DNA from: Paramacrobiotus metropolitanus
Lineage: Eukaryota > Tardigrada > Eutardigrada > Parachela > Macrobiotidae
Length of the DNA stretch: 64,000 bases
Assembly: GCF_019649055.1 (NCBI RefSeq)
Contig: NW_026570223.1
Coordinates: 310,001 to 374,000 of the forward strand
Direction of reading: 5' to 3'
Positions within the stretch are counted from its first letter, which is position 1. The number at the start of each line of letters is the position of its first letter. The position numbers and the translations under genes were made by a program. This document shows, piece after piece, positions 1 to 64,000 of the stretch. Below the pieces are notes generated by a model, which was not told where the DNA came from, did not search any database, and worked only from the letters and a program-made list of their open reading frames with translations.

Positions 1-1
1 T

Positions 2-1450
2 TTTTCATTAAAAAAGGGTGTGTCTACTGTATCGGAATTTTCAATTAAAGGTCAACGCATAACAAACATTTCAGAAGAACCAATGAAGTTTTTGGGAGCT
101 TGGATTTTTGAAAAACACCAGTCAACATCTGCTGGCAGTAAGCTTTGTGAAATTTTTGATGACTTTTTGCAGCGCATTGATAATCTTAATTTGCGTAATA
201 CTTTTAAAATTAAAATTTATAAAGATTATATGACATCCTGTGTCCGGTTTCTTCTTACTGTTCATGACTTAAGTCTGTCCGTTGTCGACCAATTGGAAAG
301 TAAAGTCAATAAATACATTAAAAAGTGGATCGATTTGAGGGATTTTACCAACTGCGACTATTTTTATTCCTCTGATGGCCTAGATCTGAAGTCTGTTAAA
401 GGAATTTATTTGCAAGCTCATGCAGCCTTTCTCGCGGATGCCATTTGTTCTACTGACACTGTTGTTTCGGTAATTGCATCCAATTCCTTGGAAAAATCCT
501 GTTTATCAGATACAGCTATTATAGGCATTGTTAACAATACTGTAGAGGCTGGGAAAGAGGCCGGTATATCAAAAGGTAAAATTAGGAAGTTAGTGAGTGC
601 GAAAGTCCGGTCAGAAATGACAACGAGGCGCGATAACAGGTTACGTACACTAGTTCAGCAGGGCGCGTGGAAGGCGGTAGCTGAAGCGCAGGCAGTGGAT
701 ACTTTCTGGAAGTCAGTTCTATATAACTTACCAGAGAAGACCGTCTCTTTTATGGTCAAGGCAGCTCTCGACATTGCTCCTTCTTTCACTAATCTTTGCA
801 AGTGGGGCATGTCTATTTCAGCTAAGTGTGATCTCTGTGGTGGGGAAAGCGGTACTCTCTGTCATATTCTTAATTGTTGCCCTATCGCTCTCTCTGGTGC
901 ACGCTATACCTGGCGACACAACAGCATTCTTAAAGCTATTTTCAACTGTTTTACCAGTGCGGCTGTGAATGGTAAGTGGGAGGTTCGTTGCGATTTGGAC
1001 AACGAAAGTTACGAACGTCATTCTACGACCATCCCAGCCGACATTCTCCCTACCACCCTTTACCCTGATTTAACATGTATTAACCGTACCGAGAAGCGTA
1101 TCATTTTAGCAGAGGTTACAGTCCCCTTCGAGTCTGAACAGGGATTCAGCAACGCCGACAAGCGAAAGAAGGAGCGCTACTCCCGCCTGTGCAGAGACCT
1201 GGACGTAGCAGGGTGGACAGTTGAATACCATCACCTCGCCATCGGAAGTAGAGGGATGATTCCCTCTAAAGCCGTGAATGCCATGCACCGCATCGCCAAC
1301 ACGGTAGCCGTTGGAGGAAAATACGTGAAAGCCAAACAGCTGCCAGAATCGCTTGCCTCTATCGCCCTTAGTTGTAGTTACGTAATTTTCCTGAATAAAT
1401 CAAATGTTAACTGGGCAGTACCGGGCCCAAGCGAACTGTTTACGTATTGA
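2..1450 (+). mobile_element. Non-LTR retrotransposon ORF, 3' part, with restriction-like endonuclease
   Basis: The frame is open to the left edge of the window, so this is the C-terminal part (about 480 aa) of a longer polyprotein. It lacks the RT catalytic core; what remains is the region after RT. A CCHC-type zinc motif (CDLC, then His and Cys) lies about 270 codons from the first GTG at 20. About 80 residues later a PD motif (YPDL), followed by an acidic residue in ILAEVTVP, fits the PD-(D/E)XK endonuclease that ends the ORF in R2/NeSL/CRE-type elements. In these elements the RT and nuclease act together in target-primed insertion. No frameshift is seen in the visible part, so the copy may be fairly young. 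Its class is well supported; its exact clade is not. Confidence 0.8.
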
Positions 1451-2110
1451 TATGCTTTCCTTCATGTCCAGTCGACCTCAGCACGGTCGAAAACGATGCT
1501 GTCCTGTTTACATTGTACCACTGCACTTCTGATGTCGATAATTGGCTGGTGCGATGTTCTCCCACCTTACCTTTATTGCGCACTGTTTTAATTATATAAC
1601 TATAATAGCATTAATATAGAATTACGGTTGCGAATTATAGGAGTACAATGACAGGCGATTACGTGCGTAAGTGTCTATGCTTTCCCTTTTTCCCACAGGA
1701 AAACTTTTCAATTCCTTATTAAATTTTTTCTTTCCTTAATATTAACTTTAGTAATAAAGTTTTCAAGAGTTAGTTATTTTTACGTGGGTTTTGGGTTTTA
1801 TGCATAGACCCCAGCGCGATCGTCTACCTGACACACTTATTTTGTTACATCTTCGCAACCGTAAATGATTTAAATAGCGCCACGGGCCTGCGTGCCTGCG
1901 AATCTTAACTTTATAATTATGTAATAGGGAAAGGAAGTCGCAATAAAGGCTGTGTTTTTTTTCCCTGACGGAATCACTGCATCGGGAAGTGCGCGCTATG
2001 AAGCCGGCAAACAACATCCGCATAACGGTACAATATGCGTAAACTGTGAAATGTCAATGCTCATGCGGAAAACAAGGCTCGCGTTACCCGCTGCTCGTGT
2101 TTTTCTGTAG
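1451..2110. other. Noncoding: probable 3' UTR of the retrotransposon, then intron-like DNA
   Basis: No convincing reading frame. The first 300 bases are probably the untranslated 3' end of the preceding retrotransposon; AATAAA-type sequence occurs near 1753. The end, TTTTCTGTAG at 2101-2110, looks like a splice acceptor for the exon that follows. Confidence 0.4.
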
Positions 2111-2323
2111 GATTTGAGTCCCGGCGCGGTTATCACTGAAGTTTTTGAGCGGGCTCTGGCCAACGCGGCAACCAAGCCCGATCTGGTAGCTATCTTCAGC
2201 GCGGAATACGAGAAACTAACGTGTGCGGATATTGCTGATAGTGTGCTATATATCCTGTCAGCGCCGTCGCACGTCAACATCAAGACTCTCATTATTTCGC
2301 CCACTCAACAACCGCAGATTTAA
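2111..2323 (+). CDS. Orphan terminal exon of a short-chain dehydrogenase/reductase (DHRS11-like)
   Basis: About 70 residues starting DLSPGAVITEVFERA and ending in a run of the form ADIADSVLYILSAPSHVNI, then a TAA stop. The SPG-x-V-x-T-E motif follows the active-site helix in classical SDRs, and the second block matches the C-terminus of DHRS11-like NADP-dependent oxidoreductases. A splice acceptor (CTGTAG) directly precedes it. The Rossmann motif (TGxxxGIG) and YxxxK exons are not found in the 660 bases upstream. They either lie beyond the left edge, separated by the retrotransposon, or have been lost. It may therefore be a live last exon or a gene fragment. Confidence 0.5.
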   Translation, partial: DLSPGAVITEVFERALANAATKPDLVAIFSAEYEKLTCADIADSVLYILSAPSHVNIKTLIISPTQQPQI

Positions 2324-3092
2324 TAAGTAATTTTTTCATACTGTATAACAACCATTTCAATCGCATCAGGAATTGCGACTTTCTGCTGTTTGTCACGTCG
2401 TGTGCTACAGTATATGACCTTTAGTGAACGCTAACGAATACGTATGTACACTTTTCTGATAGACGAGATCAGTTAGGTTTTTGGAGGGCGCACCAATAAA
2501 TAAATATACTTACATATTTCTCAATGCGGATTCTTGTAAATTTTATGAAGCTAATGTTCCTTTTGCACGTTGCGTCATCAAATGAATCCATATTTCATGT
2601 ACTTTTACGTTTGAGTTCTATATGTTTGAGTTCAATCAGGAAAACGGGGAAAATGACTGTACGGCAATTTCAATCCAATGGCGTCTTCACTTTAGCAAAT
2701 TTTTGATTGCTCGAAAACTGTGGCATTACACTCGTATAAAACTTTTGTACATTGCTGACTGTACGGTACAAAATGAATAACCGTGGTAGATTATGATATG
2801 CTGACTTTTTGAGTGTTTACCCCGTGAAAATGCTCCCTAATTCTCAGCAAGCCGTCGTTATCAGATCGGTTATAATTTTGTAGTTCTGCCAAATTCCAGC
2901 TATGCAACAGCGGGCAACTTGACGTTCACACGACAGTGTCTGTACTATGCGGTGTATACAACATACCAGCTGTATGAAGTATGGTGCATCGTTTATAATA
3001 TTAGCACATTAAATTCCCGAAGAAATCCTACTAAAATCTGTAGTCATCTTTAAAATATATGATCAACTTACAAAGTTTGAAAAGCAGCGTCA
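2324..3092. other. Intergenic, partly shared with the region upstream of gene B
   Basis: No coding signal. The stretch about 2800-2885 resembles 8375-8455 upstream of gene B (shared core AATTCTCAGCAA and nearby TATCAGATC), so the promoter region was duplicated with the gene. A TATA-like TATATGATC lies about 35 bases before the ATG of gene A. Confidence 0.45.
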
Positions 3093-4486
3093 ATGGCACT
3101 TACCGCGGTGTTCATCATCTTTTCCGCGGTTTTCCTGATACTAGACACCGGCAAGGTAGCGGCGCATAATCAGACATGCAGTGCCTCTGCATTAGACGCC
3201 TGCCTCACGGGAGCACCTGCGGCTGACATTGGAAACCCCGCCGTGACGGCTATACTGGAGCGAGCTAGGGGCCATACGTTACCATACCGTGAATTCACCC
3301 AGCAGGACATGAATGCAGTTTGTCGGTACGCCTTGGGGTTCTTTGCACTAAATACACTGTTTACATAAAAACAATTATTATTGAATATAATTATTTTATT
3401 TCGTAATGTTTTCCAGTTAAGAAAAGGGGACTGGTACATGGTACCAAATTCGTGTACATGCACAAAAACTTTCGCTTTCGCGCACTCCCAGACACATTTC
3501 GGTTTATGACGTTTTGTAGCCAGAAGATTTGTATACACCGGCGTGAAAACCGTTTGTACGCGCAACGTCCGGTTCGGGAGTTATGGCTGTTAGAAAATTT
3601 GTATACAAATCTTCTGGCTACAGAATGTCATAAACCGAAACAAAAAAGTGTTTGGGCGCATCAGTGCGCGACAGTAAAATTTTTCGTGCATGTACACGAA
3701 TTTGGTACCATGTACCGGGCCACTTCCCTTAATTTACTTCGATTGATTAATATGTTGTTCTGCTACAAAAAGGTTTTGCGTAAACTCGATGTTTCATTTT
3801 CGAACTTTTCTGTCAGGGAAGAATAAAAGAAAGAGTATGCACAATTAAAGAGTAATAACATTCTTACCGCAGCGTGGCGTCATTTGCCGGTCCGTGTTTG
3901 GAAAACCATATTAAAACCTGCTTGTCACCCACCGGAAACGTTAACGGTTCCAACTTCCACCAGTTCTTGAGCGCATCACGGAAGATTTTAGCTGAGCTAT
4001 GCGCCCGCCCCAATCTGCTTAACGACGAACATCAGGGCTCCAAATGTCTGCACGTAATGGCTAGATACGGGAACGAATCCAGTTGTGATGATTATGCAAA
4101 TGCAGAGAATCCCCTCCAGTGCCACAATGCGTCAGTATGGGATTTTCCACAACATCAGGTGTACTTTCAGGAGAACGATGTCCTCGGTCATCTGTGCTGG
4201 TAAAAGGGTGGTTATCCATTTCTGCGCTTGATAACACACCGTTGATGTGGTTATTATTGGTTTTTGCAGTTCGTTTAATAAAGCACAGCAGTGCGCTGCG
4301 AAAGGCACTACGACAGATGACAAAGCCAGCATGTGTTCGGTGGATGCGCGGAGGTTGGCTGGGGAGCTGCTTGGGATAATGGAGAAAGGGTACATGTGTG
4401 CCGATCGTGTCAAGTACTGCAGTATCATGTCTCAGCGAATCAGGACCCCAAGCAATAATTGTCGGCTACCTGGTGAATCGCACTAG
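3093..4486 (+). CDS. Gene A: small secreted cysteine-rich protein, three exons
   Basis: Exons 3093-3325, 3873-4199 and 4270-4486 give 258 aa with no break; both introns are GT-AG and in phase 2. Residues 1 to about 24 are a hydrophobic signal peptide (MALTAVFIIFSAVFLI core). The mature protein has about 16 cysteines, including a CC pair made by joining exons 2 and 3, and sites such as NGS and NES that could be N-glycosylated. Without splicing, exon 2 would end at Trp and TAA, because the donor itself forms the stop. Closest relative is gene B: both share GSNFHQF in exon 2 and QNDVLGHLC-type ends, and both lack the Pro/Gly tail of E and G. Intron 1 holds a TTAA-flanked MITE. I do not recognise the family; an extracellular role follows only from the signal peptide and cysteines. 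Confidence 0.8.
3421..3728. mobile_element. TTAA-flanked MITE in intron 1 of gene A
   Basis: A 308-bp fold-back element between TTAA at 3417-3420 and TTAA at 3729-3732. The outer arms are inverted: GGTACATGGTACCAAATTCG on the left against CGAATTTGGTACCATGTACC on the right. Inner sequence (AAGATTTGTATACA, GGTTCGGGAGTTATGGCTGT) also occurs in the larger element at 10415-11098, so both belong to one family. TTAA target sites are typical of piggyBac-type transposases; no transposase is encoded. Confidence 0.75.
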
Positions 4487-5163
4487 CCATAGAAGGTGGG
4501 GTCGTGCAAAGGAGATATTACAGTATTTAGATTTTTTCTTGTGAGAAACATTGTCTCCATTATTGTCTCCTGTCTCCTGTGTGAGAAACACATGGTCTCC
4601 TGTGTGAGAAACAATGTCTCCTTTACTGTACAAAACTGCTGTGGCTCCTGACATACTGTTGTGCTGAAACGAATGAACGCCGCTGTTATGTTTTCGTATA
4701 GCAGTAATAAAGCAGCCGCAGGTTCACAGCGAATCCTGTTGATCAGTTTGCTGTTCTAACTGCTAATTATATGAAAAACATAGACGCGCCTGAGTAAATT
4801 TTTACCAATTTTTCACAGGATACCGGCATTATGGTTTTATTATTATTGCCGTTAGCCTCTGCAACGATGGCTTGACTTCGTTTCTTATTTATTCTTACTA
4901 TGCGAGAGATAATGACGGAAATAACTGAATCTACACACCAAGTGCTTGAATAAGCCACAAATATTTTTTCAGCACATTTATGGGCGGCAAATTACGAATT
5001 ATTTACGAGATCAAACACAGAACCATTAAATTATGTTATAGTAGGTACGTACGAGCATCCCAAACTATGTAAAGAAGCGATACGCAGCTCATCTGCAACC
5101 TTTGTAGTTCTTCTTGTAACGGAAAGACATATGGTTTCGCCCGCTTTATTAAAAGGGTACGCA
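4487..5163. other. Intergenic with short local repeats
   Basis: No gene seen. Bases about 4540-4625 contain several direct and inverted copies of GAGAAACA and TGTCTCC. A polyadenylation-type AATAAA near 4707 could serve gene A. Confidence 0.4.
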
Positions 5164-7449
5164 TTAGTATTGGAGAACGGTATTTCCGGTTGTGGTCTTG
5201 ATCCAGTCCATCAGTCCGCTGATCCTTGTGTACACTGCCGGCTTTGTCGGATTTCCACAGCTGAAATACAATTATACCAAAAGTAAATAACAACACACAG
5301 AGCGGTATCCTAATAAAATAACAAACTACAACGGATTTCTAAATAATTTAACGGAAATTACCCCGTAAGAGGTCCAAAGCTGACAACCCCATGGAGAATT
5401 CAGCGTCGGCTAGTCGGGTCTTGGCAAACCAGTGGCCCGCCACTGTCGCCCTAAAAATTACAAATGGATGGCAACAGGATGATTACCAGCGTCCAACGTT
5501 AACGTTAACAAAACAAAATAAGCGAAGATATACCGAGCAGGCATCGACGGTGCCGGCTGGTGTCCCGGCGCACACTTGCACATTGCTCGTGACCATATTG
5601 CCCCAATACTGCGCCGCGCACTGCTGCCGTCCGATAATTTGCACACGGCCCTGCTGCAGTACCGATTTGTAGCTGGTGCCCGTGGGACCCGACTTGCCCC
5701 AGCCGGTCACCATGCAGGTGGTGCCGTGCGGGATATCATTCTTGCTGATGGGCAGACACACCGGACTAATTTGGGCTTTGAAGGTCAGGTTGGTGGCCAG
5801 CCGGAGAATGGCGATGTCGTTCCTGAAGTTGCCCGATTGGCCGGCGTAGTTCGGGTGCTGACCAATGCGGAGTACGGCGTGGTCTACTTGCGCCGCTTCG
5901 ATGCGGGTTTGGTCGTGATCCCCAGCACGGATCATGTACTCGGCATTAATCCCACTGCAATCGCGCATTTAACGTTGAACATATTTGGGAAATAAAAACT
6001 CTGTGTGGCTTGTAAGATAAAACGTGTCCGTCCTCCAGAAATATTAATTTAAGAAGAAAAAATCCACCACTTTCAATTCGTCCATTAACTACCAGACTAG
6101 TGATTACACTGACTGTGAATTTCTATGCGGCCATCTTTGACTTTATGTAGTATGTACAATATATATATATTGTAAAAAAATCGCAAAGGCAAATTGTACT
6201 TTGAATGTAGACTTCTCTCGTGGGATTCCAGATCGCTTAATTACCATGTTGTGAGTAGCAAAACGCTCATGTCTAAGCTGCAGCTGACTTTAAAACTTCA
6301 GGTAGTAGTGACACATTTACACTACATATCCGCTGTGCTCCTGACGGAGCACTACTACAATTCAGTTTGTGCACTGTGCGAGCTCACGTCTGCCTCTACG
6401 CGGACTCAATCCCAATTTTGAATCCGCTGTTCTGTACAAAAAAATTAGCAGATACCCTTCCAGTTTTACATGTGTTCAGATGCGGACCGCACTTGTGTTC
6501 AGCTACCTGGAAGGAATATGATCGTAACAATACTTCTACTGATTTTAAAGTATGCCGCACTTACTTGTTCTCACTTACCTCACTTAACATTTGCATCTCT
6601 ACCTTATATTGTGTGCGTTATCCCAAATTTGAAGTTTCATTTAAAGAACAGTTTTGAAAACAATACTTCAAGCAACTGCATCGATTATTTGGCTTGAACA
6701 TAACGTGAAATACTTGCTCAAAATGTATTAAGAGTTATCAAATTTGAGATTGCTCAGATTTGTTTCACCTGTTAATTCTTCTCCTAGTGCAGTTTCAACG
6801 TTTTCGGGTGGGAGAGTAACTTCGCTGACTACTGCTGAACTTTTGAAACCACCCTGACAAGACTCAATTTTAAATCTGACGTTGTATAACTTTGATTTGG
6901 ATACAACCGCTTCTCAAAGCAACGGAAAAAGATTCAGTTTGTAGTCCGAGCAGCGGTTTTTCTTTATGGGTATTCGGCCAGGATCCATACTTCAAATATA
7001 GTCATAAAATACATATTTACCCGACTAAACAATGAGCAGCCGTAACGACATATTTCTCGGTTAAAATGCTGCCTCCGCAATTCCACATCACTTGGCCGTT
7101 AGCCTGGCGGACGCCGAGACGAACCTGCCACGGCCAACTGCCAGCCACCGCATCATTGCCACCTGAAGATAAAGAAATTGCTTGTATTTTCTTTTCATTA
7201 AACCCGGCAGTAAGGCTGTGTCTGACCTTTAACTCTTGACATATCCGATCGCGGTGATATTTGAGGAATTCCGCAGGTGATAGCCGCTTCAGACAACGCT
7301 AGGAGTAAGTGCAGTGGTTGACAAATCAGAATATTAGAAGCATCTTATTATAGAGCTAAAGTTAAAACTAGAGTAACGACACACAATTCCTTACCACATA
7401 CTATTCCGGTAATGGTCAACAGCATGAGGAGAAATCCACACGATGCCAT
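5164..7449 (-). pseudogene. Trypsin-like serine protease gene, complete but with one in-frame TGA
   Basis: Six exons: 7395-7449, 7227-7298, 7021-7162, 5534-5954, 5362-5450 and 5164-5260. All have GT-AG borders and compatible phases, totalling 292 codons. Exon 1 encodes a signal peptide (MASCGFLLMLLTITGIVC). Exon 2 ends the propeptide at RVK, followed by [12 protein letters not shown] where most trypsins have R-IVGG. Catalytic His is in TAAHC, Asp in NDIAILRL and Ser in GDSGGP. Asp six residues before the Ser (VDACSGDSGG) predicts trypsin-type P1 Arg/Lys specificity. The C-terminus AVYTRI..DWI is also present. The defect is TGA at 5400-5402, where a Trp (RW-ILHGVVSFG) is usual in S1 proteases; it would remove the last 60 or so residues. 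It could be a young pseudogene, an allele, readthrough or a base error. The rest shows no decay. Confidence 0.85.
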
Positions 7450-8693
7450 CTTGAATTTTCGAGCGTAATCCCGAATGTTGATGATTGCAATTTTTTTACG
7501 AATGAAATATGCGTGCTGCTCTTTACACTGATTTGGAAGTTTTTATATTTCTACAAGGTTTTTCATCATAGTAATACTTGCACCTGGATGTGTATAACAT
7601 TTGCTCGGCATACATACCGACAAGGATCAAGCGCATGTACAAGTATTCGGTGTACACATTACGCTAACTTCCGAAATGTTCTTCCTGTTGATAATTTAGT
7701 TGCTTCCTCATTACTTTTGGCAGGCCAGATCCTAACCATATAAAGAGTAACAGAGCACCTACGTATGTCATATGTGTAATTAGGAATCGCGTGAAAGTTC
7801 TTCTAACCTACTAGCCAACATCAAGTATTGCCATTTTGTATTGCTATGTTTACATAATTATCGGTGGATAAAATTCATTGTTTACATCAGAAACATACGT
7901 TTTCATAATACCATACTAGTATTCCAGTATCGACCACAACGAACGCGATAGGTGGGAATAAATTGATGTACAGATGTGGGAATACATCTGTACATCTTGT
8001 ATGCAGTTGTTATTTGCTATTTTGATGCATAAATTATATTGGGGCGCAAACAAAATTCTGTGCGCCCGGAAATTTGCGGTTCACAGGTATTACATAAATT
8101 TTTGTTATAGTTTAGTCAAGTGCACGTTGATTCAGTTCACTATTGTTCCTCTTGGACCTTCAGTTACCATTGACCTACAACTACAATTACTTTGCGTATA
8201 AATACTCTATTTAAACTGGGAAATTAAGCATGGACGTTGCGATTCAGCCTACTCTGGCTTTTGTAAGAAAATGTAAGTAATTTGCTAAAATAGTAAGTAC
8301 ATAATAGCAAACTATAGGAGTGTATATCACTTTCTATCTGATTGTATTGCACAACAGTCTGCTAACGAAGAATACACTGACTGTGTGTGTTTCCTCAGTA
8401 AAATATCCCTTAATTCTCAGCAAACACGCCAAAATAATCATTTATCAGATCATCAAGGGTGCGCCAAAATTTCTACAGCCAGACGATCGAGTGAGACGAC
8501 CGGCAAATCGAAGCTTTGCGAAGCTCGACTCAGTACGTAAAGAATAAAATTAATGGCAGCTGTCATTTATATCCCGCACTGCTGATTGTTGTAAGGATTT
8601 TGCTTACAATAAATAAAGTATTTCGCTCGCCCTTCTAGCGGACATAAATTAAAATTTTGCTAATTAAGTGCCTTACTACTCTAGTCGGAGACC
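7450..8693. other. Intergenic between the protease gene and gene B
   Basis: AT-rich, without a supported gene. It serves as the divergent upstream region of both neighbours. The part near 8375-8455 is homologous to DNA upstream of gene A. Confidence 0.4.
7965..7996. repeat. Perfect 13-bp inverted repeat
   Basis: GATGTACAGATGT, a 6-nt loop, then ACATCTGTACATC. It lies in intergenic DNA and no function can be assigned. Confidence 0.7.
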
Positions 8694-9809
8694 ATGCTAA
8701 TCACAGTTCTGTGTGTTATCCTGTCAGCGGCGTTATTCGCACAAGGTGCCGAAGAGACCACGCCCAACCCGGCATGTAACGATTTTGCAATGTTGGCCTG
8801 CTTGATGGCACCCATGGCGCACTTTATGAGCCCCATCGGAATGGCCATGCTGGAGCGCATGGGCAACCGCACCGGAAGTGAAGCACAGTTTACCCAGGAA
8901 GACATCACCATGATCTGCCAGTACGATCAATATTCTTTTTGCATTCATAGTAAAATTTTTCTGTACAAGTACAAACAAAATTTTTTTTGTCCAGATCCAA
9001 ACGTTACTTTTATTGTCAGGCTTTATTTTATTGAATTCGGTTCTGTGGTAAATTTTCTCAAACTTTTTAATGAATTTCTCATTTAAAATCCATTTTAAGA
9101 TTTCAGAAAAGTTCTGTGAACCTTGTTTTGAATCATATTCGTCTCCATAGTTATAGCACGTGTCTTTAATACAGCAAAATTCCCGTAAGACGGGATAACA
9201 ATTTCTCATAATTGCACACACAGGGTGACGTCAACGGCGGGTCAGTGTTTGGAAGGCTACATTAATAACTGCTTCTCATCCGCCGGAAACGGCTCCAACT
9301 TCCACCAATTCTTCAGTGGTAGCCTGCAAATTAGCAAGGAATTCTGTGCCCGCTCCAGCCTTTACGCCGACGGGAAGCTAGCCTATGAATGCCTGAATGA
9401 ACTGGAAAAAAAAGACAACGGTTCCAGTTGCGGCGACGATGAGGAGTTTGAGGATCCCTTTCACTGTAATAATGCGTCCATGATGGAACTGCAGCAGCAT
9501 CAGGTGTTCTTCCAGCAAAACGATGTGCTTGGTCATCTGTGCTGGTAGGTGCGCGGTTTTGCCGGATCTAGTCTACACTGAACTTTATTTCATTTTTTTT
9601 ACAGTACGTTTGACAAGGTCAAACAATGCGCCGTGGCGAGCCAGATAAATAGCGTATGTTCCGCGGATGCGCGTCGAGTGATTGGAGAATTAGTTGGTGT
9701 GATTGATAAGGCGTATACGTGTGCCGACCGTCTTAAAGATTGCGCTACAATGCCCCAGCGCATCAGGACCAAAGCCAACAATTGCCGCCTAGCGGCAGAT
9801 GCGCCATAG
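8694..9809 (+). CDS. Gene B: small secreted cysteine-rich protein, three exons
   Basis: Exons 8694-8920, 9224-9544 and 9605-9809 give 250 aa; both introns are GT-AG and phase 2, as in the other six members. Signal peptide about residues 1-18 (MLITVLCVILSAALFAQG). Exon 1 then has CNDFAMLAC and a Met-rich stretch ending in an ICQ junction. Exon 2 is rich in Cys and ends in GHLC, with the CC pair completed by exon 3. Exon 3 carries five further Cys and ends RLAADAP. It is the sister of gene A in sequence, exon length and upstream DNA, with the protease gene lying between them on the other strand. The intron 2 donor again creates Trp-TAG if unspliced. Function unknown; secreted by inference. Confidence 0.8.
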
Positions 9810-10088
9810 TGCACCTTTGAATATTCTTTACAAAAATTCCCACCTTTTTCTAGATGTGTTTTTACTATAATTCTAAAATATGTATCTGTACATGCGGAAG
9901 TTTTGCTGTACGTATTTAATACTTACTATAGTGCTGTGGTAGGTATATACTTTCTTTGCAACCTTTGTAGATGCTAGCTGTACACTATCTTACAATTGTT
10001 AGTTTAACGTGATAATATTGAGAACCGATACCCAGCATGGCCTAACAATGTTTTCCGCTAAAGAAAAGGAAAAAAAATAAAAAATTTT

Positions 10089-10170
10089 CCGACGACTGAG
10101 AATTGAACTCAGGACCTGGCGGTATCTGATATACTACAGCCGCCCGCTCTGCCAACTGAGCTATCATCGG
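10089..10170 (-). tRNA. tRNA-Tyr (GTA) with a 10-nt intron
   Basis: Read on the minus strand, the arms close completely: acceptor CCGATGA with TCGTCGG, D arm GCTC/GAGC, anticodon stem GGCGG/CCGCC and T arm CTGAG/CTCAG with loop TTCAATT. The anticodon loop reads CTGTAG followed by a 10-nt insert (TATATCAGAT) and A38, so the anticodon is GTA and the intron sits in the canonical place after position 37, as in most eukaryotic tRNA-Tyr genes. A T run (TTTT) for Pol III termination follows at once. Confidence 0.95.
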
Positions 10171-10414
10171 TTGGTTAAATTTTCTTTTTCACTTCAGCGG
10201 AAGTAGGTGAATTGTGACCGGCAAAAATGATACGGATCAGCAGCATCCGACACCTTTCAAGTTTTAAACTATTAAAGTGCAACTGGACCGGTTAACGGTA
10301 GAAAATGTATCTGTAGGACGTGTAATACGACCGGCAGATCAATGCATATAATAGATGACGATGCATATAATATCTGTATATTCAGTACATCGCAAATCGG
10401 TATTTAAGAATTAA

Positions 10415-11098
10415 GGGATTTGGCCCGGTACATACAGTATCACCAAATTCGTGTACATACACGGGAACTTTCGCTGTCGCGCACTCCAAAACACGTTTTT
10501 GCATTGCTTTATTGTATTTTGTAGCCAAAAGATTTGTATATATAGGCATGAAATCCGTTTTTGCGCGCAACATCCGGTTCGGGAGTTGTGGCTGTTAGAA
10601 AATTCCAAAAAGTTTAAATGCATTCAGGTGTACCAAAAGTCTCATTATGGACCGATCCCTTTCAAGTTTTGCACGTAAATGCACATAACCATGAAGATCG
10701 TTCTTACACGGATCCAGACTTCCACGATTTTTTTCGAATTTTAAAATGAATTTTAAAATTTTTGAAATTCATTTTAAAATTTTAAAAGCATGCTAGAACA
10801 GTGGATCGGTGTAAGAACGATCTTCATGGTTATGCGCATTTACCTGCAAAATTTGAAAGTGATCGGTCCATAATGAGACTTTTGGTACACCTGAATGCAT
10901 TTAAACTTTTTTGAATTTTCTAACAGCCATAACTCCCGAACCGGATGTTGCGCGCAAAAACGGATTTCACGCCTATGAATACAAATCATTTGGCTACACA
11001 ATGTCAAAAAGCAACCCAAAAAAGTGTTTGGAAGTGCGCGAAAGCGAATATTCCCGTGTATGCACACGAATTTGGTGCTATGTACCGGGCCAAATCCC
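10415..11098. mobile_element. TTAA-flanked long fold-back element
   Basis: A 684-bp near-perfect palindrome with TTAA on both sides (10411-10414 and 11099-11102). The ends are GGGATTTGGCCCGGTACAT and its inverse ATGTACCGGGCCAAATCCC. Arms are over 300 bp and meet in an AT-rich centre near 10735-10790. It shares internal sequence with the MITE at 3421-3728. No transposase frame exists. The TTAA target suggests mobilisation by a piggyBac-type enzyme encoded elsewhere. A cruciform of this size is a possible hot spot for rearrangement. Confidence 0.85.
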
Positions 11099-11102
11099 TT
11101 AA

Positions 11103-11432
11103 GACACGTATTCATCTGTTTATTTGTCAATCTGCTCTTTTTATCCACCATCTTAAAAGGCGAGAGCAAAATGTTGGATAAAAAGGCATGGATGATATGC
11201 CGCACAAGAACGGTTTGAATAAAAGTAGTGCTTAGATTAGGACAAAAACCGGAAGCCCTGACAAGACACAGAAGTGACAGTAATTATAACAATAACAACA
11301 ACAATCATAACTCTGTATGATTGAAAATGCAGAGAGATTTAGAATGAGCACATGTTTACAGTCTGGGCAACTTTGGATACCCGGACTGGCCTGCATCAAA
11401 TAAGATCATAAATAAGAACATGCATGCATTTG
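11103..11432. other. Intergenic, nothing recognised
   Basis: No coding or repeat signal beyond a short AAC/AAT-rich stretch near 11285-11305. It probably contains the 3' UTR of the LRR gene on the minus strand. Confidence 0.35.
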
Positions 11433-13525
11433 TCAAACCGTCAGGTAAAAAACAACACCAAAAACTAAAAACAATGAGGGGAACCGTTTTTGGGATGCAT
11501 CGTTTGAGAAAATGCGCGTCTCCGTCCAGGCCACTTGATTCTTGTCCTGAGGAAGCTTCGGATTCTTGCAGTCAATCGGTATGAAGATCTCTTCTCTCGT
11601 TATCGCCGGACTAACGGCTTGGCACATTTCATACAACTGGCCGGCGCTTTTCGGTGCAATCAGTCCGGGATTAACCCGGAAGAGATCCCGCAACCAGGCG
11701 TATTCGCAATCACAATGCCGCAGTCGCAACTGTTGATCGCGAGCAGCCTTTTCGTCCATCCAGGAAGAGAGAAAAAAATTCTTCTCCAGTGCCAGTAAGC
11801 GCAGATCCGGGATGTGCGTGAAGGTATACGGCTCCAGCTCCATCGTGACGCATTCACTGAAGACGATGGAGCGCAGACGGAGATTCTGGGCAAAATCATC
11901 GCGGTGCACCGTTAGCGGTTTCCGGTAACTGTAGTCGCATTTATCGATGGTGAAGCTCAAGAGACTGGTGAAATTCAGTGTCGGCATTTTGCCGGTACAG
12001 CGATAGTGGCAGTTGTACATGGTGAATTCGATAATGTTGCGGCGGATGGGATCCAGAGCCTGGTGGATGAACATACCCTCCGGGAGGAAGTGGTAGTCCA
12101 CGGCCACCGCCATCTTGGTCATCGTGAGGTAGGTGTCGTACATGCCCAGCCGGACTGCGCGATCCGCCCGGACCGTGGCCATGCCCAGGCTGATGTTGCG
12201 GAAAATTAACGAGCTTTGGCTGCGGTTGGGGTGCTTGAAATTCAGGTCCACCACGGACGAACCCACACATTCGGGGATCCTGCAATTCAGCCGAACAATC
12301 ACAGCCCGAAACGTTTGGTTTAAACGCACCAATCTAATGTGCGGTTAAATAAGCGCTCATTAAAACAATTATGAAAATTTTAACGGTCATTACCACACAC
12401 AGGACACTGACAAGTATTTTTATGTATAATATCTGGGTGATCGTTGCACTCACTGTGCATACTCTGCAGTTGAAAATTTCTTTAGACTCAAGGGAAGTAA
12501 GTAAAAGGCTGTTGAATGTTAATTATGTTATATTACAAGATTGCTGGTTAATCTCAATCTACTGAATAACTGTTCGCAATCAAAACGCACATAAGAAAGG
12601 CCATGTTATCGCACTCTTCCTGCTTCATGGGTTGACAGTTGAAGGTGGGAAAAGGTGCCAGTTGGAAAGATGTGGGCACGGATGGCGGTGCCGACGTACT
12701 GGACGTCACATTGCCTGCAATATCGTTGTGGACAATCAAAGAACAATACATATACCTGAGTGCACATATCACAATGGCATATCGTATGCCAAAGCAGTTT
12801 AAAGGTTATTACACCAACTACTACCAAATTACCCATATTATTCACTACCAAATTACCCATATTATTATGGTCACAAATAACAATCAAAAGACGCTAATTA
12901 CAGAATTACAGAATACAGTTTGCGGCCTCCAGTTATGTTAGAATGCATTGTATACAAGTATATATTATTATTGTCATGTGCATTGTATACTCAAACATAT
13001 AATGTATAAAGTATAGATATAACGATTACTTACTGTTCGCGCACCAGTCGAGGCTTTCCTGAGGAAGTGGCTGTAAAGACTGAACTACCACCATCACCAC
13101 TGCAAATTGGAGCGAAATAGAAAAGTAGGCGAACAAGTTTACATATACACATATATATATATCTAAAAAAAGTCTTACATACTGTACCAGTATTACAGTT
13201 TACATATGATCTGTTTTTGCTTTAATTATGTATCTTATCATCATGCGAGCGGAGCCTGATCCTCTTCTGTAATTGCATTTATTAGGTTCTCAAGCAACAT
13301 ATTTGCACACCACTGTAATTCCCGTTTAAACATTTGGAATGCTGCAAATTCCATGTAGTCATTTAATTTATATACCACCCAAACCCCAACATAATTATTT
13401 ACCGATACCTTCAAGGCTTCAACTGCAAAAAGCTCTGCGCAAAAAATAATGATATGTTATAAAGCTGCTTTGTACTTACTGGTGGTAAGGCATATTCCCC
13501 ATAAAAACTCCCTGCTCCAAGTCAT
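11433..13525 (-). CDS. Secreted or GPI-anchored leucine-rich-repeat protein, four exons
   Basis: Exons 13480-13525, 13034-13099, 12591-12714 and 11433-12279 join in frame (phases 1, 1, 2) to 360 aa. The first two exons form a signal peptide (WGICLTTMVMVVVQ core). Next comes a Ser/Thr/Pro-rich linker, then degenerate LRRs (pattern such as LRSIVFSEC and LRLLALEKN about residues 200-260). An LRR C-terminal cap follows, starting CDCEYAWLRDL with two later Cys. The last 18 residues are hydrophobic (SLFLVFGVVFYLTV) and stop without a cytoplasmic tail, which suggests a GPI signal. Likely role: cell-surface binding or adhesion, with an unknown ligand. The exon 3 donor is GTGCGT, weaker than the others, so that border is the least certain. 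The minus-strand gene converges on the fold-back element downstream. Confidence 0.75.
12820..12867. repeat. Two tandem 24-bp units in an intron
   Basis: Two head-to-tail copies of a unit with core CTACCAAATTACCCATATTA, differing only at the last base. They lie in intron 2 of the LRR gene. Confidence 0.85.
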
Positions 13526-15227
13526 TTTCCGATATCGAGGGTCAGGATCGGGAAAATAAAAATATACCGCTCAGGACATCCCAAAAACCGAGAGAATTGT
13601 GCCAAGTCAGGTAAGTGCAGCCGTTAAATGGCCCGTGGCATTATGTTATTGTAGGTCCTCGTGATATAGCTGGCAGCGTTGTACAACCTCTTGCGTCCAT
13701 GTATCTGTACAGTACATGTAAAACAACAAAAACCGAAAGTGTATTTCATTCTGTGGTAAGTTCAAAACTGATGTTTACTACACGCGTGAAATTTTATTAC
13801 AGTGTGTTATGTAGCTTTGCGGCTGGAGTGCCACAGTACCATGGTATACGTAGATCAAGGTTTATCCATATCCAGACGAAGCTTATAAACCGCAAGTGAG
13901 CTGCGGGATCTGTTTACAAGTGCATGTTTATGCACGTACCGTACACAAGATACCCTACTGTACGTTGTGTTTATGTGGTGTTACTAGCGCGTGTTGTGCT
14001 ACGGCCAGGAAGGTTTTACAGTTGATATTAGTTCGTACCTCATACAAAACGCACACACAGCCGGCTCAACTGTACAAACCCGGCACTACATCATAAAAAG
14101 CCGGGAAGCGTATTTAAAATTTATCTGTACATATGTGGTGAGCACCCACAGAAATATTAGAAGCGACTATTTACAGATATGCGTATACTCGTGTAGTTTC
14201 GTCTAAAGGGTACAGTACCCGATAAACTTTGACGCTGTTACGGGGCTCAATGCAATCGATAATAATTATTACGGTGGTCCGTGGATCCATCGTGTTGTCT
14301 GCGGCAGTGATCAGCTGGGATTCCGCCGATATAGCGGCTGCCGGCTCAGAGCGGGCAAATTCTACTCTAGTACCATTGCAGGCATGGCTTGCTGGTATTA
14401 TCCTGCCGAATCGCCGATACAAACAGCTTATGATTAAAATAATTATATTCTCCCGGCCAGGGCAGCCATTTTCATCGACTGCTACTAAACACGTTCTTGA
14501 AAACAAATAATTATGATCTCCGACGTACCGGTATTTTTTATGCTGAAACGTTGTGACGTCAAAATGAATTTCGAGTTAAGCGCTTCTACAGATAAGCACG
14601 TACTGACGAAGGTAGGGATACATCCACCAGATTTTCTAAGACACCCAGAAGACAAAAAAATAAGAAAAGCCTTAAAAGTAATTTTTGCAGGATACAGGAT
14701 GCTGCTTAACGAGTACAATAAACAGATAACTATTCGCCAAGCACGATGTTTTAATAACTGGAGCAGCAAATATGCGAAATTTTGTAGTTTTGTAACTTTT
14801 GTTATGCAAACTTTATTATAGCGTTTACGGCAAGTAGAGTTATGCATGCACAATCTCTGCTTATTTTCATAAAAATGAACAAAATCTTGTTTTGATAAAT
14901 TAGATTCCTTGTAAAATTACGCGTAATGCATGCGGCGTATTGCCACGCCCTGAATTCGTCTGATCCCTGGCCCTAGTAAGCTGAAACCCATCCTCAAGCT
15001 GGTGAGAAATCGGATGCTCATCGCTGATGATCAGCAGTCCATCTGATAAGACGTACTATTTCTCAGCAGCTGGTCTTCCGCAGTTAAAACCGCGACGCCA
15101 CCACGTATACTTTGGAATTAATTGTGGTGATAACGCAGTCATAGTAAAGCATCCCATCGTACACGTTGGTGGTTTGGTTTTCTTGGGTAGATATAATATT
15201 ATTATTATTAATTTTCATCTTTGTAAC
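13526..15227. other. Intergenic, no supported gene
   Basis: Short open frames near 14171-14510 and 14513-14821 match nothing I know and have no splice partners, so I do not call them. An ATT run at 15197-15213 lies just before gene C. Confidence 0.35.
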
Positions 15228-16400
15228 ATGTGGAAATTAGGAGTATTACTGGTACTGGCTACGTGCCGATTAAGCTGGGCTAATCCCAGTTGTGATTTAA
15301 GCAGTGTCTTGCCGTGTATGATGCCAGCCATTGCCTATATGCTTGGTCCCGAAGGGCAGGAATTGGCCACGTTGAAGGACGGCGGAGAGATCAATGAACA
15401 GCAACTACTCGGCATTTGCAGGTAACAGTGGTTATACTTGATGTTTTTCTTATAAAGCATCGCATTTTGCTTTAGCTGACCTTAACTAGCTTTGAGTTAC
15501 TTGGCTGTTTACTTCCACCATATTATAATTATATCTTGTGCGTAATTACAATTAATACGCTTATAACGTATTGCAGTTTTGTCGAATTATTTTCCAAAAG
15601 TAGTGATATTAAATTACGTAAGCGCCGTGTTAATTTTTTTCGCGATATTTACTCCGCGGTATGCACGTATCTGTACACCTGCACCCATGCGAACGTTTGC
15701 CCAACGTAATCGATACCAATGCGATGGCCATTTTCAGATTGGGCCAAAGCACGCTGGGCTGCATGAAAGACCACATTGACCGTTGCGTTCCGCGCAGCAT
15801 CCCCGATATACACGATTTCATGGCCGGCACCGCCAACGTGATGACGGTGTGCGATAAACCGGGCATGTACAGCAATGCCAAGGTGCTGATGAAGTGCAAC
15901 CAGAAGCTGAACGCCACCAGCACCAAATTCCGGCGCTGCACAGAGGATTTGTCCAGCGGTATCCAGGGCATGACCGGCGGCTCGCAGGCCACCGCCACGT
16001 TCAGCACCGACCCCAATAAAGCCCTGGATATGTGGAAGAGCGGCAACATGCTCCGTGACCTTTGCTGGTAATTAGCAAATATTTGCACGCTCAAATTAAT
16101 TTCATTATGATTCTGAACAGTGGCACTGTAATTTTCTAAATTAAGTTTCAGTTTATTTCAGTTTGAGTTACCTTATTAACAAATAAAACACTCTGTATTA
16201 TGCTTTGCGCAGCCAAGCATGTCAACATTTGTTTGTTTGCTTTATTTAGCAAAGTGCAAAACTATAAGAATTGCATGGGTACGGAAGTGACGGATAAATG
16301 CGGTGCGGATGCTGCTGCAGTGGACACCAGTGTCTTTCATGCCATGTTCAACACCTACTCGTGTCAAGGACGTGTTGCTGACTGTTCATCTGTTGCATAG
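15228..16400 (+). CDS. Gene C: small secreted cysteine-rich protein, short third exon
   Basis: Exons 15228-15421, 15738-16067 and 16250-16400 give 224 aa in frame, both introns phase 2. The ATG at 15228 starts a signal peptide (MWKLGVLLVLATCRLSWA) and was preferred over the longer upstream reading, which lacks one. Exon 1 has the family block CMMPAIAYMLGPEGQEL; genes D, E, F and G have close versions (MGPEGQQL, MGPEGQEL). Exon 2 carries CVPRSIPDIHDF and VCDKPGMYSNAKVLMKC, aligned with CVPRDVTD and VCDRPDLYSK in the paralogues. Exon 3 keeps GTEVTDKCG but stops after VADCSSVA, where E and G continue into a Pro/Gly tail. The tail is absent or was lost by a premature stop. Function unknown. Confidence 0.8.
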
Positions 16401-17583
16401 TTTTGTCCCTCCATCCATCTCCAGAATGACGGATGCGGCTTTCATCCGCAGTACTCAAGATCTCTGTTTACCATCTACATGCATCGCTGCTGCGATAATT
16501 GTTGTCTGTATCGCGGAAGTGTGTGACATATGCCCTTTGAACCTGACTTTGTAAAGGTTATCAGATCGGAGCTTTCATCGATCTGCAATGCTCCTGTATA
16601 GAAATCTTACGATATTTCGACCATGGAACAATAAAACGGAACTCGCGTGTATCACCTGCGTGCATTTCATTTTCTAGAAGGCAGTGGGCAAAATCAACGC
16701 GCTCGCACACAAGATGCACAATATAATGATCATTAAGGCTACTTATTTGGGCATTCAAAAAGATCGTTCGCCATACTGCATTAATACGTAGTAGAGGAGA
16801 TTGATTTATTCTTAACTAATCGTACAAACACCCAGTTCTACGCTTTAACAAGATCGGCGGATCTTGTCATCTGGTTTCAGCGCAGCGCTTTGGATTCGTC
16901 GAGAGCCCAGGCATTCCCGACACCTTGCTACTTCCCATTTGACGCTGACTGTTTTTTATATCGTCATACGGAAGCGTTCAACCGCAGTTCTTTTTACTGG
17001 CCTAGTTTAAAGCTTATCGACAATTAAATCTACGGTTGTTTTTAGCACAGGCTGCCTAGATATAAATATATAATCGATGTGAAGTCAATTACTTTATTCA
17101 GTTTATTGAAACTGCCTTGCAGTAATAAAACGTTTAATAGGTTAGTAATCCTGGCAATTTTTTAGCCACTCCTGTGAAATAGAAATGGAAATGTGAAATA
17201 TCTTAAACTGTTGTATGTTGAGATTAAAATGTTTTGTACAGAACCGAATTTCGGTGCTCTGTCGGCGACATTTTAATACAATGGTACCGCACCGACCACT
17301 ACCGGAACGATTTTAGTGCTGCAAATAAAGTTAAGGTACTGTACAAGGAACTGCCGTATACTGCAAAACTTTCAAAAATTATTCATTTTCACTAGACAGA
17401 TCCGGGCAAAGCTACAAAATACTCTGTATTATCAGCGTTTTATAAAACAACATGGGTATAAAGCGGGTTGTATCGCATTGGTGAAATCTTCCAACTGAAG
17501 CATATTTTACACAAGTTGGAATGTTTATAGCAACATTACAGATACAGGTTAAACGTCCTGTCGATGTTTGTGGGCGAAGCGCG
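16401..17583. other. Intergenic between convergent genes C and D
   Basis: No coding evidence on either strand. It holds the 3' ends of both genes; polyadenylation-like CAATAAAAC occurs at 16630. Confidence 0.4.
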
Positions 17584-19718
17584 TTACATGGGTCCACCGG
17601 GTCCGCCAGTACCCGGTATGGGAAATACATGGACCATATTTTTCACATCCAGCGCTTCATCCTCCGCTGTTGGCGGCGCCAGAACTGGACAGTTCTCACC
17701 GCGCGGACCGTTGCACTTCAATGCCTCCACTACGGCATCAAGGACATCGTCCACAATCTGCTGGGCTTCACGTCCACACTTGTCAACCACTTCCGTTCCA
17801 CTACAAGCTTTGGTGGATTTAATGTTACTGCAGTACAACAAATCATAATTATATAAAATGATGCTGGCAAATTTCACTATTGACGACTTTTTTCTATATA
17901 TTCTTATTTAATTATTTCTGTATATCTTTTTCTAGCCATGTATCCTCTAGTGTTGGGTAGTAAAAGTCCTTGCCAATATACTTATTTTTACTATCGGCTT
18001 TTGAAAGTTTACTTATTTTTACTTACTATTCAAAATTTTTCGGGACTTTTACTTACTTTTACTTTTTATTTCAATTTTCCCAAGGACATTTACTTACTAA
18101 ATTAAAGTAAATTTACTAAATAAATGTAATTTAGCATTGAAAGTTTCGAATTGCGTTAGTTTCAAAGCGCAACAGACTACTGAAAATAGTGCAAATAAAT
18201 TTCTTATGCATTAATCGAGCTATACAGGTGCATACTGAAAAATAAATACTGCTGCTTTGGAGGGCGGCAGGCTGGCAGCCGACTACTGCGCACACTCACT
18301 TTACCTGCGAGTGGCGGCGGCGGACACGCCGATTTTCCGTAACGTTGATAAAACGATTTAGTAAATAATTTAGTAAATGATTTTTATTTATTCAACGCTG
18401 AACCTTAATATTTACTTACTTTTTACTATTCCGTCTGCACATTTACTTACTTTTACTTACGTTGTTTCCAAAACCTTACTATTTACTAGACTTTTAATAT
18501 TAGGCGGACTTTTACTAAGTAAATGGCCGTTATTTAATTTTATTTAGTAGCACAACACTAGTATCCTCGTCCATTTATTTTTTAATCCACATTCATGTAC
18601 ACGTATATCTATATTATATATTCTTTTTAATACTCTGTACGGCTGCTAGCGGGATCTATAACTCTATACAGATGATAGATACTTGTACATCCTTTTCTTT
18701 ATTATTAAATATATCATCTTTCATTTGTTTTATTATTAGATTATTATTAGATTATTGCTTTATTATTAGATCTACACATTTGTGTAGATATAATCATTTT
18801 AGTACGACTTCTAATGTTCCCTGTAGTTTCTGATTTTGTATTTTATAGTTTTATGGAAAGACGGGAATTTGTTAAAATCTGCGTACCAGCATATGTCCTT
18901 CATGATCGTTCCGTTGCGCCACTCGGCCAGCCCATCCCCGCTCTGCGGGGTCGTCCTCGCTTGTTCGTTGTACAAGCGAACGGCGCGGTTGCCGCAAGCG
19001 CGGGTTTTCGAGCCACCGGTCTGGTTGAGCGTCTTGCCGCACTGCATTAAAGTGCGGGTTTTATTGTACAGATCCGGACGGTCGCATACTTCCATCAGTT
19101 TCACCAGAGCCACACCAAGCTCGTGTACATCGAGGGCATCACGCGGCACACATTCGCCGATGGCGGTGTTGGCACAGGTCAGCATTTCCTTACCGACTCT
19201 GGGAAAAGATAAGCACAGATAAGAACTACGTTTGCGTACATACGTGTACGTCCATGACCAAGTAGAATACCTACTTCAGCAAGTGCTTCTAATTTTTAAA
19301 GCTTTCTAAACGGAACAAAAACCCTGTGAACCCAGTTCAAACGCTGATTTCAGAATATATATAAAGGCGCGTGTATTTAAAAAAAAACTGTCGTAAATGG
19401 GTTAGAATAATCAAATCAGCAAAACAAATGGAAGACTGAATCAGCAAAAACAAGAAATAAAATCTGAATCGAGCTTGAAGGAAAAGTTGAAGAAACAGCA
19501 GCGGTTAATTCATGGCACCTGCAGATGCTTTTCAAATGCTGCTCCGTGATACCCAGTCCGTCTTTGAGTTGGGCCAATTGTTGACCTTCCGGTCCCATAA
19601 TAAACATGATCATAGGCGTCGTGCAGGGGATAAAAGAGAGATCGCAGGACCTGATCCCAAGTGGATTGGCGGCACCGTACCCGGCAACGGCCAGCAACGT
19701 CACCACAATAAATTTCAT
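17584..19718 (-). CDS. Gene D: small secreted cysteine-rich protein
   Basis: Exons 19519-19718, 18887-19198 and 17584-17827 give 251 aa with phase 2 introns. Signal peptide MKFIVVTLLAVAGYGAA, cleaved before NPLG. Exon 1 has CDLSFIPCTTPMI and MGPEGQQLAQLKDG. Exon 2 has CVPRDALDVHEL, VCDRPDLYNK, LNQTGGSK (an NQT glycosylation site) and CGNRAVRL. Exon 3 has CSGTEVVDKCG, ALKCNGPRGENCP, then PPTAEDE and a short GTGGPGGPM tail. It is nearest to E, F and G. Intron 2 was enlarged by a hAT-type MITE (17948-18560). Probably an extracellular structural or binding protein, but this is inference from composition only. Confidence 0.85.
17948..18560. mobile_element. hAT-type MITE with 8-bp target-site duplication, in intron 2 of gene D
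   Basis: A 613-bp element with ends TAGTGTTGGGTAGTAAAAG and TTTAGTAGCACAACACTA (inverted TAGTGTTGTGCTACTAAA). It is flanked by the exact 8-bp duplication GTATCCTC at 17940-17947 and 18561-18568. The TAGTGTTG terminus and the 8-bp duplication are hallmarks of hAT elements. The interior is rich in TTTACTTAC motifs with one GC-rich patch (18255-18345). No transposase. Confidence 0.9.
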
Positions 19719-22570
19719 CTTGTTGTCTGGGGGCGGGAAAAGATCAACTACAGAATGGCAGAGCAGTCCAGTGTGGTAGATGCTGGTTTAAGTTAAAGCG
19801 AACAATGTTTTTATGCTGCCGGTATGCGATAAAAAATGTCGATCGCAAAATTTCTGTTTCGATCGGTTTGATTTGATTTATTCCAAAGTCGACCTGCATG
19901 AATGCATGTGCGTATGTCACTGTATTGTATACACATGTGCAGCAGATGAGCGGCTTCGTAATAATATTAGTATTGTACTTAATATTAACTGTCCCCATCA
20001 ATAATAAACATACGAGTCATAGTAATATCGGTACATTCATTTAGACGTTTACTTAGACGGGAAACGTATGGATCACAATCACCCTTAAATCAGTGTTTTT
20101 TTGTCTCGAAAAAGACAAAATTTGTCCTGGAAGTATTTTGTCGCAAGCCGACATAACAGAACAATTTTGTCGGTACAAATTGTGCCCTCCCGCCCCCCAT
20201 CGTTGCGGCTGTTTTCTAAATATTTTATTATGCGTATTGATTGTATTCTGTGGTACCATACTATTAACTTTTTTGAGCTTGTGCGGATTCTTTGTATGGG
20301 CGCTTTTCTTTATTAATCAGCAGGGCGATTTAATTCAGTAGTTGTGGTGTATGTATAAATGTTGGAATAGTTTTCGACTGATACAGAAATGACACCGGCA
20401 ACGACCATTTAATTATTCCCGGCAACGAACATTTAGTTAATTTTGGGCAAAATATGTTCATCCTTTCCTGGAAACAAAATTTTTGCTCACTGCGTTCTCC
20501 GGACAGCTGCCGGTTTCTGTGTGGATGGTTTGTACAAACCATCCACTCCAATTTCCCTTGATTAAAATAAAACGTGTGGTTCGATTGGGAAGCACTTAGA
20601 GATTCATAACGGTGCAATTCGCACAATAACTGTGCAACAATTCGCTGCTTTCCAAAGCAAAGAAATAAGCATCAATTCGTAATAAAATGCGGCTGCACTG
20701 TTCAAACGATTTCAAAATCTTTGCCTAAAAGACGCAGTGACACAGCCTGATGCCCCCGGTTGTTATCCCAAATTAAATAGATCCATATGAGCAGCGTGTG
20801 ATAATTATTTATTTGGAAATGTAAGACCAGTGAAATCAAAGATTCAGTGGTGCAGTGCGGTATGAAGCTTGCGATCGACTGAAATTTCTAGTTTTGAGTT
20901 TGCAACTTTGCATCGCGCTGACAACTTTTGCCGCGCGCAATGAAACTGTACATATGGCGCATTCAGCCGTTGCGACGCGACTCCGTGTGAAATCTTGATA
21001 ATTTGTGATAAGAGACTTTTTTGATACCAGTAATATTATCACGGACGCGTCCGTGCGCGTCTGCTATGGGAGTTCAACTATTAACTGCTTAATGTCTTCT
21101 GTTAATTAATCATATGATTAATGAACGGAAACAGGAAAAATGAAAATAATGAAAAACGTTTTACAGTACTTCCGCGGTGTTCGTTATATACCGTAAGCAC
21201 GGTACAGAATAATCTGTGTACAAAATAATCTGTGTAATAATCTGTGTATGCACGGTACACAGATTATATTGTATAACCGTGCCGTAAGTATACATATAGT
21301 ATAAGTATGCAATTGCATATAGCGATAATATAGGTACATATGTTGTGTGAGTATGTGTATCGAGCTGAATTTAGTTAGATCAGTTTAACTTTACCGCCGG
21401 TATACCAGGTATTTTGGCTTTTGAAATAATTTATTGCTGCATCTATCACAAGATCATAAGAGCCGTTATTTTAAAATTTAGCAGTAAGTACTATGGAAAA
21501 AAGCGGACCGTTTCGGTTTTGTGCTTACCGTGATTAGGAATCGGTTTAATTTACAGGCACAAGGCGATTATGTTTTTAATGTTTTTAAGTAATCAACGTA
21601 ATCGGTTAGTATTTCATGGCGCATGTGAAAAATTACACATGCCGACTTTCATTCATAGTGTCTATTCATTTTTTAGCTGCTCCCAAAATTCAGAAGTCCA
21701 TAGGTCATACTATCTCTATTATTATTGTGCGTACTCTCTGTAGTCTGCGTTGATCTCTCTCCAGATTTGTGAAGTGAAGTATTTATAAAGTGATATTATA
21801 AGAAGTATTTTAGATGTTTATACGAAGCGCGGAAGTGCGGAAGTGGTACCCATATAATTATTATATACATGTAAGTAATTATATAAGTACGTATATGCTG
21901 ATGCATAATGATGCATACTGCGTCTCATACATAATTATTGATCAGAGGCAGATTTGATAACCAATTAAGATTAAAAATGAAGAACAAAAAATGAAGAAAA
22001 ACCTATCTTTTAAGGTACTTGTACATCAAGATTCATAGAGGTTTTTCCGTGTATACTACTCGTATTTTGTGGAGGTTTCTCAATATTATAATAGCGTTCT
22101 ATAGTAATGCGGTCGAAAGTCCCGTTACGCATTATAAATTACAGTTATTATACCGTACATAGGTGCGCAAGCAAAAAACGCGCAAAGTGGGTGACTGGAA
22201 AGTGCAGCGGCTGATCACCTTATTTTCACAGTTTTTCAAAATGACAATGCATGAGCGTGTATCCCTTTTTAAAAATTAAAAAAAGGAAAAAATATTTAAT
22301 GTAAAACATAACAAAAATACATAAAGTATATAAAAATATACAAAGTGTATGCAACTGAGCTTTTGCCGATAAAATACAGGATTACTAGTATGTGTATAAG
22401 GTAGCTGCCGATAGGTGCTTGGCATCTGATGTCAGTCTTTGTAATTTCGTACAAAATTTGCCAAACCACGACAATACTCGTGCGAAACGAGATAAAGTTA
22501 TAACTGCCAAGGCGTTATCAGTCAGCGCTGAAAGCGATTTGCATGAACCGACATGCAGACCTGTGTATCA
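19719..22570. other. Long AT-rich intergenic stretch
   Basis: Upstream region of gene D and then about 2.5 kb without a gene on either strand. Short A/T runs and one local tandem repeat only (21205-21265). Confidence 0.4.
21205..21265. repeat. Short tandem and inverted ATAATCTGTGTA repeats
   Basis: Three direct copies of AATAATCTGTGTA followed by an inverted copy, TACACAGATTAT, and by flanking GCACGGTAC on both sides, so the block could fold into a hairpin. Confidence 0.65.
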
Positions 22571-22859
22571 TATGCGTTTTTTTGTGAATCACTCATCCGA
22601 AACATATAAAACTGTCTTTCCATATAAATGGTATTAATAGGGTGTACACGCAATACGCATTGTGCTCCATGAGCTCGCGTCCGCAGTAATTAGCAAAATA
22701 CATATTTATGTGGTGACAGTGTTCATAGCATACAGTACTTGTTTGTTTATGAAATGCACCGGCGCCCATTGCCTTAGCAACAGGCCCGTAGTCCTGTCGT
22801 ATGATCGGAAATTATATAACTCATGCACAAATTCTCGTAGTTATTCGAATTCAATACAG

Positions 22860-23147
22860 CTAAGGCTGCATCCTAAACTCATCCAGAATAGTAATAATTT
22901 CATCGTAGTTCAAGTTTGCATGGTTTTTCCCGGAGCCGCGCCCCCAGACTATGCGCGGATGCTTGGGCATCCGACTCGGTACTTGTACGCACGTAAAGCG
23001 GAGTTTCGGCTCGCAAGTGATCGGTTTGCTAACCAGCTGCCGAACACCCGGACGCGGGCATTCGGGGCTGCTAGACAGAAAGTCTGAGCACATGGGATTT
23101 GCCTGCACCCACCGTTTCCCACAAAACCGGCATCCCAGAACGCCCAA
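22860..23147 (-). other. GC-rich open frame of unknown nature in the 3' flank of gene E
   Basis: A 95-codon minus-strand frame in a patch distinctly richer in G+C than its surroundings (about 22920-23160). The peptide is Cys/Pro/Arg-rich (begins MGVLGCRFCGKRW). It lies in DNA present next to E but absent from the matching flank of pseudogene H (compare 22570-22640 plus 23655 on with 40840-41180), so it was inserted there or lost from H. No family recognised and no clear splice partners. It could be a coding exon or a piece of a mobile element. Confidence 0.25.
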
Positions 23148-23919
23148 AATACATCTCCGTTGCCTTCACCACAACCAGTGAAAGAAAATTGAACGTGAAT
23201 TAAAGAATCCAAAGACATAAGAGTGGCTAATAAATTTAATGCAAAGCGGGTGTCGCCGCTCTAGGCTCTGCTGTGTGCAAGACGTTCTTATGTAGCGAGC
23301 GTGTAACACGCTTGCTAAACAGTTACCTTCTTTTGAGTTGTACTACCCTAAGATAAAAAACAGCAACAATGCACTGTTAACCACGGGGAAACTGCGATTT
23401 AATGTCTGGATGACCATGCGGAAACGTACGCTATTCTCTGAACCTAAATCTAACTTTGTAAAGGTCAACAACGATCAGATCGCTAACAGAGATAGCATTG
23501 ATAAAATCTCCTACATAAACTTTTGCGCGCAGTAATGATATACTGATTGGAAGTAACTGTTGAAGTTTTACAGCTGGCAGAGCTACATCAAATCATGGAA
23601 AGAGAGTATTTTAAGTTTCTTAAGGAAATGCTTAATGCGCTGCCTACGACACCAGTTCTAGTAGAGCAGAATTTTATTTCTTCACCGGGTATCTGCTGAG
23701 CAATTCTTGTGCTGCAAACATTGTGAACATCAATGATCTTATATAGAAAATTCTGATATATCGTTTGTTGCCATTAAAATTTTTGACAGATCCGAAGAAA
23801 ACGTACTATTGTAGCGACAAAGGCGCACTGCATCACGTGTTACAATTTTCTTTAGTACGCTACAGTATTACCAAGCGCCGCCATTAGAACAGTATTTGCC
23901 GGGATGTTATATGCGCCGA

Positions 23920-26900
23920 TTACATGGGTGGCCCACCGGGACCGAAACCACCGGGTCCGCCCATGCCCATACCCGGCATGGAGAGCATGTTGGTCATACT
24001 GGATACGTCAATCTGCTTGTCGTCTTCCGCGGTGGGCGGCGGCAGGGCCGGGCAATTTTGTCCACGGGGGCCGTTGCATTTGAAGGCCTCCTCGACGGCA
24101 AGGGTGATATCATCGGCAATTTGTTGGGCTTCACGTCCGCATTTGTCGGCAACTTCCGTTCCACTGCAGGTTTTGTGAGATTTGATTGAACTGCAATAGC
24201 AAAAACACGTACAGTAACAATTTTAGTTTTTGAATGTCACGAATGGCGTAACCTTTCAAAATGATTTGCTGTATGTTGTTTTTCGTATATTTAGCGACTG
24301 GCAGCACAGAATTAATTTTTCAAATGTTCGATTTAATTTTTCGTCGGTATCTAATTATTTAGTTATTGATGTTTTTGTTGTATCAGGTTTGAGTAGAAAT
24401 CCTTCGTTTACGCACCAGCACATTTGCTTCAGGATTTCCCCGTTGCGCCATCCAGCCAACATATCTCCGCTCTGTCCGGATGCCTTAGCTTGCTCCATAC
24501 CCAGGCGGAACGATCGATTGCCGCAAGCGCGTGCTTTGGAGCCATCGGTCTGGTTGAGCGTCTTGCCGCACTGCATCAAGGTGTTAAATTTGCTGTAAAG
24601 ATCCGGACGGTCACAGACATCCATCAGTCGTACCACCGTGGCAGCGAACTCGTGAAAATCGGTAACATCACGCGGCACGCACTGACCGAGGGCGGTTTTT
24701 GCACAGGTTAAGGTTTCTTTGGTGAGTCTGCGAAATAAACAAAATAAATACGGTATATAAACAAGTACTTCCATAGTAACGCATTATTGTCGCTGTTTTC
24801 CTTTTTTCGTTTCACTTATCTTATCTCTTTCTCATTTCGCTATAATTATTCCGTCGGCAAGAGCGTCGCAATTTTTTTAAAATACGCTTACATTTTATCA
24901 TCCTTGGTAGGCTCAAATAATTAGTTAATTAATAAAAATTAATGTAATATGCCGGAAAATCTAAAGCTTTATTCCCGCCACCCAGTGCTAATCTGAAACC
25001 CGAACAGGGGTTGTTTGGGCCTGTCAAACTACCCTGTTCGGGACCAGAAACCAAGTCCGAGGTGCCATTGTGCGGGCCAGAGAGCTCAGGCCTACCGGCA
25101 TACGGGCGGAAGGCCTATTTGTAGACCCACTCTGAGCAAGTTCTGGTTCCGCCTGGGCCTATCTAAACACGATATGTAACAGCATTCAGGCCCAGTCCAT
25201 ACATTAACTGACTTTGGTTTGCAGTAGCTTTTTTATTTTATATTTACTTAAACCAACGCCTTAACACGACTTAGCTTTATTATTCAGTGATATACAATTA
25301 GTATGCTTTATTAACATTTATATAACATAATGATCATGTAGCGCATCACATGCACTGATCACAGGGCTGCGTTAAGCACGTCATAAACATGTAAAAACAA
25401 GATGCACAGCGTATATATGTGTACAATCATTTCTCAGTATTTCGGCTCAATAATTTCGTAATTAACATTCGCATCAGCTCTCTTCGAAGGCGCCTCCGAC
25501 CCGATGGCATACAGTTTTTCTCGCAACTTCTTGTTGGAAATATTCGGCAGCTTCAATGGGTTCATGCGCGTGCTGGCTGTGGGCAGGCGTTCTTGAATAA
25601 TGTTCATCGGGAAATGGGGAATTTCTGAGAAAAATCCTGCAATTATTATACTTATTAATCCACTCATTAGTCAATAAAATAATCATTTTAACACTTAAAA
25701 TCAATAATTTATTGCAGTTTGAAAATAACAAAAATGGACTACAAACAAATAGGACTTTTTCCACAAATTGCAATTCTCACACACGCGAAAAAAATTATCC
25801 ACAATAAGCTGCGACAATAATTAATTAAAAAATAAAACAACAGCAGTACGTAGTTAAGTACGCGTTGTAGTTACGTGTCCCATCAGTATAAATTTAGTAT
25901 AAATAGTTCCCATCAGTATTTAGTATAAATAGTTTCCCAGTGCAAATAAACTATGCGCGTATTTCTGCTGTTTGCATATACTGATAATATTACCGTATTC
26001 AAAGTACTTTTAACGCTACGCACGCACCTGCACGGGATCATCCTGTTCTAATTTGTATTAATTTCCACATCTTTCGGAACATTTCTGCTTGATCCTAAGC
26101 CGTAGAAGGTTTCGACAAGGCGGTTTCTCAGTGGAAAAGAGGTTTTTGACGATCAGAGAACCGACGCAAGTCGAGAGCTGGCAAACTACACGAACCGTTG
26201 GAACAGTAAAGGCTGAACTGCACGAAATTACAGCGTCAAGACAGCGCTCTTAACAAATTCCCAGAAGCAGTCGTTACAAGTTTGAAATGCACAAAAATGC
26301 CTTCGTGATTACAACAATTAAGTAGAACATGAACAAAATAAAATCAAAGTAGAAGAAGAGCTGTTTATTGTTTAAAAGTTTGCAATAGCCAGAAGCCAAC
26401 AATGTCAGTACTTATAAGTCTTTGACAGTGATGTGCAATAAGTACAGTATGGTGCATCTAGAGCAACGGCAGTACCGCCTCCAAGCGCGGGAAAAGCGAA
26501 CTACCCCGGCTGGCAGTTTCCAAATGGTCCAGCAAATTGTTTCAGTAAATTGTATTACAATTTACAATAATATTTCTTTAATTACCTGCATGATTAATTT
26601 TGTTGATGTAGTAGTAGTTTTCAACTTTGGATTTATAGAACAATGCTCATAAATTCCTTTCAAATAATATAATATAGATATTATTATATGCAGTGACTGC
26701 AGCGCGTTGTGTCAGTTTAAAGCAGTTATGAATTATTATTATATTTTATTATAATGTAATAATAATTCATAATAGAGCTCCGCAATAATAAGTAATAATA
26801 TTATTATTACTTATTATTACTAGGCTCTATTCGGACCGGATATACGACATTTTACGTACGTAATACAATATGTACATTGCATACATGTACATACTGCCGG

Positions 26901-27474
26901 TCAGTTATCATGGCTTCTGAATCAACAGGAATTTTGTAGCTGACATCGCTAGATTTTGTTCGCTACCTGAATTAAAATATCCAGATAAAGAAAACTTTAT
27001 TTGTGGGCCAGAACTATGATTTTTTGGGCCAGAATATTTCAGCACCACTCTGGGCAAGTTCTTCCCACGAAACTGAACCAGATCTGGCCCACAATAGGTT
27101 GGCCCGGAAATGCCATTGTCCTGGAACAGAAAATGTTCCGGATAGGCCAGCATGTTTCGTGCCCCGAACGGGCTTGATTTCGTTTCTAGAAATTGCACTG
27201 GGCAAGAAGCTATCCATAATGTCTAAAGTAAATTAAATGCGCACGGAAAGCGGGTCAGGATATACCTGCACAGACTTTTCAGCTGCTGTTCCGTAACATC
27301 CACTCCTCCTTTGAGCTTGGCCAGCTCCTGACCTTCCGGTCCCATGGCGTACGTCAGGAAAGGCATCGCGCAAGGCATGAAAGCGCTGGGATCGCAGGTG
27401 CCCAGCGCCACTGGATTGGCGGCACCGTACCCGGCAACGGCCAGCAATCCCGCAATAACACCGGCAAACATCAT
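23920..27474 (-). CDS. Gene E: small secreted cysteine-rich protein with Pro/Gly-rich tail
   Basis: Exons 27266-27474, 24416-24727 and 23920-24190 give 263 aa; phase 2 introns. Intron 1 is unusually long (2.5 kb). Signal peptide MMFAGVIAGLLAVAGYGAA, then NPVALGTCDPSAFMPC and YAMGPEGQELAKLKGG. Exon 2 contains CVPRDVTDFHEFAATVVRLM, VCDRPDLYSKF and LNQTDGSKARAC. Exon 3 contains CSGTEVADKCG, EAFKCNGPRGQNCPALPPP and ends in a Met/Gly/Pro tail (MGGPGGFGPGGPPM). E and F share most residues and also their upstream DNA, so they are recent duplicates. Intron 1 carries GGCCC-rich repeats and an AT palindrome; a fold-back element interrupts the upstream region. Function unknown. Confidence 0.85.
25005..25180. 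repeat. GGCCC-rich dispersed repeat, copy 1, in intron 1 of gene E
   Basis: Stands out by repeated GGGCC/GGCCT words and the phrase ACTCTGAGCAAGTTCT. A related block occurs at 26995-27190 in the same intron. Probably a decayed mobile repeat; ends not defined. Confidence 0.4.
26784..26818. repeat. AT-only palindrome
   Basis: Two 17-bp arms (AATAATAAGTAATAATA and its inverse) with a 1-nt loop, in intron 1 of gene E. It follows another imperfect AT hairpin at about 26725-26772. Confidence 0.8.
26995..27190. repeat. GGCCC-rich dispersed repeat, copy 2, in intron 1 of gene E
   Basis: Multiple GGGCCAGA and inverse TCTGGCCC words and ACTCTGGGCAAGTTCT, matching copy 1 at 25005-25180. It ends about 70 bases before the intron 1 donor of gene E. 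Confidence 0.4.
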
Positions 27475-28750
27475 TTTATTATTTCCTGACTTGCAAAAGG
27501 TTATGAACAGATTAGCTGATGAGTGCAGCGCGTAGAAACCGATGGACTAAAGGTTCAACAGCGGCAATTTATGGTTTTTACGGCCGATACATAGATGGTT
27601 TGAGCGAGGCACACCTTGTGCATGATCGCCGTGTACATAGTCCCGTCGATTGTGCGATAAAACTGCCACTTGCAACATTTTGGCTTGATATGTTCGTCGT
27701 ACATTCCATAATCCACCTGGAAATGGCTGCCTGTTTTCTGTGTACAATACGAGGCGTGTGTCCCTTGCTTAGATAGAGCACATTTACCTTACCATACTAA
27801 GATAACTGTGCCCGTGTTGTGCAGCGCTGTCAACCACCCAAAGATGGCAACGTCAGGGAGAATTTGAAAAATCTGTTGAATCAGCCGTTGATAACTTCAA
27901 TTGCTCACATCTCGTGAATGTGGGAACAAAACTGTTCAAGCAATATCTCAAAAGATGCAGAAAAAATTAACAAGATTTTTGATACCAAGTAATATAGGAT
28001 CTAGAGCAACTGAAACAAGTTGTAGCCTTTTTGAGTTTCTCGTAGACACACTATAGGATCTCTTCGTGGACCCTTTCAACGTAATACTTACTATGCTAAG
28101 TCTATGGGGAACAGAAATGCCTCTGATTTATTTCAGTCGCTCTAAATCCTGACTTACTTGGTATCAAAAAACTTGTGAATTTTTTCCACATCTTTTGAGA
28201 TATTGCTTGAACAGTTTTGTTCCCACATTCACGAGATGTGAGCACCTGAAGTTATCAACGGCTGAATCAACACATTTTTGAAATTCGCCCTAGCGTTGCC
28301 ATCTCTGGGTGGTTGACAGCGCTGCAAATTGAGTGCACAACACGGGCACAGTTATCTAAGTATGGTAAGGTAAATGTGCTCTATCTAAGTAAGGGACACA
28401 CGCCTCGTACAGATATATCTGTTCATCTGTTGCAAATATTTGCAGATGAGTATACGCTGGTGTTTCCCTAAATTTGTTTCGGATTCATCCGAATACTACT
28501 CTAGTTCACTTATGTACGTAGAAATGTTAGTAATTACGACAGTCTTTTGCCTGCTCAGTATTTGGATTCCTAATCTACCGCAACATCCCATGACCTAATT
28601 GTATATTACCAATGCCGGATAGGGCTTATTTATACTTACGATTACTTGAAAATAAAATACTAACGAAACAGTTATTTATTTATTTTAAATAAAGAATAAA
28701 GTTACGTACCATGGAGTATGCTAACCAGAAAATTTTATGCCATTATGTTC
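27475..28750 (-). repeat. Duplicated upstream block of gene E, interrupted by a fold-back element
   Basis: Outside the element at 27750-28407 this sequence is homologous to DNA upstream of F (39426-40060) and of pseudogene H (42740-43440). Shared landmarks include GCGGCAATTTATGGTTTT, GGAAATG.CTGCCTG and the later ATGCCGG.TAGGG block. On the minus strand the first landmark gives CCATAAATTGCCGC, a TATA-like element about 90 bases before the ATG. Conservation in three copies makes it a promoter candidate, though recent duplication alone may explain it. Confidence 0.6.
27750..28407. mobile_element. TA-flanked long fold-back element upstream of gene E
   Basis: A 658-bp element with arms of about 270 bp. 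The ends are CGAGGCGTGTGTCCCTT and AAGGGACACACGCCTCG, flanked by TA at 27748-27749 and 28408-28409. The matching upstream DNA of gene F reads straight through (GTACAATCAGACA) without it, so F preserves the empty site. TA duplication fits Tc1/mariner-type mobilisation. No coding capacity. Confidence 0.85.
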
Positions 28751-28924
28751 ATGTCGTCGTTTTATGCCATTATGCTTTATAGTGGAAGTATGCAAATTGT
28801 GTGAAACCCATCACTTAAATGGATTGCCCATCCAAAAATCAGGAATCCTAGTCTATAGATCTTGAATACTTGTCACTTTTTTTTCCTTCAATAATTTTTA
28901 TTTCAAACCAAAGAGTACACGGTT

Positions 28925-29337
28925 TAAGAAACAGCTAAATAAACAAGAGCTCATTAAACATTTCCGCTCTCTCTGCGGTACCCAGAACAGAGGCGGCGTT
29001 GCCGCGTTGTATCTCAAAAGAAAGTCGCTGCCGAAAAAATTCGTGAGAACGGACTTCTCCTGAATGGGTCCGTAAACGCTTTCAACATTCTTTGATGATG
29101 GCAATGGCTGACGGTCCCCACGGGCCCATTGTCTCAAAAGCGATGGGCGCGAAAATGTAACGACCAACCAAATAAGAGTACAAAGTATAAATTGGTCTTC
29201 TTTTCCTCTGCCTGAACGGCGGCCGATCCGGCGTTTGCCGATGTAGTCTTGATGTGAGAAGCGGCGACCGTATCAACACACGTGACATCCCATGCCAGAC
29301 ACATTAATTTGTCCTTTGGTCTTCCCATAGTAAACAT
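28925..29337 (-). mobile_element. Decayed 3' end of a non-LTR retrotransposon ORF
   Basis: Minus-strand translation gives WDVTCVDTVAASHI, then after a frame shift YIFAPIAFETMGPWGP, then a stop and further on GEVRSHEFFRQRLSFEIQRG and NAASVLGT. These blocks occur in this order at the C-terminus of RT polyproteins of many invertebrate non-LTR elements, where the PD..WDVT part resembles a restriction-like nuclease. Frameshift and stop make it inactive. Related fragments lie at 44592-44930 and 61002-61568. Confidence 0.75.
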
Positions 29338-30409
29338 TCCCTTACGTCATTATACATGTGGAGACGGTCCAGGGTGACGGATCCTGGAGTACGAGGCTAA
29401 AAATTGCCCTGACCTGTCGCCGGCAGTTATAAATAACTAGAAAGTTTTACTGTACATGCCCGATTTCAGCAGTACGCTATAAGTTGGAGTCATTTTGGAC
29501 TAGTTCCTTCCCCGATGGACGATGGGCCGCCGTCCTGATTCCTCACTTCACAATCCTAGGGGCTTGAAATACAGTGTGTGCAGCAGACTTGGCCCATCTT
29601 TTGGGTGAGGTGAAAATTTTCCCCATTTTTCCCAGCCCATCTCATCTTTTAGGTGAAAATGGGGATGAGGTGGGAAAGAGGCGCAGATGAGGTGAGATGG
29701 GCTGGGATTGTTGAAAGATGGGATGGGACCAAGAAAACAAATAAAAATAAAAATTTTTGATATTTTGATCTGTTTTCCACGCTTGAAGCATGTAAAAATG
29801 CACCATTCGAGCTCCAAAAACAAAAAATTTTTCGCGCTCCGCGCGGATTTTCAATAAGTGAGCATATTCTTTTAAAAACCGAAATTTTTTTTGCCCGGCA
29901 ATTCTGTCGTGTGCAGAAAACTTGCACAAGTAGCGGCGTTGAGCCTGTAAAAAATGGGGATGAAGATGAGATCGAAAAGGTGAGATGGGCTGAAAATTTG
30001 AGTAGCCGGAGGTGGGCTGGGCTGGGAATTAAACTGTGAAGGTGGGGGTGGGATGAAAGTGGGAAAAGCGAAAATGGGCCAAGTCTGGTGTGCAGTACTG
30101 CATATGTATGTAAGTGCAAAATGTCAAAGGTCTCCCGTTGATTTAAATGTCCGAAAGGTGCATTTACACCGGTCTACTCTGTGCAGAATACAGCTATATA
30201 TACAAGCAATGTGTTTCGGTGCTTTTAACAGAATTCGATGTTTTTCCAATGTTTATTTATAGAAGACATTACAGGACAAAAATTAACTTTTCCGCTTACT
30301 ATAGTTGTGAAATTAATTAGGATTACCAATTTTATCCGTTACACTTCGAATGCAGTTTTTAAATTCGAAAGCAAAAAGCTGTAACAGCTGTAACGTCCCC
30401 AGCGCGGTT
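29338..30409. other. Noncoding, dominated by a purine-rich repeat
   Basis: No gene. The block 29575-30070 is listed separately; the rest is ordinary AT-rich spacer. Confidence 0.4.
29575..30070. repeat. Purine-rich degenerate repeat (GATGGGCTGGGA type)
   Basis: Two clusters of imperfect direct repeats (GATGAGGTGAGATGGGCTGG and variants), at 29580-29725 and 29955-30070, flank a unique middle containing TTTTTCGCGCTCCGCGCGG. The long strand bias for purines is unlike anything else in the window. Confidence 0.6.
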
Positions 30410-30800
30410 TCAATGGTTCAGTAGTTGCTAATGCAGTTTTACAGATAGAAAACTATATAATACTATGGAAACAGATTATTTTAAGTTTGTTTAGGAATAG
30501 TTTAATACGCTGTCCACGGCAATAACAGATGGTTTTGGTAGAGCAGAATTTTATTCATCGGTTATCTGCTGAGCAATTCTTGTGCTGCGAACATTGCGAA
30601 CATGAATATTGCCTTTTGCAGAAATTTTCTGAATTCAAAATTTTCTGACAGATCCAAAAAAAGCATGCGATTACTGTAAGTGACAAAGGCGCACTGCATC
30701 ACTTGCTGCAATTTCCTTGAGTGCATTACACGGTCACAGTAAACAAGCCAAGGCCAAACCTGGCCGGTAAACGCCACCATTGCAACAGTATTTGCCGAGC
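30410..30800. repeat. Orphan copy of the 3' flank of the E/F/H gene unit
   Basis: Closely matches 23590-23915 just downstream of gene E and 40925-41185 next to pseudogene H. Shared landmarks include AGAGCAGAATTTTATT, TTTCTGACAGATCC, GACAAAGGCGCACTGCATCA and CAACAGTATTTGCCG. Homology stops about where the exon 3 stop codon would lie, and no coding exon follows. Gene F, 7 kb to the right, lacks this flank and the end of its exon 3, so this may be its missing piece. Confidence 0.7.
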
Positions 30801-31685
30801 AGTTGAGATTTTCACTGTACTAGTAGACCCCGCGCAAACTGCGCGGAATAATTTAATCAGCGATGTGTTAACGTTAAATGCAATATCATCGTTATTATAT
30901 TCTACGATAGAGTACAGTGGATGACAAAAATAAGTAAAAATCTGCGGTCGCGTCTCATCTACCTACTTTTCTCGTCCATTCTACCGTTCGCTCGCACTTA
31001 AGTATTATTGAAATTAGAAACAGGTACACAGAGTACTTACAAAATATTCAGGTGCTACCTGTCTGTTGTAGATCAGTTTTACGGCCGATAACAAAAATTT
31101 TTATTCTGGTCATTTCGTATAAACATTTTCCCGTTTGCTGCATGCAGAAATAACCTTCATGAATGAATTAATTGCAAAAATAACCTTCACGGACGTAAAA
31201 AAATTTGCCGTTTTTGTATTATAAAAAATCCTTTGGGTTTTTTCGCCTATCAGTCTTCTAAATAATTCCGCTGAACTGTTAATAATCTTGGCCACCATAT
31301 TTTTTAATTACTTCCTCGGTATGCGCTTTCTTAATTTCAGCCTGTCCGATAACAATAACCTGTATGTTTAACAACATCTTGCGTTCAGTTCAGGTGATTT
31401 AAATTAAAAGCCCTTCCCTTTAACATAAGACGGAACCGTTCCAAAACACTTTGAGCATTATCACGTGGCACGTTGTTAAGCAGAGATAACAACAATATAC
31501 TGATTCGACATTTTAAGATTTAGCTCATTCCCCTTTAATTTATTACACGTTTTCCCATTTCACACCGGATACTGTTACGCATGGCCCACTGTGTCGCTTC
31601 TAGCTCATATTGCTGCTCCGCGAGCTCCGCTCGCGCCGCATCTCGGCGTCGCCTGCGGCTCCGCCTTCTAAAACGTTGTTTATAC
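30801..31685. other. Noncoding DNA before the LTR element
   Basis: No gene seen. A short GC-rich patch at about 31610-31668 repeats GCTCCGC and GCCGCATCTCGGCG-like words and contrasts with AT-rich surroundings. Confidence 0.4.
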
Positions 31686-32147
31686 TAACGCGCTATGCAT
31701 AGATTGCGCGTATTACGTACGTACGTGTTACGACGTACGTGTTGTCTGTTCCGTTACGTACGATGTGCTGTTCTTATCTAACGCATTTGATCGCTAATTG
31801 GATCCACGATTCTGGTTTAACTGATGAGTCTGAAGTTTCTAACTTCAACTAAATCTGTGAGCTTGTTTCTAGCTGAAAGGTCGTGTGACTCTAGGTTAGA
31901 AGGAAGTTCATATCTCGTTCTGTTCTGTTCTGTTTGTTCGTTCGTTCGGTTTGGTGATTAAACATTTGGGAAGTTCCTGAGTGTTTTGGTTTCGGTAACT
32001 TTCGTTAGGCACAGCAATCCGCTCGTACCTAGCGGAAGTAAGCAGTAGTACCACTTACGGAGTCCAGAGCATATTCCCACTCTACCGATTGAGTAGGTTT
32101 GGTCATCTAGTGCGGTTGTCGCGGTGCGACTTCCGCATAGCATGTCA
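31686..32147 (+). repeat. 5' LTR
   Basis: 462 bp, matching the right LTR. It begins with a stretch dense in ACGT palindromes (TACGTACGTACGTG) and contains TCTGTTCTGTTCTG and TTCGTTCGTTCGG microrepeats. Confidence 0.9.
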
Positions 32148-32160
32148 TGGCGCCCACCGG
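32148..32160 (+). promoter_or_regulatory. Putative primer binding site of the LTR element
   Basis: TGGCGCCCACCGG starts immediately after the 5' LTR. The TGG start complements the CCA end of a tRNA; which tRNA primes is not determined. Confidence 0.6.
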
Positions 32161-32525
32161 ATTTTAACAACCCCTGGGAATCTGGATCGTCTGGTAAGTG
32201 GTATCGTTTGTTTGTCGCTTTGTATGGTTTTGTGTGGTGTTGGTTGACCGCGTGGATTCTCAGAGAATCCCGTGAGACAAGGTTCCTAAGTGAGAACCAG
32301 GTGCTAAACCGCAGTGTGTACCGCAGTGACCTTAGAGGGTTGCGCGAGGCACGGTTCCTAAGTGCGAGCCAGGTGCTGGACGGGAGTCCGTATACTGTAC
32401 TCGTACTGGTAATTGGTACGGTGTGTACTGAGAAGTCGTGGCGAAAGCCCTGTTATTCGTGTAGCAGACTTACATCCGGGTTCGGTGACCTGGATTACTT
32501 GTCTGTTGTTTGTCAAGCAGGTGCA

Positions 32526-35417
32526 ATGGATGGTACAGTGATTGAACCATCAGCATTAACCGCTGGACCGGAGGACGGTGTAGAAGAGCTGTCAACGGGA
32601 AAAACTAAACCGTCCCGTCGAAAAGGGATGATAAATGTTGATGAGTTTGAAGCCATGTTAAAGAAGGCGGATTATTTATCCCCGCCTACGGTGCAGTGGT
32701 TTCTACCTGAAGACGAAAAGGTTGGCGATTTTTGCAAAAAGTGGGAAATTGTTCTCCCACGTACTGGAGAATTGAGTCAGGAGTGGGTTGAATATGATCT
32801 TAATGGTGGTAAAAAACCAGGAGGTTATGATCAGTGGATTCAGGCAGGAAGGAAGATTCCCGCCCGTCGAACGATCCATCTGACCTTGCATGTTTATGAT
32901 CAGCAGTATGGCACTGAACTGCATGGTAAATGGATGCAGTATCTTGCCAACAAAAAGTCTGATCAGTCTGCAGCAGGTAGCAGTAAAGCTTATCCAGGGT
33001 CGGATATGCAGCAAAGCGCCGGTCTGCAAGCTGTAGTCAATGAGGGCAATGCACTGTCTGCCAGTGGCTCGAGTGGTACTGCGAAGGATACCGTGGTAAC
33101 TCAGCACTTGAACCTGACAGAAATGAATAAGGTTTTGGAGCAAATTAATAATGCTCCAGATTATTCAGCTGTTGTTACTGGAGATAATGAAGATAGCGAT
33201 ATGGAACTGGCTGCTATTGATCAGCGTCATAAAGGCGCTGATTTGTATTACAGTCAGAAGCTTGGCAAAGAAAGCGATGAGTCATCAACCGCGGCTGTGG
33301 TTGATCAGTTACGTACAGAGTTGGATGCAGAAAGGGTGCAATATCATGCACTAGCTTTAAAGTATAACGATTTAGTCGAAAAATACGATGAGAGTGTTGA
33401 TCATCGAAAGAAGTTGACGGATGACGTGAAATTGCTTACTATTATGCGTACTCGAGACGCAAAGTTGATGCAGGATGCGTTCGAGCACGTAAACAAAGAA
33501 AGTGAAAAGTTGCAACTGGAAAAGCAGAAGTTCCAGTTAGAGAAGGAGAAGGCGCAGAAAAGTTTTCAACAAGGCACAGTTGCCTTGAATAAAAAGTATG
33601 CGAGTTTTCTGGCTGAACAAACAGCATTTAATGTTGCTGTTGATAAGTGGAAAGTTGATCGGAATAATATACGCCATGCAGTGAATGATGACGTAATCTT
33701 TGTTCCGCACGTTGAAGCAGGTCGACGAAGCGTAGTAGTACAGGATATGGCTGATCCTGTACGAAAGCTGTACAGTGCAGTTCAGAAGCCTGTCTTCATG
33801 GTTAAGAATTCCCACAAGCTGGAAGATTTTCTGGACTTGCGTGAGCGTGCTCATAATATGCAGGAATGTTTGGGTGAGTCGCGTAGTCCCTCACCAACGA
33901 TTTCAGAAGTTAGCACAATTGCTTTGGCCAAGATGGAAGCCAAGGTTGCTGAACTTGATCGTCGTTTAAAGGAACAGGAAGCCAAGGGCGGTAGTACTGC
34001 TTCCGTTCCATTTGATATGGATAAGTTTACGAATGCTATGAAAGGTGCATTCAGGACGGATACAATGTATCCTGAGAAGTTTGATGGGAAAACAGATACG
34101 AATAAGGTGGAACAGTTTATCCAGAGTGTAGATAACTGTAAAAACCACAACAGTTGGTCGGACAGTGACGTCGTCAGTAAGTGCTTGTCGCGCTGCCTTA
34201 CTGGCACGGCACTTACCTGGTACTTGGATAATTACGATTTCAATAAAAAGTTGAAGTGGTCTGAATGGAAGAAGATGATCCGAGAACATTTCTCGGATGA
34301 GAAGGATTTGATGGCTGTTCGTGATAAAATTGCTGATCGTCATTTTAGTAATGACGATACACCGAACTCGTATGTGGATTGGTTCACTACGTCGTTCAAA
34401 AAGCTCGATTTGAACGAATCGGAACGTGTGTATTATCTGAAGCAAGGATTAAAGAAGAACCGTTTCTTTTGGTTCAAATACATGGAAGAGAAAAGAGTGG
34501 CAGATGTTGAAGAATTTCTGTCAGAACTGAAACTGCAGTATAAGCTGCGTAACAGTAATCCCGGTTCTGGTTACTCTGAATCAAAACAGTTCAGTGGCAG
34601 GAAGCCAGTTGATGCAGATAGCAGCGCAGTTAAGGCTGCTAGTAATGAGGCGAAGAAGTCCGAAGGAAGTGCAGTTGATAATGGTAAGCAGGTTACCATT
34701 AATTACGCTAAATGGTATTTTCCAGACGGACAACCGATATGTTTTAAATGCCATGGCGCGCATGTGGGAAAGAAATGCACCAGTACGGAACCTCGTAAGC
34801 CTGTGACAGCTGAACCGCCGGATCAGGTGATTAAAGCTTATATGATGAAGAAGTCGATGGGAAAGAATCCCGAAAGTAATAGTTTGGGATTGTTTTTGAT
34901 GCGCAAACCGGAGGTTAATTCCTTTACTGTGCAGGTTAAACATGCACAAGAGTTCGCTGCACTGAAGGAAACTTGCAGTGGGGGCGATGCCGCTCAGGTT
35001 AAGTTCTGCTCGGTACGCCGTCCGACAGGGCATTCGCTTTGCAGTGGGGGTGCTCAGGCTAGTGTGGGTTGGCGTCGGAAGCAAAGTGGTAGTGCTTATG
35101 CAAAGCGCTTGAAGTATCTGATCAAGAATCCCGAGGCGGAGATGAGTCGGGATGAAAAAGAGAACGTGAAAGATTTTCATGTTTATCGTGGCATTGTGTA
35201 CCGTAGCAAGGGCGGTAGGTACGGTAGACACCGTGTAGTCGTACCGGAAGTTAGCCGTCAGGAGCTGTTACGAAACTGCCATGAAAGTTTTCATGCTGGT
35301 GATCTGCATGATTATTGGTCAGTCCGTAATGTTTTGCGGAACTATTATTGGCCTGGGATGAATGCCGAATTGTGGAAAATGGGAGCTGAATGCGAGCATT
35401 GTAACGCTCACGTTTAA
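32526..35417 (+). CDS. Gag fused to an integrase zinc-binding domain (LTR element ORF)
   Basis: 963 aa from the ATG at 32526. The same frame is open back to 32124 inside the LTR, but this ATG (MDGTVIEP) fits a Gag start better. Order: an acidic/polar N-terminal part; a coiled coil at about residues 260-350 (heptads such as QLEKQKFQLEKEKAQ); a retrotransposon Gag capsid-like domain at about 510-680 (MYPEKFDGKTD, TALTWYLDNY, FWFKYMEEKR); and a CCHC-like knuckle CFKCHGAHVGKKC at about 740. After a short unrelated stretch comes an HHCC integrase N-terminal domain (VYRGIVYRS, NCHESFHAG, RNYYWPGM, CEHC), and the ORF stops. The whole pol segment between knuckle and HHCC is deleted, yet the frame is kept. 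The protein could still package RNA; it cannot integrate or reverse transcribe. Confidence 0.85.
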   Translation: MDGTVIEPSALTAGPEDGVEELSTGKTKPSRRKGMINVDEFEAMLKKADYLSPPTVQWFLPEDEKVGDFCKKWEIVLPRTGELSQEWVEYDLNGGKKPGGYDQWIQAGRKIPARRTIHLTLHVYDQQYGTELHGKWMQYLANKKSDQSAAGSSKAYPGSDMQQSAGLQAVVNEGNALSASGSSGTAKDTVVTQHLNLTEMNKVLEQINNAPDYSAVVTGDNEDSDMELAAIDQRHKGADLYYSQKLGKESDESSTAAVVDQLRTELDAERVQYHALALKYNDLVEKYDESVDHRKKLTDDVKLLTIMRTRDAKLMQDAFEHVNKESEKLQLEKQKFQLEKEKAQKSFQQGTVALNKKYASFLAEQTAFNVAVDKWKVDRNNIRHAVNDDVIFVPHVEAGRRSVVVQDMADPVRKLYSAVQKPVFMVKNSHKLEDFLDLRERAHNMQECLGESRSPSPTISEVSTIALAKMEAKVAELDRRLKEQEAKGGSTASVPFDMDKFTNAMKGAFRTDTMYPEKFDGKTDTNKVEQFIQSVDNCKNHNSWSDSDVVSKCLSRCLTGTALTWYLDNYDFNKKLKWSEWKKMIREHFSDEKDLMAVRDKIADRHFSNDDTPNSYVDWFTTSFKKLDLNESERVYYLKQGLKKNRFFWFKYMEEKRVADVEEFLSELKLQYKLRNSNPGSGYSESKQFSGRKPVDADSSAVKAASNEAKKSEGSAVDNGKQVTINYAKWYFPDGQPICFKCHGAHVGKKCTSTEPRKPVTAEPPDQVIKAYMMKKSMGKNPESNSLGLFLMRKPEVNSFTVQVKHAQEFAALKETCSGGDAAQVKFCSVRRPTGHSLCSGGAQASVGWRRKQSGSAYAKRLKYLIKNPEAEMSRDEKENVKDFHVYRGIVYRSKGGRYGRHRVVVPEVSRQELLRNCHESFHAGDLHDYWSVRNVLRNYYWPGMNAELWKMGAECEHCNAHV

Positions 35418-36323
35418 GTTCTGACTGCTACGTTGTGAGTCCGCTGTTCCGTTGTCTGTGGTGTACTGACAGTGTAACTTGCTTTTACTCATAACCGCAG
35501 GATTTATCAACAAAAAGGGGATGCTGATTGCTGGATTATCAGAAAATTATAATAACTTGTTGTTTGGGAAATCAGGTACTGAAATTTAGAAGTACTTTGT
35601 GTTGTGTGCCGTAGCCGCCGGTGTGGTAGCTACGTGCATGGAAACGCTGTGCTGCGGTGCAGTGTTTGATTTCTGTAAAAATGATTTCAAAATCATTTTG
35701 ATTCTGCAGACCATTTTGACTCTGCAGTCGGAGCGGTAATTACGATTATTGTTTGATTTTGATAACTGAATGTTTATAATCCAGTTTAGATTCCAATCAA
35801 TCATCCGGAAGTTAATCTTGGATGATACTGGTTACGTTTTGTTTGATCACTGCTAAGAACCATGCTATCGTATTGGTTCTTGTGAACTGTTTGTGATTGA
35901 CTGTGTTTTATCGTTTGACTGCAGGTGCAAACTTGCAGTGGGGGTAATTGCCAGTAATTAGTGGAATTAAATATCCACTTTTTGGGGCACTGAAGATGCT
36001 GATTAACGAACGGTATTCATTCGTTTTAATCTGTGTTGTTGATTGATTGGCGGTAGCCAGTGTTTGTCAGAATGGCTGCCATTTCTGATGTGTCTGGCCT
36101 GACGGTTTGTGGAACGAGGAACTTCGGAGGACTTGGACGGAACACCAACTTCATCAACTTGGACCTCCATTCGAACCCCCGTCACACCCCGGATTCCACG
36201 CGCGAATGATGAAACGGATCCTCCAGGATTACGGTACTTCCTGGATTTGATTTTCTTTGATTTTGGTTTTTGTTTGTTTGTTTGCTTTGATTAACGCGGA
36301 CGTTAATTCTGTAGCAGTGGGGA
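35418..36323 (+). other. Noncoding 3' internal region of the LTR element with polypurine tract
   Basis: About 900 bp without a credible frame. It contains one more CTTGCAGTGGGGG at 35932-35944, besides two inside the ORF (34974 and 35039), and the tract GCAGTGGGGA next to the 3' LTR. Confidence 0.6.
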
Positions 36324-36784
36324 TACGCGCTATGCATAGATTGCGCGTATTACGTACGTACGTGTTACGACGTACGTGTTGTCTGTTCCGTTACGTACGA
36401 TGTGCTGTTCTTATCTAACGCATTTGATCGCTAATTGGATCCACGATTCTGGTTTAACTGATGAGTCTGAAGTTTCTAACTTCAACTAAATCTGTGAGCT
36501 TGTTTCTAGCTGAAAGGTCGTGTGACTCTAGGTTAGAAGGAAGTTCATATCTCGTTCTGTTCTGTTCTGTTTGTTCGTTCGTTCGGTTTGGTGATTAAAC
36601 ATTTGGGAAGTTCCTGAGTGTTTTGGTTTCGGTAACTTTCGTTAGGCACAGCAATCCGCTCGTACCTAGCGGAAGTAAGCAGTAGTACCACTTACGGAGT
36701 CCAGAGCATATTCCCACTCTACCGATTGAGTAGGTTTGGTCATCTAGTGCGGTTGTCGCGGTGCGACTTCCGCATAGCATGTCA
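36324..36784 (+). repeat. 3' LTR
   Basis: 461 bp, identical to the 5' LTR apart from one base missing at its start. Followed by ATAC, also present before the 5' LTR. Confidence 0.9.
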
Positions 36785-37995
36785 ATACGTGTCTAACGAA
36801 CTGAAGAATTTAATTTAAGTTTTCCAAAAATCCCTTTTCCAAAATATTAATGTACAATGCCGCATCTACAGTATAGAGCATATGTGATCATATCCCGGAT
36901 TGGCAATTTTTTCGACCGGCGCGTCTTTTTTCTCAAAGCATTCTGAAATCCATTTTCGGATACATTTGCCGGTATATGATGTCTCTGCGGGGCTTCTTTT
37001 GTGGAAAAGGTCATATGCAAATGCCGCAGCAAACGGCAACAAATAATTTAACTTATTATTTTATTAAAAGTTACAAAAAATTTTGTTGTGGTATGCGGAG
37101 TCAAACGTGGTGTGCGAAAGGTGGTATTAGAAGTCTAAGGTGGTGTGAAAGGTGGTATAAAGGTGGTATGCGGAGCCTTCACCATAAATGTTTGTGTAAG
37201 TAATGTTAATGTTGCGTATACGGTATAAACTATCAAAGTACTTATTGTAACAGCATAGCCATACAGATGAGATTCGGCAACAAAGACAATCGCACCCGCC
37301 CGTGGAATCACTAAATTTAAAACTGATCAAACCGCTTCGACGGGCAGCTACTTTATCTGCAGATCTTGCAGTCCCCGTTTCCCCACAGGGAATGTGGGCT
37401 CTTTGAAAATCTTCTTTCCCCCGTTTAATTTTCTTCCTCGAAACTGACTTTCGGTGAAAAATTCAAAAGCTCGCCAATGACATACGTAAAGGTTTGAATT
37501 TAATTCCGTGTAGTGCTTAGCGGAATTGTCAGAACTGCGTTTCTGGCTGTCTCACAGCCTCTCACTCTGTTGGACACAGTGGTGGAGTGGTTGGGTTTGC
37601 AGTGGTGGGTTCTTGACTTTTCCCATAGACTTCGTATGTTAAACATTTTTGAAATTTTTTTCCAGGTCTCAAATAGTTTAGAAAAACTAACTCGTTTCTG
37701 CAAATCTATGATCGCAGCGCTATCGCATGATCCATAGACATTAAAGTTTGGTTCAGTGTATCGTTTGCAAAAGGGAGATACGAATAGAATTTTGCTAAGG
37801 CTTATGCTATTAATAATTTAATATATAGAGATATGTACAGTTTGACCTGCTGAGTCGAACTGAAACGTTAAACTTAAACTTCTAAATTTGTTATCAGGTT
37901 TTCTGTTAATACTTATATACATGTGTATATATAGCATATAAACAGTCACGTTGCCATTATCCTATTTCTGAGGTTTTCATCGTTATCATCAATTA
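36785..37995. other. Noncoding between the LTR element and gene F
   Basis: No gene. A local repeat of AAAGGTGGTRT-type words lies at about 37105-37175. This stretch and 30801-31685 together separate gene F from its probable 3' flank. Confidence 0.4.
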
Positions 37996-39425
37996 CTATG
38001 ACCAGTATCTGTATGCCAACATATTGGCCATGCTGGGTACGGGGAACGGCTTTTCGTCGTCCGCAGAGGGCGGTGGCAGGAGCGGACAGTTTTGTCCACG
38101 GGGACCGTTGCATTTGAAGGCCTCCTCGATGGCATGAGTTTGCTCATCAGAAATTTGTTGGGTCTCACGTCCGCACTTGTCAGCCACTTCCGTTCCAGTG
38201 CAGGTTTTATGGGATTTGATACTACTGCAATTGCAAAATACGTTACGATTTTAGTTTATAAATTTGACAAACTGCGTAATCTTTATCGTAACCTTTATCG
38301 TTCTTTATCGTAATCTTTATCCTTTATCGTTTTACAAATTTAAAAATATAGTGAAGTACTTTAAATCTGGCAAGGTTATTTTCGTCGAAAGTTTGAATTG
38401 CTTTCTTATCAGTATTACTCCAGTTTATTACGTACCTCGATTTTTACTTATTTTGACGTATCATGATTTAGTGAAGAATCTGCTCGTTTACCAGCATATT
38501 TGCTTAAAAATTTTCCCGTTGCGCCATCCAGCCCAATTATCCTCTTTCTCCAAACCCAGGCGAAACGAAAGAGTGCCGCAAGCGCGTGCTTTGGAGCCAC
38601 TGGTCTGGTTGAGTGTCTTGCCGCACTGCATCAAGGTGTTGAATTTGCTGTAAAGATCCGGACGGTCACAGACATCCATCAGTCGTACCACAGTGGCAGT
38701 GAATTCGTGAAAATCGGTTACATCACGCGGAACGCACTGACCGAGGGCGATTTTCACACAGGCTAAGGCTTCCTTGGTAACTCTGCCAAAAACAGAATAA
38801 ACAGAAAAAGTAAATAATCACACAGAAGACTTATTACTGTCTAGTTTCTTTCTTTTTAAAATTCAGTTATCGTTTTTTCTTTAAACGCGTTTTAATAAAA
38901 TTGTGATATTGTTAATTCTTAAAGTTTAGTTATCGTTTTTAAATTCAGTTATCGTTCGTTCTCATCTTTGAGAATTAACAATAGCACAATTTTAATAAAA
39001 CGCGTTTATCATCCTGGTTAAGCTAAACTAGTAAATAAGACTTTTTAGGTAATTCATACAGAGAGACAGAGTACAACTCTAGAAAAATTTATGGCCGTTA
39101 GCTGTACAGTACTTTTATAGTTAAAAAGTTATCGTACTGTTACTGTAACGAGTCGTACATATACCGGCTAAAATATTGTATTAATATCCACGCGGAAAAG
39201 CGGTTCAGGATACCTGCAGAGGCTTCTCAGCTGCGGCTCCGTCACATCCATTCCTGCTTGCAGCTTGGCCAAATAATCGTGACCTTCCGGTCCCATGGCG
39301 TACGTCTGCATGGTCATCCCGCACGGCGCGAAGGTGCTGGCGTCGCAGGTATCCAGCGCCACTGGATTGGCGGCAACGTAGCTGGCAATGGCCAACAATC
39401 CCGCAATAACACCGGCAAACATCAT
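37996..39425 (-). CDS. Gene F: small secreted cysteine-rich protein, truncated tail
   Basis: Exons 39214-39425, 38492-38782 and 37996-38224 give 243 aa; phase 2 introns. Signal peptide MMFAGVIAGLLAIASYVAA. It is the closest paralogue of E: CVPRDVTDFHEFTATVVRLM, VCDRPDLYSKF, LNQTSGSKARAC, and EAFKCNGPRGQNCPLLPPP. Differences: one extra residue in exon 1 (MGPEGHDYLAKL), 7 codons missing in exon 2 (LEKEDNWAGW where E has a longer GMEQAKASGQSG segment), and a C-terminus that leaves the family after MANML to end AYRYWS, without the Gly/Pro tail. The 3' flank of E is also absent here. Still an open frame, but it may be decaying. Confidence 0.75.
38882..39008. repeat. Inverted repeat in intron 1 of gene F
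   Basis: Two 38-bp arms starting TAAACGCGTTTTAATAAAAT and ending in the inverse order, with about 51 bp between that repeats TTCAGTTATCGTT. Absent from the same intron of E; probably a small mobile element or a hairpin duplication. Confidence 0.75.
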
Positions 39426-40777
39426 TTTGCTCTTCTCTGTCTAGCAAAAGGTTACGAACAGATTAACAGCGTGCAGAATTGATGGACTGAATGTTTCAAC
39501 AGCGGAAATTTATGGTTTTTATGGGCGATACAGGGTTTGGGCGAGGCACACCTTGTTTTGCCGCGTTACATGCAGGATCGTTGATCGTGTGATAAAAGTG
39601 CCAGTTACATCATTTTGCTTTGATAGGTTCGCCGTACATTTCGTTATCCATCTGGAAATGGCTGCCTGATTTCTGCGTACAATCAGACAATATGCATATC
39701 TGGTGCATTATTTGCCGATGACCAGTGATAAGTATGCGGTAGTGTTTCCATAAATTTGCTTCCGAACCCATTAATGAAATACTTACTACTCTAGTTGACT
39801 TATGTACATACGAAGAAAAGTTAGTGCAGTCTTATGGGACATTTGCTCAGTAAGATTCATACTGAGCAAATCAACCACAACATCCAATGACCCAATCGTA
39901 CATTAACAATGCCGGGCAGGGTTCTTTCTATACGCACGATTTCCTCAAAATGGTATTTATTGACAAAACATCATTAACTAATATCAAAATAAACAGTAGC
40001 ATTACGTACTTACGAGAACGCAACCAGAAAATATCATAATGTTCATGTCGTCTTCTCTAGTCGCCAAGAAAACGAACTGTCGATTTTGGTCGTTGGAATA
40101 GGTGAAAACATAAATTATACAGCATCGATATTCTTATAACTGTCTGCACAATTTTTATGGCTTATCTTGTCTATCTATCTATGAGAAAGCGTATGCAGCG
40201 TACAGTCGTTGAACTTGACCTCGCAGAAATTATCGATAGTCGGACTTGGAACTGGACTTTGACGTACTGCAAAAGGTTTGGCGTCGTCATATCAGCGGCT
40301 GAAGCGCTGTTCAACCGCCGATACCGCCTTGAAGTTGCAACTAATAGTATACTTACAACTTTTGTGCTTTCAAATTTCAAACTGCTTGCAACGCGAAAAG
40401 AAAAAAACGGTGACCGTAGATCATTTTCACCACTATTAAACGGAACAAGTCAAATTTTTCCCAGTAATTTACCTTTTGACCTAAGCATTGGAAACAATTC
40501 GTATTCAGTTGAAAGTTGAAACTATAAGCACCGAAACACATTGCTCGTACTATGCGTATATAATTAGTCGTATTTTGTACAGATTAAAACACTGTAAATA
40601 CGCGCTTCGAACAGCTAAACCCACGAGAGGAGTTTAACATTTCATAAACTCATAGCCTCGAGTTCTAGGCTAAAATGTACGGGACTTGGTCGGGGACGGC
40701 CGCCGGAAAAGAAGCAATTCCGAATTGCATGACGGGTTGCTGATATCAGGCATCACCGCATCAGTGTCATGTACTGA
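39426..40777 (-). other. Upstream region of gene F, homologous to the regions upstream of E and H
   Basis: Noncoding. The plus-strand frame at 40157-40519 is not preserved in the homologous H copy (43500-43780), which argues against a gene. The homology with H continues to about 40740 (GGGTTGCTGATAT against GTGTTGCTGATAT at 43945). Confidence 0.6.
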
Positions 40778-40815
40778 TGTACAGTTTCCTCGTTATTCGC
40801 AGTTGGCGGGTGATG
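40778..40815 (-). pseudogene. Scrap of family exon 3
   Basis: The minus strand reads PPTANNEET, matching PPPTAEDD in exon 3 of E/G and the longer scrap at 43953-44020. Only some 30 bases are left. Confidence 0.45.
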
Positions 40816-41448
40816 CCAGTTTTATTTGGATTTTGGCACAGTCATGAGTATTATACGGTGTTTTTTTGTGAACCACTCATCCGAAACATACAAATATTTT
40901 GTTCCACAAAAATGTTTTTAATAGGGTTTAATAGAGCAGAATTTTATTCCACCGGGTAATTAACTCATAAATTCTTATACTGCAGTTCGAAATATAATTG
41001 GTTTCCATTAGAAAATTTAATTTTCTGTCAGATCCGAAGAATGCCCATAAATTTTTTTGTAAGCGACAAAGGTGCATTGCATCGCGCGCAACTTCCTTGA
41101 GCATGTCACAGTAGTATCATATAACGAGTACAAGCCGGAACTACAGCCCTACAGCAAGCATCACAACAGTATTTTCCAGGATGTTCGGTTACACTGGTGG
41201 TCCATTGGGACCGAAACCATTGGGTCTGCCCCTACCCGGCGCGGGGAGCATGTCGCTCACATTGGATACATCCAGTTCCTTGTTGAGCATCCTGACACAC
41301 TGCATCAAAATAGCCAGTTTGCGTCATTTGTATTAGTGTCCATCGCGCAGGCACTTTTATGTGTGGTGGCTGTTGGCTATTGCCAAATAAGAACTTCAAG
41401 TAAATTTGCTGCAGAGATCCGGACGGGCGCAGACATCCGTCAGTTGTA

Positions 41449-42559
41449 CAGAGGGTGATTTTGCAATATACTTCCACTTTCTTTATGAATTTATTGTCAT
41501 CCTCTCCGTGCATGTTTTATTCTTAGAGCGGTTAATTTTGAAAGCCCTTTCTTTTAGCGATCATAACAAATTTATTTTAAGAAATAGAAAACAGTTTAGC
41601 ATACGGTGGGATTTTGCAAACCGACAAAGGTCTGTGCCCAACACTGTAACAATTCGCAAAACGTTTTGCAATGCCTTCCATTAAAAATTTGCTACAAAAT
41701 CGTCATCAATTCATAATCTATGGGTGCCAGGTTTAGTGAATTGTTACATCATGTGGCCTTCAGAAAACATCTGGCTTCGTGAGATTTTAGGCACTGGTAC
41801 GTTGTGTTAGCTTCGTGAACTGGAAGATAGTCATTTCAACTGTTTCCCTTGCGTTCCTCCCCGGGCCGCAAATCCAGATTCTCCTGAGAAGTTTTTTAAG
41901 CGACTTTTTAGTATAGCAATCTACGGCGGTTTTAACACTGGGAGGGGCCACATGCACTGCATTATTGTCCCGGTAAATAATTTCGGAAAACAAACATCAT
42001 TCGTTTTCGTTTTTTTTTATCAAATTTTGATTTTTTATTATTACGATAATTAAAAGTGGCAGCACAGAATTTCGTGTCTCCCGTCCGAATAAAGAAGCTA
42101 CATCTGCGCCTCACCGATTGCGACGGTCTATTTCAAATTCCAGAAAATAAGGAAACTGGCAAAAAGATTTTCTCGTCAAAAATTTGTTCCAGTTTCAAAA
42201 ACTGGGCGTTCCACTTTAAAATCACTTGAGTGCCACTTACTTCGTTTTTAGAATTCAACTAATGATGAATTATCAAACACATATTGAAGTATTTTTAAGT
42301 GACAAGAAGTGAAGGAAAGAACAAGGGAGGGAATTACAGCTTAGGACAAAAAAGACGCATAATCCCACCAACAGCATTGCGAATGCATGCAGCGCAGTGC
42401 GCTGTACGGCTCACTTGTCAGCTAAAATACCCAGTTGTCGTAAAAATGCACTTGCCACATGCGTACGGATATCTGGGTGTGGGGTTATGCGTCTTTTTTG
42501 TCCTAAGCTGTACTGCAACTTTGTGTCCGTGCTGGAAGCTATTGCGAAATCACCCTCAG
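41449..42559. mobile_element. Tc1/mariner-like element inserted in exon 2 of pseudogene H
   Basis: 1111 bp with 20-bp inverted ends CAGAGGGTGATTTTGCAATA and TATTGCGAAATCACCCTCAG, flanked by TA (41447-41448 and 42560-42561). Removing it restores the order of exon 2. The size fits Tc1/mariner. A minus-strand piece near 41930-41985 reads YRDNNAVHVAPPSVK, faintly like the D-N-x-x-x-H block of Tc1 transposases, but the frame is broken and I cannot confirm a transposase. A second, smaller element is nested inside. Confidence 0.75.
42337..42510. mobile_element. Nested 174-bp MITE with TA target site
   Basis: Ends CAGCTTAGGACAAAAAAGAC and the exact inverse, TA on both sides (42335-42336 and 42511-42512). 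The inverted arms continue for about 35 bases (GCATAAYCCCACM). It lies within the element 41449-42559, so it inserted later. Confidence 0.9.
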
Positions 42560-43952
42560 TACGACACCGGCAGCGAATTCGTGTACATTGGTAACATCAG
42601 GCTTTCGTTCCTTTTCGTGTTAGTTGAAATTATCGCATTTCTTTCTCATTTTAAAAAAAATAGAATGTCGTAATTTTGTCACAATGTGTTTATCGTCCTA
42701 GTTAACCTGTTTCTTCCTAACAGGTTAACACCAGCAAACACTATTTTAATTCTCAGGCTAGCAAAGGTCATAAATAGTTTAACGGAAGAATGCAGCGTGC
42801 CGAAATCGATAGACTGAAGGTTTTAACAGCGGCAATTTATGGTTTTACAGGTTATATGTTGTTTGAGCGAAGCACGCCTTGTACTTGACAATCGCTTGCC
42901 ATAGTACCGTCTGTTGTGCGATAAAAACACCAGTTGCAACATTTTGCATTATGCATGTTCGCCGTGCATTCCGTAATCCATCTGGAAATGTCTGCCTGTT
43001 TTCTGTGTACAATACATCTATTGTAAACACATCCAGATAAATCATAAATATATACTATACTGTTGTTTCCATAAATCTGGTTCTGCTTTAAAGAAAATTA
43101 ATAGTGCTCTCGTTAACCGAAATCTGTACGTGTAATACAGTATTCGAAAATGCATTAGACGTAAAAAAGGTAGTTCAACTTACGTGAGTTTTGCAAATTT
43201 TTTATTTTTCTAACCAACTACAACACCCCATTACCTAATCAATCATTATCAGTGCAGGGTAGGGTTTTTTATATCTGCGATTTCTTCCAAATAATAAATT
43301 AACAAAACAATAATTTTTATTACTGAATGGATAATATTATAGCCACCGAGAAAAATAACCAGAAAGCCATACTACCACAAGTTTGTGCCGTTTGCTCCGA
43401 TAGCCAAGAAACCGGAGTGTCAGTTTTAGGTGCTCGAAATATCTGGTGAAAACATAAACTGAGTATTTCTGTTTAGTGTTTATTCTGATTTTACCGCTGA
43501 ATTTTTGCTGTTTCTATGAGGACGCGCATACAGTAGTTGAACTTGACCTTGTAGAAATTATCGACAATCACATTCTGTGTTGAACTTGCGCACTGAAAGG
43601 CTCACGGTGGTTGTAATCAGCGGTCAAAGTGCTGTTCTACCTGCTGGTACCGCGTTGGTTTTACATACAATTACCACAATTTTTGTGCGTCCGCATTTTA
43701 AACTGCATTCGGAGTGTAAAGAGAAAGTAGTGGAAGCAATCCGTATTCAGTATCAGCACCGAATCACATTTCTCGTATGACTGCATTTACAAAATAGAAG
43801 ACTGTAAATCCACGCTTCGAACAGCTGAAGAAATTAACGGGAAAAGTTTGACATTTCACACCCCCGCAGCCCCGATAAAATGCAGCGGGAACTATGTCGC
43901 CGGGCGGCCGTCGGAAACGAAACTATCCCGAATTTCACAACGTGTTGCTGAT

Positions 43953-44020
43953 ATTGTAGTTTCCTCGTTATTCGCAATTGACGGTGGCAGATCAGGGCAG
44001 TTCTGGGCCTCTGATGCCAG
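43953..44020 (-). pseudogene. Exon 3 remnant of another family copy
   Basis: The minus strand reads AQNCPDLPPSIANNEE, aligned with GQNCPxLPPPTAEDD of E and G. It follows directly on the upstream block of H, as the scrap at 40778 follows that of F, so each duplicated unit carries the end of the next one. Confidence 0.65.
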
Positions 44021-44025
44021 GGGCT

Positions 44026-44591
44026 GTTACTCTTTAAAGAGTAACGTTCTCTTCATCGTTGTGCAGGATAACAACAAATTGGTCGTCTCCACAAAGATGT
44101 AGAGGGCGTCATTCACGATCTATATATCAGGTTTCCTCTATTCTGGTTGGACCGGCTTTATGACGCTCCGACATCAGAAGTACTGTTGTGTCCTGTTCAT
44201 CGGTCAAGCTGTGTTTATCATTTCCATGCATTTTTTCCAATTGTTTTTGTCCAGTTCATTCGGGATATTTCATACGCATGTGTTTCAAATGTTTTTTATG
44301 GATTTACAGCATACTGAACATAGCGGCGCTGGCTGCAGAATTTCTGGAGGCCAGTATGTCAGGTTTTTGGTATTTTGGTACAGTATTGTCATTAAAGTCG
44401 GTATTTCCGGGCTGTGCCGTCGTAGACTGGAGCCACAGGCCACGCAAGACCACCAGAAGTTATTTTTTTACCACACAGGTACGAGCAACTGTTCATTTTC
44501 ACTGAATTATTATGTCCTGCACTTTGCCTAGTATTGTATTTATTATATTATATTTGATCATAATCACAATAATGTAACCAGTTGGTGTACG
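44026..44591. other. Noncoding spacer
   Basis: Begins with a perfect 20-bp palindrome, GTTACTCTTTAAAGAGTAAC (44026-44045). No supported gene. Confidence 0.4.
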
Positions 44592-44930
44592 GTCGCAGAC
44601 TCGCATGTCACCAGCAGCTCGAAGAAACCTGGACACGCTGATCAGCTTGCAGAAAATTCCAAACGCCGGACATATTCGTTTGTGGAAAATGGAAACTTTT
44701 TTTATCCTTTAGTGATAGAGACGTTGGGAGTGTTTGGCCCCGCTTTCAGTGAACTGTTGCATTTCATGGGCCGTAAAATTGGAGACTTAACTGGAGAAGC
44801 GCGTTCTACTGCTTTCCTTAAGCAGCGTTTCAGCCTGGCTGTTGTTAAAGGAAATGCCACGGCTGTTTTGAGCACGTTACCTTTTAACCCAAGACAAGAT
44901 AGAGATTTTGGTTGTTTTTTTAATGTTTAA
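44592..44930 (+). mobile_element. 3' end of a non-LTR retrotransposon ORF
   Basis: Plus-strand frame with VADSHV, LAENSKRRTYSF, FFYPLVIETLGVFGP, GEARSTAFLKQRFSLAVVKG and NATAVLSTL, in the same order as at 28925-29337 (minus). It ends in TAA at 44928-44930. Upstream parts (PD motif, zinc motif, RT) are absent, as expected for 5' truncation. The remaining frame is uninterrupted. Confidence 0.75.
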
Positions 44931-46988
44931 ATTTTAACTTTCATGTAGTGCACCGGCGCTTGCAATCATTGTTACCTTGGCGGCTATTGCCCATTAAACT
45001 TATTATCACAATAATAGAAAGTGTTGCCCTCCGATGGATCAGGCTGTGCGAATTACCGTGAATACTGCGTATGTCAGTGCTAAAAATGTTCTCAAAAAAT
45101 TAATATTTTCATGGAAACGACGCTGCTGTACTGTACTCTACTTATCGGTTAGTATAACGCCGTGTTTGCTGTATAGACCGAGTTGGCCGCAGACGTTTGT
45201 CAACGTCACCATGCCGCGATCAGTTCATGGGTGTACAACAGCAGACTGGTAAAATCAGGTGTCTGTCTGGATAGAGGTCAATATTTCTTGGAACGACTAT
45301 TTTGTAAAACCTGTAATGGAAAAGCGGAGGACGAACGGGAGGGGTTGTACTGAATGGGAGGAAGGCACTTTGATATTGTAGCTACTTTAGAATACTTGTG
45401 GTGATGGTCCCCGTCTCACAGAAGCCATTATTTGTATCAGCTCGGAAAGACTACGGGTAATTGGGGACCAGATTATAATTAAATTGCACTCATTATTTGA
45501 CTGGGAAAAATAATCAGGTGTATACGGCTTTGTTTATGTTGTCGTTTAACTCTCGCAACGGTTGACTTCACGGTCTCCTGCCGAACGTAAGAACAGCACG
45601 GAAAAGTCCCGATATTTTACACGTAGATACCGCACTTTACTCGTAATCAAAATGGCTAACGCGTTACCGGCAGCGTTCACGCATTATCACAACAACAACA
45701 TTGGCAAAATGCTTCGTTTGATTTGATTTTAGGTAAAGTATAGTATGAGAGAAAATGTTTAAAGCATAATGCTGTTCAACTCTAACCGTGAGACTGATTG
45801 AACGTTGTCCGATTAACAATACAAATATTTTTGTCGGTTGAATATCGCGTCTGTATTATAAGTACATAAATAACATAATTATTATGTTCGACAAGGTTCC
45901 GGGTTAATTTCGTTGATATTGTACGGTTAAAAGTTTATTCAGCCCTGATAATACTCGTATAACAGCGTCTACAGTACTGTGGTCTGTAGTGAAGCCAGAT
46001 CATGTATGCGCTGGGTTTGCACATTTTTTATTAAAAAAAACACTGTTTGAAGTCTTATTTTGCAAGCCCTACTTACGAAGATTTTCTGTATTCAAAATAA
46101 AAGGTTATACAACCCATAACTTCTTTAAAAATACTACTGCATAAGACAATACAATGCAAATTAAGATAATAATATTATTATATATTATATATGCTTGTAT
46201 ACTATATACTTGTATGATTTAAAATTAATAAATCAAATCAAATAAATCAAATAATCAAATCCAATCAAATCAAATAAGTCAAATAATAGAACTATAAGGA
46301 AAAGTATAGTTCTATACGTAATCGTATACAGTTAAGTGTACGCTGCTCTTCCTGTTATTAGCTGTTGCTTAAAATTAATTAAAAGGCAATATAGCGTATG
46401 TCAGAAGAATACAGATATGCTAGTCAGCTAGTGTACTGTTACATGCATTATATGCAACGTAACCGTAAAAAAAAGTAAAAACTGGCCATGTAGTGCGCGG
46501 TTCAAAAATTCAAAAATTAAAGCAATAAACGGTGTGCCAAAGGCACACAATCAAGTATGCATCATATCATAAAACTACTGCAGGTTCAGAAAGAGAAGCA
46601 CTTAATCGCTTGCGCAATATTTGTCAAAACGAGCCATCGACGTTTTTGTCTTACACAAATTTGCTTCTGAGAAACAAAATTTGAAGTGGCTATATAATTC
46701 ACCCAAGAAACTATTATAATCTCTAAAGTGATCGGGTTTGTCTTTTGATCGGGTCCCAGAAGTTGTACGTTCGAGTAAGAAAACTTTGCTAAGAACTGAC
46801 TTTACGGGCGCTTTATCATTCCAGCGCAATCAACAATCAAAAAAATTCCCCGGACTGTCTGCTAACCGGCATATAACTACTCGTCGCCGCTGTTGCAGCC
46901 GGCAGTCCACCGATTTCTGCGTTGAGGATTATTCGCGTCCGTCCTTCTGTCTGTAATATTGCTGACCTTTCGCCAAGCACATTATAAG
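44931..46988. other. Noncoding spacer upstream of gene G
   Basis: No supported gene. An AAATCAAAT microsatellite lies at about 46220-46285, next to an ATAGAACTATA inverted pair (46287-46316). A TATA-like CATATAAC at 46869 lies 120 bases before gene G. Confidence 0.4.
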
Positions 46989-48469
46989 ATGTATTCCGCT
47001 ATTGCCGTCTTGCTGGCCGTTGCCGGCTACGCCGCTGCCAGTCCGGTGGCGGTGGGAACTTGCGACCCGAGCCAGTTTATGCCCTGCGTAATGCCCATGC
47101 TTATGTTTGCCATGGGACCGGAAGGTCAGCAACTGACCAAGATCAAGGACGGCATGGATATCACCGAGCCGCAGTTGAAAAGCCTCTGCAGGTTAGTCCT
47201 AGGGACCCAGAGCAACGAGTTGGCCGTCAAAAACAAAATGCTTTTGCTGTGGAAGAAATTAACTGTTAATAAATATGTATCAGTTAAATATTTTCGCAGA
47301 ATTTCTAGTGGATCAGGGGTTATAAAAATTAGTTCTTATCGCTAGAAAATTTACCATTACTTTTCCGTGTTTCTTTATAAGAAAGTATACGTAGTCGTAG
47401 ACATGTATTTACAATCGTAAATTAATAAAGTTCTAAAGAAACATGAAAGATAGCTGTAATAACTACATAACGTATTTTTGAATTCTCTTTAGTTGCCCAT
47501 AACCTGTAACCAATAGCGCGTTTAACAATATATTGTACAGAACTCGAGTTTCCTTTCCGGGACAGTACTGAATATCATCTCATAAAAAACTCGCAATGCA
47601 AAATTTGCTATTAAAATCCGGCAATCAGTCAGCTTATCGATTTCTGAGAATCGCCGGTGTAGTTAATTAACCAGAATTACAATAGCGACGTTCGCTGTTT
47701 GCTTTGGTAGAATCGGAAAAGAGACTCTGACCTGTGCCAAGACCGCCGTGGGTTCGTGTGTCCCCCGTGACGTCACCGACCTGCATGAAGCCCTGGCCAG
47801 CACCGTGAAGCTGATGGAAGTCTGCGACCGCCCCGACATGTACAGCAAGGCCCGCGTCCTTTTCCAGTGCGCCAAGACCCTCAACCAGACCGCCGGCACC
47901 AAGACCCGCTCGTGCGCTAACCGTGCCGCCAGGACGTCCGTCGACAAGGTCAAGGCTAAAGGATCCAGCAGCGATCCGTTGGAGGAGTGGCGTAACGGTG
48001 AAGCCATGAAACAGTTGTGCTGGTAAGGCCGACATATATATAAATAAGTATGCCCTTATATATATAAATATTTGAAAAGGGGAGCATCGCTCACAGCAGT
48101 ACGATGTGAATATATGCCCTTACATATGACTTAATGTATATAGAATAAATTAAAATAATTTTGTACGAAATATAGAGAAATAAAAAATTGTTTGACAGTA
48201 ACCTCAAATCCGTCAAGAGCTGTAGTGGAACGGAAGTAGCTGACAAGTGCGGAAGTCAAGCCCAGCAGATCACCGACAGCATCTATGCTACCGTCTTGGA
48301 GTCGTTCAAGTGTAATGGACCCCGCGGACAGAACTGCCCGACGCTGCCGCCGCCCACCGCTGAGGATGCCAAGTTCGACATGCCGGATATGGGCAACATG
48401 TTCCCCGGTATGGGCGGTCCCGGTGGTCCCGGTGGTCCCGGTTTCGGTCCTGGTGGCCCACCCATGTAA
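46989..48469 (+). CDS. Gene G: small secreted cysteine-rich protein, best preserved family member
   Basis: Exons 46989-47191, 47711-48022 and 48199-48469 give 261 aa, both introns phase 2. The ATG at 46989 (MYSAIAVLLAVAGYAAA signal peptide) is preferred to one 30 bases upstream, which would put charged residues before the signal core. Mature protein: CDPSQFMPC, FAMGPEGQQLTKIKDG; then CVPRDVTDLHEALASTVKLM, VCDRPDMYSK, LNQTAGTK (glycosylation site); then KQLC-CN across intron 2, CSGTEVADKCG, SFKCNGPRGQNCPTLPPP and a tail of GGPGGPG repeats ending GPPM. Exon 2 is distinctly more GC-rich than the introns, a sign of coding selection. AATAAA follows at 48574. Secreted; biochemical role unknown. Confidence 0.88.
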
Positions 48470-49939
48470 TGGACGCTACCAAGCCTGTTTATGTGTCGTT
48501 CTTAAACGCTGCTTGATATTTTCGTGATAAAATTTGTTAGGGATTTTCTTTTAATTTGTCGTCAGATTGTGGGAATAAATTTTTTTATGATGAAAGATGT
48601 GTTTTGTCGCAAAGAGTTTATCTTTAAACCGGTGTGCGAAAAACGGCAGTTCTGAAAATAAATTTAATATCGTATAAGCGACAGGAACAGTATTAATCAG
48701 ATTTTATTCACGCACAAGAAACAGCCATGATTATGACGCGGCTGTAATTTGCAGTTGAACGCTGCAGTATGCCCTTATTTTGCTATCATTATATCTATCT
48801 GTACGTCGGACTGACGATGGTTGGCTGGAAGCCTAGAACAACCGTCAAGAAGTGTAAAACTCTTGCCCATTTATCAATACTTTGCCAACTTTTATTTTTC
48901 AAAGTCAGCCGCTGTAGATTAAGAAATCTGGAAACGATTAGCCTAGATGCTGCTGGGTTTGCTGTGCTTGATTGCCAATAATCAGCGGTACGTTCATGTG
49001 TTATCTACCGCGCAGTCAAGTTTTCTTGTATGTGTACTGTGCACTGTAACTTGCATTCTACACTCTACAGAGTGCAGACTCTGCACTGCAGATTCAGTTA
49101 AAATTATGCGATATCTGCGAGTACACAACAAAACATAAACCCACCCAATATTTCCAAGCGATCAGCCGATAATTCAACACTGCGCCATTGTTGCTAGTAT
49201 ACTTTGCACAATGTAGTCTTCTTCTGTTATGCACAATACAACCGCTGGAAGCAATAATTCTTCTCATAAACAATTTACAACAGTCAGAACTGTTCTTTAT
49301 TTCACAAAATAAAAATAAAAACCAGTTTATAATACAACAATATAACTTGGTAACTTATGCTTCAGTTGTGTACGAGTGTACATGTTGCACACAGTGGAAT
49401 CTGCATTATAGACCGGACCACGGCAAAGGTCATCTAATACCATGAAAATTTAGAAAGGGTAGTGCAGTCCGTTCGTTACGAAATTTATGTAAAAAATCTT
49501 TATAACTGGCTACGTGAGCATTAGTCTTACATTAAATTAATATGAACTACTTCTATACAAGCTGTTGGGTCAGTCAGTGCATGCTGGTATACGTTTCCTT
49601 AGTAATTAACATGCAAAACAGAGATCCATATTAGCATCATGCCATGGAAAGCAAAGATCCACATGAGCACCATGCTGATTGTTACAGTGACGGGTAAATC
49701 TTCATTATCGCATTCGCCGCAGAATACATATTTATCACTCTAAATGCAAGCAAAAAATAATAATCCTGAACAAAGATAAGAGCACTACAGTGACTACAGT
49801 CGATTAATCATAGCGCGATAGTCGATACGCATGGTGCTTCGTGCATCACATAAGAATCACTCATCGTCAATACCGCTGAGCAAATAAAGCCCACGCAGCT
49901 TCAAGACTGTGTTCGTGCAGCCGTAAACAGTCGAGTTGG
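48470..49939. other. Intergenic
   Basis: 3' UTR of gene G with AATAAA at 48574-48579, then spacer without a supported gene. Short local duplication of GTGCAGACTCTGCACTGCAG type near 49060-49090. Confidence 0.4.
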
Positions 49940-51411
49940 ATGTTACGTATTTACAGTAGCATGCATCTTTATTTAGAAAACGAGTATCAGATCAACGCAT
50001 GGAATGCGGTAGATGTCGCCGTTGACGGTCAGCTCCAGCACGGGCATGTGGTCAACACTGCGGACAACGGCCTGATCGTCGATCTGCACTGCACAAGTCA
50101 GACGGCTGTTTTTGTCGAATATGGGAAGATCTTCGATCCCCGTGGAGCATCACATTATATACCAGGTCGGTCGATAAACCAAGGAACTGCGATACATGCG
50201 TTACTGCAGGCTCGTCCCGACCGCGCCTGGACCTGGTATCACGGGAGGATGGTGCGCTCAGATTTCCGGTATGGCGGGTATGCCTGGGTCGAGGTGAGCG
50301 TGGAAGGCATTACCGTTACGGAACTGCTTTCCCTGTCGCAAATCCGTGTCCCCTCATCCCACGACAAGCTTCAGGGGAGAGTGATTGAACGGGATGAATT
50401 TGTCGCATGCACCGGTCGTCTGCCGGACGGCTATTCGTCGGTCGTAACACCATTATTCTTGGCTCTCTTTCAACGCCAGTGCACGTGGTTAAATACGCGT
50501 CGTGTTTATCCTGTTACTTTTCTGAGCGACAGTTTCTTATATCTTCAACGTCAAGGTGAAGATTATTCAGAATTTCTGGTACGTGACCCACCGGCCCAAA
50601 ATTATGTGAAATGGTTGCGCGCCAAGACAAATCGGGAGCACATAATTTCGCTAAGCTCTCGATTTTCCGGGTGCATAGCAGTCACTTAAAGCGTATATAA
50701 CAAATTACAACCAGCGAACTGTTTTTGCAGGAAAAATCTTTTTGCGATGTGCAGGATAGGATCCTTTTCCACCGTGCGCGGGGTGAAGCGTATCCTGAAG
50801 AAGATCTCATTCTGCGCCGCAAACAAATAGAAAGCCCCGTTATGTGGGGAAGTACTCCACCAAGCTCGCGTATTCCGTTACCGACAGAGCTGTTGTTAGA
50901 GATATTTCACTCTCTAGACACCCTTGATCAGCAGCGATATCGGCGTACATGTCAACTATGGGATGCCTTGTTGACTTCAGTTGATTTCTCTAAGACCATT
51001 CAGTTATCCTACAACAAACCCTATTTCCCTTCCTGGGTCTCGGGGATTACAAGATACATACTACTGGTATGTTTGCTGAAGCAGCTTGGTCCGGCAACGC
51101 AACGCATTTACATCCGGGACGCAGGAGGATTTCGTCGCCCCTTCGAAATCATCCACTCCATTTTGCTTGTTGCAGACGTTGTAAAATGGAGACAGCACCC
51201 GGTGCAACAGTTAATTTTTGGCTACTGTGTATTTTCCGAAATGCAGTCTATGGAACGCTTTTTCAATGCAAAATCGGACATTTATACTAACTTTTTGGCG
51301 CCCTGCTGTAAGAGTGTCGTCTGGCGACATTGTACGGTGTCATCGCGGTGCCAGCCGCCGGCAACCATCTTGTGGAGCAAAACAATCACAATAACTAACC
51401 ACAAGACCTGA
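49940..51411 (+). CDS. F-box protein with a Tudor-like N-terminal domain, two exons
   Basis: Exon 1 49940-50578 and exon 2 50731-51411, joined in phase 0 through donor GTACGT and acceptor TTTTTGCAG: 439 aa. If the second ATG (49961, MHLYLENEY) is used, 432 aa. Exon 1 could also run on to a stop at 50689. N-terminal residues about 10-60 (WNAVDVAVDGQL, DNGLIVDLHC, AVFVEYGKIF) look like an SH3/Tudor-type barrel, an inference from pattern. The F-box is at about residues 260-300 (RIPLPTELLLEIFHSLDTLD, then RRTCQLWDALL); it would bind Skp1 in an SCF ubiquitin ligase. No leucine-rich or WD repeats are visible after it, so substrate choice is unknown. Confidence 0.7.
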
Positions 51412-53005
51412 CTTTGAAAGTTGCTTGGAGAAGAAACAGCCGCTATCGGGAGCCAGTGACAGCGGTCAAAAGATCACATACCACATGCTGTTGGTATATA
51501 TATAATACTGGACGGAGGGAAAAAATGGCTTATTGCAGCGCATTAATTGAGGACAAAGAAGCAGACAGGAGAACTCCCCGTCATGGCCGGCGTTTCTCTC
51601 ACCTTGAGCGTAAAAAGCGTCGTTATCAGACTTTTTGCTTTCCACCGATGAATACAAAAGGAAGTTACCAGACTGGTTAAACGTTACCAATTACGGACCA
51701 TTGGTGTTCTCATGTGTATTTGCAAATGAAATTTCGCGTATACGCGAAACACCAATGGACCGTCCAGCGTGGTAACTACTTAACAGCTACCCGAGTAGGC
51801 TTGAGCCAGTGTCGCAAAAATTAATTGTTGTCCTTGCACACTTACCGTACCAAATAATACAGTTGCATATGTATTATACATTTCGCATAAACGATCTTTA
51901 CATCGATATACCCGCGATTCAATTCTACACAGGAAGATGATCTGATATTTTAAACCGTGGAAAACATTCGCTCTCATGAACCGAAAACGTATTACTCTGT
52001 CCGTCTTCCGATTAGTACATATTAATCCGGAAATAATAACCTTGCAAGCGGATCTCTTATTTCTCTGTGGACAAGTACTGCAGCTTATTAAGTTACGAGT
52101 ACTAGAAGTACATTTACTACTAAAATAGCTGTTTCTCGAAATTTGCTTTACCCTTTTATGACCTCATGTGTGTCAGCTTTGCAACGTCGCCACCTCCTAA
52201 CTCAGAAACTCAAGCTTTTATAATTACTTTTCCTCTTAACCGCAAGTTTCACAATAAAATCGCACATTATCGCATAACCTCGTTTTTTGGATGACCGACT
52301 TATTACATCCGACTGATCGAAATACCACAACATTTATAACCCATGGAAGTTTTTCATGCGCTACCGATAGCGGTTCTGAAAAAGGTTATAGAGAAAGCTG
52401 ATGAGGGCGCACCTGCAGATTGAAACAGTACATTATCATTTATCAACTAATAATAAGGCTGTTCTGCACAAATTTTAGGTGCATGTATCTGTGCTCAAAC
52501 GAGGATATGCCTACCAAATTCTAAACTATCCAACAATTTTCGATATTTTAATGACAGCGACTGGAGATGTGCACAACCATTTTGCACCGGCATCGGCACA
52601 TCGGTATAAGTTCTTGGACTTTACGAGTAAACTAGAGACGAGTAACAGTAGACTGTAATCTCACACTGAAATCATTTGCTACTGTATACGTGTATGTGTG
52701 CAATGTACGCATACACGTTTAATATTTTTGAAACAACACTCAAACTAGTGCCGCGAAATTCCCGGGATCGATTATCGATAGCAACCGGACATTTTCCAGA
52801 AAAGTTATTTCTACCTTATCATGTGGTCGCGTTGAAAAAAGGTTGGGCTTTGGGGAACAGAATGAGCTTTCGCAATTACCAAAGAGATAATTATTACAAA
52901 AATTACAAATTCACTGCCGCTGATTACCGTCCCAGTGAGACGCAAGACACGGTCGAAATGTATTCAGCTAAGTTAGTTTCCTAACCGGGACATTGAGAGT
53001 CTGGA
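51412..53005. other. Intergenic
   Basis: An imperfect inverted repeat lies at about 51693-51766 (GGACCATTGGTGTT and AACACCAATGGACC). The rest shows no supported gene; the frame at 52676-52984 resembles nothing known. Confidence 0.4.
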
Positions 53006-53013
53006 TATAAATA
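53006..53013 (+). promoter_or_regulatory. TATA box candidate of the GPCR gene
   Basis: TATAAATA 80 bases before the ATG at 53093, at a fitting distance from a start site near TTAGCAGTC. Confidence 0.55.
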
Positions 53014-53092
53014 CTGTATGTCGCTGATTTAGCAGTCCGCGCACACCATCCCAGTTCGTCTTACCGAAGTGTTCTGGTAAAAGTGTGGAACA

Positions 53093-54154
53093 ATGGCCGA
53101 CGCAAGTTTCAGTGGCTTTCAGAAGGCTGCACTGCACAACTTTACCGTTGTACACAACATTTCCGCTACGGCAGCGAATAATTTCACTCTGATTCCCAAC
53201 AATGTCACGGTACTGGCTACGTACGCATCACCGGTTAATTTCATCATCACAACCGTCGTGCGCTTGTTACTTAACACCGGTGTTTTACTTATGCTCTTCA
53301 TCGACAAGAGTCTCCGGTCATCTTTCAACGTGTACATTATCCTCTTGCTTACTTGTAACGTCCTCTATGCAGCATCCGATGGCACGATCAAAACACTGAC
53401 CTTTGGTACTCCGTTTTGGCTGGGATCGTCCGTCTGCACGTTCTACATGTATACCACCTATGTCCTGGCCGGCATCGTGCTGCACACCCACCTCCTCATC
53501 AGTCTCAACCGGGCATGGGCGCTCTTCTGGCCGGTGTCGTACCGTAATCACCATACGATAAAAAATGCTTGGATAATTTGTCTCGTTATGGCTGTATATG
53601 TCCACGCCTGCGAATTACCCGGGGTCATTTTGGATGCCATGTACTACCGCATGCCCTTATACAAGGGCTGCTGGGTCAACCGCCCAGCGCAACCGATATG
53701 GGCGGCACTGCAGATTTGGGTGTACACGGTCCCGACAATTTTCGTCCCGGTTTGTTATCCGTTTCTTCTGCTAAAGTATTACTTGACCATCCGGAAAAAG
53801 GCAGCCATTGGCGGAGGAGTGCCTGGGAATACTGCAACCGCACAGCAGCGCCGGAAGAACCGGGCGCAGCCGTTTCTGGTGACCTCGATGTTTACTGTGG
53901 GGTTTACGGTGTGCTGGTTGCCGACGCCGGTGTTTTACTTACTGACCGAATCCAATCAGACGGCATATGTGGGGTTGCGGCAATTCCAGGCGACGGCGTA
54001 TTCACTGCTGCCGCTGCTTGATCCCATTTTGTTCTGCTTGACCATTCGAAGTTGGCATGATAATACGCGACGGATGTGGCACACGTATGTGTCCAGCCGC
54101 CGGACGGTGGATGTTAGTTTCGATTCAAATCGTAAAACTGCCAATGGGAAATGA
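53093..54154 (+). CDS. Class A (rhodopsin-like) GPCR, intact, intronless
   Basis: 353 aa in one exon. The N-terminus has several N-glycosylation sites (NFT, NIS, NFT, NVT). Seven membrane segments can be traced: TM1 with LLLNTGVLL; TM2 SFNVYIILLLTCNVLY; TM3 beginning at the conserved Cys (SSVCTF) and ending SLNRAWALFWP; TM4 AWIICLVMAVYV; TM5 with FVPVCYPFLL; TM6 with VCWLPTPVFYLL; TM7 ending LLDPILFCLT. ECL2 has the partner Cys in KGCWVN. Signature motifs are altered: DRY reads NRA, NPxxY reads DPILF, and the TM2 Asp is Asn. The CWLP switch and TM5 Pro remain. Ligand unknown. Three broken paralogues follow downstream, so it is the surviving member of a local expansion. Confidence 0.9.
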   Translation: MADASFSGFQKAALHNFTVVHNISATAANNFTLIPNNVTVLATYASPVNFIITTVVRLLLNTGVLLMLFIDKSLRSSFNVYIILLLTCNVLYAASDGTIKTLTFGTPFWLGSSVCTFYMYTTYVLAGIVLHTHLLISLNRAWALFWPVSYRNHHTIKNAWIICLVMAVYVHACELPGVILDAMYYRMPLYKGCWVNRPAQPIWAALQIWVYTVPTIFVPVCYPFLLLKYYLTIRKKAAIGGGVPGNTATAQQRRKNRAQPFLVTSMFTVGFTVCWLPTPVFYLLTESNQTAYVGLRQFQATAYSLLPLLDPILFCLTIRSWHDNTRRMWHTYVSSRRTVDVSFDSNRKTANGK

Positions 54155-54714
54155 ACCGCTCCTAATCATACTGATACATCGATATCGAACGAACCTTTCT
54201 CCGAGCTGACGGCTCCGCACCAGCCAAAGAGGCGCCCGCCTAATGTTTTTCTGTACCGGTTGCTTAATAGTACTGTATAGCGAAAATTGTATTAGAAACA
54301 TAATATTCACTACCCTATAGGCCGGCTGTTAACCAAAATTCAAGTTATGCCAGACTTATTTCAAATTCTGGATTACGGCAATACTTCGAAAGTTACAACA
54401 AAATTAATAAGAACGCAAAGTACTCTGTATTCGCTTTTGAAATCGGTATCCACTCTCTACCAACTGTATAAAAATATTTCAAAGCTATATAAGCGATATA
54501 ACCGCTGCTGGCCATCTACAGTATCTGAGTCAATTGCGAACGGTAAAAAGCGAACCGCTTCCACATGGTGTGTCTTATACTGTAACTATTACTGTACTGT
54601 AGAATATCCGTTTCGCCGTGGTTGAATATGCACCTAAATTAGCTGAGTCACGCAGTGATAAGAGATATTTGTTGTAAATATTTAGATTTTAGATTGATCG
54701 ATTTTATTTTTATT

Positions 54715-54925
54715 AGCAAGGCCAGGCCCGTCTTTAGCTTTTTGGGAGGGCGGGGGGGACGCACCATTGTTCTCCTCAAAAAAGAACAATGGCGCCAGTT
54801 GCGCCCGTTCCAAAGTCGCCTTTTTTTAACATGTAAGGTCCGACGCCAGTTGCGCCAGTTTGGTTTCGGAAGGGGGGGCGTGCACCCGTGCGCCCCCCTC
54901 CTCCTTAAAGAGGGGCTGAGCAAGG
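54715..54925. repeat. G-run/C-run bearing repeat remnant
   Basis: Includes GGGAGGGCGGGGGGGACGCA, two CGCCAGTTGCGCC copies, an inverted pair CCATTGTTCT/AGAACAATGG, and a CGCCCCCCTCCTCC end. It looks like a decayed element; ends not determined. Confidence 0.4.
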
Positions 54926-56049
54926 CCACGCAAAGATTACCTGCAATCGTGATAATGACGCGCTGTACTGATCTAACGTCCCACAAGATTTATTGATTAA
55001 ATTATTTATTATTACGTATATACAATAATTGAAAGTTGCTCGATTTTCTGCATGGTTCGCTAATGGTAATTTGCGCTAGATGGCGGTCTGTTGCAATAAG
55101 GATGATCTTCGCTTGTGTCTTATAAGTCGCTCTGACTACTTCGTGTATCTGTGTTAGCCTTAAGGTCAACAATAAACTGCAAAAAAGCGAAAATTTTGGA
55201 TATGCGGAGTAATTAAAAAACGTATCCGTTCCGTGAAACCACAAATTCACATTTCAATTATATCAGCTGCAACTTTCAATCATTGCAAATCTGATCGCGA
55301 TATTTCTTGATATCAGATTGGCACTGCGCTCGTGCATCATGATCAAGTTTCGTTTGCGCATCCGGTGTTTAATTAAGATTAAAAATATGGCTAATGTAAA
55401 CGTTCACTTTGTTGCAAAATTTCATTTAAAGCAGCGATAGCGACAAGGTCTTCCACTAACCCTGGGCTCACGACCGTTGTACGGTTAGTGCTTGTGCTTG
55501 TGTAATTGTATTGCTGACTGCTTGTTTGGGATAAAGTGCCCTGGAGAAACCAATTATTCTGAATCAATCCTGGCAATCACCACACCACAACATTTCCCGT
55601 ATTTCCAAATTCATTGCAGCAACTGAATAGTTAAATCACAATTCAAGAAAACGTTGCATACTTGATTTTTCAGTTCAGCATCAGTGCGCTATGCTGAACG
55701 TTCAACAAAAGATTTTGAGCTCTAATAACACCTCTTTGAGGCTCTTTCCTATAGATATAAAGTATAAAGGTCAGGCTGGTCAGTTGACTAACCTGACCAT
55801 ACATAATCAAGCATTTCACACTATGTTGAAATGCAAACTGGTTTCTTCGAGCCTGACATTTATTTTTAAATTTAGACATATCCATTTGGTTGTTTCATTA
55901 GTGTGTAAATTTGAACTTTTTAAATTAGCTACAATTAATTAATTTGTTAATATTTTTTTTGTCTTTCAGCGCAAGCTTATTGTTCTGTTAACCGTCTATT
56001 GCCTGAACGCACATATACATGTAGATCAATATCAAATTTATCATGGGTA

Positions 56050-56255
56050 AATATAAGGGGCGAAAGTAAACGCGTTCCACCGTTTCCCTGTACTGCTGCC
56101 GTCACCCACCTGGAGTGTGACGTTACGGCAATACATGTGGTTAAATCTGGCGCGGTACATAAGCGCCATGTTCTGCCACAACGTCAAACTCCAGTCGGGT
56201 GACGGCAGCAGTACAGGGGAACGGTGGAACACGTTTACTTTTGCCCCCTATATAC
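56050..56255. mobile_element. TA-flanked fold-back MITE, 206 bp
   Basis: Arms of about 75 bp in opposite orientation: AAGTAAACGCGTTCCACCG on the left against CGGTGGAACACGTTTACTT on the right, continuing through CTGTACTGCTGCCGTCACCC. TA lies on both sides (56048-56049 and 56256-56257). Confidence 0.75.
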
Positions 56256-56902
56256 TAAAATGAGGTAACGATTACGCACGCCATTATAAAGGCAATCTTT
56301 GAATACGTAGTTAATCAATTCATCCTGCCAACTTATAGTTATACTCGTACAATCTTCAAGTCAATGCTACATGCGGTCGTGATGGTTAAATATCTTCGAA
56401 AACTGTATTGCTTGAAAAATTATGTAACTAAATACTGTATTAAATATGTACATCGTACCGTAAAATCACGTACGAGTACCGATAGTCAGTTTCACATTGG
56501 AAAAATAGCGACTCTTACCTTCCTTCCTGTAATCTAGGAGGTACCGCTATAAATAATTTGGGTATCCGGGGTGTACATACCTTCCGTAAAACACTGCTGA
56601 TTGAACGTGAATTCTGGAGATGCTTGAGTAACCGACAAACGTATCAGCTTCGCAAAGCCGCATGGTCACGATCAACCCGTTTTGTTATATCCGATCAGTC
56701 CGTTTCTTCTACTCTGGCTGTATCCTCGATCAGCTTATTAAACACCCGTCCTCGACATCCTTTTTTCAGTACCGGATCTGTACTATGTTGGTATACTGTT
56801 GGCTAAGGGCACTTTTCAGGCTATTGCTACATTTCACTAAAGTTTCCCTCAGAAACATATGTAGCTCGGAAATTTATTAAATCAAGGTCTTACTCAGTAT
56901 CT

Positions 56903-57891
56903 GTGAAAGCCATGGCCGGCTACCACTTCACATTTAGGACGGGAATGAATTTCAAATTCTCATTCTCTGTACCCAGCAACGCAAAGACAACGACCGTATC
57001 TTCTGCCAGTTTCATAATCACGACCGTTGCGCGATTAATTCTCAACGCGGCAGTTCTGCTGCTCTTCTTGCTAGAAAAGACCCTTCGTTATTCTTTCAAT
57101 GTTTACGTCATTATGGTGCTATAGCCAGCAATTTCGTGTACGCCGGACTGGATGGACCCCTCAAAATCGTGACCATCGGTACCCGCTGGTGGTTGGGGCA
57201 ACACGTCTGCACTCTGGAGCTGTATTGTGAATACGTTTTGGAGGCCGTTCTCCTGCATGCCCACCTCCTCATCAGCCTCAACCGGGCATGGGCGCTATTC
57301 GGGACAGTGCCCTATCGCAACCGCCACACGATGCCGCAGGCCTGCAGGATCTGTTTTATTATGGTAATTTACGTTCATCTTTGCGAATTATCTGGAGTTC
57401 TCATGGATGCGGCATATTTCCGGTTGAGTTTAGAGAAAGGTTGCTGGCTGAATCGAACAGCCCAACCGGCGTTCACATGGCTGTAAACCTGGGGTGTTCC
57501 CACGTTATTCATCCCGTTATGTTATCCGTTTCTTTTGCTAAAGTATTTCTGTTTCAAGAAAGCGGCGGCCGGTAGAGTAGTTTATAATAAAGAAGCGACG
57601 CGGCAACGCGGTAAGAACAGAGCACAGCCTTTCCTGGTGGTCAGCGTGTTTACCGCTGGATTTACTTTTTCTTGGCTGCCGACGTGGTTTTTCTATGTAC
57701 TGATCGACGCTATGCCGCAGCTGAAGAGGGGGATATTCTATCAGTTTCAGGCAACTGCCTACACGTTCCTGCCATTACTAGATCCAATTCTCTTCTGCTT
57801 AACCACTCGCAGCTTGCATGTTTACATCGGAAGACAGTGCCGCAAACATATTATATTAAAGCGCCAAATTTCTAGTGTTTACTCCACGTAG
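56903..57891 (+). pseudogene. GPCR pseudogene 2
   Basis: Covers nearly the whole receptor: TM1 (TTVARLILNAAVLLL), TM2 (YSFNVYVIMVL), then TAG at 57122 combined with a frame change, TM3 with SLNRAWALFG, TM4 (RICFIMVIYVHLCEL), a TAA at 57484 in the frame where the intact gene reads on towards TM5, then TM5 to TM7 (FSWLPTWFFY, LLDPILFCLT). Two breaks in an otherwise well-kept copy indicate fairly recent death. A two-exon reinterpretation is unlikely because no splice signals flank the breaks. Confidence 0.85.
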
Positions 57892-58420
57892 AGTATTGCA
57901 AATGCGAGATTGTCCCATTTTTCAGGCTGTGCAAAGAAAGCTTGCAGTGATTATAATATCATCTACAGACACATCTACAGACACAATATACTCGTATCAT
58001 CTGTACACCGTGCGTTTTTATGGCAAAGGAGCTGATGCCGAGATGCACAAAAATTTTCTAATCCTTATTTTCATTAGCTGGGTTCAGCTGTAGATAATTT
58101 ATATTTATCTTGTGTTTCACCCAATGAAAGTAATTTACTGATATTGCTGACGTAATTGCTGTCATCAAACGCAATTAAGACCCTGACCGTTGACATCTAT
58201 AACCGCGACATGCCTGGGTATCAAATTTCCGCATTGCTGATCGTGATTCGCTTACGCATCCGGCTTTTAATCAAAATCACAGGAACATCTATAAACAACT
58301 TTAATTTCCGCATGCTGCCGAACTGCATTAAATAACCCCTTCGAATGCGCAGCGTGTCATTTGTGCCGTACAGATAGGATGACTGCTAAGTGCTGATACG
58401 TTTCTTGTCTTTTGCATGCT

Positions 58421-59055
58421 ATGGCCGCATACCACTTTACAACATGAAAGTATGCGAGTACGCCTTGGCCGGAGTTTGTTCTGCATTCGGACCTCCTCAT
58501 CAGTCTCAACCGGGTGGGGGCGCTCTTCTAGCCGGTGTCCTACCGCAACCGCTACCGGTGTCCTAGCGATACCGACCGCCTGCTGGATCTGCGTGGGCCT
58601 GGTCCTTTACGTTCATCTTTTTGAGTTACCGGGCGGGCGTGGATGCTGTCTATTACCGGTTAAATCTGAAGAAGGGCTGTTTGCTGACCCGAACTGCACA
58701 ATCGGCATTTAAATCGTTGCAAACATTTATTTTTACTGCTCTCACCTTATTCATCGCGTTATGCTATCCATTTTTTTTGCTGAAGTATTTTTGTATGAAA
58801 AAATCGGCAAGCAAAAGCAGAGCTGATGATAACACTGCACGACAGCAGGCCACGAACAAAGCGCAACCTTTCCTGGTGGCTAGTATGTTTACCTTTGGAT
58901 TTACGTTCTCTTGGCTGCCGACCTGCGTTTTCTACATACCGGCTGACGTCATGCCGCATGTCCCGCTCGCAGCTTTTATAGCAATGGGAATATTTCTTCA
59001 GTTTCAGGCTACTGCTTATATGAACTAGATTCCATTCTCTTCTGTTTGACCATTC
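58421..59055 (+). pseudogene. GPCR pseudogene 3
   Basis: The start resembles pseudogene 2 (ATGGCCGCATACCACTTTAC). TM1 to early TM3 are deleted, and the text resumes in DLLISLNR with TAG in the W-P stretch. TM4 is scrambled, then KKGCLLTRTAQSAFKSL, CYPFFLLKYF, the loop, FGFTFSWLPT and QFQATAYMN follow. The stop there and the lost start of TM7 end it. It finishes at a perfect hairpin (59056-59112). Confidence 0.8.
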
Positions 59056-59112
59056 GACATGCTTACATCAGGCGACAATGCCGCAGACATTGTCGCCTGA
59101 TGTAAGCATGTC
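59056..59112. repeat. Perfect 25-bp inverted repeat at the end of GPCR pseudogene 3
   Basis: Arms GACATGCTTACATCAGGCGA plus CAATG and their exact inverse, 7-nt loop CCGCAGA. The left arm corresponds to receptor C-terminal coding sequence, so the right arm is an inverted duplication of it. Confidence 0.9.
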
Positions 59113-59954
59113 ACCCCAACCCCAAGCAATTTTCAAATCACCCACTTTCGGCATCCGCTTCGTCTTGCAAAATGAGGCTGACGCCGAGGTTGTGGAGAAT
59201 TTCGTTACCTTTATGATCATTAACAGAGTAAAGTTACTGTATTATATAATTCATTTGTGAACAACTTTCTTTGCCCATTAGAGGTGACTTACTAATTCAG
59301 ATTATTGTACAGGCTCTACGCACGTATTCACTAAGCATTTTTATACAAAGTTCGATTAATAATAAAGAAAAGCATGGAGTCGCGGTGCTATGCAAAGAAT
59401 GGAGCAGGAGAAAAGGCGTCCCTATTTTTTTTGTATACTGTAGGTATAACCAGGCAAATTAAAAATTTCAAAAGAATAACGACATTATCTGAAAGTTAGA
59501 CGCCCGTTTCCCATAAGTACGGTATTCATGGAACGCGGCTGCAGACCTCGTTAAACCGTAGAACAACACGCTGATAAATTAAAAATAGTCAGTATCTGCA
59601 CGTACATTTATTATCCCTCCGTTCTACGTACTTCCCCGCAACAGCGAACTTTTCTTTCTGGGAATTTTATGCAGGTCCGTTAGAGCGTGTCATATATTTT
59701 GTGTCACATTTTGGACATTTGTTGGTGTTGTACCACACCACAAACCACACATTCTTTTTATCTTGCCATTATTAAAGCGCGAATAAAGTGCATACGCGCT
59801 AATTAGTAGTTAATTAACGATTTTACAAAGCCCTTGCATGGATAGCATCGCAATACGCACAATAACTCCACTACGGGGAACACTTCCCAACTACTCGGAT
59901 TTATCCTTGCGGCCAGTAATTCAACAGCGTGAAGCGCACCTTTCGTTATTGGTT
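59113..59954. other. Spacer between GPCR pseudogenes 3 and 4
   Basis: No supported gene or repeat. Confidence 0.4.
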
Positions 59955-62116
59955 TTACCATCTTGATTGCCGTCCGGCCGGCCGTATTGCCTTTAATCTC
60001 GGTGTTCTTATCGTCCTGATATCCAAAAAGAGCCTTCATTCCTCCTTCAACGTTTAAATCGTTGCCCTCCTGACTGGTAATATCCTTTACGCCGCCGTGG
60101 AAGGTCCTCTAGAGACCGTTAAGCCGTTTGCTTGCACGCTGAATCTGTATTCCATTATGTCCCGGCGGCAATGGTACTACACACACACCTGCTGACCTCC
60201 CTCAACCGGGCATGGGCGCTTTTTTGGCCGGTTAGCAAGCTACAAGTAATTTTCCTATCTACTGTATTAGTGATGATTTTACATGAATGTGCGTTAAAAA
60301 CGACAAGAATTAACGAAGAAAACGTCGAGGAAATAAAAACTGTTGCTCCGGTTTGCTTAAAAAAATTTAAAAAGGTTCGGGTTTTAGAAACGTAAAGGGC
60401 TTTGGCTTCGCCTGGGTCGATAAAAAACCTAGTTTAAGATAAATTGCCTCACTGAGTTTGAAATTTAAGAATTAGGTAAAAGTATGTTTGTGCGTTAAAC
60501 ACTGGTACGATTAGAAGTTTGTGACAGCTATTTTTAAGTATTTTAAATATTTTTCTGTTATTTTATATTTTGTGCGCGCATTATCGGTTTGTGGGGATAA
60601 ATTAGATTCCAAAGCGCTTACGTACAATTTGGTGTGCAGAGCACTGCACCGAAAGTCTCGTACCTAAATTTTTCTGGAATGCTTAGGAAATTCAATAATG
60701 CACAAAGATCAATCTTTTGTATGGAACCAAAGTTGTAGAAGTTTTTCGAATTTTAAGATCACTTTTAGCATTTTAAAAAAATTCCCGACCCGTGATTCGG
60801 TTTGCAACAGGTTTATATTTACAGGTATCATACCGAAAAATCACACTATCAAGATCAGCTGGCGCTTATCCTGGATCATGGTAATGTATATCCACATCTG
60901 TCAATTACCTGGCATTAAACATACCTTTAATAAGTATCCTAATGCGAGTGCAAACTATGTACTAAGCAAACGGCATTTATAACAGAAAAACTTCCTCTAT
61001 GCTATCCTGATCGGGGAGCGTACCCATAACACAAATCGCGTTTCCCCGTTGTATTTGGATAGATACTCGCTGCTTGAAACAACTCTTTCGCCCGTTTCTG
61101 GCCGGTGGAAGTCGCTATACCGTTTCCAACATTCTCCACTAGCCGTGAGTTCGGCTGCTGCGCCGGCGTCACGGAGGTGCGGTTGATATACGAGGCCGCC
61201 AGCGTGTCCACGCAGGTAACATCCACGGCCAGCGGTTTACCGCACGCCCACGGTATAAGTGTGATCACATCGGGCCTTTTCTAATCCTTCACAGACAAAC
61301 CTTTCGGCCCCATTCTAGAAGGGAAGCCGGCTGACTTTGGGCCTCGGGTAAATTCCGCGCTGATTCCGTCGTGTCGTGGTAGTCTTCCGGCAGACCGCTT
61401 ACAGCGAAGTCCATGCCGGCCTAATTCGTCGACCAACCCTCCACAAACGCACACATGTGGGGTAATGATCGATGCTCTCAGACGCAACGCAACACTCTCT
61501 GATGCGGAAATCGTTGTCCTCCAGCAGATTACCAAGGCAGGCTGCGCGTAATGCATGAATCCACACACCTGATTCCGGGACTGATACCGCCTGGCATCAT
61601 AATGGACGCTCTGTACTATCGCTCAGACCGCCAGGTGTGCTGGGTCAATCGGGACGCTCAACCAATCTGGACACTGTTCCTAGGGATTTGGATTTTCGAT
61701 GTACCCACGGTGTTCATCCCAGTGTGTTAACCGTTTCTTCTGTGGAAACAGCTGCGCATCCGACGAGCAACGCAACGGAAATAACCCCAGGCACAGCAAC
61801 CCGACAGTCTGTTCCATCTCAACCAGCAGTTTATGCAACTAGATATCGGGCGAATAGCCGACTCTTCCGTTTGGCCTCACTGTTTGCCGCTGGGTCCAGC
61901 GCATGCTGGCTGCCGACTATGGCATATTACACATGAGCTGATGTTATGCCGACAATGGATTTGGCGGCACTCGGTCAAGCCGAAGCAGCGCTTTGCCCGT
62001 TGCTGTCTTTACTGGATCCAATACTAGTATTTTTGTGTTTGACTATGCGGAGTTTGCATGGTTTTGTGGGACATTTGTGGCGGGCTTGCATTGTTAGGCG
62101 CAAGAATACTTGAACG
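59955..62116 (+). pseudogene. GPCR pseudogene 4, split by two insertions
   Basis: Segment 1 (59955-60232): FNLGVLIVLISKKSLHSSFNV, then a stop where the intact gene has Tyr, ILYAAVEGPLETVKPF and a degraded TM3 ending near GCATGGGCGCTTTTTTGGCC. Segment 2 (60826-60915): PKNHTIKISW, IMVMYIHICQLPG. Segment 3 (61590-62116): GIIMDALYYR, VCWVNRDAQPIW, DVPTVFIPVC then a stop, and a frameshifted TM6/TM7. The gap 60233-60825 is an unidentified insert; the gap 60916-61589 is a retrotransposon fragment. All segments are colinear with the intact receptor. Confidence 0.8.
60916..61589 (-). mobile_element. Non-LTR retrotransposon 3' fragment inserted in GPCR pseudogene 4
   Basis: Flanked by a direct repeat CCTGGCAT (60908-60915 and 61590-61597), a likely target duplication. 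Minus-strand translation gives VCVCGGLVDELGRHGLRC, KRSAGRLPRH, then after a stop KRPDVITLIPWACGK and VDVTCVDTLAASYI. These are the zinc-like and PD..WDVT blocks of the same retrotransposon family seen at 28925-29337. The following part is rearranged or decayed. Confidence 0.75.
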
Positions 62117-62680
62117 GTTAAATAGGTTCTTCAAGCCACTATAGCAAATGAATTTCCAAGTAAGATAGAAATCCCTTCCTTTATCACATTGTTTCATTCA
62201 ACGCAACGCATTGCTTTCCGTTTCCCTTTTGCGCCCAGTGTACTTACCTGCAACACCGTTAAAATTGAATTTAATCTATTGCGGCATACTTTATCACGTG
62301 CAGCAAAACAAACCACTTCAAAAACCTCTCACGTGTGCATGGATTCTTGTTAAAAATCTAAAACTCGAACATCCAGGCACACGACCAGCAGAAAATTTTG
62401 CAGTGCACTTCAAGAACAGCGTTCTCTTTCCAAACCTTTTGAGTTTCCAGCTGACGACAGGATTTGTTGGGCTGACATGCTGGCAACGACGTGACCATTT
62501 ACATTTATGCATCCGCGGTCCGTTTACTTCGTCCGTCAATGTACTATATAAGCGCGTGTGTTCCTATCAAAACGAGTGTCGGCAGTGACTTTCCTGTTTG
62601 ATACTAACTCTTCTTGCATGCTACACGCTTTTTGTTCCGCTGGATTCGACTGCTAGCGTGTTAGTTTAGCGCATACAATA
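62117..62680. other. Spacer upstream of the last gene
   Basis: No gene. It ends with a TATA-like TATATAAG at 62545-62552, about 130 bases before the ATG at 62681. Confidence 0.45.
62545..62552 (+). promoter_or_regulatory. TATA box candidate
   Basis: TATATAAG upstream of the secreted-protein gene at 62681, with a purine-rich leader (AAAACGAGTGTCGGCAGTGA) following. Confidence 0.5.
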
Positions 62681-63434
62681 ATGAAGCAACTTGCCGTTTT
62701 TGCCCTTCTTATGGTGGCGCCGGTTGCCTGTAAGTGCAGTAATTTTTTCAAAACGTTTCTAGCCTGAAGTTTTGAGATAAGTTATCTTCAAAATAATTTC
62801 CAGTATATTACCGTTATAAATTTTAAACAGCGTCGTAAAATTAATGTTTTTCCATCGTTAAGTGATTGATCGTTAATATTTATTCGATTCCAGGGTGCGC
62901 GACAACTGCCAACGTTTGCCGAATTGCCGGTACGGCAACGACATTTAATTTTGGCCTAAATGGAGAAATTAAATTTTTGTTTTTTTAACTACAGGAACAG
63001 TTGTGGGATCCGTGCTGGGAAGTATTAACGGAACGCAACTGGAAGCCGGCTGTGCGGACACATCCAACGCCTGCAGCAAGAACAGCAAACCCAATGTTGC
63101 TACGAACATCCTCGGCGGCTTGGGAAACTTCTTCGGCGGCTTTGGCGGTGCTGGACAAGTGGTGCAGGGTGCCCTGAACCTGGCCTGCAGTGAGGTCGCC
63201 ACCGCGGGGAAGATCGCCGATGCCGCCAAAAATAAGGATCCCAAGGAAGCGTCCAAGCAGATTGCGAAAGTGGTTTGCACTCCCATCAACTATGCGGCCA
63301 TGGTGAGCAGCTGCAATGAGGCCGTGAAGGCCGCCAAAGTCCCCAAGGGATCGGATTTGACGAAGGTGAAGGGATGCGAGAATATTCATTTTGTTGACAC
63401 TCTGGGAAAGGCGTGCATTCCGCAAGCAGCGTAA
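62681..63434 (+). CDS. Small secreted protein, three exons, unknown family
   Basis: Exons 62681-62729, 62894-62929 and 62995-63434 join (phases 1, 1) to 174 aa. Leaving out the 36-base middle exon would create a TGA at the junction, which supports it. Signal peptide MKQLAVFALLMVAPVAWCA. The mature protein has eight cysteines (VCR, GCAD, ACS, ACSE, VCT, SCNE, GCEN, ACIP). It has a glycine-rich hydrophobic stretch, NILGGLGNFFGGFGGAG, and a Lys/Ala-rich helix-prone part (KIADAAKNKDPKEASKQIAK). One glycosylation site (NGT). No relation to the A-G family is visible. An extracellular or membrane-interacting role is only a guess. Confidence 0.75.
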
Positions 63435-64000
63435 TATGATGCCACCTTGCTTGGATTTTTTTCTACTACTCTACTGTTTTAAGTATTCAGCTTTAACATG
63501 ATGTTACGGTCTATTTTTGGACTGTGAGACAAATATTTTAAATGCTTAATGTAGTTAAATTAGATAATTTGCCTGGTACTTCTTAAATGCGCATCCTTCC
63601 ATGAGCGTAGTGCGCTGTGCATTAACATAAAATGCATGCACAACCCAACGGACACAATACAGCTACAAGGTACTTGGAGTAAGGTATACGGTAAATAAGC
63701 AAATGCATACAGTATTCTCGAAGGAACCGCGATAGGCCCGCCTAGTTTTTAAAGTGAAGAGTGCACTGGTAGGCGGCTCCTTGATGCAAAGTAATGCGGC
63801 ATTATTACTTCTGCCTTACACTTGAGTTAAAAGGCGGAGCCTACTGTTGAGAATTTACGGTTAATAAGAGTACGAGTATGTACCTGTACTTACTAAACGG
63901 CTAACGAAACCGTTGATTGTTTTGTTGGCTCGAGTGCAGTGTAGAAGTGTCGTACACATACTCGTGCAATACACTATGCACTCTCATAGCACACCGGTTA
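63435..64000. other. 3' flank of the last gene to the window end
   Basis: Noncoding. A loose inverted pair TAGGCGGCTCC (63771) and GGAGCCTACTG (63836) is the only structure seen. Confidence 0.35.

Follow-up and report, generated by a model that had tools for sequence, protein, structure and literature searches.

Genes and features at the locus

The window analysed here is a stretch of 64,000 nucleotides from Paramacrobiotus metropolitanus and contains seven genes, A to G, together with a decayed eighth copy between F and G that was absent from the first-pass annotation of this DNA. All seven genes were rebuilt with three exons each; 14/14 introns run from GT to AG, and each gene has two of them, always in phase 2. 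Splicing yields open frames that encode 258 (A), 250 (B), 224 (C), 251 (D), 263 (E), 243 (F) and 261 (G) amino acids, which reproduces the earlier claim of seven genes with spliced open frames of 224-263 aa and phase 2/phase 2 introns. Exon coordinates below come from the spliced models, cysteines are written C1 to C14 and the Gly/Pro/Met-rich tails were assigned by composition.

3093..3325, +, gene A exon 1 (signal peptide, C1-C3; GT..AG, phase 2)
3873..4199, +, gene A exon 2 (C4-C9)
4270..4486, +, gene A exon 3 (split C10 codon to stop)
8694..8920, +, gene B exon 1
9224..9544, +, gene B exon 2
9605..9809, +, gene B exon 3
15228..15421, +, gene C exon 1 (protein C over the DUF19 cut-off)
15738..16067, +, gene C exon 2
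16250..16400, +, gene C exon 3
19519..19718, -, gene D exon 1
18887..19198, -, gene D exon 2 (protein D: DUF19 23.1 bits, NRN1 22.2 bits)
17584..17827, -, gene D exon 3 (Gly/Pro/Met-rich tail)
27266..27474, -, gene E exon 1
24416..24727, -, gene E exon 2
23920..24190, -, gene E exon 3 (Gly/Pro/Met-rich tail)
39214..39425, -, gene F exon 1
38492..38782, -, gene F exon 2
37996..38224, -, gene F exon 3
46989..47191, +, gene G exon 1
47711..48022, +, gene G exon 2
48199..48469, +, gene G exon 3 (Gly/Pro/Met-rich tail)
41186..43015, -, decayed eighth copy, whole extent (blastn and tblastn with E)
42726-43015, -, decayed copy: 5' flank and first codons (blastn against E)
41401-41449, -, decayed copy: short exon 2 piece (blastn against E)
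41186-41283, -, decayed copy: exon 3 tail (blastn against E; tblastn with E)

Counting those in the signal peptide, we found 16 cysteines in A, 17 in B, 15 in C and 14 in each of D to G; 14 cysteines are invariant across the 16 intact members of the family (223-297 aa). An N-terminal hydrophobic stretch is present in 16/16 of these members. For A to G the best 15-residue Kyte-Doolittle mean within the first 34 residues was 1.75-2.92, and the signal peptides were judged by this hydropathy and not by a dedicated predictor. The earlier description of the proteins as secreted and cysteine-rich agrees with the N-terminal hydrophobicity and the 14 invariant cysteines, with the number of cysteines slightly corrected from 12-16 to 14-17. 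The core motifs quoted there for D, E, F and G are also present.

For the 12 of 21 pairs among A to G with a computable ratio (Nei-Gojobori) dN/dS was 0.17-0.38; the remaining pairs gave no ratio as their synonymous sites are close to saturation. Splice sites predicted from the cysteine spacing of A to G recur at 15 loci outside the window in the same genome. Donor 1 was at the predicted place in 13/13 loci tested, acceptor 1 in 15/15, donor 2 in 15/15, and acceptor 2 was exact in 13/14, the exception being locus C85 with its AG one codon off. As background, AG accounts for 5.1% and GT for 6.3% of the window dinucleotides. Because of the dN/dS values and the recurrence of cysteine-predicted splice sites at the 15 outside loci the models are not a product of chance, and on sequence grounds A to G are real three-exon genes. 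That they are instead exon-like pieces no longer joined, be it pseudogenes or mis-assembled repeats, is scarcely credible: although the same cluster contains one decayed copy and the reading frames of two paralogues located outside the window are broken, the seven spliced frames are open with consensus splice sites and dN/dS is well below 1 for the pairs where it was computable.

The decayed copy aligns to gene E in blastn with 78.4% identity over 301 columns, 87.8% over 49 and 74.0% over 104, and tblastn with protein E matches its tail (E-value 2.6e-5). Across the genome there are at least 22 gene loci of the A to G family. Three loci of SAHS-like lipocalins were also picked up in this genome, and two of them turned out to code for ordinary fatty-acid-binding proteins. 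Genes A to G form a cluster built by local duplication, with seven intact copies and one decayed, and copies would multiply and decay through tandem duplication.

Relationship to DUF19

DUF19 (PF01579, T20D4.11-like) is described as extracellular with about 12 conserved cysteines. The curated Pfam cut-off is 23.2 bits and was passed by two of the 16 intact members, C (29.3 bits, E-value 8.7e-7) and c18_1538 (24.6 bits). Proteins D (23.1 bits), G (19.4), E (17.6) and F (14.7) all lie under the cut-off. At E<=1 we detected DUF19 in 10/16 members, and the profile search gave no DUF19 match for A, B, c3_946, c3_952, c3_1127 and c7_856. The match covers profile positions 64-156 in C and 35-156 in D, and the weak matches of c3_583 (14.4 bits) and c3_941 (13.9 bits) cover positions 1-156 of 157, from C1 to C13. 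Of the 14 invariant cysteines, 13 fall within the DUF19-matched stretch. The 14 members below the cut-off join the family via homology to C, and A and B belong to it with a profile E-value of 2.5e-11 (97%).

The first-pass annotation had called the family unrecognised and at the same time suspected a similarity to DUF19. The match of C to a known domain is clear, so the former claim falls and the suspicion was right; the family relationship of A to G and the position of A and B as a distant branch both hold. A tardigrade-only family with a spurious DUF19 match is very improbable. Most members do stay below the cut-off and six show no match, but the cut-off is passed independently by C and c18_1538 and the matches extend to the last profile positions at C13. 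At the level of predicted proteins the comparisons establish that the products of A to G are of secreted type, disulphide-rich and members of the DUF19 (T20D4.11-like) kind.

Structure searches and possible role

The structure models reached a pLDDT of 66 and 61 and both contain a read-through intron. Foldseek searches of the PDB with both models gave best E-values of 3.9 and 1.6, which are meaningless, and a PDB profile search with A to G returned nothing at E<=10. We also encountered matches to RGM_N (PF06535, the repulsive guidance molecule N-terminal domain) in c3_952 (13.4 bits, E-value 0.093), c3_946 (11.6 bits, 0.34) and c3_954 (10.1 bits, 1). All three fall on the C3-C5 segment, none is over the cut-off of 24.2 bits and chance suffices to explain them.

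The product would be compact, all-helical, disulphide-locked and extracellular. It would not be an enzyme; we infer that it serves extracellularly, in soluble form, in binding or in the regulation of growth, stress or defence. Alternatively the proteins could be structural or matrix components, with a folded head rich in cysteines that would hold the Gly/Pro/Met-rich tail in place within the cuticle, the egg shell or a secreted glue. Bulk products of this kind fit tandem arrays, and over the 30 C-terminal residues the share of Gly, Pro and Met is 43-83% for D, E and G, 53% for c3_583 and 47% for c3_1127. However, the tail of F reaches only 30%, no such tail (3-23%) is seen in A, B, C, c18_1538, c7_856, c3_575 and the four c3_941-954 genes, and conservation sits in the head. 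We regard the structural role as unlikely.

Internal architecture and neuritin

Neuritin is a single six-cysteine unit with a GPI anchor and acts on synapses and neurites. The DUF19 region would equal two neuritin-like units in tandem, with the same cysteine ladder in each. A phase-2 intron would split each unit in the codon that follows its third cysteine, and the second unit would carry C10 and C14 as an additional pair. The spacings C3-x8-C4 and C9-x8-C11 occur in 16/16 members, and C5-x21-C6 (commonest value) compares with C12-x20-C13 (16/16). In the loci modelled both introns lie at equivalent cysteine positions and in the same phase.

Against Pfam the neuritin domain scored 135.6 bits for NRN1 (PF15056) and, as a weak match to the N half of the profile, 18.0 bits for DUF19 (E-value 0.0027, profile 10-84 of 157). 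Conversely, NRN1 matched four of the 16 members at E<=1, namely D, E, G and c7_856, the best being D with 22.2 bits (E-value 1.6e-4), and none of the 16 reached the NRN1 cut-off of 27 bits. Unrelated Pfam families also match the family set at E-values of 0.011-0.33 and neuritin at 0.073 and 0.086, therefore only the best NRN1 matches stand out. When profiles of the two DUF19 halves were aligned to neuritin, both fell on one and the same segment: the C half scored 16.0 bits, a value reached by 0/2000 Cys-fixed shuffles, and the N half 9.2 bits, reached by 54/2000. A separate alignment gave a similar result. Comparing half against half with hhalign was not significant (best E-value 0.028, probability 1.8%, in a different register), nor was the comparison in the proposed register (residue similarity P 0.13, hydropathy P 0.09). 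A PDB search with neuritin gave one match (E-value 0.22), which we took as chance. The search for a neuritin gene in the genome gave none that was convincing; two matches were rejected (best 18.4 bits, internal stops). A hydrophobic C-terminal tail is found in C85 and possibly in c3_575, which alone among the 16 intact members ends in a hydrophobic stretch.

The same observations could be read as DUF19 proteins unrelated to neuritin and lacking an internal duplication, the similar cysteine ladders and the two introns having come about by chance or because helical disulphide-rich proteins converge. The non-significant half-to-half comparison, the NRN1 scores below cut-off, the chance families at E-values near 0.01 and the shuffles that reached the N-half score all point this way. 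The reciprocal NRN1 and DUF19 matches within the same segment, the C-half score and the introns of shared phase at equivalent cysteines argue against it, and we give this reading not far short of an even chance. Tentatively, and at somewhat less than evens, we propose that DUF19 arose when a neuritin-like unit was duplicated in tandem together with its intron. Its soluble members would be two-headed neuritin relatives, extracellular modulators binding receptors or ligands, and the rare GPI-tailed members (C85) would keep the older membrane-bound form. As a whole, a two-unit DUF19 protein, compact, all-helical, a soluble extracellular regulator and growing in number by tandem duplication, is probably the best explanation, its certainty falling step by step from the two units to the compact fold and on to the role and the tandem multiplication.

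If true, the neuritin link would give DUF19 a fold and a testable type of action, and would account for the equal phase of both introns. New here is the neuritin hypothesis; the DUF19 family itself was already known from roundworms. Because it shares the cysteine architecture, the branch found in the tardigrade supplies distant sequences useful for profiles and structure work.

Comparison with known systems

The tardigrade N half has a Cys-x8-Cys-x7-Cys core in a position that matches neuritin (NRN1), and the hydrophobic C-terminal tail of C85 resembles a GPI signal, as in neuritin. Unlike neuritin, the tardigrade proteins have 14 cysteines and would have two units instead of one.

In our literature searches, judged by the titles and abstracts shown, no paper connected DUF19 with tardigrades, the one paper returned for the two together being on an alga; nor did we find any joining neuritin with DUF19, or with repulsive guidance molecule in this context. 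A search for expansions of cysteine-rich secreted families in tardigrades gave only a mite paper. RNA-seq data exist for P. metropolitanus (PMC11191345). A Trichuris egg paper was set aside, as the term in its available text matched DUF1943 only (PMC8021180). In C. elegans DUF19 is a large family (PMC8410859, available text) and 51 genes are listed, 42 with a signal peptide and 14 induced by infection (PMC3534327, available text). Over-expression of T20D4.11 reduced worm length in one of the lines and also retarded the progeny, and the available text reports no knock-down phenotype for the worm genes (PMC8410859). The C. elegans genes (51 or more) are tied to infection and stress response, and we found no mechanism in the literature. 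One oyster protein also bears the DUF19 name (PMC10058639, available text), so the family is a weak marker for tardigrade phylogeny, and the lineage restriction anticipated by the first-pass annotation is not supported by these nematode and oyster reports.

Like nematode DUF19 proteins (C17B7.4, T20D4.11 and relatives), the tardigrade proteins are of secreted type and belong to a large multigene family, with two members over the cut-off, D just under it and weak full-length matches from C1 to C13. They are 223-297 aa long, whereas the C. elegans proteins have 140-220 aa (PMC3534327, available text). They also differ in the extra cysteine C14 outside the matched stretch, in the Gly/Pro/Met-rich tails of some members and in the strong divergence of A and B.

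Gene models in the window

We rebuilt the seven genes A to G from the DNA and found GT..AG borders for all 14 introns. Both introns are in phase 2 in each gene. With the invariant cysteines of the family numbered C1 to C14, intron 1 lies within the codon directly after C3 and intron 2 within the codon directly after C9, so that the split codon is C10. Intron lengths range from 60 bases (B) to 2538 bases (E). For the 12 of 21 gene pairs that were computable we observed dN/dS values of 0.17-0.38, so the spliced frames are under protein-level selection; E and F form the youngest pair (dS 0.38). The finding is real, and the seven three-exon genes of 224-263 residues with phase 2/phase 2 introns described by the first-pass annotation stand. 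Its description of the products as secreted and cysteine-rich holds: their N-termini are hydrophobic, and they have 14-17 cysteines, to which its range of 12-16 has to be corrected.

An eighth, decayed copy between F and G was absent from the earlier gene list. What is left of it, compared with E, is a 290-base stretch covering the 5' flank and the first few codons (78.4%), 49 bases of exon 2 (87.8%) and part of the exon 3 tail (104 columns at 74.0%). A 5' flank of ~290 bases, conserved at 73-79%, is common to E, F and the decayed copy; the genes were thus duplicated along with their upstream region, and the flank is probably a shared promoter region.

41186-43015 (-): decayed eighth family copy
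27456-27750: conserved 5' flank of E
39407-39683: conserved 5' flank of F
42726-43015: conserved 5' flank of the decayed copy

Other reading frames lie in and around the cluster.

3407-3826 (intron 1 of A) and 10371-11283 (between B and C): frames similar by eye, a putative interspersed repeat
5483-7298 (-), between A and B: trypsin-type serine protease exons (5483-5968, Pfam Trypsin, E 3.3e-25; 7017-7298 judged by eye)
32097-35417 (+), between E and F: 1106-codon open frame with a Cys-x2-Cys knuckle, by eye looking like a retroelement polyprotein
50701-51408 (+): reading frame coding for an F-box protein (PF12937 at 26.7 bits)
53081-54151 (+): Rhodopsin-type GPCR as one open frame (7tm_1, E 7.3e-15)
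53081-62000 (+): the GPCR frame and, after it, several frames that resemble it by eye, making up another local cluster of genes

Family identity

The genes had been presented as an unrecognised family. This is not borne out: by profile match the family is Pfam DUF19 (PF01579) and not a new one. In the Pfam scan the product of gene C reached 29.3 bits (E 8.7e-7) against a cut-off of 23.2, and the other window products with a match scored 23.1 (D), 19.4 (G), 17.6 (E) and 14.7 bits (F). DUF19 was matched at E<=1 by 10 of the 16 intact members known from the whole genome, two of them above the cut-off (C and c18_1538, the latter with 24.6 bits). The weak matches of c3_583 (14.4 bits) and c3_941 (13.9) span C1-C13 and profile positions 1-156. 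The same scan of the 16 members gave no DUF19 match for A, B, c3_946, c3_952, c3_1127 and c7_856. A and B are nevertheless family members by profile-profile comparison (E 2.5e-11).

Family members across the genome

At E<=1, whole-genome searches returned 52 exon matches for query G, 38 for C and 7 for B. We took 13 genome stretches outside the window and modelled 15 loci. Splice-site positions were forecast from the cysteine spacing of A to G and then checked in these loci: donor 1 was at the forecast place in 13/13, acceptor 1 in 15/15, donor 2 in 15/15 and acceptor 2 exactly in 13/14, the exception (the c85_234 locus) being off by one codon. Nine of the 15 loci have intact three-exon frames. 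In two, c7_858 and c89_142 (L007 and L010), the frame is broken in the assembly, and these are either pseudogenes or sequencing errors; the models of c8_1970, c5_93, c102_512 and c85_234 are incomplete. Including the window, the family comprises at least 22 gene loci with 16 intact genes, and additional fragments are present. All 16 intact members share 14 invariant cysteines. In the tree, E and F pair with support of 100/99; the four c3_941-954 genes form one group and A and B another, both at 100/100. The remaining branches are less well supported.

At locus L001 (C3:573000-577000) the intact c3_575 is adjoined by a second, degenerate copy together with an isolated piece of exon 3. The divergent member at L013 (C85:232900-234600), for which exon 1 was not located, is without C8, C10, C11 and C14, all four at once; this joint loss would fit disulphide pairs C8-C11 and C10-C14.

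Possible relationship to neuritin

Sub-threshold matches to the Pfam neuritin family NRN1 were found for D (22.2 bits), E (18.0), G (17.3) and c7_856 (16.2; cut-off 27), each on the C3-C4-C5 stretch, which has the same Cys-x8-Cys-x7-Cys core spacing as neuritin. As query we used a mature neuritin domain, confirmed by its NRN1 score of 135.6 bits. It matched the N half of the DUF19 profile with 18.0 bits (E 0.0027). The two halves of the DUF19 region carry a similar cysteine ladder (commonest values C3-x8-C4-x7-C5-x21-C6 and C9-x8-C11-x8-C12-x20-C13), and HMMs of the halves both align with one and the same stretch of neuritin (residues 26-69 and 32-62 in the query domain). The C half scored 16.0 bits against neuritin, reached by 0 of 2000 cysteine-fixed shuffles. 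For the N half (9.2 bits) 54 of 2000 did so, and 2 of 2000 when the cysteines were shuffled too. The hhalign results concur (shuffles as good: 0/60 for the C half, 7/60 for the N half). In the proposed two-unit register the two introns have an equivalent place and the same phase. One neuritin-like unit may have been duplicated in tandem, intron included, which would account for the NRN1 matches, the reverse match of neuritin to DUF19, the cysteine ladders, the shared alignment of the halves to neuritin and the intron placement.

Several results count against this. Direct comparison of the two halves was not significant, and in the proposed register their residue similarity is only slightly over chance (P 0.13; hydropathy P 0.09). 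Unrelated Pfam families also match, with E 0.011-0.33 in the family scans and 0.073 and 0.086 in the neuritin scan, and the weaker NRN1 matches therefore count for little. AlphaFold models of read-through pieces were all-helical and weak (pLDDT 66.2 and 60.6), with no PDB match better than E 1.6; the PDB sequence search found no neuritin structure, and the genome search found no convincing neuritin gene in this tardigrade. We regard the link between DUF19 and neuritin as a tentative hypothesis with somewhat less than an even chance of being correct.

Proposed function and comparison with other animals

The family proteins are of secreted type, cysteine-rich, duplicated and under selection. We infer that the product would be an extracellular helical binding protein locked by disulphides. 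At the LNQT motif, 11 of the 16 aligned members carry an NxT/S site, which suggests glycosylation. The tails are rich in Gly, Pro and Met in D, E, G, c3_583 and c3_1127 and hydrophobic in c3_575 and the c85_234 member (GPI-anchor-signal-like in the latter); this variety suggests that members are differently placed outside the cell.

PF01579, IPR002542, T20D4 and neuritin are all absent from the main text of the comparative tardigrade genome paper (PMC5531438), where 'DUF' occurs twice, both times for other domains. The interest lies in the presence of DUF19 in a tardigrade and in a testable two-unit neuritin hypothesis. As one oyster protein is named DUF19 (PMC10058639), the family is not nematode-only, nor is it a clean tardigrade-nematode marker. 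For C. elegans one account gives 51 DUF19 genes, 42 with a signal peptide and 14 infection-induced (PMC3534327), and another counts >80 paralogues (PMC8410859). In the experiments described in the latter, T20D4.11 over-expression reduced worm length in one of the lines and led to retarded progeny, and DUF19 knock-downs had no phenotype. By analogy with C. elegans we favour, with low confidence, a regulatory role in growth, stress or defence over a structural one.
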